Shown in pieces: positions 1 through 64,000 of a DNA stretch of 64,000 nucleotides. Position 1 is the first letter of the stretch; every line of letters starts with the position of its first letter. The translations under genes and the position numbers were made by a program. The notes beneath the pieces are model-generated. The model made no database searches, was not told where the DNA came from, and saw nothing but the letters and a program-made list of their open reading frames with translations. The stretch is from Mytilus galloprovincialis. Lineage: Eukaryota; Mollusca; Bivalvia; Mytilida; Mytilidae. The stretch spans positions 41,692,321 to 41,756,320 of the forward strand of contig NC_134851.1 of assembly GCF_965363235.1 (NCBI RefSeq), read 5' to 3'.

Positions 1-29
1 CAATCTTGAAGTAAATCCTCCAAAATAAC

Positions 30-105
30 ATTCAATGTAAGCATTTTTCATATCGGTCAGACTTAAGTGTAGCACTTTCACCGAGGCTTTTCAAATTGAA
101 ATGTA
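30..105 (-). pseudogene. Degenerate Ig-like exon end, paralogue of the exon at 3099-3415
   Basis: Read on the minus strand, this short stretch encodes KASVKVLHLSLTDMKNAYIE and stops at a GT dinucleotide in phase 1. The end of the exon at 3099-3415 encodes the similar SSAFVKMLNLTEDKFE and also ends in phase 1 before GTAAGT. The DNA also matches over the same interval. A stop codon lies just upstream of KASVK, so the rest of the exon is not open. The most likely reading is a decayed tandem copy of the Ig-like gene to its right. The match is short and was judged by eye. Confidence 0.35.
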
Positions 106-366
106 ATTTTATGTTATTTATAACATAATGATGGTCAATTCCAGCAGTCGATAGTTACTTTTTTTTTCCAGTTTAGGAATTTTGATGGATTGGAAAGTTG
201 GTATATAATATTGCAGGTAAACAAGACACAGAAAATCCGGCATGCTGTCCATTTGACAACTAGTTGTACCATTAAATCGATCATCTTCATCATGGAACTA
301 ACACACTCTTCTTGGTTCAATCAACTATAAATATGAATTCTTACACCAAAGCCAATATATATATAT
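106..366. other. No gene seen
   Basis: AT-rich sequence with a short TA run at 355-367. The open frame on the minus strand shows no recognisable family and no splice support. Confidence 0.5.
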
Positions 367-2140
367 AGACGAGTTGTATATACATGGTGTACACAGCCAT
401 GTATCACCATCACTGCTGGTGATCCGATGGATAAATCTGTTGTAGAGTTGTCACTGGCTCAGACGTACTTATAAATATAATTATTTTCTGTGACTGTATC
501 TTGCATTAATTTGTAGGATCCTTTACTATAGATAATGTAGCTGATCTGTAAGAATAACATCTTCATGCCTTATATATCATGTACTGTAGTAAGACGCTAG
601 ATTAAAACTGACATGGAAAGGTAACACCCGGCCACCGACAGTTTCATTTTTTCGAAGCCCAGGTGGTCGTGTGGTCTAGCGGGACGGCTGCAGTGCAGGC
701 GATTTGGTGTCACGATATCACAATAGCATGGGTTCGAATCCCGGCGAGGGAAGAACCAAAAATTTGCGAAAGCAAATTTACAGATCTAACATTGTTGGGT
801 TGATGTTTAGACGAGTTGTATATACATTATGTACACAGCCATGTATCACCGTCATTGATGGCGATCCGATGGATACATCTGTTGTAGAGTTGTCACTGAC
901 TCAGACGTACTTATAAATATAAATATTTTCTGTGACTGTATCATGTGTATATTACATTAATTTGTAGGATCCTTTACTATAGATAATTTAGCTGATCTGT
1001 AACAATAACATCTTCATGCCTTATATACCATGTACTGTAGTACGCCGCTAGATTAAAACTGACGAGGAAAGGTAACACACGGCCAGCGAAAGCTCTTTTT
1101 TTGAGAGCCCAGGTGGTCGTGTGGTCTAGCGGGACGGCTGCAGTGCAGGCGATTTGGTGTCACGATATCACAGTAGCATGGGTTCGAATCCCGGCGAGGG
1201 AAGAACCAAAAATTTGCGAAAGCAAATTTACAGATCTAACATTGTTTGGTTGATGTTTAGACGAGTTGTATATACATTATGTACACAGCCATGTATCACC
1301 ATCATTGATGGCGATCCGATGGATACATCTGTTGTAGAGTTGTCACTGACTCAGACGTACTTATAAATATAAATATTTTTTGTGACTGTATATTACATTA
1401 ATTTGTAGGATCCTTTACTATAGATAATTTAGCTGATCTGTAACAATAACATCTTCATGCCTTATATATCATGTACTGTAGTACGCCGCTAGATTAAAAC
1501 TGACGAGGAAAGGTAACACACGACCAGCGAAAGCTCTTTTTTTGAGAGCCCAGGTGGTCGTGTGGTTTAGCGGAACGGCTGCAGTGCAGGCGATTTGGTG
1601 TCACGATATCACAGTAGCATGGGTTCGAATCCCTGCGAGGGAAGAACCAAAAATTTGCTTTCGATCTAACATTGTTGAGTTGATGTTTAGACGAGTTGTA
1701 TATACATTATGTACACAGCTATGTATCACCATCATTGATGGTGATCCGATGGATACATCTGTTGTAGAGTTGTCACTGACTCAGACGTACTTATAAATAT
1801 AAATATTTTCTGTGACTGTATATTACATTAATTTGTAGGATCCTTTACTATAGATAATTTAGCTGATCTGTAACAATAACATCTTCATGCCTTATATATC
1901 ATGTACTGTAGTACGACGCTAGATTAAAACTGACGAGGAAAGGTAACACACGGCCAGCGTAAGCTCTTTTTTTGAGAGCCCAGGTGGTCGTGTGGTCTAG
2001 CGGGACGGCTGCAGTGCAGGCGATTTGGTGTCACGATATCACAGTAGCATGGGTTTGAATCCCGGCGAGGGAAGAACCAAAAATTTGCGAAAGCAAATTT
2101 ACAGATCTAACATTGTTGGGTTGATGTTTAGACGAGTTAT
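367..2140 (+). repeat. Tandem array of tRNA-headed SINE-like units (about 430-450 bp)
   Basis: Four near-identical tRNA-like heads start at 661, 1111, 1552 and 1982, giving periods of 450, 441 and 430 bp. The array opens with a headless partial unit at 367 and ends with a truncated one near 2140. Each head carries an RNA polymerase III A-box-like TGGTCTAGCGG (672-682 in the first unit) and a B-box GGTTCGAATCC (731-741). The 60-bp spacing suits a long-variable-arm tRNA such as Leu or Ser. The body has a TATACATTATGTACA segment and ends with an AT-rich tail and a T-run before the next head. The open frames of about 70-84 residues in each unit are only repeat sequence. The tRNA origin is clear; the exact SINE family is not. 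Confidence 0.8.
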
Positions 2141-2196
2141 ATATATACATCTATTCCTGTATATTTTATTGAAAATAGCTTATTAGAATTACGTAC

Positions 2197-2315
2197 GTTT
2201 ATTGCAGCTGAACATTTTGTTCGTGGGTACACTATTTCAGTAAATATATTAACAGATAATTTGTTCGTATCGTTAATAGTTGTATATAACTCAGTATATG
2301 GTCCTGATGACTGAT
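2197..2315 (-). CDS. Ig-like gene, downstream exon (partial gene)
   Basis: This minus-strand exon is bounded by a strong acceptor (a long T-rich tract then TGTGCAG) and by the donor GTACGT. It begins in phase 1 and ends in phase 0. It completes the codon left by the exon at 3099-3415 to give a tyrosine, so the protein runs KFE-Y-QSSGPYTELYTTINDT. It continues to LSVNIFTEIVYPRTKCSAAIN, which looks like the first strands of a second Ig-like domain with its B-strand cysteine (TKCSA). The following exon is not visible to the left, where the SINE array begins. The family assignment rests on pattern recognition, but the splice sites and phase agreement are direct evidence of an exon. Confidence 0.5.
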
Positions 2316-3098
2316 CTGCACAAAAAAAATAAAAAAATAAGTAACAAGTATCACATCTTTGTATCACCATAAAATGTGTCAAATAACGAAATCAACTGGC
2401 ATATGAATTTGGAGTACCAAACGTTGACAGAACTTGAAAATATTGAAGCAATCTAAAACATCTATTGTTAAAAGTCCTTTAACCCATATATACAAAAAGA
2501 TAACTATATTGCTAAAAAGTAAAATCACAAAAATACCAAACTCAATGGAAAATCTAATCGAAAAGTCCATAAAACACATTCTATAGGTGTACCTGTAGCA
2601 AGCTTATTGTACAATAGCATACATATTCTTATGTTATTCTTATTATTGTGAAAGTAAATGTATTGACATCGAAAGAATAAGACTGAAAAATAATTGAAAA
2701 AAATTTAATTAAGATGGATAAAAACAAATATAAATGTAAAACTATCTTTATTCATATAAAAGCTTTCGGAATATTTTTTTATTTTACCTTGGGTTGTGCT
2801 GGACGTCATACCTATGCTATTGTGTAATAAAGTTTGCTATATATAACCGACAACAGGCTTTCATTGTTTTAAACTTTTTATCAGACTATTCTTTTCAAAG
2901 TTTGTATAAACTGTTCAATAATAATAACATGAATAAGTGATCTTCATCAAACGTTTCATGAAGATACTGTTTGTTTGTGGTTGGCCATATAAAAGTGGAA
3001 AAGAGTTGATCATTTTGTCTTTTAAACTTCTGACAGAGATGAAACAGATCACTGTTATTTAAACTAAATGAACTTGTATAATTTGGTTTGTGACTTAC
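2316..3098 (-). other. Intron of the Ig-like gene with a fragment of mussel repeat F2
   Basis: AT-rich intron on the minus strand. Positions 2517-2575 match a minus-strand fragment of the repeat called F2 here (full copies near 33.8, 41.9 and 56.5 kb). The open frames within it show no conserved features. Confidence 0.4.
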
Positions 3099-3415
3099 AT
3101 TCAAACTTGTCTTCCGTCAAGTTAAGCATTTTCACAAAGGCTGACGATCCATAAATACACTCATACGGAACATTAATGTCCATGACATAAAAATCATGTA
3201 TTATTAAGACAAAAGTTTTATTTTCCTTATTAAATTTTTCAGAATATTTTGCATTATCGATAGAGAAACCATTTATTGTCAGTAAGTGAAGATCATTCCC
3301 TCCGAGCCATCTTCAACTGCATATTCTTGAAACTGTTCTGCGGGAATGTGCATTTTAATAAAAACATCTTTGCCAAAAATTTCTGGTACAGTTTCAAGTT
3401 TCCGTACCATTTTAG
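3099..3415 (-). pseudogene. Ig-like domain exon with an internal frame change
   Basis: A minus-strand exon of 317 nt begins after the acceptor TTTTCTTTTAG and ends at GAAT|GTAAGT, phase 1 at both ends as is usual for Ig-domain exons. The first part reads VRKLETVPEIFGKDVFIKMH and goes on to FQEYAVEDGSE. The second part, in another frame, reads NDLHLLTINGFSIDNAKYSE and goes on to FVLIIHDF, then VPYECIYG. This is the shape of a V-like Ig domain ending in the F-strand YxC motif (YEC). The B-strand cysteine expected near FIKMH is absent. One frame change lies around 3300-3312, between EDGSE and NDLHLL. The exon is therefore either a young pseudogene or a functional exon with an assembly error. The perfect phase join to 2197-2315 argues that the decay is recent. 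Confidence 0.5.
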
Positions 3416-3510
3416 CTAAAAGAAAACCAATATATTTATCTAAACCTGTGTAACGGTGAATATGATTTCGTTTGTTAGGTTTAAAAAAGATAGGAAATTA
3501 TCTAAATTTG

Positions 3511-4620
3511 CAATATCATTTTTGTCGAGCCTGCAACTTTTGTTGCAGAAAGCTCGACATAGGGATATTGATCAGTCGGCGGCAGCGGCTACGGCGGCTA
3601 CGGCGGCGGCGTTAGGTAACTTTTTAAAAGCTTTATATTTTAGAGGGTGGAAGACCTGGATGCTTCATACTTTGTATATAGATGCCTCATGTTACGAAGT
3701 TTCCGTCAGTCACATGTCAAATGTCCTTGACCTCATTTTTCATGGTTCAGTGACCACTTGAAAAAAACTTCAGATTTTTTGTAATGTTGAATTCTCTCTT
3801 ATTATAAGTAATAGTATAATTATATTTGGTATGTGCGTACCTTGCAAGGTCGTCATGCCCGTCAGACAGTTTTCACTTGACTCCGACCTCATTTCATGGA
3901 TCAGTGAAAAGGTTAAGTTTTGATGGTCAAGTCCATATCTCAGATACTATAAGCAATAGGTCTAGTATATTCGGTGTATGGAAGGACTGTAAGGTGTACA
4001 TGTCCAACTGGCAGGTGTCATCTGACCTTGACTTCATTTTCATGGTTCAGTGGTTATAGTTAAGTGTTTGTGTTTTGGTCTGTTTTTCTCATACTTTATG
4101 CAATAGATCTACTATATTTGTTGTATGGAATGATTGTAAGATGTACATGTCTAGCGGGCAGATGTCATCTGAACTTGACCTCATTTTCATGGTTGAGTGG
4201 TCAAAGTTAAGTTTTTGAGTTTTGGTCTTTTTATCTAATACTATATGCTATAGGTCAACTATATTTGGTGTATGGAAATATTTTATGATCTATATGTCAG
4301 TCCCGCAAGTTTTATTTGACCTCGACCTCATTATCACGGTTCATTGCTTAGTGTTAAGTTTTTGTGTTTTGGTCTATTTTTCTTAAACTATAAGTAATAG
4401 GTCAACTATATTTGTTGTATGGAAGCATTGTTAGCTGTACGTGTCTGTCTGGCATGGTTCATCTGACCTTGACCTCATTTTCATGGTTCTTTGGTCTTTG
4501 TTTAGTTATCTTGGTTAATGCTAAGTTTATGTGACAGTTTTTAATAAAGCTTTATACTTAGGACTATCAACATAATATCAATAATTAGTAAAGAAGGCGA
4601 GACATTTCAGCGTGTGCACT
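3511..4620 (+). repeat. Mollusc interspersed repeat with 5' hairpin and tandem core
   Basis: Near its start (3524-3558) is a hairpin, GTCGAGCCTGCAAC pairing with GTTGCAG and AGCTCGAC, followed by a GGC-rich codon-like run. The body then repeats a unit of about 180 bp, recognisable by CTTGACCTCATTTTCATGGTT and GGTGTATGGA, four to five times up to about 4500. The end is near GACATTTCAGCGTG. I recognise this layout as a common mollusc repeat. The two open frames inside it (3456-3761, 3826-4059) are therefore not treated as genes. The edges are approximate. Confidence 0.65.
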
Positions 4621-5290
4621 CTTGTTAAATATGTTTAATTGAACACTTGATACATTTGGTGCATCCTAAATGGCTTTCTGATTTTACCTAAAGTATGCAC
4701 GCTAATTAATTCTTTCAAAGCCATGGTGTATGTATACTTGTGATACTCTATGAATAAAATAGCCAGCAAGAATATTAGTAGAAAAAATCATCTAAAATCA
4801 ACGTTGCCTGTGGAAGTTTCAATCGTTATATCTCAAACATTCAAAAGTCTCTTGACAGACAATTGTTGAACAATCTGATATAATTCATGTCAGTGACAGT
4901 ACGCTAAATAACGATACCATCGGAGACAAACAGCTTTACAGTATATGTAGCTATCAATCGCTCAAAAATTATTTTAACGCTTTTGATGTTTTTTTCAATT
5001 TGTGTTTTTTATCTTCATCTTGTGTACACGAAACAGTGTAGAGTAATTATGTCATGTTTTTGTCTTCAACCAATTAAAAGAGAACGCCTGTACAATCAAC
5101 GACATTAAGTACATGTATACGTACAACATGAAACGTTCGATCTGTATAATGCATCCTGCTTAGTTCATTTTAAAGTTATAAAGTCAACTTATCCATGCTT
5201 TATTTATGAAAAATTACATCAATGTTTTTCATAGTAAACAAGTATTTTTGTTCTTCTGATGAGTTAAGCCTTTTTCAACTGATTTTTATA
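4621..5290. other. No gene or repeat recognised
   Basis: AT-rich spacer. I saw no splice-supported open frame and no internal repeats. Confidence 0.4.
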
Positions 5291-5291
5291 G

Positions 5292-5665
5292 TTCGTTCTT
5301 ATGTTGTACTGATATAACACTGTCCCAGGTTAGGGGAGGGTTGGGATCCCGTTTATATGTTTAACCCCGCCACATTATGTATATATATGCCTGTCCCAAG
5401 TCAGGAGCCTATAATTCAGTGGTTGTCGTTTTGTTTATGTGTTACATATTTGTTTTTTGTTCATTTTTTTGTACATAAATAAGGCCGTTACTTTTCTCGT
5501 TTGAATTGTTTTACATTGTCATTTCGGGACCTTTTATAGCTGACTATGCGGTATGGGCTTTGCTCATTGTTGAAGGCCTTACGGTGACATATAGTTGTTT
5601 ATGTCTGTGTCATTTCGGTCTCTTGTGGAGAGATGTTTCACTGACAATCAAACCACATCTTTTTT
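5292..5665 (+). repeat. Mussel repeat F1, near full length
   Basis: The copy runs from the TGTCCCAGGTTAGGGGAGGG block through GCTGACTATGCGGTATGGGC to an end rich in CCACATCTTTTTTT. Other copies or fragments in this window are near 9.5, 11.0, 12.8, 42.3, 48.5, 52.3 and 53.3 kb. No coding capacity was seen. This is a short interspersed family familiar from mussel DNA; its class is unclear. Confidence 0.6.
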
Positions 5666-6009
5666 TTATATATAGCATTTGAAAAAAGCAAATAATTCTT
5701 AAATTAGATTATTGTGAACTATTTTATTTACTTACTTTTTTACAAGTATTCGTTTGTTTTTTTGTGATTATTTTGTCTTAATGATTCATTAAGACATACC
5801 TTTTGCAAATAAGTAAAGCTGTGGTTGACTTATCAAAAAGGTGAAGAACATGATGCGTATATTTTTGTCTGTTTCTGGCTATCTTGTTTATCACAATGTC
5901 CTCGTCTAAAATTAGTTCAACATCACTATTTCATTGCAATGAAGATGAACTTTTTATTGTATAAGGAAAATAGAACTTTTTGTTCACAAGTTAAAATCTA
6001 GTATTGAGT

Positions 6010-6810
6010 TGCTTTAGACCACAGCCATGACTTACACCCGTAGGTGTTATACAAATATTTGAAAGGTTTCAAAGATATATGGACTAGGTAAAACTTTACT
6101 TTTCATTTCGTTTATACCTGTCATTGTTTTTTCATCAAGAGAGTCCTTTTTAAGAATTTCAAATACATCCTGCCTATATCAACTCTTAAATAAATATGAA
6201 TATATGATATAATCACATATACCAACGGTCCGGGATTTGAAAATTCTTGTAAACTTTAAACAAAATTTGCAAAAAACAATACTTATGACATGTTATTAGT
6301 AAAGGTTGTATATCATACAAGTACAGGGTACCGATAAAGTACTTTAAAACTTCGTTGCATTATTGGAATTTTGTCAAGTTGTATAACTAGAAATAATAAC
6401 ATGTAATTCTAAGATTTTTTTAAATGTTCTGTAACATATTTGTGAATAATTATGATAATTATTACCTTTCTTTGTCTTCAAAATTTGTTGAAAATTTACA
6501 ATGTTTAGTGTTTATATGAATTATGAATATGTTGTAGTATATAAATGAACATTTATCTTTTTTAAATTTTGGTATTTGAAGGGTTTTTGATGAGTGTCCT
6601 GAAAATGACGACTTATTAACCATGTCAAATATAATTGTTATTGTTGACTTTCCTTCAGATTAAAGATACATAACATTGACTGGTCAATCATGTCTGTTTC
6701 TGTTTTGTTTATACACAAAGAACAATATCTACAAGACATGTATATAGCAGCTCAATGCTACCTTATGCATTTTGTTTTCAAATATAGGTAGAAAATAAAA
6801 CTCATATAAA
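6010..6810 (+). repeat. Direct duplication, copy 1
   Basis: About 800 bp match the segment at 7115-7910 in the same orientation. Shared landmarks in both include CACCCGTAGGTGTT, ACCAACGGTCCGGGATTTGAA, TGTGAATAATTATGATAAT and a GAAGGGTTTT block followed by TGAGTGTCCTGAAAATGACGAC. The copies differ by scattered substitutions and small indels. Confidence 0.7.
6047..6169 (-). CDS. Possible last exon, hypothetical (copy 1)
   Basis: On the minus strand a possible acceptor (TATAGGCAG) is followed by 40 codons and a stop. The peptide starts DVFEILKKDSLDEKTMTGIN and continues EMKSKVLPSPY. The second copy of the duplication (7190-7279) keeps the pattern EI-x3-DSLD-x2-TMT-x-INE-x-K in frame, while the DNA around it has drifted. 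That suggests past selection on protein. It would fit a short cytoplasmic tail of a receptor gene on the same strand as the Ig-like remnants, but no upstream exon was found and no family is recognised. Confidence 0.25.
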   Translation of the reverse strand, partial: DVFEILKKDSLDEKTMTGINEMKSKVLPSPYIFETFQIFV

Positions 6811-7114
6811 CTTAAAAAATAATAGGACTTTTGATTTTTAACACGATCATTGCATGAATACTGGATGGTCAAATCACGTTGAAAACTACGATATGAATAA
6901 ACGGCGCACGAGAAGGCGAATATGGTTTTATAGCCATACCTGGTATATGTGTTAGGTATTAAACATATAGATGAAAAGATACAGTTTGCATTATACTTAA
7001 TCAGTTATATACATTTATATGTCATAATCATCAATAATTTGAGAAAAAATGTTCGTTCATTATTTGCATTTAAAAGTTGAAACATCTTTTTGTTTGTAAA
7101 GAACAAAAAATTGT

Positions 7115-7910
7115 ATAGATTTGCTTTAAATCACAGACATGACTAACACCCGTAGGTGTTGTACACGGATTTTGAAAAGTTTAAAAGATCTATGGGATAG
7201 GTTTCACATAAAGTTTAATTTCGTTTATATCTGTCATTGTATTTGAATCAAGAGAGTCATATTCACGAATTTCTAGTACACACAACACTACTTTCGTAAA
7301 TAGGAATACATGAAATGATTACACAGACCAACGGTCCGGGATTTGAATAGAGCTTGAACATTTAACAAAAACTGCTGAAATAATTCTTAATAGTGAAAAT
7401 GGTACATTGTACATATATATAGTACTTTGAAATGTCAATTGAATTTTTTTGAATTTTGTCACGTTGTACAACTTGAAATTAATGCATGTAATTAATAACT
7501 TTTTTAAATGTTCTAACATATTTGTGAATAATTATGATAATCATTAACTTTCTTTGTCTGCAAAATTTTCTAACAAGTACAATGTCTATTTTTATATATG
7601 AATTATGAATATGTTGTAATATACAAATGAACATTTAACTTTATTAAATTTTGGTATTTGAAGGGTTTTCTATGAGTGTCCTGAAAATGACGACTGATTA
7701 ACCACGTCAAGTATAATTGTTAGTCTTGACCTCACATCAGCTTTCAGATACCTAACACTGACTGGTCAATTGTGTCTGTGTCCCTTTTTCCTACACTCAA
7801 AGATCAATATCTACAATTCCAAATGCAAACAATACATGTATATAGCAGCCCAAAGCTACCTTATGCATTTTGATTCTTCAAATATAGCTAGAAAAGAAAA
7901 CTCATATGAA
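7115..7910 (+). repeat. Direct duplication, copy 2
   Basis: Partner of 6010-6810, about 1.1 kb downstream. Its right end runs into the left arm of the long inverted repeat near 7885. Confidence 0.7.
7190..7279 (-). pseudogene. Possible last exon, hypothetical (copy 2)
   Basis: On the minus strand the homologous segment reads VLEIREYDSLDSNTMTDINE, then IKLYVKPIP and a stop. It ends earlier than copy 1 and no convincing acceptor is kept at the equivalent position, so it may be inactive. It is listed because its frame agrees with that of 6047-6169. Confidence 0.2.
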
Positions 7911-9092
7911 ATGAGATACTCTCCATCCACGTCACAATTTGTAAAAAAATAAATGTCCTTTTCTTCTAACCTGTAACCGCACGCTCTTTTTTTTGACAAT
8001 AGTTGTGTAATACTAACTTACACGAACAATACATAAATAATATAATCAACGGAACAGAAGAACGTCCCAAAGAAATCAAATTTTGCAAAAAAGCGTTGAT
8101 CACCAAAAAAAAAAAATTAAATAGAAATATTATATAAATGAACAAACTGAAACAGATTGTGTTGACGAAAACATATGTCTATACTATAATTGATTTAATG
8201 CGTAATGTATATAATTATTCAAAATAGAAGGTGCGCAATTAGACAGCAGTTGCGTGTTGCAATTTCAATTTCTTATCAAGTACTGTGATTTGCTTTCAGT
8301 TACATATTCACTTCTTGACCAAGGAAGACACAGGTTTGTACAATTTGGTCAAACTTTCAGTATTCTAAGTGTTCTTCATGTACATGAACATTTTGTTTTA
8401 GCTATTTTGTAAAGGGAAATAGTGTAATATGTCATTGGATAATATCAAGTATTTTCGTTTGATATATGAACGAAGAAATTTTAGTGTTGCCTGCAATATT
8501 TAACCGAAGAACATAAATAATGTATCGCACCCATTTCAACACCGTCGTCTCGTTATTATCCAACATATTCATTTTTGTTTGAGCTAGTTATAGGATCGTG
8601 TGCATTAGTCCACGATTTCTTTTTTAGAGTGATAAAACTTGAGATTAGGTCAATTTACTGCTATTTCATTATTTTAATAGTTTTTCACATGACTTACCAT
8701 CTTCGGATGAATATAGTGCATGCTTAATAAAAAAAACGAAGCACAATTTCCTTGAATTCAAAGTGTTTAATGTGGGCCTTGTTTTTAGACAAATGGTCGA
8801 GATTTTTTAAAGAAAATTTGAATGAGAAAAAGGTGTTCTTAATTTTAATAAAATCACTACCTCTACTTTACAACTGTAATGTAATGAAGGACAATACTAT
8901 ATAATCCCAATAAATCACTAAATCGTATACAAACTTTCTGTTCGGTATATTAACGTTCTACTACAACATTCTAATGTTCAATTATATATTATTTTATCCT
9001 TTAAAAAACAGTCTTTAGAACTAAGAGCAGGGGACTCATAATCGTTTTAACTTCATGCTTCTTTTAAATTTAGAATAAATAAAAATAAATTG
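7885..9092 (+). repeat. Long inverted repeat, left arm
   Basis: About 1.2 kb that reappears inverted at 21025-22421. Easily matched landmarks include GGATCGTGTGCATTAGTCCA here (its complement near 21,555), GACAGCAGTTGCGTGTTGCA, and GGGGACTCATAATCG. Identity by eye is roughly 90%. I see no convincing open frame in the arm. Confidence 0.85.
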
Positions 9093-9525
9093 AATATTCG
9101 ATTCGTTTTACAGGACCTAGCGTCCTGTTATATTTATTGTTACTTTGATTTGTCCCGAAATATGCATGAACTATTTGCCACTGGACGTTTAACAATCCAA
9201 CAATCAATCAAGCTTTCAGTAACTTCGAGTAATCAAAGATCTACGTGTAATGACCATAAACATGCATTCAAATTCCTTTGCAGGTAGGGAGTTTACTGTA
9301 CAGGATATAAGGAAATAAGAATTTCTTTAATTGTGTTCGAAAGTATGAACAGAACTTCTGCGTGAGGCATCGACTGTGTGTATATCATTAGTATGTGTTT
9401 GTGTAGCCAGGGGCAAGATCGTCAATATACATGTACTTTCAATTGACGAATATCAATTATTCTCAATCAGAAAGAAATGGATGTGAAAATACTATATAGT
9501 TTATGCTGTTTAATAAAGGCTTATA

Positions 9526-9770
9526 TAGAAAAGAAAATGTTGTATGATGACCAATGAGACAACTCTCCATAATTGTAAAAAAGAAGATGTGGTATAATTG
9601 CCAATGACACAACTCTCCATAATTGTAAAAAAAGAGGATGTGATATAATTGCCAATGAGACCAAATGACACAGAAAGTAACAACTATAGGTCAACGTATG
9701 GCTTTCAACAAGAAGCAAAGCCCATACTGCATAGTCAGCTACCCGCACCTGGCAACACATATTGTAAATA
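9526..9770 (-). repeat. Mussel repeat F1, minus copy with a triplicated end
   Basis: A reverse-oriented F1 fragment. Its terminal segment, about 55 bp around GATGTGGTATAATTGCCAAT and ACAACTCTCCATAATTG, is repeated three times head to tail between 9530 and 9665. Confidence 0.6.
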
Positions 9771-9807
9771 TCCTTTTTTGCACTGGTTACATCTAAATTA
9801 CAAAAAC

Positions 9808-9991
9808 ATTATTGTTACATTGGAGACTACTAGTAGTTACCGGAATAAATGGTTGGGTAGGGATCTGAATAATTACGAATGTAACAATATTATTTGGGTC
9901 TACGGCTAACATGTAACATTGCGTTATTGTTACATTAATTCACTTCAATGTACGCTAGATTTATTAAAGTAGTCTCCAATGTAACAATAAT
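9808..9991. mobile_element. MITE with perfect 24-bp terminal inverted repeats
   Basis: Positions 9808-9831 and 9968-9991 are perfect inverted copies of a 24-bp sequence beginning ATTATTGTTACATTGGAGAC. The 184-bp element has no coding capacity. No clear target-site duplication was found, so the superfamily is unknown. It abuts the minisatellite that follows. Confidence 0.75.
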
Positions 9992-10021
9992 TTGTATACG
10001 ACCGCAAAAAATTTTTGGTAC

Positions 10022-10480
10022 ACTACATGATAAAAGAATGAATGGAAGACTACATGACAACAGCATGAATGGAAGACTACATGACAAAAGCATGAATGGA
10101 AGACTACATGACAACAGCATGAATGGTAGACTACATGACAACAGCATGAATGGAAGACTACATGACAACAGCATGAATGGGAGACTACATGACAAAAGCA
10201 TGAATACGAAGACTACATGACAACAGCATGAATGGGAGACTACATGACAAAAACATGAATGGAAGACTTCATGACAACAGCATGAATGGAAGACTACATG
10301 ACAACAGCATGAATGGAAGACTACATGCCAACAGCATGAATGGGAGACTACATGACAAAAGCATGAATGGGAGACTACATGACAAAAGCATGAATTGAAG
10401 ACTACATGACAAAAGCATGAATGGAAGACTACATGACAACAGCATGAATGGAAGACTACACGACAAAAGCATAAATGGAA
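10022..10480 (+). repeat. 27-bp minisatellite, about 17 copies
   Basis: The unit is ACTACATGACAACAGCATGA plus ATGGAAG (27 bp). Copies differ mainly at AACAGC/AAAAGC and GGAAG/GGGAG. Because 27 is divisible by three, both strands stay open for long stretches: a nine-residue repeat HDNSMNGRL on the plus strand, and CSLPFMLLS on the minus strand. These frames are consequences of the unit length and show no start context or splice support. Confidence 0.9.
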
Positions 10481-10799
10481 GGCCAATAAATTAAATTGCT
10501 ATCTAAAAAGCGATATTTGTATTTCGTGATATTATTTCAAATTAATTTATTATAAACAAAACGCCATGCGTCAGATTCCGTTCAGGTGGTACCTTCATTT
10601 ATTACGCCAAAGTTCGAATAGTTGACATTTCAATAACGTTTGTTACGTTGTTCGATTTGATTAGGTTTTACGGACATCCCATTTTTTAGTTCGGAATCTT
10701 TGTTTATTTTCTTTTACTAAATAATGTAAATGCATGTTTGAACATATTCGTGTACGATGTTTTCCTTATGTCATTTATTCACGATTTTCTCTTTTGCAG

Positions 10800-12608
10800 A
10801 TACGCTTATCAACTGTCAAGGCAATCATAATGACACCTATTTTAGCAGGCATTTTGTTAGTGTTGATGTGTCGTGCAAGTACTGGTTAGACTTTATCTTA
10901 ATAACGATTTTAAGCTACCAAAATATGTATGTATTGATAGCTGATGGTGTTTCAAGAAAATTATGATGATAAATCTGACTAAAAATCACATTAATATGAC
11001 CTTAAAAAGCAGAATGTTGTTAATACTGTTATATCAATATCCAAGGTAAGGGGAGGGTTGGAATCCCGCTAACACGTTTCACTCCGCCACATTGTGTATG
11101 TCCAACGTCAGGAGCCTGTAATTCAGTGGTTGTTGTTTGTTTATGTGTTACATAATATTATTGACAAATGAAAAATTAACGTAAATTGTATATTCAAACA
11201 AAGACCATATTCTCAAACTGTAGTGTATATGTCAGTATAACCAATCAATAAATATAGTACCACATGACGGATTTACTTATATAATGATTACATAATTGTG
11301 TTGACTTAAAATGTTACTTTACATCTTTTAATTCAAATTACTGAAACGACACTAGAAATAGTAGTTTTTTTTTTTTTTATCTAATTAACTATAACGAAAA
11401 TAATAAATGTCAGTATAACCAATCAATAAATATACAGTGAAATCCTGCATAAACCGAAAACTTGAATAAACCAAACAAGTTCTTAAGCACCGTCATATCA
11501 AATAGTATGCGTTGTTCACTTGATAAAACCGAACATCGGTCAAAACCGAACAAAATTTTAAGTCCCGAAGAGGTTCGATTTAAACATGTTTCACTGTAGT
11601 ACCGCCAGATGGATATACTAATATAATGATAATGTTAATTTTAAATTTAAAGTTTAAGATGTTACTTTCAAATTACTAAAACAACCTTAAAAAGAGTTGT
11701 TTTGAACTATAACAAAAATAAAAATATATTATTAATAACAGATTCCAACTGGAATAAAACGTCTTTTATGTAAGTTACAATTTCTTGTCAGAATTTTATG
11801 TATAAAGTTTTACTATGCATTTATAAAAAAAGTCAAGAATACTAGTATTAACTTTTATTCTTATATCTAAGACAAAAACCGCGACAGATATATTTAAATT
11901 TGTATTATAAAGATTTACATTGACATCAATTGGAATCGATTGACAGAAGCGACTAACTAGACTTGCATCCAATACAATATATGCTTTTGTACGAACAAAA
12001 CACAGCAGTCAAAAATCAAGAATTCGGATTTTTTTTTTACAGTGGACCTAGTAGAAAACTGACCGCAGGATAAAGTGTCATACAGATTCAGTAGGACCTT
12101 TTTTTTATTCGGAGGAACTATTTAGGCGTTTGTGTATGTGTATACTATACATACATTTTTATTATATTTATTTTAAATATTATTTCAGCTCATTTTACAG
12201 TGACATTACCTATAGCTACAGTACCAAGGGATTTTGCAGATAACTCAATAGTCAAATACAGTGTAAACGTTGATAATGATCAAGGTGAATATGCTGGCGG
12301 TACCTTTACAGTTCCAACAAATGGTGTTTACTCATTGTCTGTGTCCATGATGTCAGGCCTCTATCTAACCGCTCACTGTGTTATATATAGGAATAACAAC
12401 AGGTTGGTGTGGCTATACACTGGCAGTAGTTATGATATGGCATCCCAAACTATCAACGTTCGACTGACAGCCAATGACCTAATTACTGTACGAATGGAAA
12501 GCGGAACGAGCCTGTTTAGTGCTTACAACACTTTCAGCGCAATTAGGATACTAGACTAATGATATACGTTTGGACCAAAAAGATAAGCAGTGAAAGCTAT
12601 TGAATAAA
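10800..12608 (+). CDS. C1q-domain-containing secreted protein gene (2 coding exons)
   Basis: Coding parts 10830-10884 and 12189-12559 join in phase to 141 residues: a signal peptide (about residues 1-18) directly followed by one globular C1q domain with no collagen stalk. Proteins of this build are secreted, usually trimerise through the C1q head, and in bivalves form large families linked to recognition of microbes. A role in immunity is inferred from the family. The AATAAA at 12603-12608 is a fitting polyadenylation signal. The 1.3-kb intron holds an F1 fragment (11021-11155) and a duplicated segment with a MITE (11225-11725). The gene sits between the arms of the 12-kb-spaced inverted repeat. 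Confidence 0.75.
10830..10884 (+). CDS. C1q-domain protein, exon 1 (signal peptide)
   Basis: The ATG opens 18 codons reading MTPILAGILLVLMCRAST, a short hydrophobic signal peptide, then one extra base before the donor GTTAGA (phase 1). The join with 12189 restores an alanine codon. Just upstream an acceptor-like TTCTCTTTTGCAG ends at 10799, so 10800-10829 may be the end of a 5' UTR and an untranslated exon may lie further upstream. This ATG was chosen because it alone gives a secretion signal in phase with the C1q exon. Confidence 0.75.
11021..11155 (+). repeat. Mussel repeat F1, 5' part, in the C1q intron
   Basis: Matches the first third of the copy at 5292-5665: GGGGAGGGTTGG, the CCGCCACATTGTGTATG block and GGAGCCTGTAATTCAGTGGT. 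Confidence 0.6.
11225..11725 (+). repeat. Tandem duplication in the C1q intron, second copy split by a MITE
   Basis: A unit of about 180 bp starting GTCAGTATAACCAATCAATA occurs at about 11231 and 11410. The second copy is interrupted by the MITE at 11435-11596; the first copy shows the intact site. Confidence 0.75.
11435..11596. mobile_element. Tc1/mariner-pogo type MITE with TA target duplication
   Basis: The ends are CAGTGAAATCC and, complementary, the right end ATGTTTCACTG. TA flanks it at 11433-11434 and 11597-11598. The neighbouring duplicate (near 11255) gives the empty site AATAAATATAGTACC with a single TA. The 162-bp element is non-coding. The ends resemble pogo/Tigger non-autonomous elements. 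Confidence 0.8.
12189..12559 (+). CDS. C1q-domain protein, exon 2 (globular head)
   Basis: The acceptor ATTATTTCAG precedes the exon. The protein reads AHFTVTLPIA at the start, with GGTFTVPTNGVYSLSVSM in the middle and NTFSAIRILD at the end. That is a C1q fold pattern: a first strand, then GxFxVPxxGVYxLS, then the closing FSAIRI strand. It covers about 123 residues, the usual length of a complete C1q head, and stops with TAA. An upstream in-frame GTG at 12200 is not a start; the splice join to 10884 is preferred. Confidence 0.85.
12603..12608 (+). terminator. Polyadenylation signal AATAAA of the C1q gene
   Basis: A canonical AATAAA lies 44 bp after the C1q stop codon. Confidence 0.6.
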
Positions 12609-12839
12609 ATTTAGCATTTTGATTTTGTCATATTTGTATAGCAAGTAGTAAGAAAACAAACGCATTTTTAGTGTTTGTTTGCTTGTGTCTACTTTGTACA
12701 CGAAACAAAAGGTTTTATTCGATGCATGTGTTTTTAGAAAAATGCAATGCGTTGTGTCATGACTGCACAATTGAGATAAATATTTATACGTAAGTTGGAT
12801 TTTGTTTGGATACCGGGTATACGTTATTAAGACAAACAC

Positions 12840-13135
12840 ATAACTTACATTATGTATGTATGCTCCTGTCCCATGTCAGGAGCCTGTAATTCAGTGGTTT
12901 TCGTTTGTTTATGTGTTACATATTTGTTTTTCGTTCTTTTTTTAAAACAAATAAGGCCGTTAGTTTTCTCGTCTTAACTTTTTAATATTGCCATTTCGGG
13001 GCCTTTCATAGCTGACTATGTGGTATGGGCTTTGATCATTGTCGAAGGCATCACGGTTACCTACAGCTTTTAATTTCTGTGTCAGTTTGGTCTTTTGTGG
13101 AGAGTTGTCTCATTGCATTCATACAACATCTTCTT
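12840..13135 (+). repeat. Mussel repeat F1
   Basis: Contains CATGTCAGGAGCCTGTAATT, GCTGACTATGTGGTATGGGC and the terminal ACATCTTCTTTTTTA region. It lacks the first block seen at 5292. Confidence 0.6.
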
Positions 13136-13315
13136 TTTTATATTATGTATTCGGACACTGCACAGTTTTCGTAAGAATATTTTTGTCGAAAACAAGATCG
13201 TTAATCCAAGACAAGCAAGGTAAAATACGATGCAAATATCCAAGTAATGCATAAAGTTAAATTTTGGAAGAGGTGTCGACTATGATTTTGTCATATGAAG
13301 TGGCATTCCATGCTC

Positions 13316-13510
13316 TATTTTGGTTGAGGCGGTCTAATAATTTTGTTATATGAGTCAGCCTGAGGTATCAGAACAACTGAAGGACGCCTCCGGGTGTGGG
13401 AATTTCTCGCTACATTGAAGACCTGTTGGTGACCTTCTGCTGTTGATTTTTTTCTATTTTCGGGTTGTTGTCTCTTTGGCACATTCCCCATTTCCATTCT
13501 CAATTTTATG
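13316..13510 (+). repeat. Mussel repeat F4, first copy
   Basis: GAAGGACGCCTCCGGGTG through GGCACATTCCCCATTTCCAT is shared with 14035-14190. It is preceded by a segment (GGTTGAGGCGGTCTAATAAT) that recurs near 14347. Confidence 0.6.
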
Positions 13511-14034
13511 ATGCTGATATCCGCTGATATAAAAATATCCTTCCGATGCGTTTGATAACTTTTCTATCTGCCTTCTTATTGTAAAAAAAACTTTCTTTTA
13601 TGATAGCAGTATATGACCACAAGTGTCTAATTTTATAGCCATTGTTTAATTTATATAAGAATATGAAATGAATGAAAGTTTTGTTAATGTGTATGATATT
13701 TATAAACGGTCTAACGAGCAAAGAAATTTGCTATACTTGGGAATAAAAACCACTGCGACTATTGTTTACACAATAAAAGACCGGGTATAATAAAAAGACT
13801 TAAACACTGTTTTCTGACATAAGCAAACGAAGTTTTGTTATGAACTAATAACTTTAGTAACGGTTCAATATAATGAATACAGGGATTACATGCTGATAAT
13901 CTTAATTGATGCTGAAAAGATTTTGCATCAATGTTTTCCAATATTCCTGAGGTATCAAAACTGCTGAAATTTTGTAACGTATCAATAAAACCATATACAT
14001 TCATTATCACTGAACTAGTATATATTTGTTTAGG
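13511..14034. other. Spacer between the two F4 copies
   Basis: AT-rich; the phrase CTGAGGTATCAAAACTGCTG near 13947 belongs to the diverged units described at 14190-14800. The open frames on the minus strand show no recognisable family. Confidence 0.35.
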
Positions 14035-14190
14035 GACCAGCTGAAGGACGCCTCCGGGTGCGGGAATTTCTCACTACATTGAAGACCTGTTGGTGACTTT
14101 CTGCTGTTGTTTTTTTCTTTTCTTTTTTCTATGGTCGGGTTGTTGTCTCTATGGCACATTCCCCATTTCCATTCTCAATTTTATTGAACA
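14035..14190 (+). repeat. Mussel repeat F4, second copy
   Basis: Nearly identical to 13375-13510 apart from the T/C-rich stretch in the middle. Confidence 0.6.
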
Positions 14191-14800
14191 AATGGACACT
14201 GCCGCTCTAAATATATGCGGACAAAATTTTGAAGTTATTGTGTTTCAATATTGCTGACTTTTGTATTGTACATTCATTCCTGACATAAAAACTATTGCTG
14301 ATTTTCTATTTGGCTAAAAAGAATATTTACAAATGTGCAAATTTGCTCTATTTTGGTTGAGGCGGTCTAATAATTTTGTTAAATGAGTCAGCCTGAGGTA
14401 TCAAAACAACTTAAATTTTGTGGGGAGACATTATTTTGAATAAAAAGAGGACATTCTTACAATCTAAAGTGATTCGGATTAAATTCTGTATTGATATTGT
14501 GTTCCGAAATAGTTGGCATTTTTAATATACATTACATCCTGATATGAAAGTATATCTGAATAATAATGCGGCTTTTAGATTTACATAATGAAGTTTTTAA
14601 TTTAGTCAAATAATTGTGTTGTACAAGTCAGCCTAATGTTCCAAAACTACCGAAATATTATTAGGTATTAATATATTGATTAAAAAGAGGACTGCTGGCA
14701 CTCTAAATGTGTGTAGTGTAGTTATTGTGTTCCAATATCGTTGACATTTGTATTATACATTCTTACGAGACAAACAAATTTTGCTGATTTACTGTAAGTA
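14190..14800 (+). repeat. Diverged tandem repeat, unit about 250 bp
   Basis: Units share GTCAGCCTGAGGTATCAAAA, AAAAAGAGGAC, then TATTGTGTTCCAATAT and a TATTATACATTC block. About three units can be followed. Confidence 0.5.
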
Positions 14801-15697
14801 CTGGTAAATTCCTCAGTTATTTCGAGCACCCCTCAAGAGCTGCCAGGATACATTGAAATCCGTGTACACTCCCGTTGGGGATTAATTTAAACCAATATTT
14901 ACAAGGACAAGTTTGGTCAATCAAAGATATGTTCAAGTGAACACAAGTTTATATACCCTAAATCATTGTCCTGAATATTATTTTTCCAGCACATCATACG
15001 AATTAAAAACAGGTTTCAAATGTATGCAATTAAAAATAGTAAATAGAAATTTAATGTAGAGGAAGCATGTTTATCGGTAAATTTTCTTTACTTCTAAATC
15101 AAGTGTAAAGAATTGCTTTACACCAGAAGATGAAATCATAGTTATAATAAGCGTATATGGAGATTGTTTAATGAAAATAAATAAAAAAAATCCTTTACAT
15201 ATATTCTATATATATATATAACTCGTATCTCTATTAAAATAATAGTATTATCGGTCAGCTAAATAATTATAGTTTGATAGTTAAAGTCAATTAGTATTTT
15301 TCATTTAGAAAAAAACTATTATTTGTCAGCGGTTGAACAAATAATTATTGTACCATTCTTATCATTTCCGTATAAGTCAGCATTTCGTATGTAAAAATTA
15401 ACTCTTAGGTAGGCACGGGGTGCTTACTTTAACTTTAGCGATATAATTTTCTATGAAAAACTTATTTTTTTCATTGAATTATGGTCTTATTCTTAAAGGC
15501 TTTTACATTATCTTCCAGCCTGGTGTCGTGGTGAAAATAAAAGCGTAACTTTCAGACCTAAAAAAATGGAAAATCAACTTGTCTAAAATTTAATTTCAAG
15601 AGTTATTTTGGATACCTCTATTATAGACCTGTTTGTAAACAAAAAGTGCAATCTGAAATATTCTTTAAAATGATATTATTTTCATAATTTGTGTACT
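14801..15697. other. No gene seen
   Basis: AT-rich spacer with a TA run near 15,210. No open frame with splice support. Confidence 0.4.
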
Positions 15698-17032
15698 GTT
15701 TCGTAGGGGACTTTTGTCCCCTACGAAACGTCTTCTAAACGCACATATTTTTTGCAATTTTAAATGTTTCCTATAGATATTCCAGTTTGTTTACTTTAAT
15801 TACTAGAAAAATCTCATTTTTTTCTGAATTGGAAAACCATTTTTATCGATAAAGATTAGACAGTACTTCACATACGAAGGTACAACTCATGTTACGTAGT
15901 GGACATTTTGATGCGTTTCGTAGTGGACAAAACCGTTTCGTAGTGGACAAAAAGTTTCGTAGTTGACATCAACCCTATTATATGTTAAAAAACATAATAA
16001 AAATTACATGTAAATAACCCTTGTTATTTGTTTTGCACGATATAATTGAAAAAAGATTTAAAAAACAGACTGCATGGTAGTGGTAGTGTCCACTACGAAA
16101 CGTTTTTCTCCCATACTTGTTTCGTAGGGGACCGTTTCGTAGGGGACATATTCGCATGTTTTATTCCCCCCCCCCCCCACAATCCCTATACTGCAATAGT
16201 AACAAGACTGATTGTATTCATCAAAGCATTTATTAAGCTGTACACTGATATTTTTTTCATAATTTTAAAAACAGATACTGAAGGAGATTTGACCCGTTTC
16301 GTAGTGGACATTTACAAAAAATACGGTATCACTCTATTTCTTACCAACAATTTAATTGTCGTTATAAAAGCATCACTTCTTTTGTAAGACCCCAATGTTT
16401 ATATCTCTTGCAAACAAAAATTACATTGATTTTATAAAACTGTTTATTGTCAAAGGAGTAGGTTCAGTAAGAACCCTTTTTGGCCCCAAAATTGTGAAAA
16501 TGTAATCTTTTGGCTATTTATTCATGTTATTGGAAAGTAAAATACTTCTACTACACAAATATGGGCTGTTTTTGACAATACAATGCACATATATCGGCTA
16601 CTAACATCATTAAGTCATGTTAAATCACTGAAATCTTCACAATTTTAGCATTTTAGTTAAATTTTAGACGGTGGCCGCATTCGTGTTCATACATAATATT
16701 GAAATGCAAGTTGTATTTGATGATAATACATAAGATATATAAAGGTTAAGGATGAACACGGATGCGGCCACTTTCATTTTTGACAAAAACCATATGAAAA
16801 GTGACGTTTTTTTGCATATGTGATAGATTTTTCATATTTAAGCTTGAATCGGAGCGTTTTTAATGACTAAATCAGTTAAAATCTTCCACATAAACTAACT
16901 GAATCAATTGAAATAGACACTTAAGTGTTTAAAAAGTGTCCAAAATCTTTCGTTGGATGAACCTTAAATTTGAGGCCAAAATCGGCCCTTACCGGACCTA
17001 CTCCTTTTAATGACTTCGTTTCGTAGTGGACA
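15698..17032 (+). repeat. Cluster of 11 GTTTCGTAGKGGACA motifs
   Basis: The motif, or a one-mismatch form, occurs on the plus strand at 15698, 15891, 15915, 15935, 15954, 16119, 16134, 16296 and 17018, and reversed at 15716 and 16087. The first two form a perfect 14-bp-arm palindrome with a TTTT loop (15698-15729). Spacings are irregular, so this is not a simple minisatellite. A MITE-like insertion (16452-17007) separates the last copy. The open frame at 16046-16387 reads the motif as FVGD or VHYET and is not treated as a gene. Confidence 0.75.
16452..17007. mobile_element. MITE-like element, doubly palindromic
   Basis: The ends AAAGGAGTAGGTTC and, inverted, the right end GGACCTACTCCTTT form terminal inverted repeats, followed inside by GTAAG/CTTAC. 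A second inverted pair, GTGGCCGCATTCGTGTTCAT (about 16670) against its near-complement (about 16750-16772), lies in the middle. No target duplication is clear. It has split the motif cluster. Confidence 0.6.
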
Positions 17033-17059
17033 TTTTGTGAGGGACACACCTTCTGAAAT

Positions 17060-18835
17060 TAAAAATCCTATATTGAAAGCTGTTTATTAAAATATGTTGG
17101 CTCTGAACATACTTTCGAATTATTAAAGAACTTATGTAAAGTAAAAATAACATTTATTTTTTCATTTTTTTACGATATTTTAGAGTATGAATGTTGAACA
17201 GGCGGTCTAGGGACATGCCATTTTGGTTGTTTTGGACCATTCAGGAGTCAATATCTTATCAATCCCTCTAGAAAATAAACTGTTTCTTTGCTTAAAAATG
17301 TTAAATCTAATTCAATGTACTGACTGCACAAAAAATTACTTGCAAAGATCAAACACATTTTTTTTAAAGTGGCTGGGACAAGAAAATACGTTTTTTTTAT
17401 TGAAAAACGCCCATGAATGATGACCTATGCGCTTGCTTCAAACATATTACTTAAGGATGCACGATCTTTAATCATATATATATATCAATTAAACTGATAT
17501 ATATATTGCCTTTTATTCATAAAAAAGATCAAAAGTATAATATCTTAATTTTTAGTTAAATTATATAAAACCAACTGTCTTAGTTACAAAGATATATTTG
17601 ATAAACCGATATATATACGCCTTGTTAAAAAGACTTTTTTCTAGCAATTAATGTCACGTGATTAAATACGTCACATTTAAATGTGAAGGACATTTGATAT
17701 TATGTACAGTCGGTATTTATAAAATGAAAGCTAAATATTTTGAGATTTACACTTTATATATTGAGTTTATCAAGGTATGATATTTTGTTTTATTTCTTTA
17801 TTGTAAGTATAATAGATGGTATCAAATTCATCTAGTTGGTGTTTTTTGACTATAAGCTGTTCACCCACTTAATTATTCAGGTCAGGAATAACAATTTATT
17901 GGGGGATTTATTACAGACAGTGGCATACTCAAAAATGTTCATATACATACCAAGGAACTTAATAAGCATTATAATTTATCTTACTAGTTTATCAACAATT
18001 AAGCTTTAGATTATTATCTGATATCTAATAAAGTACACACACATGACAAGAGTTAAATGGTTCGATGACATAGTAACTGATCTACACTCTTCAGGTAATA
18101 TCAAATCAAATTAAGAATTCAAGTGACGAACGTTGTTACTTGTTGCGAGTGACGAGGTGGAATTGGAATATCCAATCAGAATCCAAGTCTTAGACTTGAA
18201 CATAGACGTGGTATTTGTTGATATGTATTTAAAGTACACATTGTTTGCCGCAGAGTTTACATATACAATTTATTTCAACACATATTACTTCATCTCTCAA
18301 ATAGAGTAGAATAAGTAAATTACATACAAACAATCAAAAGGGTTGTTTTACAAAAGAAGTTTCAACAAATATTTACTATGAGAAATAGAAAAAAGATCTC
18401 TCAGAAAAAGGTAATAGAAACAAAAGATTAACAGAATACAAAAGTAAACTTCGTATACATAATAATAACAAAGGCCATTTTAAACGTACAAAAAAACTTT
18501 CATGAAAATGTGAAAAAAATATCATTGAATAACTGTAGCATGTTAGTTTTTCACTATGAAATACACATGTAAGTTTTAGCAAAAGGATTGAAATTTATTC
18601 CCAGTTTTGATATAAAATACATTTAAAAAAACTAATGCGGACAGCAATCATCCGTTTTAGAATTAAATCGGGATTTAAACCCGCTTTAGCAAACAACACA
18701 ATAGAGAATTATATCTTTGCAACAAAGATGGAAATATGCAGACTAAAATTAAACAAAAGCTTTATAATAAAATAAACATATATTTGATGATATGTAGACA
18801 TATTTCAACCAAATATCATGTTGAATAATAAATAA
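17060..18835. other. No gene seen
   Basis: AT-rich, with ATATATAT runs near 17480-17510 and 17610. Open frames of 65-68 residues are T- or K-rich and lack any family pattern. Confidence 0.4.
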
Positions 18836-18837
18836 AC

Positions 18838-19307
18838 TCATCATAGATACCAGAACCAAATTTTGTATATACGCCAGACGCGCGTTTCGTCTACAAAAGA
18901 CTCATCAGTGACGCTTGAATCCAAAAAAGTTCAAAAGGCCAAATAAAGTACGAGGTTGAAGAGCATTAAGGACCAAGATTCCAAAATTTTTTGCCAAATA
19001 CAGCTAAGGTAATCTATGCCTGAGGTAGAAAAGCCTTAGATATTCAAAAATTCAAAAACCATATCATTGATAAAATGGACTGCTGCAAGCCGTCAGCCCT
19101 TAACTAAGGCAATCGTTTTACACAAAATTAAAGCTTATTAATAGAGCAATAAACTGAATGTAAACGATATGTGCCGCATTGACGATAAGAGGGGTAACAG
19201 AGGACCAATATGCCAAAATACGCCTGAGAAGTAAGAAATAGCCAATTTTTAAATAATGAAATGGACTGCTGTGGCCCTTTAGCCCCTAATTATAGATACA
19301 CCTTATA
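18838..19307 (+). repeat. Mussel repeat F5 with following repeat units
   Basis: Begins with ACGCCAGACGCGCGTTTCGT and CAAAAGACTCATCAGTGACG, a phrase that recurs near 24.4 kb, and inverted near 25.2 and 39.5 kb. It continues into units with GGACTGCTGCAAGCCGTCAG and AAAGCTTATT that reappear at 20300-20900. Confidence 0.6.
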
Positions 19308-20300
19308 TATGATGTTGTTTCACTAAATAATTCCAAATTTGGTGACTATGTCGAACGCATCTATCTCATTGAACTAGAAATAAAGGATACAAGAGATACA
19401 GTTAATTCGGCCTCATATCTTGACTTACGTCTAGAAATTGACAATGAAGGTCGATTGAAAACAAAACTTTACGACAAAAGAGATGATTTCAGCTTTCCAA
19501 TTATGAACTTTCCATTTCTAAGTTGCAACATTCCAGCAGCACCTGCATACATATATATACCTGTGTATATATCTCCCAATTGATACGATATCCCCATGCT
19601 TGCATTTCCTATAATTGTTTTCTTAATAGAGGGTTGCTGGTCACAATGAAGCTATTTAATCAAGAGTTTCAAATGGTGAAGTTGAAATCTTCTCTTCTTA
19701 AATTTTACGGACACCATCACGAGTTGGCTGACCGTTATGAATTAACCGTTTCACAAATGATATTGGATCTGTTCCTTACGTTGTAACTACAATCCCCTTA
19801 ATTTCCCTTTTAGGAATGTGACCTACCGAATTAGACTATTTATCAGATTTGTTATCTCATAAACAACACGACGGGTGCCACATGTGGAGCAGTATCTGCT
19901 TACCCTTCCTGAACTCCTGAGATCACCCCTAGTTTTTGGTGTGGTTCGTGTTGTTTACTGTAAACCAACTTATTTTCGCGGATACTTTATTTCGCGTTCT
20001 ACCCTTTCTTGGCCACTTCGCGGCTATTTTATTTCGCGCTTTTCTTATTTACTTGAAGGAAAGATCTAAGTTTTAAATGTTCGCGACGATTTATATTCGC
20101 GTTATTTTTCTACTCGCGAAAGTTGCGAAAATAAATAGCTCGCGAAAATAAGTTGGTTTACAGTATTTTTTAGTTTTCCATGTTGTGTCATGTGTACTAT
20201 AGTTTGTCTATTTGTCCTTTTCATTTTTAGACTTGGCGTTGTCAGTTTATTTTCGATTTATGAGTTTGACTGTCCCTCTGGTAGTTTTCGTCCTTCTTTT
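19308..20300 (+). mobile_element. Penelope-like retroelement, 3' half (RT end plus tail)
   Basis: It begins just after the expected YIDD of a reverse transcriptase: DVVSLNNSKFGDYVERIY, then ASYLDLRLEIDNEGRLKTKL, YDKRDDFSFPI, and a second stretch ending KFYGHHHELADRYEL. This is the region after the catalytic motif in Penelope-type RTs, which a third copy at 57.4 kb supports with its GIPMGT-like motif. The coding part ends near 19790. A 3' tail follows (CACATGTGGAGCAG, the GTTCGTGTTG block, GTTGTCAGTTTATTTTCGAT), which also occurs alone near 50.1 and 61.1 kb. The copy is 5'-truncated and broken. A MITE sits in the tail. The whole unit interrupts repeat units that resume at about 20,300. Confidence 0.6.
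19958..20163. mobile_element. Palindromic MITE, CTGTAAACCAACT ends, TA target
   Basis: The element begins CTGTAAACCAACTTATTTTC and ends with the inverted AGTTGGTTTACAG. TA flanks it at 19956-19957 and 20164-20165. The interior carries TTCGCG/CGCGAA-rich subterminal repeats. The element is 206 bp and non-coding. The same element is at 35993-36196. Confidence 0.85.
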
Positions 20301-20900
20301 ATGCTTCATTTGAAAGCTTATCAAAAGAGACACAAAATGTTTATATTATCTGCAATGCATATTAGAAGAGTAACGAAGGACCTAAATATCAAAATACGCT
20401 TGAACATTAAGAAATAGCTGATTTAAAATAATGAAATGAACTGCTGCAAGCCGTCAATCTTTAAATGAGGCAAAATTTATGCACCAAAATAAAGCTTATT
20501 GTTAGAGGAATAAACGGAGTAAAAACTATATGTGTCGCAATGACCATTACATGGGTTACGGAGGACCTAAATGCCACAGTATGCGTAAAATTATTAAGTA
20601 ACCAATTTTGAATAATGAAATGGATACTTTGAATACAGAATAGACTGATTCGACCCTTGATTCCTTAATTATAGATATAACTTATACCTCATTTGAAAGC
20701 TTATCAAAAAAGACAAAAGGTTTATAGTCGATATGTTCCGCAACGCAGTATCAAACTACGCTTGAACATTACAAAATAGCTTATTTTGAGTAATGGAATG
20801 GACTGCTGCAAACCGTTAATCCTTAATCAAGGCAAAATTAAAACACCAAAATAAAGCTTGTTGGTAGAGGAATAAACGGAGTAAAATCAATATGTGTTTG
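20300..20900 (+). repeat. Diverged repeat units, continuation of 19060-19307
   Basis: GAAAGCTTATCAAAAGAGAC, TGCTGCAAGCCGTCAATC, and AAAGCTTATTGTTAGAGGAA recur two to three times with a spacing of about 370 bp. Confidence 0.5.
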
Positions 20901-20935
20901 TTATGCAGTCGTGGACAAACATGAAATCATTCGAT
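20898..20935 (+). repeat. 38-bp exact direct repeat, left copy
   Basis: Starts TTGTTATGCAGTCGTGGACA and is identical over 38 bp to 23171-23208, with weaker similarity for about 15 bp more. The pair brackets the right arm of the long inverted repeat. Confidence 0.85.
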
Positions 20936-21024
20936 CTGCCTGGAGCTATATTTGAATTTTTACTTCATAGAATTTTTCTGATACTTCACTGTCGTCACTT
21001 GTATTTTAAATTCCGTGGTTCACT

Positions 21025-22421
21025 TCAATTTATTTTTATTGATTTTTAAATTTAAAAGAAGCATGAAGTTTAAACGATTATTATGAGTCCCCTGTTCTTA
21101 GTTCTAAAGACTGTTTTTTAAAGGATCCAATAATATATAATTGAACACTAGAATGTTGTAGTAGGACTTAATATACCGAACAGAAAATTTGTATACGATT
21201 TAGTGATTTATTGGTATTATGTATTATTGTCCTTCATTACATTACAGTTATAAAGAAGAGGTACAAAAATGTAGTGATTTTATTATAATTAAGAACACCT
21301 TTTTCTCATTCAAATTTTCCTTAAAAAATCTCGACCATTTGTTTAAAAACAATTTGTTTAGAAAAAGGCCAACATTAAACACTGATTTTTAAGGTTGAAT
21401 TCAAGGACATTGTGCTTCGTATTTTATTAAACATGCCCTATATTCATCCGAAGATGGTAAGTCATGAGAAAATAAAAATTAAAAAAATGAAATAGCAGTA
21501 AATTGACCTAATCGCAAGTTTTATCACTCTAAGAAAAAGAAATCGTGGACTAATGCACACGATCCTATAACTAGCTCAAACAAAAATGAATATATTGGAT
21601 AATAACGAGACGAAATTGAAATGGGTGCGATACATTATTTATTTTCGTCGGTTAAATATTGCAGGCAACACTAAAATTTCTTCGTTCATATATCAAACGA
21701 AAATACTTGATATATATGACATTTTACATTATTTCCCTTAACAAAATAACTAACACAAAATGTTCATGTACATGAAGAACACTTAGAATACTGAAAGTTT
21801 GACCAAATTGTACAAACCTGTGGTTTCCTTGGTCAAGAATCTGTAACTGAAAGCAAATCACAGTAATTGATAGGAAATTGATCTTAAATTGCAACACGCA
21901 ACTGCTGTCTAATTGCGCACCTTCTATTTTGAATAATTATATACATTACGCATTAAATCAATTATAGTATAGACATATGTTTTCGTCAACACAATCTGTT
22001 TCAGTTTGTTCATTTATACAATATTTCTATTTAAAATTTATTTTTAAGATCAACGCTTTTTTTTTAATTTTATTTCTTTGGGCCGTTCTTCTGTTCCGTT
22101 GCATTATATTGTTTATTATTGTTCGTGTAAGTTAGTATTACATAGCTATTGTCTACAAAAAGAGAAGGCTTTTACAAAAGAATGCTTAGTACAGGCATTT
22201 TGAAAATGCCTGTACCAAGTCAGGAATATGGCAGTTCTTGTCCATTCGTATTTGATGTGTTTTGTTATTTGATTTTGCTATGTGATCATGGACTTTCCGA
22301 ATTGATTTTCCTCTAAGTTCAGTATTTTTGTGATTTTACTTTTTACAGGTTAAAAGAACATGACATTTACTTTTTACTAATTGTGACGTGGTTGGAGAGT
22401 ATCATTTTCATTTTGCTAGCT
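21025..22421 (-). repeat. Long inverted repeat, right arm
   Basis: Inverted partner of 7885-9092. It is longer because an F2 repeat (22196-22345) is inserted near its outer end; the corresponding place in the left arm, near 7975-7985, lacks it. Confidence 0.85.
22196..22345 (+). repeat. Mussel repeat F2, inserted in the inverted-repeat arm
   Basis: Starts GCCTGTACCAAGTCAGGAAT and ends TTTTTGTGATTTTAC. Other F2 copies lie near 33.8, 41.9, 56.5 and 58.9 (minus) kb. Confidence 0.7.
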
Positions 22422-22429
22422 TTGACGGG

Positions 22430-23920
22430 TAAATGTTAACCATGAATATTAGTTTCTAACAAATGATGAACTTCTCAACGTAAAGACCTTCATTTCATCC
22501 TTAAAATATTCAAAATTAGATCCACAGTATTGTATAGATTTATAAAAGTGCGATGTTCCTTATACACCCAGAGTTCTTCTTCGTCGAAATGATCTTCCCA
22601 TTACACCAACTAATCTTTATAATCGTAAACATTGAACCGTACTAGTGATGACGCGTTATTAATTTACATGATTGAGCTCTAGAAAACCGATAAATTCATC
22701 CACGTAGTATCATTACAATCATCATATACCAGTTGTTTTGTAAAAGACAAATGGTTATACTACATATTCAGCTTTATCTAATGTATGTATATGCATTTGG
22801 TCAACTAAAAACTACTATCTGATCAGTTGATAGAGGCGATTTATGATCGTTTAAAATAATTAAAAACAAAATCTAATGTAATATTTTGTGGAGATGCAGA
22901 TTACAACTGATAAAATGTTGAAGATCAATTACCCTAGATAACACACACGAAAAGAATATATCCGAACACGGCACAAGTGTTAGGGTAAAAAATATCCCCT
23001 GTCTTTTTTTTATTTCGATCTGTGTAAATAAAAAGAGATGTAATCTAAACCATTAAAAGAATAACACTTCATTTTATAGTTTAATGATAAAATACTGGTA
23101 AATGATAGTATTTCATATTGATACGTAAGTTTTATTTATGTTTATTTTAAAACATGTATCGAATATTCCATTGTTATGCAGTCGTGGACAAACATGAAAT
23201 CATTCGATTTGCTTGGATCTATTTATAAAAAGCTAAGTCTCATGATATATGAGAAACGTTTTGGGGAATACCTTAAGTAGGTGTAGGATACCAAAGGGGG
23301 GAAATCAACAGTAAACACAATCGTTAAAACACAAAAACAACAAAACAACAAATCGAAATGCAGAGAAAAGACAAGACATCAATATTAGTTCTCAATAACT
23401 TGTCTGGGAATGATACGCAATGCATTATACAGAAATTGAACTTTAACCATCAATTCACCAAACCTATACAACATGACGCACTTTGATTTCGAAAAGGAAA
23501 ACCAATGAAGCATTATTACACCTTAGAAAGCGTTGACATTCGAAGGTTCAATTTACAGTTGTGGTATCTTTTCGACATTGTAGCCGAGAAATACCCTTTC
23601 GTTTAAAAAAACAAACAAATGCTATCAATTTCATACACTACGATAATATATACTTTAAAGATTTCGTAATCAATGCATAGATTTAGTTCAGCATGGGGAA
23701 AATGATGCAATAGCGCTTTTCTCCATTGGCTGGACAAGGATTACAGGGAAGCGCACAATTTAGTAAGATAGAAATTGAAAAAAATACCCAAATCAATTGA
23801 TTTGTGTATTGCAAGACAAAATAATTAAATAATGTAACATTTATAATGCACATTGCGACAGGCGATTTACCAACCTGTAAAATGATAGGTCATTTTATTA
23901 ACTAGAGATAGAGGATGATA
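22430..23920. other. Mostly featureless spacer
   Basis: Apart from the 38-bp direct repeat at 23171-23208, I recognise no repeat family and no splice-supported coding segment. Confidence 0.4.
23171..23208 (+). repeat. 38-bp exact direct repeat, right copy
   Basis: Identical to 20898-20935. Confidence 0.85.
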
Positions 23921-23924
23921 CAGA

Positions 23925-24225
23925 TACAGTTAAGTAGGCCTCATATTTTGACTTACATCTAGAAATTGACAATGAGGGTCGGTTGAAAACAAAACTTTAC
24001 GACAAAAGAGATGATTTCAGCTTTCCAATTGTGAACTTTTCATTTCTAAGTAGCAACATTCCAGCAGCACCTACATAGGGGGGGGGGGAATCTCCCAATT
24101 GATACGATATTCCCGTGCTTGCATTTCCTATCATGATTTTTCTTGATAGAGTGTTGCTGCTCACAAGGAAGCTATCAAACCAAGAGTTCCAAATGGTGAA
24201 GTTGAAATCATCCCTTCGTATAATA
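23925..24225 (+). mobile_element. Penelope-like retroelement fragment
   Basis: Same protein segment as 19380-19690: YLDLRLEIDN-type (here DLHLEIDNEGRLKTKLYDKR), then DDFSFPIVNF and QLIRYS-like text, closely similar in DNA. A G-run sits in the middle. It is truncated at both ends. Confidence 0.65.
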
Positions 24226-24374
24226 TGATTAATTTTATAAAGAATGAGTTCAATATTTTAAACATTTTTTAAGTTATGCAAATGTGATATAAAACTAGAT
24301 GAAGGAGGGTTGTCCATTTAAGGCATTCGGGGATTGAATTATGAAATATACTTCATTGCTTTTGAGCATATACT

Positions 24375-24480
24375 TATAATTTGTGGATAAATAAACTCAA
24401 GTTTCAAATTTTGTATTTAACGCCAGACGCACGTCTGTCTACAAAATACTAATCAGTGACCCTCGATTCCAAAAAAGTAA
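24375..24480 (+). repeat. Mussel repeat F5 fragment
   Basis: AACGCCAGACGCACGTCTGT and ATCAGTGACCCTCGATTCCA match the copy at 18838. Confidence 0.55.
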
Positions 24481-24660
24481 AACAGGTATACACATCAACA
24501 AATTTCATGGATTTTGTACATATGAGAAGTCCAATAATGTAAGTATTGGCTGAAAAACAAATTATAAGGTACCTTGATGGTATCAAATGATGAAACAGAA
24601 ACAACATTTGAAAGACTATTTAATTTAAATCTTAAAATAAATTTGATATTAGCAAATATA

Positions 24661-24830
24661 AATGTATATAAAAGGAAGAATCCCATGAGGGAAATGGACT
24701 TAATTTATGTATACAGAAAGGAAGATTCCCCAGAGTGAATTGGACTTAAATTTATGTATACAGAAAGGAAGATTCCTCAGAGGGAATTGGACTTAAATAT
24801 GTGCATACAGAAAGAAAGATTCCCCAAACT
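24661..24830 (+). repeat. Minisatellite, unit about 53 bp, three copies
   Basis: ATGTATACAGAAAGGAAGAT and TTCCCCAGAGTGAATTGGAC recur three times with small changes. Confidence 0.7.
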
Positions 24831-24839
24831 AGACCCTCA

Positions 24840-25180
24840 CAAATTGGGTGCTTTATTAAGGTTTAGAACTATGTTTTTGATTATTGTTTTACCTACTTAA
24901 TCTGATAGGTCATGTAAATATGTTATTTATTATGAGGGATACGTTATAGTGTATGATACAATGTGAGGGATTAATTTTAGTGTGTGCTACATTATTTCAT
25001 GTAATTTTTATTTTTATATGTGTTTGTATTTATTGTATTAATTGTTTTTCTTTTTATTGCCATGATTGTTTATGTTTTTGATACAAAGTATTAGGCTCAA
25101 CAAATTATGTGGTGAAATAGAAAAAATGTTTATGTATTTTATGCTCTTCATTTTTGTACATGTTTGGCTTTATCAATATT
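24840..25180. other. No gene seen; T-rich spacer between repeat pieces
   Basis: T-rich sequence linking the minisatellite to the inverted F5 piece. Both are probably parts of one larger repeat. Confidence 0.35.
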
Positions 25181-25262
25181 TCGATTTGAGCGTCACTGAT
25201 GAGTCTTATGTAGACGAAACGCGCGTCTGGCGTACTAAATTAAAATCCTGGTACTTTTGATA
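25180..25262 (-). repeat. Mussel repeat F5 fragment, inverted
   Basis: GTAGACGAAACGCGCGTCTG is the complement of the F5 core at 18870-18895. Confidence 0.6.
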
Positions 25263-25269
25263 ACTATTA

Positions 25270-25870
25270 TACAGAGATTACGCAATTCAGAAGTTGCCTC
25301 ATGTGCAAATACACACAAAGAGGATAAAAAAAAATATTTCAAGTTACGCAATTTAAGCTATTACACAAAATAACCAAATAAAGTTGTGTCGTCTGCAGAA
25401 AGATGCAAATGTGAAAGAATTCAGTAATTATGGAGATGTTTTTTTTTTTTATAAATATGAATAATGAGACTGGATGAGAATGTCAAAAATAAGAAATTTT
25501 ATTCTGAATTTGGTACATAAATCTGTATGCAGATTTGCCTGCAATTGCAATAATTAATCTAACATTTTTGTCCACACCTTTATAATCTTATAAACATGAT
25601 AAACAAAGGAATATATGATTCAATAGATAAATCATTTGAAGTACAAAAAATAGGCATTCTTATCATTAACTTTTACAAATCATCCAATTTTACGTTGAAC
25701 ATGAAGTCCAAGCTCTGGAAGTTGGAATTGCTAGTCAACACGTTTTAGTATGATGGGACACAGAGAAGGGTAGGAACCTACTCGCAATGAAGTGTCCTAT
25801 TCTAATTATGATATAATATATAAAATGGTGTGTTTTGTAATAATGGATCAATAGTAAAGTATAAATATTC
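25270..25870. other. No gene seen
   Basis: AT-rich spacer with a T-run at 25,441. The minus-strand open frame at 25735-25950 overlaps the MITE that follows. Confidence 0.4.
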
Positions 25871-25877
25871 TGATATA

Positions 25878-26036
25878 CTGTGGATTCATTATTGTTATTT
25901 GACGTATACCAATTTTCTTGGATTTCTTGGTTATATTGGTTACCTACCACGAATTGAAGAATAAAAAAAATGATTTTTTTTTCTCAGTCCATGAAAATTG
26001 GTATCCACGAAAAATAAATTTAAATCCCACCCACAG
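25878..26036. mobile_element. Palindromic MITE, decayed right end
   Basis: CTGTGGATTCATTATTGTTA at the left follows TA. The middle pairs CCAATTTTCTTGGATT with the inverted CCATGAAAATTGG. It resembles the intact element at 63345-63554, but the right terminus is degraded. Confidence 0.55.
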
Positions 26037-26665
26037 AGTGTGAGGTATACTGCAATCAGCATGTCCATCAGTCCTTCATTAGTTTCGTCATCCATGACTT
26101 TCGTTACATACTACTCGGCCTATATTTTAAGAAATGGTGTAGTATTTTGGCAGTCACTTCCCCTGCTTGACAATACTTCAATTTTTAGCTCATCTGACCA
26201 AAAGGGCCAAGTGAGCTTTTCTCATCACTTGGCGTCCGTCGTCGTCGTCCGTCGTCGTAGTCGTCCGTTGTCGTCGTCCGTCGTCGTTAACTTTTACAAA
26301 AATCTTCTACTCTGAAAATACTGGGCCAAATTTTACCAAACTTGGCCACAATCACCATTGGAGTACTTAGTTTAAAAAATGTGTCCGGTGACCCAGCCAA
26401 CCAACTATGATGGCCACCATGGCATCAAATAGAACATAGGGGTAAAATGTAGATTTTGGCTTATTACTCTGAAACCAAAGCATTTAGAGCAAATATGACA
26501 TGGGTAAAATTGTTTATCAAGTAAAGATCTATCTGCCCTGAAATTTTCAGATGAATTGGACAACGAGTTAGTTGGTTGCTGTCCCCCAACTGGTAATTTT
26601 TACAGAAATTCTGCTGTTTTTTGGTTATTATCTTGAATAATATTATAGAAAGAGATAAACTGTAA

Positions 26666-27778
26666 AGCCCTGGTCACAACGAAGCTATGACTCATCCATA
26701 CAGCGCCACGACATAAAATTTGATCAAATCGCGGATCATCTGTGGTCGTCGTACGACAATCGCACGACAGTCGCACGATATTTTGAGCATCGTGGCACTG
26801 TCGTGTGTCGTGGGACTAAAATTGGAGATGGACCTTTTTTGCTCTACGATTTTTTATCGTGTCACTTTCTTATGGCTGTCGTGAAAGTGTCTTACAATCG
26901 TCGTGCGACTTTTGTGCGATGAACATATTGTCGTTGGTATCAATATAATGCGTTTTAATCAAACAATCGTCGCACGGCTGTCATACGACAATCTCACGAC
27001 TGTCGCAAGACACTCGAGATACAGTCGCACGATTGTCTCACGAATACTAAATTTCGTACAATGATCGCACAACATTGATTGCCTGTCGTACGATAGTGGT
27101 ACGTTTGTCGTGCAACATATTTTCGTTGTATTTAGAAGAACACAATTCGCTGAGTATGAATGTTTTTAAAAACATATCGTTTACCGTTTAAACAGGATGG
27201 CTATTTCATCAGAACGATGTTGGCGCCGTTGAATATGCGCCTTAGCGGACTACAACAAGAGCAAAATATGGTCCTATTAGCGTTGATCCGAGCCCGTGAA
27301 CAGTATAGGAACCAGCGAAACGCCCGACGTTGGCTGGTTAGGCCATGGATCGAATGGCACCCAATGTTTTGGCAGTATAGTACACTGATGTAAGAGTTGG
27401 AACGGGAATCTGCCGGTGATTTCGTCGGATTCATGCGGATGGAGCCTGGCATGTTTCAAGAGTTTTTGTTGAGAATTGCATCACAGTGGCACAACAGTCG
27501 TACGACAGTTGCACGACAGTGACACGACAGGAACACGCGCATTCATTGACATGAAAACCATAAATATAGCCCCAAACAACTCACGATTGTCGTACGATTA
27601 TCACACGACTGTCGCACGACTGTTAGACGACCGACTTGCGACAAACCCACGACAGTACAATTACAATTCTTTGTTTCTGTCTTGTACCAATCGTGGAACC
27701 ATCGCGGACATGTCGTAGCTGATGTGACCACTCGAAATATCTTCCACGACAAAAAATCGATCTGTTGTGACCGGGGCT
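26666..27778 (+). mobile_element. PIF/Harbinger non-autonomous transposon with TAA target duplication
   Basis: The ends are AGCCCTGGTCACAAC and the inverted right end GTTGTGACCGGGGCT. The 3-bp duplication TAA (26663-26665 and 27779-27781) is the hallmark of PIF/Harbinger. Subterminal regions carry many CGTACGACA/TCGCACGAC repeats in both orientations. The middle keeps a transposase remnant (27160-27480). At 1113 bp and without a DDE catalytic core, it must have moved in trans. Confidence 0.85.
27160..27480 (+). pseudogene. Harbinger transposase N-terminal remnant
   Basis: The frame reads RNQRNARRWLVRPWIEWHPM, then FWQYSTLM, a stop, and ELERESAGDFVGFMRMEPGM followed by FQEFLLRI. The patterns RRWxVRPW, GQYxxLxxEL and FxxFxRMxPxxFxxLL are typical of the N-terminal part of Harbinger transposases. 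The in-frame stop (TAA at 27391-27393) and the absence of any downstream DDE region show that it is inactive. Confidence 0.75.
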
Positions 27779-27885
27779 TAAACAGCAATAATGTTAAGCA
27801 AAGTAAGATCTACAAATAAGTCAACATGACCTAAAGGGTCAGTTGGCCCCTTTAGGAGTTATTGCCCTTAATAGCCAATTTTCAT

Positions 27886-29681
27886 ACGACCCCAAAAACT
27901 GAAAATTTTTTGGTCGTATATTGGTATCACGTTGGCGTCGTCGTCTGCGTCGTCGTCGTCGTCCTAATACTTTTAGTTTTCGCACTCTAACTTTAGTAAA
28001 AATAAATAGAAATCTATGAAATTTTAACACAAGGTTTATGTCCACAAAAGGAAGGTTTGAATTGATTTTGGGAGTTTTGGTCCCATAATTTTAGGAATTA
28101 GGGGCCAAAAAGGGCCCAAAAAAGCATTTTCTTAATTTTCGCACCATAACTTTAGTTTAAGTAAATAGAAATCTATGAAATTTTGACACAAGGTTTTATG
28201 ACCACAAAAGGAAGGTTGGGATTGATTTTGGGAGTTTTGGTTTTTAACAGTTTAAGAATTAGGGGCCAAAAAAGGGCCTAAATAAGCAATATTCATGGTT
28301 TTCGCACAATAACTTTAGTATAAGTAAATAGATATCAATGAAATTTGAACACAAGGTTTATGACCACAAAAGGAAGGTTGGGATTGATGTTGGGAAATGA
28401 GGTCCAAACAGTTTAGGAATAAGGGGCCAAAAAGGCCCAAATAAGCATTATTCTTGGTTTTCGCACCATAACTTTAGTATAAGTGAATAGAAATCTATGA
28501 AATTTAAACACAAGGTTTATAACTACAAAAAGAAGGTTGGGTTAGATTTTGGGAGTTTTAGTCCTAACAGTTGAGGAATAAGGGGCCCAAAGGGTCCAAA
28601 ATTGAACTTTGTTTGATTTTATCAAATATTGAATAATTGGAGTTCTTTGATATGTTGAATCTAACTGTGTATGTAGATTCTTAATTTTTGGTCCCGTTTT
28701 CAAATTGGTATACATTAAGGTCCAAAGGGTCCAAAATTAAACTTAGTTTGATTTTAACAAAAATTGAATTCTTGGGGTTCTTTGATATGCTGAATCTATA
28801 ATGTACTTAGATTTTTGATTATGGGCCCAGTTTTCAAGTTGGTTCAAATCAGGATCCAAAATTAAACCTTGTTTGATTTCATCAAAAATTACATAATTGG
28901 GGTTCTTTGCTATGCCAAATCTAACTGTGTATGTAGATTCTTAAATTTTGGTCTTAAAAAGTATTGTGCAATAGCAAGAAATTTTCAATTGCACAGTATT
29001 CAGCAATAGCAAGAAATCTTCAGTTGCACAGTATTGTGCAATAGCAAATATTTTCAATTGCACAGAAATGGGCAATAGCAAGAAATATCTAATTGCACAA
29101 TAGCAAGAAATGTTCAATTGGAGTTATCTTTCTTTGTCCAGAATAGTAGTTGAATCAACTTAAATCATTGTTTTATACAATATACAATGTATATTCACTT
29201 TTACTACCAACTGATAAATTAAAACAATCTTTACCATTCAGTGATAACAAGCACTTTATTTTACATTTTAATATTTTATGATGTATTTAAATCAGTAGAT
29301 ATTGTTGCAAAATCCATTAGAAATTTGAATTGAGATCAGTTTTGGAAAAAGGGGAAGGGGGATGTAAGAAAAAAAAATGTGGGGGGGGGGGGGTAAATTT
29401 GTCTCATTTCAGATTTCATAAATAAAAAGAAATTTCTTCAAACATTTTTTTGAGAGGATTAATATTCAACAGCATAGTGAATTGCTCAAAGGCCAAAAAA
29501 AATTGAAGTTTATTAGACCACATTCATTCTGTGTCAGAAACCTATGCTGTGTCAACTATTTAATCACAATCCAAATTTAGAGCTGAATCCAGCTTGAATG
29601 TTGTGTCCATACTTGCCCCAACCGTTCAGAGTTCAACCTCTGTGGTCGTATAAAGCTGCGCCCTGCGGAGCATCTGGTTAA
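27886..29681 (+). repeat. Mollusc repeat E2, inserted in E1
   Basis: Flanked by the direct repeat CAATTTTCAT (27876-27885 and 29682-29691), a likely 10-bp target duplication. It starts ACGACCCC, folding with TTGGTCGTAT just inside, and has a CGTCGTCGTC tract. Three to four units of about 170 bp follow (CACAAGGTTTATGACCACAA, GGGGCCAAAAAGG). Later come TTGCACAGTATTGTGCAATA-type repeats (28970-29110), and it ends GCGGAGCATCTGGTTAA. Inverted fragments lie near 30.9 and 54.6 kb. Confidence 0.65.
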
Positions 29682-29929
29682 CAATTTTCATTAATTTGGT
29701 AAATTTTTGTACAATTTAACAAATAGTTTCTCTGTAACTAAAGGATCAAGTTTATCATAGATAGAGAAAATTGTAAGTAGCAAGAATGTTCAGTAAAGTA
29801 AGATCTACAAACAATTCACCATCATCAAAACACAATTTTGTCATGAATCCATCTGTGTCCTTTGTTTAATACATGTATGCACATAGAGCAAGGTGAGCGA
29901 CACAGTCTCTTAAGAGCCTCTAGTTTTTT

Positions 29930-30835
29930 CCCAACCAGACTTCTACATTGAAGACTGATTTAAATTTTTGTCTGGAGTATTACTATAATGAATTGTACTG
30001 GACATTAAATACACCACCACTCATCTAGCAAATATTAAAATATTTCATGGAAAAAAAAAATTTGATATCAAAGCAAAGTCTAACATTTAATATTTCAATT
30101 TTTTTGTGGGAAAATGTCAAACATTAAACTAAAATTTAAACTATTTATCATTTTGTGGGAAATGTAGGTTGATTATTGTGTATTTTATAAGAACAATGGT
30201 TTGTGCATCTTGTTATTTGGGGAAAATAATTTAGATACACAGCTACCTTTGCATAGGTACTATTTCTGTACTAAAAATCTGTAGTACTGGAAATCTACTT
30301 TTAATATTCAGTACTATTTCGTTACTTTAAAATTATCGTAATATATAGGTACCTGCATTTTACAGTATTTATTAAATACTTAAATTTAACTTATTAATTA
30401 ATTGAATTACTTAAATTCTTACAATTTATTGAATTATTTCAAACTGATGTAAATTCAGGGGGGAAAACCCTATTAGCCTCACCTTTACAAATGATCTGGT
30501 TTATGCCATAAATATTGGCTAAAAAGACAACTTTATTAGCCCTCCCCCTTTTTAAATCTGGTGTTTTTCTTAGTTTTCTATCAATTCCAATTTTTTTTCA
30601 CGTTTTTTTTCGTAACTATATGAAAATAAATATGCTCAAAATGAACTTAATTTGCTACTTACTTTCAATTCTAAGTTTACTATTCACAGCGAGGATTAAT
30701 AGAGAAAAAAACCACACAGATTTTGAAAAAAAAAGGGGGAGGGCTTTAAAATCTTTTTGTCGCTGTGTTCTATGATCTATGCATGATGGTGCCATATTCC
30801 AAAATTAACAATGATTTCCCCAATTCAAGTATAAC
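29930..30835. other. No gene seen
   Basis: AT-rich; GTACTA-containing stretches at 30255-30360. The open frame 30515-30775 is hydrophobic and then lysine-rich, with no recognisable family. Confidence 0.35.
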
Positions 30836-30839
30836 AAGA

Positions 30840-30990
30840 GGCTATTAGAGTGACTGCAAACCAAATTTCCCGTATAGGTGGAACACAGAACAGCCGAGCA
30901 AGTATGGACACACCATTTAAGCTAAAAACAGCTCATAATTTGGCTTGTGATTGAATATTTGACACACAATAGTTTTGTGACACAAAATCA
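30840..30990 (-). repeat. E2 fragment, inverted
   Basis: GAGCAAGTATGGACACACCA is the complement of the E2 segment near 29,605-29,625. Confidence 0.5.
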
Positions 30991-30999
30991 AATGTCATC

Positions 31000-31620
31000 A
31001 AAAGAACTGATTTTTATAAATAAAAAAAATTTGGTTACCAGAAAACGAAAAATATGAATTACTGTGACCTCCAAATAGCAATCCCCCTTTTTTCTCTAAA
31101 ACAATACAGTGTTTTAATCAATGTGTTCTCTTATTTCCCATCATACCAATTATTGTCTGACAACTTCAGAATAATGTCAACTTTTTTTTTTGAAAATGTG
31201 AAATATTTGCTACTGTGCAAAATGATTTACATATGACATATTATAAATTACGTTAAAAACTTAATCCCTTTAAAATATGAACATTAACTATGATGTAATT
31301 ACTGTAATAGTTTTCTTTTTGTATTTCAATTTCTGATGTCCAACTTCACATGATCAAACTTTATTGTTCTATTTCTATATCAATATTCACTAGAAATCAT
31401 TTATACACATTTATAACTGTACTTTGAAATAAATGCTGAAACTAATATATATTAAGTAATATGATATGCAAGTGACCAGTTAGTCAGGGGATTAAGATCA
31501 ACAAACCCAGCATGATACATGGTCTGGGGTTATTGGCATCAGCATGATGTCTGATAAGACCACAGCTACAAAGTAGCTGGGAATTCGGGCTTATGTCTTC
31601 GAGTGAATAGTCCAGTCAAA
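31000..31620. other. No gene seen
   Basis: AT-rich spacer; nothing coding was recognised. Confidence 0.35.
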
Positions 31621-31629
31621 CTAAGTTTG

Positions 31630-32492
31630 AACTGAAACTAATTGCAACAGAAAATGTTTCAGTTCTAATCTATAGTATTCAGCCCCAAATATACACAGAA
31701 AAAAATCCCATAAAATCAACCTTGAGGAAAACTTAAAATCAGCATTTTTAATTTCTTATGGAAATTAAAAGGGAGATAACTATGCAAAATTGAGTCGTTT
31801 TTTTTGGCAGTTTTTTGTTGATTTTCTTAAATTCATGGAAGCTTGATACTTTGATGGAGTTATAATTTCATATTTGACTATATGATATAATCTACTGCTC
31901 ATGAAATGTACAAAACCAAAGTATTGTTGGTATATTTCTTTTGTACATTTTTCATTGAAGAAAATGCAAATTTATGGCTTTGTAACTATTTTGAAAAAAA
32001 TATGTGAATATTTGGTATTGTTTATATCTGTAAATTATATTCGATCAGCATTTACCTTGTTTAAAGAACTTTAAACCCCAAAAAGAAGAATATATGCTTA
32101 ATTAGTTTTATCAAATTTGAGATTCAATCCCTTGACATGCTTAAACATCTGAATAATGAAATCTAGGTTATAGCTCAATAAAAGATATAATGGCACCTTT
32201 AGAGTTGGGTTTGATAATCTAAAGACGGCTAAAATATCAAGAATTAATACATTCTGTTGAATAGAAGCGGTAACACAAAATAATTTCGTATCAATTATTA
32301 TGAATATTTCTGCTTTTTTCGCAGAGTTATCCACCCTTTCAAGGCAAATCTCCATAGGAATATTAAAATCGTTCGTTTAAATTTTCGTCAAGTTAGGTTT
32401 TGTTGGACTTTTTTTCTGTGTATTGTTTATATTTGGATTAAAATGCTAAAGATGAAAACCTAAAAATCTTCTGTTGCAATTACTTTAAGGTT
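31630..32492. mobile_element. TIR element of unknown superfamily
   Basis: TAATTGCAACAGAA (about 31639-31652) is inverted as TTCTGTTGCAATTA at about 32469-32482, near both ends of an 860-bp block. The minus-strand open frame at 32098-32355 lies inside. It has no recognisable domain and is considered part of the repeat. Confidence 0.4.
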
Positions 32493-32504
32493 AGGATCAA
32501 ACCA

Positions 32505-33475
32505 GGGATGGGGTAATTGGAAATGTAATGGTAATTAAGTGTTATGCTTACAATTTTGTAATATGTAATATGTAATTGAATGCTGTGTGTTGGGCATTTG
32601 TTTAATTAAATATAATGACAATTTAATTAATTACAATGAAAAAAGCATGTAATGCTCAATTACTTTTGACTTACATTTGAATTACATGTTCTTTTATGGT
32701 GTAATTGATAAGGATTTATATTTATTTTCTAAATATTGATATCAAATATTTTTAATTGATATGAAGTCTGTTATTTATTCCAAAGATTTAATATTATTCA
32801 TTTGACCTACAGAATTTTTTTCTGAATAGTCTTATAATTTAAGCAAAAAATGTGAGAATCATATACTAGTTTAGACATTATATACATTGTTTGTACTAAA
32901 AGATATTTTCAATATTGTGACAAGCAGACCTTTTAATATTTTTAAAGTAAATCAATTTTTTATAATTTATTTATACATGTATTATGTTAAAATTAAATGA
33001 CTTCATTTCTGAGATGTCAAAACCCCTTAATGTATTAGCAGGTTAATAGGAACAAATTCCTTCTTTTATCAACACATTTTCTGATCACGGAAGTATAAAA
33101 CTTCCATGTTCTGATGAAGCCATATCTGCCATATAGCTCCTGTCGAACGAGTATTTAAAATTGTTGTCAAAGTATTCAGACCAGAGAGATGCAGCCTAAA
33201 TGACAAACCATTAAAATTACTAATGATTATCAAATGCAACCCTTAAACTATTCTTACATGAATATATACTACACAATGACATGCATGATATATACATATA
33301 CAATGTATAATATTATTACAAATATTGTGAAGAAAGTAATGAGTTATTTGATTAATTACTTGAATAAAGTAATTGTTATTTGATAAATTGCAATTTAAAA
33401 ACTGTGTAATTAGTGTAATTGATCTTTTTTGCAATGGAATGTGTAATTTAATTAATTACTTTCCTGTGGGATATT
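32505..33475 (+). mobile_element. hAT transposon remnant
   Basis: The left end CAGGGATGGGGTAATTGGAA matches the hAT-like left end at 40948 (CAGGGATGGGGTCGATTAC). TGTAATTAATTAC-type words fill both flanks, and a hAT transposase C-terminus is preserved at 33136-33246. The right terminus is not clear. Confidence 0.6.
33136..33246 (+). pseudogene. hAT transposase C-terminal dimerisation remnant
   Basis: The peptide APVERVFKIVVKVFRPERCS followed by LNDKPLKLLMIIKCNP and a stop matches the hAT dimerisation signature SSAPVERVFSxxGxxxxxxRxxLxxxxxxxLxxIxxN. The preceding sequence is not open in the same frame, so only the end of the transposase survives. Confidence 0.75.
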
Positions 33476-33774
33476 TCCAGTGGCAGCCAATTTCCTGACT
33501 AAAAACCGAGTCTGAATTCTTTGCAAAAAATCTTTGCCAGGTGCAAAAGACAATAAGAATTTATTATAAATACAAGTGAAGACAGAAAAGAATGTATCAA
33601 ATACAAAATCTTTTTTTTTTATCTTTGTTGCAACACCGATTGCGCAATTCTAATAAATTCCAATAAGTTATCCTTTATCCAAATTTCCATGAGAAAGAAG
33701 GGTAAATGCAGTTTCGTCATCTTCCTGATTTTGATAGCTGATTCCAAACGTATAATTATAAAAAAAATCTATAT

Positions 33775-33925
33775 AATAAGATGCCTGTACCTGGTCAGGA
33801 ATATGACAATTGTTGCCCATTCGTTTGATGTGTTTGTGCTTTTGATTTTGGCATTTGATTAGGGACTTTCCGTTTTGAATTTTCCTAGGTGTTCAGTATT
33901 TTTGTGATTTAACATTTTACTCTGG
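33775..33925 (+). repeat. Mussel repeat F2
   Basis: GCCTGTACCTGGTCAGGAAT through TTTTTGTGATTTAAC. Confidence 0.65.
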
Positions 33926-33929
33926 AAGT

Positions 33930-35055
33930 TATTTCTGTTTAGGGCTTGTTTTTGCAATACATTATTGCTCGTAGATATTTACATCATTGCTCGTAGATAT
34001 TTATAATGATCCCGTTTTTCATCGTCAAGAGCTATAATAAAACATAAATACTCATGAAACGATGGTCCATTTACCATAATGAAATGACTTTTTACAATTC
34101 AAGACAATGTGTCAGCCAGGCATTGCTCTTTCAATAACCATCATTGCATAAACGTTAATGTTAGATATACCTCAACATGCACAATATGAAAACAACTATA
34201 AAACAACACAATAAGCGAAAGAGATTCCGATGTAGTAATAACATTTTAAATGAAAACCAAGGTTATCTTCGCTTTCCTCTTTTTTTTTATACCTTTGTCT
34301 TTTTTTATCACTGTTGAGCGGCCTACATCTATCTAACAAATCATGAAGACCTGGCAACATGCTAGAAATCAAAGAAACACCAACATTTATTTCAAAGCGT
34401 TTATATAAAGCAAATATGTATTTATGATAATAATAAAAGCTATATTTATGTAATAAGTCAAATAATATAATTCTACATGAACTAGTTTATATTTCTGAAT
34501 ATTTCGACAACATAAACAAAAAAGAAACTAAAAAAATGAAACCAAACCTCATCATGAGGAATGTTACAAAATGATACATGTACCATTCATTTAATAATCA
34601 ATAGAATTTATGCTAATAAAACGCCATATATATACTCGAAAGACAGCAATGACATAATTTGCTGTATCATGATATGATGTTTAGAAAGTTTTGTTTTTCA
34701 ACTCCAAATATATAAAATTTAAATCACAAAATATGATACAGTCAGGGCATCTTGACTGCGATGATTAGTTATGCAACAGATGAGTAAAAATACCTAATTC
34801 GCATGTCATACTTTTTAAACTTTATATTTGTTTGGCTTCTTTACTTTTTACTAACTATTTACACTTCAATCTACAACAGGATAATTACCAGGATCATTTC
34901 CCTCGGTCTGTTTCATATCCCCAAGGAACTTTGTTCCGTTATCGTTTTTGACTAGTCTGTCAGTTCTGTTATTGTCACCAAAACCCCTTTGAAACATCTC
35001 AACAGATTTTTATGCAACCTTGTAGTTAATTATAAAATACTTTCAGATGTGCATA
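33930..35055. other. No gene seen
   Basis: AT-rich, with short direct repeats (TTGCTCGTAGATATTTA twice at 33965-34002). No coding signal. Confidence 0.4.
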
Positions 35056-35059
35056 TCCG

Positions 35060-36600
35060 TACGAAGTTAGACATGCAATTTTTTATCCATTGTTTAAAAT
35101 TTTGAATAAGTCTACCAAAGAGGGTAAAGTTCCAGACGATTGGAAAAATGCCCTAATAGTGTCACCAATATTTAAGAAAGGGAAAAAGCCTGGAAATTAT
35201 AGACCTGTAAGTTTAACATCAGTAGTATGTGCATCCATTATTAGAGACAATATTATGAAGTATATTATCACGAACAATCTTTTTACAAGTAGTTTTAAAA
35301 TATGGCTTCTGTCCCGGTAGATTATGTGCTACTCAACTCCTAGAGGTTTTGGATGAGTGGTCGGAATTAATTGATAGTGGTTTTCCACTGGACTCGATTT
35401 TCCTTGATTTTTCCAAGGCATTTGATACCATGCCACAACAGCGCTTATTTTTGAAACTTGAGAAACTTGGAATAAAGGAATGCATTTTGAATTGGATAAA
35501 AGCTTTCTATCTGGGCGTAAGTAATGAGTTCGTAGAAATAACACAACTTCATCATTGTCAGACGTGGTACCTCAGGGAAGTGTTTTAGAACCAGTTCTTT
35601 TTTAACATTAATGAATGGCCTTTCTGATGTAGTTGAGGGCATAATGGAAATTTTTGCCGATGATTGTAAAGTTTATTCTAAAGTCTCATCAGATTATCAC
35701 CGTTGTAATGCTGCTAAATGTAAAGAATTACATATCAATCCTGATAATGACCTACAATATCGTTATACCATTGATCGATGAATCTGGAAATTTTATTGCA
35801 TTATCTGCAGTCATCGAAGAAAAGGATCTAGGAGTTACTTTCGAGTCTAATTAAAAATTTGAAAAACATATAAGTGATACTTATAAAAAAGCGCAGAGAG
35901 TGTTATATCTTATTCGTCATTCTTTTGATAAATGGAGCAAGAAATGTTTCTTACTTTTTTTTTAAATCAATAGTGCGTCCGCTGTTAGAATACTGTAAAC
36001 CAACTTATTTTCGCGGATACTTTATTTCGCGTTTAACCCTTTTTAATCTACTTCGCGGCAATTTAATTTCGCGATTATCTAGTTTACTGCAGGTAGTTAG
36101 ATAAGAAAAGGTCCAAGTTATACATATTGGCGACAATTTTTTTTCCTCACGAAAGTCGCGAAATGAAATCGCTCGCCAACATTAGTTGGTTCACAGTATG
36201 CGATATGTGTCTGGTACCTTAAAAAAGACATTCGAAAACTGGAATCTGTACAAAGAAGGACAACAAAACTAGTAAAAAATATATATCATCTTAATTATGA
36301 AGACAGACTCCGTTCATTGGCTTTGCTAACCTTGGAAGATCGTAGGGATTGGAATGATATAATACAGGTCTACAAAGCGTTGCATAGTATAGATGCTATC
36401 AACTTGATGAACCAATTTACTTTAGCTCCTTCTAATGATACTAGAGGTCACTCATTAAAACTTTTAAAAAACAGTGTTAGACGACACACAGACTAAATAC
36501 TTTTTCAGTTAGAGTAGTTGATCAGTGGAATAACCTGTCAGGTTGAAATGTGACGGCAAAGACTTTGAATAGTTTTAAGTCTGCATTAAATGGTTAAAAT
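35060..36600 (+). mobile_element. Decayed LINE (CR1/Jockey-like), RT region to 3' end
   Basis: RT segments follow one another in three frames. NKSTKEGKVPDDWKNALIVS and KKPGNYRPVSLTS come first (35090-35320). DSIFLDFSKAFDT follows, the A motif (35349-35588). Then VVPQGSVLEP and IFADDCKVYS, the FADD catalytic motif (about 35570-35680). The C-terminal region ESVQRRTTKLVKN and LEDRRDWNDIIQVYKALHSI follows (36240-36400), with NSFKSALN near the end. Frameshifts separate the blocks, the 5' part (endonuclease) is missing, and a MITE splits it at 35993-36196. Inactive. Confidence 0.8.
35993..36196. mobile_element. Palindromic MITE inside the LINE, same family as 19958-20163
   Basis: Starts CTGTAAACCAACTTATTTTC and ends AGTTGGTTCACAG, with TA at 35991-35992 and 36197-36198. 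It interrupts the LINE after the peptide PLLEY. It therefore inserted after the LINE. Confidence 0.85.
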
Positions 36601-36697
36601 TGGAACCCGTATACATTCATATGTTCGCGTTAAGTGTTCAGCTGCGCACAACTAAATAAGTTTTTTAATAAGTCTACTAATATATAAATATATTATC

Positions 36698-37029
36698 ATG
36701 AAACGACAAATCCAAGATGATAGGTCAGTAAAAGCCGCGGACTTATATAAGTTCTCGAAGATAAAGGTATAAATTATTTTCATTTATGAGTTATGCCCAT
36801 ATAATGTTTGGCATAACACACTAAAGCAGCAGTAAGTCATCGCAACCCCTCTGAAACCACACACAAGAGTTTTATGAGACTGTGCAGATATTTAAGGACC
36901 TACATGAAGAAGTTTGTAGATGTGGATATCCCGAAATCAGTGTTGGATCAGTTGACTCTTAGGAATCTGGTGAGATGTTGTTTGCAAGTTGAAAACATTG
37001 GGCCGTTGTGTACGGATTTAGATTTGTGA
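36698..37029 (+). CDS. Possible small gene or gene end, unknown
   Basis: An ATG at 36698 opens MKRQIQDDRSVKAADLYKFS plus KIK up to a donor-like GTATAA (36766). A second open frame, 36817-37029, reads SETTHKSFMRLCRYLRTYMK, then KFVDVDIPKSVLDQLTLRNL and ends VENIGPLCTDLDL. The amphipathic, well-balanced composition differs from neighbouring AT-noise frames. The candidate donor and the AG sites before the second frame do not give matching phase, so they may not belong together. It could also be debris from an unrecognised transposon. No family recognised. Confidence 0.22.
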
Positions 37030-38105
37030 CCTTGATTTGATATCTTAAACTATGTATGAAACTTCATTTAAGCATAAGCATAGTAATGTGACCAGCTTGA
37101 GATTAGCAATATATCGTTCGTTTGGGACTTTCACCAGTGTTAAAAATATTTCAGAATAAAATAATGTTATATACATATGAACAACGATACATATATTGTT
37201 TGTTGCCTGGTAAAACATACATTTCCGTCACGAACTTAGAGCTTATATATAAGAAGATAAAACAAATAAATGCGAATCAAACACTAACCTATGAAAACAA
37301 GAGCTACTATTAGAAAAAAAATTGACAAAATAACTAACAAAACACAAAGCAAAATATAAAAACTAATTGTACACACCAATTATATATTCCTTTGCAATAA
37401 AAAAAAAACCCACCTCAATATGTATATACATTTACATTGCTGAATTATTGTTTCTATCATTTAAGTATTCCATAGTTCTAATAATAAGCCCAAAAAAAAA
37501 ACAAAAAAAAACCAACAGATCATCAATGAGAAATACGGATGTCTTGTATTTATGTTTCAAAGCTCGTTTTGATATTGCACAATTAAAGCCTTTGTATGAG
37601 GTTGGTACAAGGATATACTTCTTTGGGTCGATATATCCTGTATTGAAATCATCAATAGGCTATAATTGTTAAATTATTAATTTCCGACCATAATTGTATC
37701 AAAATCGTCATTTGATTTTGTTGGAATTTTATAGATATCATATGTTCTTCTGGACATTAACAACATATTTTTTGTTATTCCATTTAATATTTCATTTGTT
37801 TTTTACATCTTATGTATTTGATGAATGTTTTCTTCAAATAATCGATCATAGATATTTTTCTATAAATTTTTCAACAACATCATTCATGAAATCCATTTGA
37901 TGACGTCACAAAATATGTCGGTTTTAAGATATTCTAAAAATAACTTTGCATTACGCCTTTTGCTGTGCAATATGCTTTTTTGCTATCCGCCGTTTTCTAT
38001 CTAACTTCGAAAATATAGTTTAACATGTGCCTATCCCTGAAGGAATCATATTAGTTAAAATATACGAATTAATAATATACTAATATATTATATAGTTACT
38101 ATGTA
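37030..38105. other. No gene seen
   Basis: AT-rich with A-runs at 37,390 and 37,490. The open frames of 63-101 residues are low-complexity translations. Confidence 0.4.
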
Positions 38106-38107
38106 CT

Positions 38108-38905
38108 AGAAGTCGATCATTTACAAACGTATCAACCGTATCGTATACGTTGACGTATCCGCATCGGCAGGTATATAAAATAATATAATGTGACCCCGAG
38201 CTTATTAATAAGACCATGCTTCATTTAAAAAAAAACTAAGTGGAATCTCTTCGAAACCATTAAACATACATTTTCAATATTAGTCCAAGGATTTGTATAT
38301 TCTCACTAAAATCCTTGATTTGTCATAGTGGTGTTTTGTAAAAAAAAAGGGGGGGGGGTTCTATAAACAACTTTTACATGCCCTTAACAATGAGCCAATG
38401 AAGGGCAGGTACAAGAATATCGTACACAATCCTTCAATAATCTAGTTAAAAAAATATTTCAAGATCTTACATGAAAAAACACCAAAAAAATCAAATGAAC
38501 TACTTATATACATGTAAAAAACTTTGAATATTGTTCATTTGCGATTTTATCATAAAGGTAATAGAAAAGTACTGAATATCACTCTATTTGTCAAATAACA
38601 ATTTGGTTCTACGTGAGCACAAGTTCATACACAAACAAACGATTTTACCGTATTCAATCCTATCATGTCTGTGAACTATTTCAACTATCCGGAATATCTT
38701 TAAAAGTCGGGTTACATATTTAACAAACACTCGATATTTCCTATTTTTTTTGGAAATTTCTGCATTAGAAATTAATCAGTCGTCCATTTACATTATTAAA
38801 AGTACATAAAATTAAAGCTCGGGATCACAAACTGTTTTTATGGTATACCTGCAGATGCGGATACGTCAACGTATATGATACGTCTTTAAATCACCGACCT
38901 CTAAA
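38108..38905. mobile_element. TIR element with about 90-bp ends
   Basis: The left part ATCGTATACGTTGACGTATC followed by CGCATCGGCAGGTATA reappears inverted near 38850-38900 (TATACCTGCAGATGCGGATA then CGTCAACGTATATGATACG). Inside these the pair GACCCCGAGCTT / AAAGCTCGGGATC is also inverted. The interior of about 600 bp is non-coding. A related scrap is at 63,905-63,935. Confidence 0.65.
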
Positions 38906-39974
38906 TGTAAGGATGAAAAAAACATGAAAAGTATAGCACAAATACCTTGAAAATTATACAAAAGTGGTGGTTATAATTCCGTCTTTAATCGTAGGTACAT
39001 GCATGCTCATCACATATATGTTTTTTGTAAATTAAAGTCCCATTCACTTGGACGTTTTCTTATGTGGTTTTGCTTTTGAACTTTAGATAGACACAAGTTT
39101 AGTATCAGAATAAACGCATACCAATCAACTATGTCATTGTATCTAGGACACATTGATTCACAAAACCACATTACAAGTGAAATGAGAATGACCAGTTCAT
39201 TTCAATTAAGTCATTAATATTGAATGTGCATATATGATACAATATATCAATGATGATAAGTAAATAAGTATTTCAAAAGTAAAAAGAAATATTAAAAAGG
39301 CTTTAAGTGTGTATACAAGATGAACAAAATATCACAAAATAAGCAGAAAAAATGATAAACAAGGCCAATTCAAAAAGAAGAAGGCTATACAATTATTTAT
39401 AAAAAAAACCCACTTTTATGTCAATAAACAGAAATCTGTGAAAAAGAAATTTGAAATAAAAGATGAAAAAATGATAGAAACTATTTTAAACCTAGCGTCA
39501 CTGATGATTGTTTTGTAGACGAAACGCGGGTCTGGAGTATCAAATTATAAACTTGGTACTAATGATAACTAATTACAGTATACGTTAAGAAATTAAAAAG
39601 AAAAACATAGTGCCCCCGAACTTGTTTTCTTGCTAGAAGTAAACAATGCAATTTCGTTAACTTTCATTCATGAACAAATACTGTTTGTGTTATCTCTGCT
39701 TATATGGTTAAGTTGAAAAGTGATTTGAAGAAATAGAAATATTTGGTATTTGTTCGAACAAAAATGAAATGTATCACTAAATTTTCTTACATTGGTTTTA
39801 AATCTGTTTCAAAATTTAAAATGAACTGTTTTTCTTTTATATAATCCAAGATGGCAGTAAACAGTTAATCTAAATTTATCCATTTTCAGATGATTTCTAT
39901 ATAATGTTTTGAATAGTGTTATTTTAGATGCGTACAAGAAAAAATCAATCATTTTCAATACAAATACAAAAAAG
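38906..39974. other. Spacer; F5 fragment inside, possible 3' UTR of the Roco gene at its right end
   Basis: Positions 39490-39570 hold an inverted F5 fragment (GTAGACGAAACGCGGGTCTG). The rest is AT-rich. Sequence just below 39,975 should be the 3' UTR of the minus-strand gene, but I did not identify its polyadenylation signal. Confidence 0.4.
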
Positions 39975-40285
39975 TTAGAATAAATCTGATAATGTGTTGT
40001 CAACCATTTTAATATTTTTGCCAATGTTACTGAAGGCACGTGCGATTTCTCGCAAAGTTGGTTTCAGATTGTGCATCCTACAAAACTTGTATCTCCATTC
40101 TTCCAAGATATCCTGGTTCAGTCGAACCAAATCTCTTTCATTTTGTCTGTGGCTGATCTGTTCCCAGGTACTAAAATCCATTCCAAGCTCAATTAGAAAC
40201 GGGAGAGAATTTTTTCCTACCAATGGAGCCAATCTGTCAATGTGTTCTGCTGTAGGTACCAGATCCCACTTCTCAGGTTCCATAT
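39975..40285 (-). CDS. Roco gene visible exon 11: second Death domain and stop
   Basis: The acceptor TTGAACAACACAG leads into DMEPEKWDLVPTAEHIDRLA. The domain follows with FLIELGMDFSTWEQISHRQN, ILEEWR, PTLREIARAFSNIGKNI. This is a typical Death domain: six-helix spacing, the W in helix 2, and the closing LxxAFxxIGxxI. It ends NTLSDLF and TAA. Phase 1 start agrees with exon 10. Death domains mediate homotypic assembly. Confidence 0.9.
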
Positions 40286-43200
40286 CTGTGTTGTTCAAAG
40301 ATAAAAAAAAAACCACCATATGTATTACATGTTAAGAGTTTAAGTAGAATATTTGAAAAATGAAAAACTATTGATGTAAACACAAAGAGAAGCTACTGCT
40401 CTTATTTTTGGAACTGCAATGCGTATAAGTAATTGTAAGGTATGACTGATGTTTCAACTGTATGTTCAAACACAATCTAACCGAGATGCATGTATTTTAA
40501 AAGTCTTATAAATGCAAAGGACACAAATGCATTGCATGTTATTAAGAAGACTTAAAAATTGTAAATTAGATCACCGTTCAAATACCAACCGACATACCAT
40601 GGTCATTTTTTAATCAAATCACTACTGACCAGAGCTAATAATATTGTTTATGTCATAATAGTGTGGAGTCTTAGGATAATCTCATCAATCACACAGCCTG
40701 TCGAATGTAGGTTATGTAAACTCAGACATTAATGCGTGCAAATATTATTGGAAACCAAATGTGATGGAACATCACGTCTGAAAAATCTAAACACATATTT
40801 CCACTTTACTGCTTGCCAAATGTTCAATTTAGTAGAATGTATAATAATTTCCCTTGTAAAACAATTTTTTTCAGAACCAATTTAAAAGCCTTTGTTACAT
40901 CGTTGTACATGTAAAAACTGTGCAATAAAATACATACATTCATACCAGGGATGGGGTCGATTACTTTAAAATGTAATCGATTAAGTTACAGTTACTTTGC
41001 TAATAAAATGTAATCGATTACATTACAATTACGCCCTATTTTATATGTAATCGATTACATTAGATTACTTTTCTTTAATGTAATCATGATTATTTTAGAT
41101 TACTTATGATTACACTGTATATTGCAATTTCAAAGTTTTTTTATAACTTTTTATCCTCACAAAAAGCTAATTTTGGTGATTTTTTTAAAAAGCCTTAATT
41201 TATTCATCTTTAATATTTAAAAGAATTTATAGACAAGTACAGTGTAACATGTGTAATTTGATAACATAGCTATAGACAAGTGTCCTTTCTCTATGTAAAA
41301 GATATAACTTTATTGTTTTCTACAAATGTTAACCAACTGCCTTATTAACAAAAATAATTAAGGAAAAATTCATTAAGTATAGTTTTATTGTCTGTTGGGA
41401 CATAATTAACACATCCATTAATGTTTTTACTGGTGTTTATCACTACTTGAATTATTTTTAACAAACAATAGGTGAGCTTTGGTATTAAAATTTTATTGTC
41501 TTAATATCAATATCAATGAAGTTAAAAGTGGTTGATTGTCATTATTTGTTTGAAAATTTTTAATACTTGATCTAATTGATAATTAATAGAATAATTGTCA
41601 GGTGAAAACACAAAACAGCTTTGTAACTTAGGAGCGTATGTACATTTCTCTTTAAATTAAGAAACAGTTTATTGTAATAAAAGATATTTTGTATCGATGA
41701 AACTTCTGACGTCACCTATTGTTTACTATGCATATTGTTTGTAATAGTTTGCCATATGTATACACTGTACATGTACCTGTTGATACTGATGAACCGTAAG
41801 GATCAAAGTTAATTTCATACATGTAACATAACATTGATTTTTAATATAACGGAAAATATATACCGACAACCAGAATACGTAATAGTGAGAGGTTTAACTA
41901 GCTGTAAAACCTGGTTTAATCCACAATTTTCTACATAAGAAAATGCCTTTGCTAAGTCAGGAATATCCATTCGTTTGATGTGTTGACGCTTTTAATTTTG
42001 CAATTTGATTAGGAGCTTTCTGTTTTGAATCTTCCTCTGGGTTGAGTATTTTTATTATTTTGCGTTTTACTACACTTATAAGAAAATACTGGATTCACAT
42101 TACTTACCAAAATCAATAGGTTGGCCTTTCACAAGCTGGAATAATAAACAAGATACAATTTACACAACTGTCATTATATGATTGAAAACATTTTTAATGT
42201 ACAAAACAGTCAAAGTGTATGTGATATGAGCATAGTTTTTACTAATAAAAAAAACGTAAAATAGTTCTCAGATTAGAGATAAACAGGCTCTCTTTTATTC
42301 ATAATTATAATTACTTTTATTTAGATATAAGAAGATGTGGCATGAGTGCCAATGAGACTATTCTCCTTCCAAGTCACAATTTATATAAGTAAACTATTTT
42401 ATGTGTACACATACATACATTAAATGCTGTTTATTATCAAGATGAGTTTCTATTCATACATTAGTTCTGTCAATTTACCTATCAAATTGCATATGTATCA
42501 AACAAGCGTCATTGGTTTTTTGTTCTATTCTCAGGAATAATGTGTAGACAATTTTAACATACGATTATTGATGTTTCTGCATGTTTTATCTGTAATGTGC
42601 TGCTTTAAGGTAGCACAATACAAAGAGTTTTCATCCCCAATCAGACATCTTTTAACTGATGTACTTCCACTCATCCTTCTTTAAATTGTATAAATGAGGT
42701 ACCAAAAGAAAGAAGAATGATTAGTCTTTCAAATTTGGATAATTTCATTATGACATAATTATTATATAATTAACTGTTATGTAATTTGTTGCTATATTGT
42801 GATGTCCATACTTGAATGAATTAAGCTTCTTTTGTTATTCATAGCATCCCAAAATGTTTTATAGATTTTTGTACAATACAGTTTGACCTCCAAAACCGTG
42901 TCTGCAACATCAGTTTATAAGAGAACACTAAATTAAATTGGGTATAAAATGTGTTCTATTGATGTTTTTGGAAATCTGAGACAGAGTTTTGGAGGTCAAG
43001 CTGTGTTGTACAAGAATTTATAAAATACTTTGAGATGCTATGAAGAACAAAGACGCTAAATTCATTCAAGTATGAAAACACAATATAGCAACTAATTACA
43101 TAACAATTTATATGTAATAATTATGTCATATTAAAATTTTCACAATTTGGTACCTCATTTATAAAATATAAAGAAGGATGAAATGAATTACATCAGTTTA

Positions 43201-46200
43201 AAGTTGTCTGATTGGGAGTGAAAAATCTTTGTATTGAGCTACCTTAAAAAAATCATTATTATCCTTAATGCATTGATGCGGATTATTTATTTTCATCTAA
43301 CAAGTATAAGAGCTTTTCTAATCATAATGTATTTTTTACCTTTGTCTTATTTGAAAGCCTCAATACTTTTTTTTAATATATATAATACACGTTATTACAT
43401 TCGCTTGTGCTATTCTTCAAATGTTGCAGAGATTTCATTGCAATAAATATTTATTTATGTCTTTCCTAGTGTTATGAAAACACATGATGATGAAAACGCT
43501 TTTCCGACAATCTGTGAATGTTTTTCATGTTGTTGGTATTGAATTGGATTTTCCATTGTTTTCATACATGTACGTCATATTTGTTTGTGTACCCTCAATA
43601 TGCGAAATATAGGCGACATTCGTTTTTTTTGTGGATTTGTTTGTCATAGGTTCATATATTTAGTTAATATTGTTATCAAAAATATCATACAAAACAAACT
43701 GCACTGAATAGACAAACAATGTTAATATATATTTGTTGTGACTCATTAAAAAAAAGTACCTTGCAAAGTATGTGGATACTTTCTTTTCCAATTATCTGTA
43801 ATGCGTCTTTGACGTTTTTAAATGTCACCCCCTTGCTATCTCGACATTGTCTTAAAATTTCAAAGCTTGCAGTCTTTATATCTTCAGTTTCCAATATGAT
43901 TTCAACTTCCCTCTTCGACAATTCCAGATGTATTGCCATCTCTTTAGCCTCGAATGGACTGTACAATAAGGACAGGCGACGTAAGTGTAGGTCTGATGGT
44001 GTCGCTCTCAGGAACTCGTCTTTGGTAACTGTATTAGAAACACTGCATATTTATTAAATGCCAACATGATTTTTATTTTCAAAACAATAACCATTGTCAA
44101 TAGATACCTCTCACCAAAATTCCAAAACGATATATCACAAATATATATCGTGGTGTCAACTTAATAGGATTAAGAAACAAAAAAAAAGTTGTTTATGTAC
44201 AACCAACATCAAACAAGGAAAAAAGATGTATACAACATTATTGCAAACTAAAAGTAAAAATACATATACTATCTTTAAAACCAAGCAATAACATACGCAC
44301 CGGAAAATGTTAGCATATTATTAAAATATATTTAAACCAGTGAAAATTCAATCCCTATTAGATCCAAAGAAAGATAAGCAGAGATAGATATGCATGTTTT
44401 TTTTTGTAGGCACTATTTTGGTTACGAGTCATATACTTTTTTTTTTATATTTTAGTCGTTTGCCTTTAGCAATAAAATGTGATATTGACAATTCACTTTT
44501 TAAATCTTCACATCGGTAGGAGAACTTAATAAAATGAAGATATAGGATAAAAATAGCAGTGTTTGGGAGATGAACGAAAATACAGACTAATACTTGAACA
44601 CATTTACCTCATAATTCGACAATGGTGCAATGAAAATTGACCCAACATGTACAAAGAGATTCTTTATATACCTTAATCAGTGAACTTAAGAAAGAAGTCC
44701 TCAAAAAGATGTGACAAGGACATACAACTAAAAATGCCGTGATACGGAATACAATACCTGTGCACCCTGGTTTGCATTTATCTTCATCCTGAGGAAAAAA
44801 GGAAATACAAATGTATTGAAAAGTAATTGTTTTATTTTGTACATCAATTCAGTATATACACACACACGCACACACACACACACATACATATATCTATATA
44901 TATATAGTACAGACACCAATTTTAGGTTTCTCCTCAATTGATGGGATTGAAATATTTATGTAATAGCATATCAAAGTTGAAATTAAGATCCTCTCTTTTC
45001 GAAATTTAATTCGTTCTCAGCGTAAATATAAATCTGAACTTCTCATTTTCAAACTTGTATCTGTTTAAAGGCATGACAGATATCATAAAACCGGAATAGA
45101 ATTTCCAGCATTTCAGCAAAACAAAGGTTTTTAGTTTGATCATCCTAATTATGTTAAGTTAATATTACCTGTTGATTAACTTACAAAAATATAATTGTAT
45201 CTCTGGCACCACTTTTTCACTCGGATTTTAATGGTCAATTTGATATAAATTTAAACGACAAGCATGTTTATCGATGTAACGTTCAAATGTCGAATCGAAC
45301 TATTTATGTGTTTATTTAAGCATTTTTATTGCCTGTTTTATAAGTACCTGTTCTGCAATCCAAGATGAAATTGTGTGCATGTTGCATTTAATGCCATGTG
45401 CATGACATATCCAGACTTCGTCCGTGTTATCTAGATCGCTGTCTTGCAGAAAGCATGGGTTATCTGGTGAGTTACAACATATCCTGGTCATAAAGGATGG
45501 ATCGCTGGTTTGACTCTGATCGCTACTTGTTCTAATATACAGCTGACTTATTTTCTCTAAGGCTGATGCTAGGCATTCATAGATGCTGGATGCTACATCC
45601 CTCATTATAAGTGTGTTTGATCTGGCATGAACAAGACGGACAACAATCCTCTTATCTTCGCAGTCAATGTACATATCTAACGACGGATCAATGGTGAACA
45701 CCCCTGACCTATGGAACAGCATGTCCTTGTTGGTATTACCATATGTTTTCACCGCCCAGACATATAGACAGTAACTAATAAATCTAAAGGATAATGCAGG
45801 AGGTATCATCAAGGAAGACGATTGAAAGGCTATGGCATTACTCCTGGTTGTGAAGCTAGCTGATTGGAGGTATCCAGAATCATCTTTAGCTCGTACCATA
45901 CTTGCAACATAGTAGAAGTCAGCAGGTATACGGTTGTGGTCTGAATCGTATCTTTTTGGTTCTACCAATATATCCAGGTGAGTCATGACATCCAGTAAAT
46001 AATCTTTATCTTTGTAGAATTTCTGATAATTCTTTTTCTTCCAAATCTGTTTGATAATTTGTTTTGAGACCACCCCTTTCTTGCTCATTACATCCCACAA
46101 CTCTTCTCTGACTGTGTCTCCTTGACAGAATCTTCTGTCAGTAACAATAGACTTAAAGGCATCTATTAGATGGGTTGGAGACAAAATAACATGACGGTCT

Positions 46201-47979
46201 AATCTGTGTTCATCAAAGTATAACACCTTGCCTATGGCATGTTGAAATTTCAGGAATACTTTTAACTCAGATTCTGTCAAGGATCTTATAGGCTGTAGTG
46301 AGTTGATTTTCTGCAAATGCTCTATTGTAATCAGTGGAATATTGCGTTTGATGAGCGATGCAAATTCTAGTTGCAAAGGTATAAAGCACTTTGGAAGAGG
46401 TTCGCCCCATGTTGGCTGCATCTTCGATTCTCTGATAATGATATCCTTAAGTTTTGCCATTTCTCGATCATATTTGTCTTTGGCATTTACAAATATTTTA
46501 TCCCTTATTACCAAGTGCTGCATGAATGGCGTTTGCAAAAACATCTGTCTGATCTCTGCAAATAGCTCAGTTCGCCTCTGTTCAATCTCATTCTTAAAAA
46601 AAATCCAAAGAAATATGTTTTCTTCACAAAATTACATGCATATCGTACAAATTAACTCTGCCTAATATGATGTGTATATTGTGAACATTTTCGAATATTT
46701 ATTTGTATCAATCCCATTATACTTATTAAACCACTGTAGTGACGTCAGCCTATTCATTTATCATGGATTTGTTTCCTAGAATCAACGCTTCCTAAATCCG
46801 TCGCTGAAATAGACTCACCAAATTATATTCATTTGTTTTCTTTGTGTCTTATTTTAAATTGGCCAATTTTCTGATTTCTGTTCACTAATGGAATTATTTT
46901 AAAAACTTACCTTTAATTTTTGTAATTGCTGTATACCTTCACTGGGAATGGATCCCGTTCATGAATTGTGTTACGTGTTACTAACATCACCACATCGACG
47001 AAACCTCTCGGCTACCAATAGGTTACGATTTAATTGGTCTAATTTATACATATAAATGAATATATGATATACATCGGTACAACTGACACACTGGGATTGT
47101 ACCTTAATATATACAATAATAGGCAATTTTATAGTATGAGTCGGTAGCCGCGAGGTTTCATGGTTAAGCTCGATGAGTAAGAATTGTCGGTATAGGTTCG
47201 AATCCTTCTATTCTTTTTATTGTCCCTATTCTCTAATTTTTACTGTTTGGTTTCTTGTTTTGTAAGTTATTGTGGATATTTTGTTTGATAAAAGTAACTA
47301 ATTAAATAGTTAAAACAATACAAATAAAACACAACACGTCTGCCCTTAAAGATCATCATATATCAGGCATCTGAATATTATCTATTTTGACAAAATGAGA
47401 CATACTCAATCTTATTCTTAAGAATATATCACTTAACATACTGTTGAATGTTTTTGGTGAAGGCAAAATGGGAATGCAAGTAAAACTAATAAGATAAACA
47501 GAGAGCAAATAAGAAATATTACACATACCTAACGATTCAGATATCAATGTTATTTTGTTAATATCACTATTGCAAACCACTCATGGAATGATGTTGTCTT
47601 ACCGCAGCTTTATTGCGCTACTTGAATCAACAAATCACAAAGATTTTGGACAAATCGACTACAAATGTTGGGGAAGCAAAGCTAATGAAATATATAGGTT
47701 ATTAAAAAAGGGATAACAGATCAATCTTAGGTCTTTTCTTTACAAAGGCAGTCTTACCTTAGTTTTAGTTCAATTATATATGAAACTAATACAAAAGCGT
47801 ATCATCCAAGTAGCAAATTAGATATACACTTCGAAAGCAAATAGCACAAAAAAAATAGTCCAAAGGTAGTGGCAATATTAAAAATTATCAAAAGTAAAAA
47901 AATCATTCATCTTTAATTAGCCATCTTTACAAAATGTCTTTGATGTAAGTTTTATATTCCAAATGAGTTGATTTGAGAG

Positions 47980-48025
<46 letters not shown>

Positions 48026-51000
48026 GTGAACAGTCGTGTATGTGATATCGTCATAGAAGTATCATACAAATTCGAAACTGTCAATTGTTTTAAATACTTA
48101 CATGTTTTAACTTATCCTTGTGTGTCAGAACAACCATAATTTTAGGATAACCTTCAATACTCCCTTTACAGTATGTTACAATTGTGTTGATCCAGAATAG
48201 CAGATAATCTTCAAAAGAAATAAGTATGTGTTTGTATACAATCATTATGATAATCTACATTCTAATCGATAGACAGCTTCAATAAGTAGTTATCATATAA
48301 CCATGTTTCAAAAGTAATACAAAAACTTTAATTTCTTCAATGGATAATAAATATTAAAACGACATTTAATACTTTGGCTTTTTTTTCACAAAACATACTA
48401 ATTTAGTCATTGTTGCGGCAGCGTGATTTTTGTACTTGGATATCAGTTGCCTTAAACTGTCCGTCAGTAACTGCGAGTACTCTCAGACCTGTACTTTTGG
48501 TTGTTGGAATATACATGTACTCGGCAACGTCTTATATGTGTTTTTCAGTGATTGTCGTTTGCTGATGTGTTACATATTGATTTTTCGTTCAATTTTTTCT
48601 ACATAAATTAGGCTGTTAGATTTCTCGTTTGAATTGTTTTACATTTATCATTTCGAGGCCTTTTATAGCTGACTATGTGGTATGGGCTTTGCTCATTGTT
48701 GAAGGCCGTACATTGACCTATAATTGTTAGTTTCTATGACATTTGGTCTCTTGTGGATAGTTGTCTTATTGGCAATCATACCACATCTGCTTTTTTTATA
48801 TTTAGTACCGATAGCTGCATTCTTGTTGGTAGTTCTGTCAGTACTAGTATACAGTTGATATTTTTTTTAGCAGGTTGAAATCACATTTTGGAAATACGTA
48901 TTCTTATTTCTGTTATGAACATATTTTGCACAACTCTGTTGTAATAGCATTGCACTTGCCGTTTTATACGTTAACTACCTTTTGCTGTTTTTTGTCCACT
49001 CTTTCCTGGGAGATACTGTTCATTTGGACAGGGGTCATCTAGTTGTCTACTTCCATCCAACACAAGTATGTAAATCGCTCTGTAGGTTAAAAATGTCTGA
49101 TGAGTTGAATAGAAAACATCCTGCCCTCCAAAATCCCAGATGATTATGGGTGCTATGTTTTTATTGCAAAGCAGCTTTTTCCCAACCTTAACAGACTTCT
49201 CAAAGAATTTCTCTTTAGTGATCGACACTTTCACCTCTTGAACTTTTTTGGCAACACCAAAAAAGCGTTTTAGCTTTCTGATTAATCCAGGTTTAGTTAC
49301 AGTTTCTACATTTAAATCACTGGTCAAATCTACCTCCGAATGAAAATCACGTGAGACATTCTTCGTGGTATCTTTATCAGATTGAACTTCATGGGTGTGT
49401 TTGTGATCCAAAAAATCATTATGTGCCTGGCTTACAGGAAGGTTATGATTATTCTGTTCATTGCCACTGATTGTGTAATCTGATAATGTGTTATCTTCGA
49501 TTGAACTTCTTGACGGTTTAGATGAACTGGTAGGACTACCATCGTGCACACCTGCTTCACTACTGCCATCTCTGTTTTCTTTAATCTCTTTGCGTTCAGA
49601 AAGTCGTTTGCGTACATTTTCGGTCAAATAACCAGCGTCGACATTTTCGTTTAGAAGTGGATGACTTGACCTGAATGTATCCTGAACACTTTCTGTTCTG
49701 TTTCTGTCCTCAAAGTCCGAACATTTAGCCGTTGAAACGGATAAAGGTGAATCTTGTGTTTCATGCGAATTAGCTGTTTTTTCATGCAATGGCATGTCTT
49801 CTGTATCTAAGGTTTTCGGACTGGTTTCCGTTTTATCGTGTACACTAACTTTTTCTTTTTTCAGTGTTTCGTCTTGTAAAAGAGATCTGGTAACGGTTAA
49901 TTCCTCCATCGTAAAATCTGAATACAGAAACAAATGCCAATACACAAAAGTATACAAATAATGTTGGTCAAAGATGAAATCATTCCTTTGTTTTATAGGG
50001 ATACAAAACAATTGTGTCATAAAAACCAAGTTATCAACGACTTTTAAATTTTTTTTGGTTAGTAATTTCTCTTCAAAATGATCTGGAGATTTCTAAAACA
50101 GACAATTTCCAATATCAATTCGACATACTTCACGTATCAACCCCCATTTTTGGGTTCGTGTTGCTTAGTCTTTATTTTCTTATGTTGTATTTGTGTGTTA
50201 TTGTTTGTCTGTTTGTCTTTTTCTTTTGAGCCATGGTATTGTCAGTTTATTTTCGATTGTCGAATTGAAAACCCCTCTGGTATCTCTTTCATTTAACGAT
50301 GTTCTCCTCTGAGGAACCAACATTTCTATAATTTCTTTTTCTTAAACTGATATTTGGGCTTAAAAGACTGTACAATATAATTGGTGAAAAAAGAAAAAAT
50401 ATATTGAGGTGCACTTCTTATTTTGCCACAGTCATTTTAAAGTACAAAATTTTGATGATTTTCCCTTTTTTCATCAATTTTTTCCCATTTTCGGGCTATT
50501 ATCATGAAAAAATTCACAGTTTCCCAATTAATTTTTTTTTCATACTGTGAATTAGGATGAAGTGGACAAATCTGAATACATTTTACTTAAAAAAAACTAT
50601 AGGTTAGTGTAACTATTAGAAATTTTTATCAAAATTGTTGCTTTTTCGTTTCAAATTTACCATGTTGTCAATTTCGTAAATTTATCGGATTTGTATAATT
50701 TTTTTTAAATTTATAAATGAGTAAATTTGAAAGATAAATCATTCAGGTTACTAGTTTTAATCATGAAGATATTTGAAATTAATATATAAGATATTTTCAA
50801 ATAAAAAATCAATGTAACGTTTCTTTTTTTGACTAGTATATATATATAAAACTATCATACACTAGTATACACATTTTCTTTACAACTATGAAATCCTTTT
50901 GTTTTTATTTAGTTTCATTGTTTCAGTCTTTACCGTTAAGAGCTGACACCAATTTATATTTGCTGCATCTTGTTTATTATTGATTGATAAACGACGAAGA

Positions 51001-54000
51001 GTTTATCTTATTTTTGTTTTCTTCTGAAAAGCTATTGTGATGTAAGCGATCAATGAGTCTTGATTCGTAGTAATAAACATAGTTAAGATAAATAAATTAA
51101 TTAATTTGACAAAAACGGTTAACTGTAATGATAAATGAATAAATAATAAACTTACATGTGTATTGTTAATAGTTTTAAAAGATTTTCTCAAATTATTTAA
51201 TTGTTTCTTGTTCCTTTTACAAATATGAAACAAAGCACGTTAATAATTTTAGAACATTTCTATGGTTAAGACACACAATGAGCATTTCAAGATCTGATGT
51301 TTTCGTAATGTTAGAAAATAATAACAATAATAAACAAAAAATACATGAAACATAACACTGTTTTCATTTTCGATTTTTTTCTTTGTGGTATATATTCATT
51401 TTTTACCTTGATGTCCATCAAGCCAGCAGTTTTTTTTTATATCCATGAAGGAGAGACCATTATATAACTCTATTCCATCAGTTGACATTCTGAATTTCGT
51501 TGGTTGTTTACCGACAAGATGTCTGGCGATAGTCGTTTTTCCAGTACCCTGTTCGCCAGCCAGCATAACTCTTGACTCAAAATGTCGATAGCGTTCTCCT
51601 TCTAATAGACTAGAGAACACTTTCGCTGATTTATTATCAAATTTCTTCACTTCAGCTGGAAGTCCTATATTTGTTTTTGAAATAGATGTTAGAAATTCGA
51701 GAAATAAACAGCCGTAATAATACAATATATCTTTTATGTTTTAAAAGTAGAATATAGATACTCAAAATACAGAACCAGCAATTCATGCGTTATTGAATAT
51801 ATAAAAAATAACATTTTACCAAACAGAATATATCATGGATATATTAACAAAAGGTGTCGCATAGTAACACAAAGGAATTGGTTTATGGCGTATGATACGA
51901 ATTTTATATTAATTGGCACCATACCTCATCTTCCTATATCTATTTGTGATTTATTTTGGAGAACGATTTTTTTAATTTGATAAGGGGACTATTGGAATAA
52001 AAGGCTGAAAATCAAAGGTTTTGATAGAATATATATCAGAGAAAGATCGAAATTCAAAATTAACTTATGTTTCTTTACAGGTATTTCATAATCCATATTT
52101 TGTTATTACAATTACGCAAGTCAACAGTTTCATAGTATTTCTGAAGACCTTATTTTACTATCGATATTATGTGTGTCATTCTAATATACAATCCATTGTC
52201 GATAAACCGGCAATAAATCGTTGTTTTTCGGAATTTTGTGGGACTTAGGTTCTACTGTTCAATGTGATGTCCCCCGTCCACGTTTACTTTGTGTGTGTGT
52301 TAGACGTATAGCTATGTGTATCCATCTAATCAGTTAAGCCCTTTTCGTTTGATTTTTATAATTTGATTTGTTGTACTGTTACACCACTGTGCCAGGATAG
52401 GGGATGGTTTGCGCCTTCAAACGAGTTTAACACCGCCACATCATGTATGTGCCTGTCCTAACTCAGGAGCCTAAAATACAGTGATGAAAAAAATTGAACG
52501 AAAAACAAATATGTAAACAAACGACAACCACTGAATTATAGGCTCCTGACTTGGGATATGCACATGCATGTTCTCGTTTCCTCTCAGTGGAGTCTGTACA
52601 TTATTTGTTTTTATTTTTAATAAGTTCCAATACTAAAACCATTGTAAATAAATGTTTGTTTAATAAACAATATATAATAAAAGTGTATGCAAGCTGCTAA
52701 AATGTATATATTTTATTAGAATAACGATGAAAAAACGAGAATATAAACAGTAAATTTGTGCGAATGATGTGCACTTGGCATTATATGATGTGCAAATAGC
52801 ATTATGTGATGTACAAACTGCGCAAACATACTATATGATGTGCTTATATACTGATATGATGTACAAATATTCTTAGATGATGTGCAAACATTCCTTTATG
52901 ATGAGCAAATATCTTTATATGATGTGCAAGTATCCTTTTATGATGTGCAAATATACTGACTTGATGTACAAATATACGTATACGGTGTGCAAATATCCTT
53001 ATATGATTTGGTTGTATTATTATATTATGTGATTGTAATCTTATATCGTGTGGGTCGGCTACCTTCAATATATGATGTCGAAACGTCATTATTTGATTTG
53101 TTTAATCGCTGTTTTGGTCAATAAACATGCTTTCGATTAGAATGATTACTGTCTATGTAAAAAGTGATTCTGACCTGCCTATTCGCAATGACTATAATTC
53201 TAGTTCAAATCTGTAGATATCGCTAGTATTTAACAAAAAGTGAAACGGTGCAATGCAATAAAAATAAACGTTTCAAACGTTTCGGATGAATTGATGAATT
53301 TCCCAGGGTATGCTAAAATTTCATATATTTTGGGGCTCTTTATAGCTTGCTGTTCGGTTTAGCAAATGCTCCGTGTTTAAGGCCGTACGTTGACATATTC
53401 CTGTTTACGTTTTACACATTGGACCTGGATGTAGAGTTGTCTCATTGGCATTTATACTACATCTTCTTATTTCTTTTCATTGCAAAAAACAGCAATGAAC
53501 ACACAGTCAGTGTAAAAAATGTTGCATAACGAAAGCTACATAAGTATCTACTTTTGCGTTATTAAACTGGTATAAATGATTGATTGATCGATTGATTGGT
53601 GTTGAATACCACTTATGCTATATCGTGGCGGTGCTTTTATTTCGTCGGAGGAAGCCGAAGTGTCCGGAGAGAACCACCGACTCTTGGTAGGAAAAATAAT
53701 AATTCTATTCATTTAAGATTGGAGTCGAGCTTACCTATAAGTTAAGTTTTGACAGGCTAGTGATACAGTAGTGCATGTATTTATTGTTTACTGAGGCCTG
53801 TTGGTCATTACAGGTAGAAAATAAATTGTGTTTACAAATTTTCTAAGTGAACATTTACGGCGTAAGTTTTATTATTTTGCTTTTATCTGGAAAAGTATAA
53901 TCGATTTAATATAAACAAATAGTGACATGTGTCTTAATATCTTTTAGACTTAAGGTCTCTTTTGAGTTTTTTTGTTTTATTGCCTATTATCGTGATTACT

Positions 54001-57000
54001 TATCTATAGCGATACTCTATCTTTGCAAAGTGGTTAAGATAACAACAGGTTGAAAAATAGCTAAATTATAATTACGACCCTTCTTTCATTGGGGTTTTGG
54101 ACGTGGGAGGAAACATTGGAATTTCTCTTATTTTTCAAGTCTACACCTTGAAACAGGAAAAAACAATCAAGACCCCCTTTCCGAAGACATAAAAAACACT
54201 TTCCCGTCCCCTATAAAAAAAAACCCAAAATAATAAGCCGCATTAAATTGCTATTGCATTGCAAATTTGAAATTATGCGTCAATAGTTTATCTAGAACTT
54301 TAAGTATAGAAGTTGTTTGTGACTTCAGGAAACATAATTTGGTAACGCCGGTTATTGTCTCATTGAAATCAACCAGACCTTTATTCAATATTAGCTACGA
54401 ACAAAAAAAAAATTTGCTAGAATGTATTGTTGAAAATAAGGATGTAGGTTTGAAAACAGTTGATGCGATAGAAACGATGCGTAAAAAATGATGTCTTTCG
54501 AGTCAAAACTATAACAATTTACTGTAGCAGGAGTGTAAGATGTAAGTCGAACCCTGAACAGGTAGGGCAAGTATGGACACACCATTCAAGCTTGATACAG
54601 CCCTGAACTTTGATATGATTCAATATCTGACACAGCATAGGCTTCTGACACATTATGAACGTGCTCTTAGATTTTTAAAAGTTAAAATTGGACATTTACG
54701 TATTATATTGTCAAATATCACAAATCTAAATATACTGTAATATTTAGCATATCAAAGAATCCTTATAATTGCTTGTTTTGTCCCGTTATGTCCCTTATTC
54801 CTAAACAGTTATTGTCTAGCAAAAAAATATTTACGGAGGACGAATACATCGCCATACCATTATACGGCGGCAAATCTATAACAATAAACAACTGAATACC
54901 ACCTTTCTATTAAAAAAATTAAATTATTAACAACATGAACGCACACCATAAAAATATGTTTCGACATCATATATTGAAGTAAACCGAACCACATTAGATT
55001 ACAAGCACATAATATAATGACACAACCATAAGAATATGTCTGTGCACAATGAAAGGGAAAATTCATATAATTAAAGGATAATTGCACATCATATAAGTAT
55101 ATTTGCATATCATATAAGGATTGTTGCATATCATATAAGGATTGTTGCATATCATATAGGAACATTTGCATATCATATAAGTACATACGCACTTGATATA
55201 AGGATATTTGCACATCATATAAGTATATATGCACATCATATAAGGATGTTTTGGTATCATATAAGGATACTTGCACATAATATAATGATATTTGCACATC
55301 ATATAAAGGTGGTTGCAATTCATATGAGGACAATTACATATCATATAAAGGTAAATGCACATGATAAAATGAAAATGGTCATAACAAGAAGGTTTTGGCG
55401 TTTCATACATTAACAGCATAGTTTAGATTATCATTCAGTTTGTTTTATATGTCCGTGAAAGCTTATTTATTGTAATATAAATTATATCCTCACGTTCCGT
55501 TATTTTGATTTATACATTTGTACTAATAGATTGTTTATTGAAATATCTGCAAGGATTGACCGATCAAATTGTATATATTTGAAATCTGTCAATTTATGTT
55601 TTCTCGTCTTGTACAAAGCAAGTTACTTCCCTACGCTGAAAATTGTATAGTCATTCTTAACCAATGGATTGATTAAAGTTGTGAGTCCTTTTAAAAGGAA
55701 AATGCAGTATAATTGCAAATAAAACAACAAATGATTTGCAAGCTGCTGATTTGCGTATCGCACATACCAAATACGATTGGGTTTTACATATTTGTCTGCG
55801 CTCAGCCCTCCACTCACCTGGACCAATGGCGTAACAGCAGTAACAGGAATATGTTGTAAACATTTGATTTCAAGGGATTTATTCGACAAATTGGTAGGAC
55901 AAAACACTTCAATAAAACAATGACACAATCACTGATATTAGAGTTTTAATTAATGAGTACATGTAGAGAAATAAGAAAGCTAGATTTAAGTCATTTGCAA
56001 CTAATTCATACACCATGTTCTTCCAGACTGAAGTATCAATCAGTAACTTCCAACGGATTTAGGGTAAAAACGTAATAAATAGTCCTTCGCAAATCTTTAA
56101 CTATGCCAATTCGTAACTTAATTTTATAAAGATTTGAGATAAAGATTACGGACTGATGATAACTGTAGAATGGTTTCTTTTCAATAAGATACAAAATATA
56201 TGAAATTACGTAAGGAGGGATTATTTAACGTGTTATAATTTTCTTTTATTTGTCTTTATTAATATTACCTAAATTTAGTCTGTTTTTGTGATATCCATTT
56301 GACATGACTCCCATCACACATTGAACGACAAACTTATTCTATTTCAACCTCTGTGACATCAAACGCGCGATTCTGCGTCAAAGTTAATGTTAATCTTACC
56401 ATGTGTCTGTCAGGGTAAGGATTCGGTCCTAGTACTTTAAAAAAAATATCTTTGAAACCTTTATGGATTGATTTTACGTATATGAATAAAATCGTTTAAT
56501 AAAAGCAGAATGATGTATGCCTTTTTGTGCTTCTTAGTTACATTTGTTTGTTTTTATAGTGATTGGGCTGATAGCACACTGTTGACTGCTGCGCCTCTAT
56601 TTTTGACAGGTTTACTTATTGTGTCTGCTTATTTTGTTCGCGCATCGTTGTCGATGTGGTGGAGTTTGATGCGACTGTCAAACGGAAGAGAGGTTTGGCT
56701 GGCTATGGGCCAGGTTCAATCCACTGTTTTATACATAAAAAAATGCCTCTGCAAGGTCAGGAATATGACAGTTGTTGTTCATTCGTTTGGTGGGTTTGAG
56801 GATTGATTTGCCATTTGATTAGGTATTTCCCTTTTTGTGTTTTTCTCGGGGTTCGGGTTTTTGTGATTTTACTTTTTGTCCTTTGAATCAAATTAGAAGT
56901 ACCTGAGTTTGTACTACCAATTTCCAGGAAACCAGTGCGGTCTAATATGCAACAACAAGTATTTTTTCGTGTTTTTCGGAACAATTCGTGGTAATGTACT

Positions 57001-60000
57001 TTAGACAAACTAGCTATGAATGTTTCAAGGTGCAACATTAAACAAAGAAAGTACTGGAGCTATACCAGTAATACATAGTTTACGTTCCTTAAAATAAATT
57101 AAAAAAAACGTCACAACAGTTCCGGGAATAGCAAACTAGTTGTTAAACATAAAAACACCGTTAGATTGTGGCAAATAAAGGAACATCACCATCCAAAAAG
57201 AGAAATTAACAATAAAGAACGAAAATTCGTCCCTTTTGTCGTCAATTCTATTGTGGAGTTTCCCGTGTAAAACCGAATTTAGGAAAGGACAGTTATTATC
57301 CTGTAAATTTGATTTATTTAAAGTAAGTTCCTAGGGGGTAAAGCCGGCAGTATATTTAGCAAATTCAGGATTAATTGAACGAACATATATCATCAAGATA
57401 ACGGCAAGTGTTGTTGTATTTATGAATTAAATGCAATGTATGCAGGTCTTTACTGAGTTTGGTCATTAACTATGATTCATAACAGTGCACACACAAGTCT
57501 GCTATTAACGGGGCGCAATAAGTTCCCATCGGAATACATATAACCTGTCAATAAAGTTTGTTGCCTAAACTTACGTAAATATTATCAAGGAGAAATTTAA
57601 CAACTTCAATCATCTCATCACACCTCCAGTTAGTATATCTAGTATATTTAACGTTCTCATTATGGAAGAAGACTTTAAATGAATTGCAGCAAATATATTT
57701 GCATTCAGATTTACCAAACGACAATTTAATCATTATATTTTTGTTTGACAAGATTGTGTTGAAGTGTAGTTTAAGAGTAGAACAGTCAAAACTATCCACA
57801 GAATCAAAAGGACCATCAAAACTATCCACATAATCAAAAGGACCATCAAAACTATCCACAGAATCAAAAGGACCATCAAAACTATCCACAGAATCAAAAG
57901 GACCATCAAAACCTTGTAATTTATCTTAGACATCCAAAGAATTTTTACACACCCCAAAAAGTTAATTCCACTGTATTATATTACAATAGCTTAGGATGAG
58001 TTCTTTGGTAGTAGTTAATACAGCAGGAATACACATTAGAGTTATTAAATGTACTCGATAAGTTGAGAAAATTTATATCTATGTTAATCACATATTTTTT
58101 ACGAAATTTTCCTTTGATCTTACTGACTGATAATTTTCTTACTTACCGGAGTCGAGTGATATGAAATATAAGTAACACATGGGCACGTGGCGTTGCTTAT
58201 GAAACTTAAATTGACAACGTCTTCATAGGTAAAATAGCGATAAACAGATTATCATTGATTATCTCAACTCGATAGATTTTTTCCTTTTAAATTACGGGCT
58301 CGTTAGAATTTTAACCGATAATCTATAAACAAATTATTTAATTCTCAGAACGCCAGTTATTGATCTTGTGGTGGCTAGAACTTTATCATGATTTGGTTGA
58401 CCGTTCAATGGCATGCGTGGCTTAGATGCACATTGACTTTTTTGACTTTTTTGTCGATTGTCACATAATCTGATCTAGTTTATTACCATTTTCGTTCTTG
58501 AAATACATAGTATACTTTCCCCTAGTGTAAAAGGAACTACGCACCATATGCGATTTCTGAATCTTAACACTCTTTATGTTGGCTTTGTTTTTGCGAGAAT
58601 TACGAACAGTTGCTGGTTTTTTGTCAATGTGTACTGAGTATAGTGTTGCTAGATTTAATATCATCTAAGTTCGTATAGACCTAATTGCATCTTCATCGTG
58701 TTTTAGAAGAAAAAAAATACTCAAAGGCTTGAAAAGTCTGTATATAAATGTATAATGGTAATCTCAATAGAGCAGTTTATTGTAAATGAAAAATAATAAA
58801 ATTTATGAACGTAATGCATGATATCAAACTTGTTTCTTTATAAACTAAGTCTCAATTACAAAGATTTATTTCTTAGTTTAAATATGCAGTTTCTCAAAAC
58901 AAGTAGAGTCGATTATTATTCGAAAAGAGTAAGTTCACAAAAATACTGAACTCAGAGGAAAATTGTATTAGAAAGTCCCTAATTACATGGCAAAATCAAA
59001 TGATAAAACACAGCAAAAACCAATGAACAAGAATTGTCATATACCTGACTTGGTACAGGCATTTTTAAATGTAGAAAATGGGGGTTAAACCTGGGTTTAT
59101 ATCACTTTGTATGACAGTCTCATCAAATTCCGTTATATTTACAATGATGCGTGAACTAAACAGACATAAAAAATAAAATAGTCAAAATATGGGTACAGCA
59201 GTCATCATCGTGTTACAATTTTAAAAGGAAATACATTGCTTCGCGTATCTCACGTCATAAAATTTTATACGTCACATATTTGTTTCGTTCAATGTTTATA
59301 CAAATATTTTTTTAAATTTCACATGGACAATGATAGCCTACAAGGTTAAAGAACCAAAAGTATAGAAGAATTTATTTCAGAAATAGACCGAAGAAACTAC
59401 TCACCAGGTACAAGTGTCTTTTCATAATCCTGCAAAGAGCATTAACACTAACATGTACGATTTTATTTTACAACTGTGTAAAGAAGGTATACAATAGAGG
59501 ATGCAAAAACAGTACACATTTTTGATTAAGAAAACGCAGTATTAAATGCTATTTTGATTCAGTAACATATCGACAATTAATCTCTCTTCAGTGTTGTTAG
59601 GGATCGAAACATTATTTGGAAGGCCTTTTATTTACCTCAATGTAGGTTAGACTCTTGAATTTTAAAGTTACGAAATAGGATGGACGGTTCATATAAACCC
59701 GTAGTAAAATATAATTCAACCCAAACGAAAAAATATAAACAAGTATAAATTAAAAACAAAGTTTAAACCTATGATTGCGTTGGATAAAAATCGCAAGTTT
59801 AATACGTGTGCATATTAAACACATTTCTTGGTAGAGGGGTCTAAATACAGCACAAACAATATTTTCCAAAAGACCGAAAAGTGAAAAGTATATAATATAC
59901 ATGTAGGACTCTAAAGTGCGATGGTCCCGCTGAAGTGCGATGGTCTACGCTAAAGTACGATGGTATATCACACTAAAGTGCAATGCGACAATGGGGTAAT

Positions 60001-63000
60001 TTTCGAGAGATTTAAACGAGAAAAAGTTTATTGATTTTGAAAAATAGTCTTTTTGCAAAAGTAAGTATGCTAGGGTATAGCATATGTAATACATGTACGC
60101 TTTATGATATACTGGACTGTGGGATCAACTGATGGTTTATAGAAGAGCAACCACGTAAAAATTGCTAAAAGATAATTTAGTTGTGACAAAATACTGTATT
60201 TCCGTTTAAAATATTTTTTTAACAGTTCAGGCGTAATTAGAAATATTTGAATAATTGGCGTAAATTGCCGTTCACACAGTTCATCAATATTTTAAACGCC
60301 CAACCCCCTTTTTTCACAGTCGTCATTTTAAATTACAAATACAAAATGTCGGAATAAGTAATATTTATTTGTACAAGCTTGAATCTAAATGCGAGAAAAA
60401 TGCAATATTCGCCATGCTTTCTCCCTCTTCGTAACGAGTACAAATACATGTTATATTTTCCTACAATGTACAAACTATGTTTTAGCCGACAATTGATTCA
60501 TTTCGCTTAAAAACGTGTACCATTATTTTACTTACGTTACTTTTCAATACTTTTGCTCTTTAGAATCCAACAAATATATCCATCACGTTTTTTAAAAAAA
60601 ATATGAATTTACCTTTATCAACTTTACTATGGCGTCGCTTTCTGCATATTCTACTGGTCTTTTCCACTAAATCAAACAAGTTTTCTTTTAATTAGATATT
60701 ACAACACATCGATTATGTGTAACATTTTCAATCTTGTCAATTTTTGAATTTCCTACGGACGTTAATTCTGTGTAATGAGCAAACGGTATATGTTTATACT
60801 CAATAGTTTGTCAGTTATACGTTGATGCATATCCGATAAGAAAAATACACCGGTTATAACTAAAAGTCTATTCGCTATAAGCATTGCAATGTGTCACCGA
60901 AGAAACTCGATGTCTTGTCTTAAATGTTAAAATGGTGTCAATTTATTGCTCCTACCACTTCTTCGAATGTGCGCCATTTGTTTGATTATACCAAAGAGCC
61001 CTTCGAATTGTTGACAATACATGGTAAAGACAAACTTGTATATGTTTCCATATAGTAATAAATAATTGTGTAGAGCAACTCTCTGATGGACAGTCAACAC
61101 ATAAATTGAAAATAAACTGTCTACGCCATAGCTTAAAAAAAGGACAAGCAGACAAACATTAGTACACAAAACACAACATAGAAAAGTAAAGACTAAGCAA
61201 CACGAACCCAACCAACAACTAGGGGTGATCGTAGGGGCTCTGGAATGGTTAGCTGATCCTGCTCCACAAATGGCACCCGTTGTGTTGTTCATGTTATAAA
61301 AAAAACCGGTTACAAGCTTAAGTCTAATTCGGTAGGACACATTCGTGAAAAGGGGACGGGATTGTCGTTACGACATTAGAAACACATCCGTTATAATCAG
61401 TGAAACGGTTATTCCATAACGGTCAAACAACTCGTTATGGGTCAGTGAATTTACGAAGGGATGATTTATACTTCACTTTTTGGAATTCTTTGTTCAAAAG
61501 CTTCATTGTGGGCAGTTACCCTCTATCAACAAATGATCAAGTAAATAGTAAAAAAGTAGATAGGACATACTAGGCCGGGAATATCGAATCAATTGTAAAA
61601 TATTGGTGGCCATGTAATGGTCGTCTGTGAAAAGTATCATCGGCACCAGATGGATTTCATATACTTGTTTCTTCGTCAGTCCAGTCAACAGATTTCTTTA
61701 ATTTGACGCTGCTATTTTGCATACAGCAGTGACTACAGTTGAATGCGAGATAGATTCAAAGGATTTTGAAAAAGGGTTAATCATCGTGCATTATAATTTG
61801 TTCAGGGCTATTCGACATTAAAATGTTAGTTCAACCAAATTTATCATCTATATCCTGTATGATTTTTCCTAAAGTTGATTTTATCAGCAGTCGGCTTTTT
61901 GTGGTTATTTTAAGTCATAGCTTGAGGTAACTACAATTGTTTTGCCAAAGATTTTGACAGAAGTAGAGTTTCAATCCCATGGAGTGAAACCTTTTTGAAA
62001 ATTGTTTACAAATGTCTATCAAGAAATCAAATAAAAATCATATGGTTATCGTCTCGTTGTTTTGTAAAATTGCGTAAAAACTTCCTGTACATAAAAAGCT
62101 TTTGTAAACATGACAATAATGTCTGAACCCATGGTCGATCTAGCTATGAAAAAACGCACAGTCAAACAGAAATGAGCCCATAAAACATGTAAAAAATACT
62201 CTATATTTTCTAATAAACCAATTTTGAAGGCTTAATTAGTACACATCACCTTAGAGTATTTTTTTTTTTATATAGGGCGCTTGATAAATTTTCATTATTA
62301 TTATTATTATTATTAAAAAAATATTTTTATTGCTCAATAACTTTCATTTTTGAAAAATCCACAGGGAGCAAAATGCGAAACCACACTCCTAACTGTGTAT
62401 TGCTACCTTGCACAATGATAAGATGTACAAGTATCGAGCAACGTCACATGAATCACTACAAACAAATACGTCAAAAAGGACAAAAATTTTACAATTCATT
62501 TTTTCTTGCTTACTTACAAATTGAGTGTACTGTTTTGCCATATATGTGTCATTTTCTACCATATATTTGATATATAGTAGTACAAATTATATATCATAAT
62601 TTTCCTTTGGTGTATCCATATCATGGCAACAATCTGCATTTATTTGCTATAAAATAATGCAAAAAGGAAGGGGGGTAAAGATATATTGGAGTGATACCAT
62701 TTTAAAAACTGTTTACATTTTATCTATCAAGAAATCAAGTAAAAATCATATCTCGTTCGTCTCTTTTATTGTTAAATTGCTAAACAAACTGTTTAAAAAA
62801 GTATTTGTAAACATTATATTAATGTCTGGACCTATGGCAGGTTAAGCTATGAAGATACGCACAGTCAAACAGAAAATAGCACATACAACATACTGTAAAT
62901 TCAAAAATTATTGCATGCATTTATTATTGTGAATCTGTCATTTTAGACTTAAATGCAATTTAGCTTTTACGATTTTGAGAACAATCCTGTTTAATTCATA

Positions 63001-63754
63001 TAAATATTTCAAAATGAGAATTTTTGCAATAATAAAAACCGCGCATTAATTTATGAATTTACAGTATACAAAAGTACTCTTCATATTCTTTTAAACCAAC
63101 TTTAAAGGCTAAATTAGTACTCAGCTGTCTAAAACTAAATAAATCAACAGGGGACAAAATGCGAAACCACACTTTTAACTGTGTATTGCTACCTAAATTA
63201 TGGTCATTTTTTTTTTTATTCAATAGCACCTGACCAAGATTGAAATAATCCCCACATTATTTTTAAAATGTTATTCGCAGAAACGTTGGATTAAATTCAA
63301 ATCGATCAATCCCCGATAAATTTTCGAACGAGCCAGAAGACTTACTGTAAATTCATTATTATTGGTTGCATACCAATGATCGTGGATTTCGTGTCATTAG
63401 GTAAAACACGAATTCAAATGTTCAGCGAATTATCAATATTCTTTAGGATTTGTATTTACAGATTTGAAAAAGCACGTAATCAAATATCCACGAAAATGCA
63501 AGTTTATCCTCATTCCACGAAAATTGATACCCACAAAAAGAAATGAATCTACAGTAATACAAAGGTTTCACTTAAAATGCGTATGGCGTTAACATAGATT
63601 TGACCTTTGTTATAATCTCAAATCAGTTACAATAGTATATTCTCCTGATACTTACTTTAGCATTTTGTATGTTTAGATCACAATTATTGTTTAGCAAATA
63701 TGTGACCATCTGCGGATCTTTGTTTGCAGCTACATGAAGCACAGTGTTTCCAAC
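39975..63754 (-). CDS. Ankyrin-Roc-COR-Death-Death protein gene, 3' eleven exons (N-terminus outside window)
   Basis: Eleven minus-strand exons join in phase: 63754-63656, 60666-60613, 59429-59405, 51664-51407, 49917-48979, 48208-48102, 46592-45348, 44788-44758, 44028-43760, 42135-42108, 40285-39975. All have AG/GT borders. Together they give 1,121 residues and a stop. Order: ankyrin repeat (1-50), Roc GTPase with P-loop GEQGTGKTT (96-104), STDGI (120-124), DFGGQ (407-411) and THKD (487-490), COR (about 495-800), and two death-fold domains (about 930-1005 and 1030-1110). Roco proteins are GTP-regulated scaffolds. The ankyrin-Roc-COR-Death order resembles DAPK1 without a kinase being visible; a kinase, if any, would lie beyond 64,000. 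The Roc domain has a low-complexity insert of about 250 residues. A role in immune or cell-death signalling is inferred from the domains. Confidence 0.85.
40948..41130 (+). mobile_element. hAT-like terminal fragment
   Basis: Starts CAGGGATGGGGTCGATTACT and is packed with TGTAATCGATTACAT words in both orientations, similar in layout to the start of the remnant at 32505. Confidence 0.55.
41880..42080 (+). repeat. Mussel repeat F2
   Basis: GTGAGAGGTTTAACTAGCTG, then GCCTTTGCTAAGTCAGGAAT, ending TTTTATTATTTTGCGTTTTAC. Confidence 0.6.
42108..42135 (-). CDS. Roco gene visible exon 10: 28-nt micro-exon
   Basis: Acceptor TTTATTATTCCAG, donor GTAAGTAATG. It encodes LVKGQPIDF and links the two death-fold domains. 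The phases (0 in, 1 out) fit both neighbours exactly, which is the main reason to accept so small an exon. Confidence 0.7.
42320..42366 (-). repeat. Mussel repeat F1 terminal fragment
   Basis: AAGAAGATGTGGCATGAGTG and CCAATGAGACTATTCTCC correspond to the complement of the F1 3' end. Confidence 0.5.
42609..43243. mobile_element. Foldback element, two arms of about 300 bp, TTAA flanks
   Basis: Left arm text GGTAGCACAATACAAAGAG, CAATCAGACA, TAAATGAGGTACCAAA, CATACTTGAATGAATT and GTTTGACCTCCAAAAC recurs inverted in the right arm in the same order, ending GAGCTACC. Arms are roughly 85-90% alike with a short centre near 42,930. TTAA flanks both sides (42605-42608 and 43244-43247), as expected for piggyBac-type insertion, although the terminal bases GGTAGC are not the usual piggyBac CCC. 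It lies wholly inside a Roco intron. No coding capacity. Confidence 0.75.
43250..43759 (-). other. Roco intron 9, right part
   Basis: AT-rich intron sequence with nothing else recognised. Confidence 0.5.
43760..44028 (-). CDS. Roco gene visible exon 9: first death-fold domain
   Basis: Acceptor TTTCTAATACAG, donor GTACTTTT. It reads VTKDEFLRATPSDLHLRRLS, LLYSPFEAKEMAIHLELSKR and EVEIILETEDI, then FEILRQCRDS and TFKNVKDALQIIGKE. The helical pattern and closing ALxxIGxxxI match the death-fold superfamily. The helix-2 tryptophan of classic Death domains is replaced (SPFEAKEMAIHL), so a DED or divergent Death domain remains possible. Confidence 0.8.
44100..44757 (-). other. Roco intron 8
   Basis: AT-rich; only T-runs near 44,400 and 44,440 stand out. 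Confidence 0.5.
44758..44788 (-). CDS. Roco gene visible exon 8: 31-nt micro-exon
   Basis: Acceptor TTTCCTTTTTTCCTCAG, donor GTATTG. It encodes DEDKCKPGCT plus one base, in phase 0 and out phase 1. It links the COR exon with the first death-fold exon. Confidence 0.7.
44853..44908 (+). repeat. CA/TA microsatellite in a Roco intron
   Basis: A (CA)n stretch from about 44860 to 44885, followed by (TA)n from about 44888 to 44908. Confidence 0.8.
44940..45347 (-). other. Roco intron 7, left part
   Basis: AT-rich intron sequence; nothing else recognised. Confidence 0.5.
45348..46592 (-). CDS. Roco gene visible exon 7: COR domain
   Basis: A 1,245-nt exon with phase 0 at both ends: acceptor GGATTTTTTTTAAG, donor GTACTT after SSWIAEQ. 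It starts NEIEQRRTELFAEIRQMFLQ. COR features follow: PLQLEFASLIKRNIPLITIE, ALGxV-like FQHAIGKVLYFDEHRLDRHV, ILSPTHLIDAFKSIVTDRRF, GVVSKQIIKQIWKK, and LLDVMTHLDILVEPKR. This is the COR dimerisation domain that always follows Roc. The C-terminal third (from about HNRIPADFYYVASMVRA to CLASALEKISQLY) is a less conserved extension ending in a cysteine-containing segment. Confidence 0.9.
46999..47225 (+). repeat. Possible tRNA-derived SINE fragment with inverted ends
   Basis: GAAACCTCTCGGCTACC (about 47003-47019) is inverted as GGTAGCCGCGAGGTTTC (about 47143-47159) with one mismatch. A B-box-like GGTTCGAATCC sits near 47190-47204 and an A-box-like TGGTTAAGCTCGATG near 47160-47175. This suggests tRNA ancestry; no full cloverleaf was established. 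Confidence 0.4.
47984..48023 (+). repeat. (GA)n microsatellite
   Basis: About 20 uninterrupted GA dinucleotides. Confidence 0.9.
48102..48208 (-). CDS. Roco gene visible exon 6: end of Roc domain with G4 motif
   Basis: Acceptor CTTATTTCTTTTGAAG, donor GTAAGTATTT. It encodes DYLLFWINTIVTYCKGSIEG, then YPKIMVVLTHKDKLKH. THKD is the guanine-specificity motif. Phase 1 in and 0 out match exons 5 and 7. This segment is too short to appear as a long open frame. Confidence 0.9.
48220..48978 (-). other. Roco intron 5 with an F1 repeat
   Basis: Holds an F1 copy at 48530-48795 (GCTGACTATGTGGTATGGGC). Otherwise AT-rich. Confidence 0.55.
48979..49917 (-). CDS. Roco gene visible exon 5: long insert and Roc G3 region
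   Basis: Acceptor TTGTTTCTGTATTCAG, donor GTAGTT. Phase 1 at both ends. The first 245 or so residues are polar and acidic, rich in S, T, E, D and K (starting DFTMEELTVTRSLL), and have no recognisable fold. A basic stretch (LIRKLKRFFGVAKKV) ends this insert. Then come IAPIIIWDFGGQDVFYSTHQ and IYILVLDGSRQ, ending QYLPGKSGQKTAK. DFGGQ is the G3 motif. The insert separates switch I from G3, a place where Roc domains normally have some 30-50 residues. An ATG-started reading from 50029 runs into intron sequence, so the acceptor at 49917 was preferred. Confidence 0.85.
49930..51406 (-). other. Roco intron 4
   Basis: AT-rich. Positions 50140-50300 hold a Penelope-like 3' tail fragment. A TA run lies at 50,840. 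No other feature. Confidence 0.5.
50140..50300 (+). mobile_element. Penelope-like retroelement 3' tail fragment
   Basis: GGGTTCGTGTTGCTTAGTCT through TTGTCAGTTTATTTTCGAT and CCCCTCTGGTATCTCTTTC match the tail of 19308-20300. Extreme 5' truncation. Confidence 0.6.
51407..51664 (-). CDS. Roco gene visible exon 4: Roc P-loop
   Basis: Acceptor ACAAATATAG, donor GTAAAAAATG. It reads GLPAEVKKFDNKSAKVFSSL, then MLAGEQGTGKTTIARHLVGK and MSTDGIELYNGLSF, ending WLDGHQ. GEQGTGKT is the P-loop and STDGI matches the switch I segment common in Roc domains. Phase 1 at both ends fits exons 3 and 5. The frame stays open upstream of the acceptor only into intron. Confidence 0.9.
51730..52325 (-). other. Roco intron 3, first part: no feature
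   Basis: AT-rich intron sequence; the plus-strand open frame at 52021-52248 shows no family pattern. Confidence 0.45.
52327..52600 (+). repeat. Mussel repeat F1, head-to-head composite
   Basis: The plus F1 start (GCCAGGATAGGGGATGG, CCGCCACATCATGTATG, AGGAGCCTAAAATACAGTG) is followed at 52490-52570 by an inverted F1 piece (CCACTGAATTATAGGCTCCT). Confidence 0.6.
52750..53100 (+). repeat. 21-bp VNTR element, plus orientation
   Basis: Units of about 21 bp, ATATGATGTGCAAATATCCTT, repeated some 12 times with divergence. They are followed by a unique tail (GTTGTATTATTATATTATGTG, TTCAATATATGATGTCGAAA). The same array plus tail occurs inverted at 54955-55350. Confidence 0.75.
53330..53475 (+). repeat. 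Mussel repeat F1, diverged 3' part
   Basis: CTTTATAGCTTGCTGTTCGG through AGAGTTGTCTCATTGGCATT and TACATCTTCTT. Confidence 0.5.
53578..53745 (+). repeat. Short mollusc repeat (SINE-like)
   Basis: GATTGATTGGTGTTGAATAC, then ATATCGTGGCGGTGCTTTTA, GAGAACCACCGACTCTTGGT and AAGATTGGAGTCGAGC. I recognise it as a common mollusc interspersed repeat; its class is unsure. Confidence 0.5.
53750..54535. other. No gene seen
   Basis: AT-rich intron sequence. The open frame 54267-54491 begins with a plausible ATG but shows no family pattern. Confidence 0.35.
54540..54850 (-). repeat. E2 fragment, inverted
   Basis: GGGCAAGTATGGACACACCA and CTGACACAGCATAGGCTTCT are the complement of E2 near 29540-29625. Confidence 0.55.
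54955..55350 (-). repeat. 21-bp VNTR element, inverted partner
   Basis: The tail (TTTCGACATCATATATTGAA, AGATTACAAGCACATAATAT) and some 13 units of GCACATCATATAAGGATATTT mirror 52750-53100. The minus-strand frames (54860-55419) reading LYDMQQS or YMICNNP are translations of the 7-codon unit and not genes. Confidence 0.75.
55440..56505. other. No gene accepted
   Basis: The minus-strand frame 55623-55928 has fairly balanced composition (GGLSADKYVKPNRIWYVRYA) but no recognisable domain. A splice-like GGTCCAG|GTGAG lies at about 55,820. It is left as unassigned intron sequence of the Roco gene. Confidence 0.35.
56510..56885 (+). repeat. Mussel repeat F2, longer copy
   Basis: Includes the upstream F2 part (TTTTTGACAGGTTTACTTAT, TTTGATGCGACTGTC) and the core GCAAGGTCAGGAATATGACA through TTTTTGTGATTTTAC. 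The hydrophobic open frame at 56510-56806 lies within this repeat and is not called a gene. Confidence 0.6.
56890..57435. other. No gene seen
   Basis: AT-rich intron sequence of the Roco gene. Confidence 0.4.
57440..57775 (-). mobile_element. Penelope-like retroelement, RT fragment
   Basis: The minus strand reads CKYICCNSFKVFFHNENVKY and RCDEMIEVVKFLLDNIYVSL, then QVICIPMGTYCAPLIADLCV. The last part matches the GxxMGTxxAPxxADL motif B of Penelope-type reverse transcriptases and precedes, in the family, the segment found at 19308-19790. The copy is broken and truncated. Confidence 0.65.
57784..57913 (+). repeat. 30-bp minisatellite, four and a third copies
   Basis: Unit ACTATCCACAGAATCAAAAG plus GACCATCAAA, nearly perfect. 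On the minus strand it reads as a ten-residue repeat (SFDGPFDSVD) running in frame into the RT fragment, which is a coincidence of the 30-bp unit. Confidence 0.85.
57920..58920. other. No gene seen
   Basis: AT-rich intron sequence of the Roco gene. A donor-like CCG|GTAAGT occurs on the minus strand near 58,147, but no convincing acceptor was found for an exon there. Confidence 0.4.
58925..59115 (-). repeat. Mussel repeat F2, inverted
   Basis: GTCATATACCTGACTTGGTACAG is the complement of the F2 core, and CACAAAAATACTGAACTC of its 3' part. Confidence 0.65.
59405..59429 (-). CDS. Roco gene visible exon 3: 25-nt micro-exon
   Basis: Acceptor AATGCTCTTTGCAG, donor GTGAGTAG. It encodes DYEKTLVP plus one base; phase 0 in and 1 out connect the ankyrin end (IVKLIK) to the Roc start (G-LPAEVKKF). 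Acceptance rests on the double phase match and on both strong splice sites. Confidence 0.65.
59430..60612 (-). other. Roco intron 2 with a short tandem motif
   Basis: Contains the AAGTGCGATGGT cluster at 59911-59985. Otherwise AT-rich. Confidence 0.45.
59911..59985 (+). repeat. AAGTGCGATGGT short tandem cluster
   Basis: TAAAGTGCGATGGTC or close variants occur four times at spacings of about 20 bp. Confidence 0.6.
60613..60666 (-). CDS. Roco gene visible exon 2: end of ankyrin repeat
   Basis: Acceptor TTGTTTGATTTAG, donor GTAAATTC. The 54-nt exon, phase 0 at both ends, encodes WKRPVEYAESDAIVKLIK. Joined to exon 1 it continues DLNIQNAK-WKRPVEYAESD, which is the helix pair of an ankyrin repeat (N-x-QN-x4-PVEYA). 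Confidence 0.75.
60667..61065 (-). other. Roco intron 1, left part
   Basis: AT-rich with no recognised features. Confidence 0.45.
61070..61345 (-). mobile_element. Penelope-like retroelement 3' tail, inverted
   Basis: AACACGAACCCAACCAACAA, GCTCCACAAATGGCACCCGT and CGGTAGGACACATTCGTGAA are complements of the tail at 19800-20300. The 5' end is truncated. Confidence 0.65.
61350..61975. other. No gene seen
   Basis: AT-rich Roco intron sequence without recognised families. Confidence 0.4.
61979..62411 (+). repeat. Direct duplication in Roco intron 1, copy 1
   Basis: Shares TATCAAGAAATCAA, AACAGAAAATAGC-like CGCACAGTCAAACAGAAA and AAAATGCGAAACCACACT, then CTGTGTATTGCTACCT, with copy 2 at 62686-63196. 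It carries an extra (ATT)n-containing block at about 62255-62365. Confidence 0.75.
62686..63196 (+). repeat. Direct duplication in Roco intron 1, copy 2, split by a MITE
   Basis: Same order of landmarks as copy 1, interrupted at 62893-63064 by a MITE. Confidence 0.75.
62893..63064. mobile_element. MITE, CTGTAAATTC ends, TA target
   Basis: Left CTGTAAATTCAAAAATTATT, right end inverted ATGAATTTACAG. TA at 62891-62892 and 63065-63066. Copy 1 of the surrounding duplication supplies an uninterrupted site near 62192. The element is 172 bp and non-coding. Confidence 0.8.
63345..63554. mobile_element. Palindromic MITE, CTGTAAATTCATT ends, TA target
   Basis: Left CTGTAAATTCATTATTATTG, right end AAATGAATCTACAG. 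TA at 63343-63344 and 63555-63556. The inner part pairs CCAATGATCGTGGATTTCGTG with the inverted CACGAAAATTGATACC region. 210 bp, non-coding. Similar in layout to 25878-26036. Confidence 0.8.
63656..63754 (-). CDS. Roco gene visible exon 1: ankyrin repeat
   Basis: A 99-nt, phase 0-0 exon between acceptor ACCACTTTTTAAG and donor GTAAGTATC. It encodes VGNTVLHVAANKDPQMVTYL, then LNNNCDLNIQNAK. This is one 33-residue ankyrin unit (GNTxLHxAA...VxxLLxxxxDxNxQN). Single-repeat 99-nt exons are typical of ankyrin genes, so more such exons should lie to the right of the window. Confidence 0.85.
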
Positions 63755-63759
63755 CTTAA

Positions 63760-64000
63760 AAAGTGGTAAAACGAAATTGAAGTTTAGATTAGGAAAAAAA
63801 ACCTATTTACGTTATATTTAAAACCGCTATATTATTAGATGGATAATAGTCGTATGTCGATTGATTGTATACTAGTAGAGCATTTGCATTAATCAAGTAT
63901 TTGCTGGCGTATCCGTATCGACGTATCGTATAACACGTATATGAGGAAAGGACAAATTAAGTCAAGTTGGTCCCGATGAAAATATTATATAATGCATTTT
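63760..64000. other. Right edge: no exon seen
   Basis: Intron or flank of the Roco gene. ATCCGTATCGACGTATCG near 63910-63930 resembles part of the TIR of 38108-38905. Confidence 0.4.

Follow-up and report, generated by a model that had tools for sequence, protein, structure and literature searches.

We found that the minus strand of the examined window carries a chain of exons that joins an ankyrin repeat, a Roc GTPase, a COR domain and two C-terminal helical domains, here termed D1 and D2. The window is the whole 64,000-nucleotide stretch of Mytilus galloprovincialis DNA that was analysed (C14:41692321-41756320, within a 1.385-Gb assembly of 331 contigs), and it is predicted to hold the 3' half of a gene with at least 27 coding exons and a span of more than 93 kb. 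The reading that we prefer, and to which we assign a probability of roughly 60%, is a kinase-less Ank-Roc-COR-Death-Death gene encoding a cytosolic receptor or scaffold and belonging to a large Roco expansion.

Exon chain of the window

Between positions 63754 and 39975, ten coding exons were identified, with nine joins whose introns are all GT-AG and whose phases chain throughout (Table 1). The joined exons translate into 1,103 residues with one stop codon, at the very end. The preliminary description of this DNA had placed both ends exactly, the ankyrin exon starting at 63754 and the TAA closing at 39975, and its statement that the joins agree in phase held at every one of the nine. Its count of eleven exons and ten junctions is revised to ten and nine in the window. 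It had also listed four exons as too short to be seen as open frames, and this was true of three (25, 31 and 28 nt).

Pfam placed Roc (1.9e-12), COR-A (3.4e-12) and Ank (6.5e-6) above cut-off on the joined protein, and gave no match to Death, kinase, caspase or TIR domains in it. The domain hits anticipated in the preliminary description were thereby recovered for Ank, Roc and COR-A; no Pfam profile matched either terminal domain, an outcome that it had named as refuting. With no such match, the death-fold assignment of D1 and D2 rests on structure and on bridging homology. The proposed architecture of Ank-Roc-COR followed by two death-fold domains was upheld by Pfam for the first three, by predicted structure for D1 and D2, and by homology bridging for D2. 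The exon chain itself is confirmed as lying far beyond chance, because its micro-exons are kept in paralogs and the order of COR, D1 and D2 recurs at all 42 loci of the subfamily described below.

Table 1. Coding exons of the predicted Roco gene within the window, in order of translation.
Feature	Position in window	Strand	Evidence
Last ankyrin-repeat exon, 99 nt, phase 0-0, begins VGNTVLHVAANKDPQM	63656..63754	-	Pfam Ank, splice sites
m25 micro-exon, 25 nt, DYEKTLVP+1 nt, phase 0 to 1, joins ankyrin and Roc	59405..59429	-	
Roc exon 1, 258 nt, P-loop GEQGTGKTT, switch I-like STDGI	51407..51664	-	Pfam Roc, genomic copies
Roc exon 2, 939 nt, long polar insert, basic stretch TKPGLIRKLKRFFG, then WDFGGQ (G3)	48979..49917	-	
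Roc exon 3, 107 nt, G4 motif THKD, phase 1 to 0	48102..48208	-	
COR exon, 1245 nt, G5-like VNAKD near start	45348..46592	-	Pfam COR-A
m31 micro-exon, 31 nt, DEDKCKPGCT+1 nt, phase 0 to 1, between COR and D1	44758..44788	-	
D1, first predicted death-fold domain, 269 nt	43760..44028	-	AlphaFold2, Foldseek
m28 micro-exon, 28 nt, LVKGQPIDF+1 nt, joins D1 and D2	42108..42135	-	
D2, second predicted death-fold domain and TAA stop, 311 nt	39975..40285	-	AlphaFold2, Foldseek, Pfam Death bridging

Micro-exons and splice sites

Omission of m25, m31, m28 or the G4 exon broke the frame and led to an early stop, and direct splicing from the ankyrin exon to the P-loop exon or from D1 to D2 was ruled out because the phases clash. 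A scan for splice-site pairs across the gap between the ankyrin and P-loop exons gave five possible single exons, among which m25 scored best. Together with its flanks, m25 matched 12 other places in the genome at 77-90% identity. At all 12 a P-loop exon was found 1.1-6.7 kb downstream on the same strand, and at none of them within 10 kb on the wrong side. The open frame holding m31 gave 11 paralog matches.

It was noted that m28 aligned at each of the 14 paralogous D1 loci searched, and that an acceptor AG and a donor GT stood at matching places in the 13 paralog alignments for which sequence was compared. Two of the alignments were weak when taken alone (E 0.47), and the 14 loci cannot be counted as independent, since several of them are almost identical duplicates. 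The ankyrin exon is bounded by the splice sites ttttaag/GTT and AAA/gtaagt. The acceptor of the P-loop exon (aaacaaatatag) is weak; 37 of the 39 close copies of this exon (itself included among the 39) align query residues 1 to 84 or 85.

A further frame at 41815-42094 (41.8-42.0 kb) was considered as death-domain-like and was dropped, as the phrase it contains turns up again within introns and at places other than D1 and D2. This coding-like short phrase, IPDLAKAFSYVENCG, is repeated at 41815-42094 and 56732-56818 and has relatives near several paralogs. It is probably a dispersed repeat and not an exon.

The Roc-COR core

The Roc region retains intact G1 (GEQGTGKT), G3 (WDFGGQ) and G4 (THKD) motifs together with G2-like (STDGI) and G5-like (VNAKD) segments. 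As in the Roco family, COR follows Roc directly, with both above the Pfam cut-off. Taken alone, Roc exon 1 scored below it (8e-4), and rose above it once the exons were joined; the open frames around Roc exon 2 and the COR exon gave Pfam Roc at 6e-8 and COR-A at 7.6e-13, respectively. The G4 exon is about 81% identical over 44-47 amino acids in two paralogs (L019 and L032).

A polar insert of about 257 residues separates the G2 and G3 segments of Roc. A 201-residue part of this linker is 20% hydrophobic and, judging by this composition, likely disordered. The end of the insert in Roc exon 2 (TKPGLIRKLKRFFG...) is basic and conserved in paralogs; membrane or calmodulin contact at this stretch would be a guess.

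Paralog family and selection

The gene was found to be one of 42 related copies and no lone oddity. The COR exon matched 98 places in the mussel's own genome, and 42 of these (itself included) form a subfamily of 44-100% identity in which 40 copies lack an internal stop and two contain one. D1 matched 56 places; D2 matched at least 131 (best 150 of 192 candidates scored) and the P-loop exon at least 129 (best 150 of 327 candidates scored). All 42 subfamily COR copies are followed downstream within 40 kb on the same strand by D1 and then D2, and 39 of them also have a P-loop exon upstream among the matches listed. Nineteen members are located on the + strand of C14 at 6.9-9.6 Mb, and the remaining loci are on C3, C5, C7, C8, C12 and elsewhere on C14.

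This arrangement bears on the possibility that D1 and D2 make up a separate neighbouring gene and that the Roco gene stops after COR. D1 and D2 do occupy exons of their own, and the chain was predicted from genomic DNA. However, the donor of the COR exon is in phase with the next exon, and the order and strand of COR, D1 and D2 do not vary across the 42 subfamily loci, which are spread over six chromosomes; a separate gene is accordingly extremely unlikely.

Genome-wide, PF16095 (COR-A) gave at least 150 matches over the curated cut-off, two of them partial (best 150 of 276 candidates scored). Only 17 of these best 150 belong to the 42-member subfamily, and therefore the true number of COR domains must be higher. 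Many of the COR-A matches listed are on C12, C11, C7, C13, C5 and C14.

Selection was examined by Nei-Gojobori dN/dS. The median was 0.198 for COR (29 of 30 sequences; 402 of 406 pairs usable), 0.339 for D1 (17 sequences; 132 of 136 pairs usable) and 0.089 for D2 (12 sequences; only 38 of 66 pairs usable). These results show that COR, D1 and D2 are under purifying selection, with D2 under the strongest. Decay of a duplicate, or an artefact of assembly, would be in keeping with the duplicated family, with the weakness of some ankyrin exons and with the two of 42 COR copies that carry a stop, but every exon of the window is open and spliced in phase, and dN/dS between the window gene and its nearest paralog is 0.22 for COR and 0.09 for D2. 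We regard decay or artefact as very unlikely.

A second, larger set of D2-like exons, 28-41% identical to D2, was observed mainly on C7, C11 and C12. Among the matches listed, and with the second piece of one split match left out, there are 81 such distant D2 relatives. For at least 27 of the 81, a P-loop relative lies upstream at a distance of 60 kb or less, compared with 2 for which one lies downstream, among the matches listed; a D1 relative lies upstream at 30 kb or less for 8 of them, and downstream for 0. This suggests another Roco-Death branch. The idea that all distant D2 relatives lie beside COR-A failed, with 1 of 81 upstream and 1 of 81 in the reversed control, among the matches listed.

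Nature of the two C-terminal domains

We assessed D1 and D2 by sequence and by predicted structure. None of 14 D1 and 12 D2 sequences, nor the joined protein, matched the Pfam Death model (PF00531), and nothing usable came from Pfam, NCBIfam or PDB sequence-profile searches. AlphaFold2, run on the paralog alignments, gave compact helical bundles with pLDDT of 90.2 for D1 and 94.6 for D2. DSSP assigned seven helices to each model; the core of the death fold has six. As predicted models, both form the antiparallel helical bundle of that fold.

In Foldseek searches against the PDB, death-domain entries alone occupied ranks 1-19 for D1 (best E 0.10, TM by query 0.52-0.71) and ranks 1-26 for D2. 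The top D2 match was the RAIDD death domain (0.79/0.87, TM by query 0.79, 1.7 A, E 5.2e-3), and no E-value for D1 or D2 reached 0.001. The death domains of RAIDD, FADD, RIPK1, TNFR1 and DR3 share the predicted fold of D1 and D2 at 10-25% identity. Unlike those domains, D1 and D2 are not recognized by sequence models.

A bridge by sequence was obtained for D2. When PF00531 was scanned against the genome (best 150 of 217 candidates scored), at least 104 matches were found, all over the cut-off, and at least 29 of the 81 distant D2 relatives coincide with such matches. Of the 56 COR copies that are more distant, at least 25 are followed on the same strand, after about 3-12 kb, by an exon that matches Pfam Death; none of the 56 is preceded by one among the matches listed. 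None of the 12 subfamily COR copies examined (of 42) has a Pfam Death match downstream among those listed, which is what would be expected of D1 and D2 domains too diverged for the Pfam model. Roc-COR followed by Death is thus common in the Roco genes of this genome, and the best reading of D2 is that of a Death domain that has diverged. For D1, which is without the sequence bridge available for D2, prediction supports a death domain by fold.

The two domains could instead be helical bundles that only look like death folds, neither homologous to them nor alike in working, as the lack of any Pfam or PDB sequence match and the weak Foldseek E-values would allow. We consider such a resemblance improbable, given that death-domain entries fill every one of the top 19 and 26 structural matches and that the overlap of distant relatives with Pfam Death ties D2, though not D1, to true members of the family. 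It was also considered whether D1 and D2 arose by recent internal duplication, and this was unsupported; hhalign between them gave a probability of 1% (E 0.051), at most a weak link.

The upstream ankyrin array

Of 17 predicted ankyrin exons, the window was found to contain just one, the last. The search was extended 89 kb past the window, for 153 kb in all, and 16 further predicted ankyrin exons were located upstream at 65.6-121.1 kb (window numbering), each encoding one repeat. A cap-like exon at 133404-133318 precedes the whole array. The 16 exons and the cap-like exon all have lengths that are multiples of three, phase 0-0 and AG/GT borders; the ankyrin exons are 93-108 bp long, in phase 0. 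The upstream ankyrin exons were chosen by score and splice pattern with a finder profile built from a hand-made five-line consensus, and those at 80501, 78662, 72814 and 65732 are weak-scoring and less certain.

On the open frame around the window ankyrin exon, Pfam Ank (PF00023) scored 1.3e-7, and the same model matched the one upstream ankyrin exon that was submitted with it. Exons resembling the window exon are found at C14:780501 (70% identical) and C14:11635508 (60% identical). The cap-like exon was not recognized by Pfam and had weak matches only elsewhere in the genome (best other E 0.007).

Four of the ankyrin exons (at 99.6, 101.7, 103.8 and 105.8 kb) belong to units of about 2.1 kb that are arranged head to tail and are 92% identical over 5.6 kb, the product of a recent tandem duplication in which each exon was copied together with its intron. 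When one tandem ankyrin exon was searched against the genome, 26 matches were obtained, 9 of them in the window gene. A P-loop exon of the subfamily is located within 90 kb downstream on the same strand for 24 of the 26, compared with 3 on the other side. The remaining two matches are an exon at C14:588509 and, on C12, an open frame of 1,310 aa. At C14:578529 on the + strand there is a cap-like match, though a weak one (E 0.08); about 200 kb separates it and the ankyrin exon at C14:588509 (+) from the closest P-loop exon, and the two are perhaps a remnant or an unlisted copy.

Among the 17 ankyrin exons of the window gene, the median dN/dS was 0.575 (125 of 136 pairs usable). Positive selection on these exons was considered and found unsupported, as exon identity among the four tandem copies is 93.5-100%, at least that of the flanking introns. 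The recent copies differ mostly by amino-acid changes (5 vs 1, 6 vs 0 and 9 vs 1 silent), numbers that are too small and therefore indistinguishable from neutral drift.

Extension to the right had been proposed as a way to reach the N-terminus and a possible kinase. It yielded the additional ankyrin exons; a start-codon exon was not found in the window or the 89 kb upstream, and the kinase catalytic-loop motif was absent from six frames of the 153 kb (one motif pattern, weaker than a profile).

The kinase result bears on a relationship to DAPK1, in which an upstream kinase would have been missed. DAPK1 carries ankyrin repeats. Its group is described as the third Roco group, in which a kinase stands ahead of Roc-COR and a death domain is C-terminal (PMC6337361), and the mussel gene resembles this account in its Roc-COR core and predicted C-terminal death domain. 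However, the motif scan of 153 kb returned no N-terminal kinase, an ankyrin-cap-like exon precedes the whole array, and the end domains number two instead of one; the long Roc insert and the dozens of copies also differ from DAPK1 as described. We judge a DAPK1 relative with a missed kinase to be highly improbable. The features of the LRRK group were likewise not recovered, as Pfam, run on the 1,103-aa model, matched neither LRR nor a C-terminal kinase.

Neighbouring and intronic elements

An exon-like open frame on the + strand at 12095-12556 matched Pfam C1q (6.9e-7) and is probably a C1q-domain gene next door. Translated simple tandem repeats were noted by eye at 52844-53124, 54860-55422, 57733-57975 and 9935-10498, in introns or intergenic DNA. 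Within introns of the host gene, at 84-90 and 127-129 kb (extended numbering), there are + strand open frames (L010, L011, L015 and L016) that we take by eye to include retroelement-like genes (reverse transcriptase-like and recombinase-like) and, presumably, a Maverick- or adenovirus-like ATPase and protease frame.

Comparison with known Roco systems

The preliminary description had named DAPK1 as the known animal Roco protein with a Death domain. This was too narrow, since in Trichoplax adhaerens at least 17 Roco genes are reported with CARD and death domains among their partners (PMC4104024), and an anemone protein combines kinase, Roc/COR, Death and TIR (PMC5094078). The Trichoplax set is similar to the mussel family in placing Roc-COR beside death-fold domains and in being an animal expansion. 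However, its reported partners comprise CARD, death, TPR, LRR, AAA and others, its genes are fewer, and the account available for it makes no mention of an ankyrin array with tandem death ends (PMC4104024).

Among molluscs, Roco-TIR and Roco-MyD88-like genes are described in Aplysia (PMC9334734). These also join a mollusc Roco to death-fold or TIR signalling domains, but are TIR-based and few, with no ankyrin array in the available description (PMC9334734). Other death-related adaptor domains are reported as expanded in bivalves (PMC8195603).

A counterpart in gene structure was noted in brown algae, where 9-47 ROCO genes per species are reported, with a separate 72-bp exon for every LRR and with shuffling and alternative splicing of these exons (PMC11378527). 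As described, the brown-algal LRR-ROCO genes share with the mussel an expanded family, in-phase exons of one repeat each and intragenic exon duplication. They differ in that the algal exons are 72 bp, phase 2 and part of LRR-ROC-COR proteins, whereas the mussel ankyrin exons are 93-108 bp, phase 0 and paired with predicted death-fold ends; the algal genes are also reported to show alternative splicing and positive selection (PMC11378527).

Vertebrates have four Roco proteins (PMC6337361), and the at least 150 COR-A matches in the mussel genome exceed the Roco counts given in the papers cited here. A search of titles and opening abstracts in the open literature, with most subscription journals outside it, found among the papers listed no report of an ankyrin-Roc-COR-Death-Death family or of a bivalve Roco expansion. 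The architecture is a new variant within the Roco family, whose function we infer.

Possible function and significance

An immune or death role for this Ank-Roc-COR-Death-Death branch is plausible. The ankyrin array would bind a ligand or partner, and Roc-COR, as the GTP-dependent switch of known Roco proteins, would then change state. The paired death domains would in turn be exposed or brought together and seed a death-domain assembly, which may recruit an adaptor or caspase. The family would thereby act in an NLR-like manner, Roc-COR taking the part of NACHT and ankyrin that of LRR. In its full form, this proposal describes NLR-like innate receptors built on Roc-COR, with per-exon ankyrin arrays that grow by tandem duplication, a fixed death output and an m28 splice switch that could drop D2; we hold it tentatively, at somewhat less than even odds.

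The main rival to this activating role is a dampening, decoy-like one, in which the tandem death domains would hold a death-signalling adaptor without recruiting an effector, and the Roc-COR switch would dampen signalling. The gene shows no kinase motif and its model no kinase, caspase or TIR match, and D2 is the most constrained part measured, which fits one fixed binding partner. Adaptor-type death domains are also without an enzyme, however, so the missing effector does not discriminate between the two, and we consider the decoy role unlikely.

On the preferred reading of a kinase-less receptor or scaffold, the roughly forty related copies suggest a large family of internal sensors through which cell death or immunity may be controlled. 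Members of the mussel subfamily of 42 link a GTPase switch directly with two predicted death domains, and so provide a natural system for studying how Roc-COR signals to a death-fold output without a kinase. The family could also tell whether arrays of one repeat per exon diversify the internal sensors of animals, as they appear to do in brown algae. If true, the NLR-like reading would make these mussel genes an animal parallel, of independent origin, to the exon arrays of LRR-ROCO genes in brown algae.
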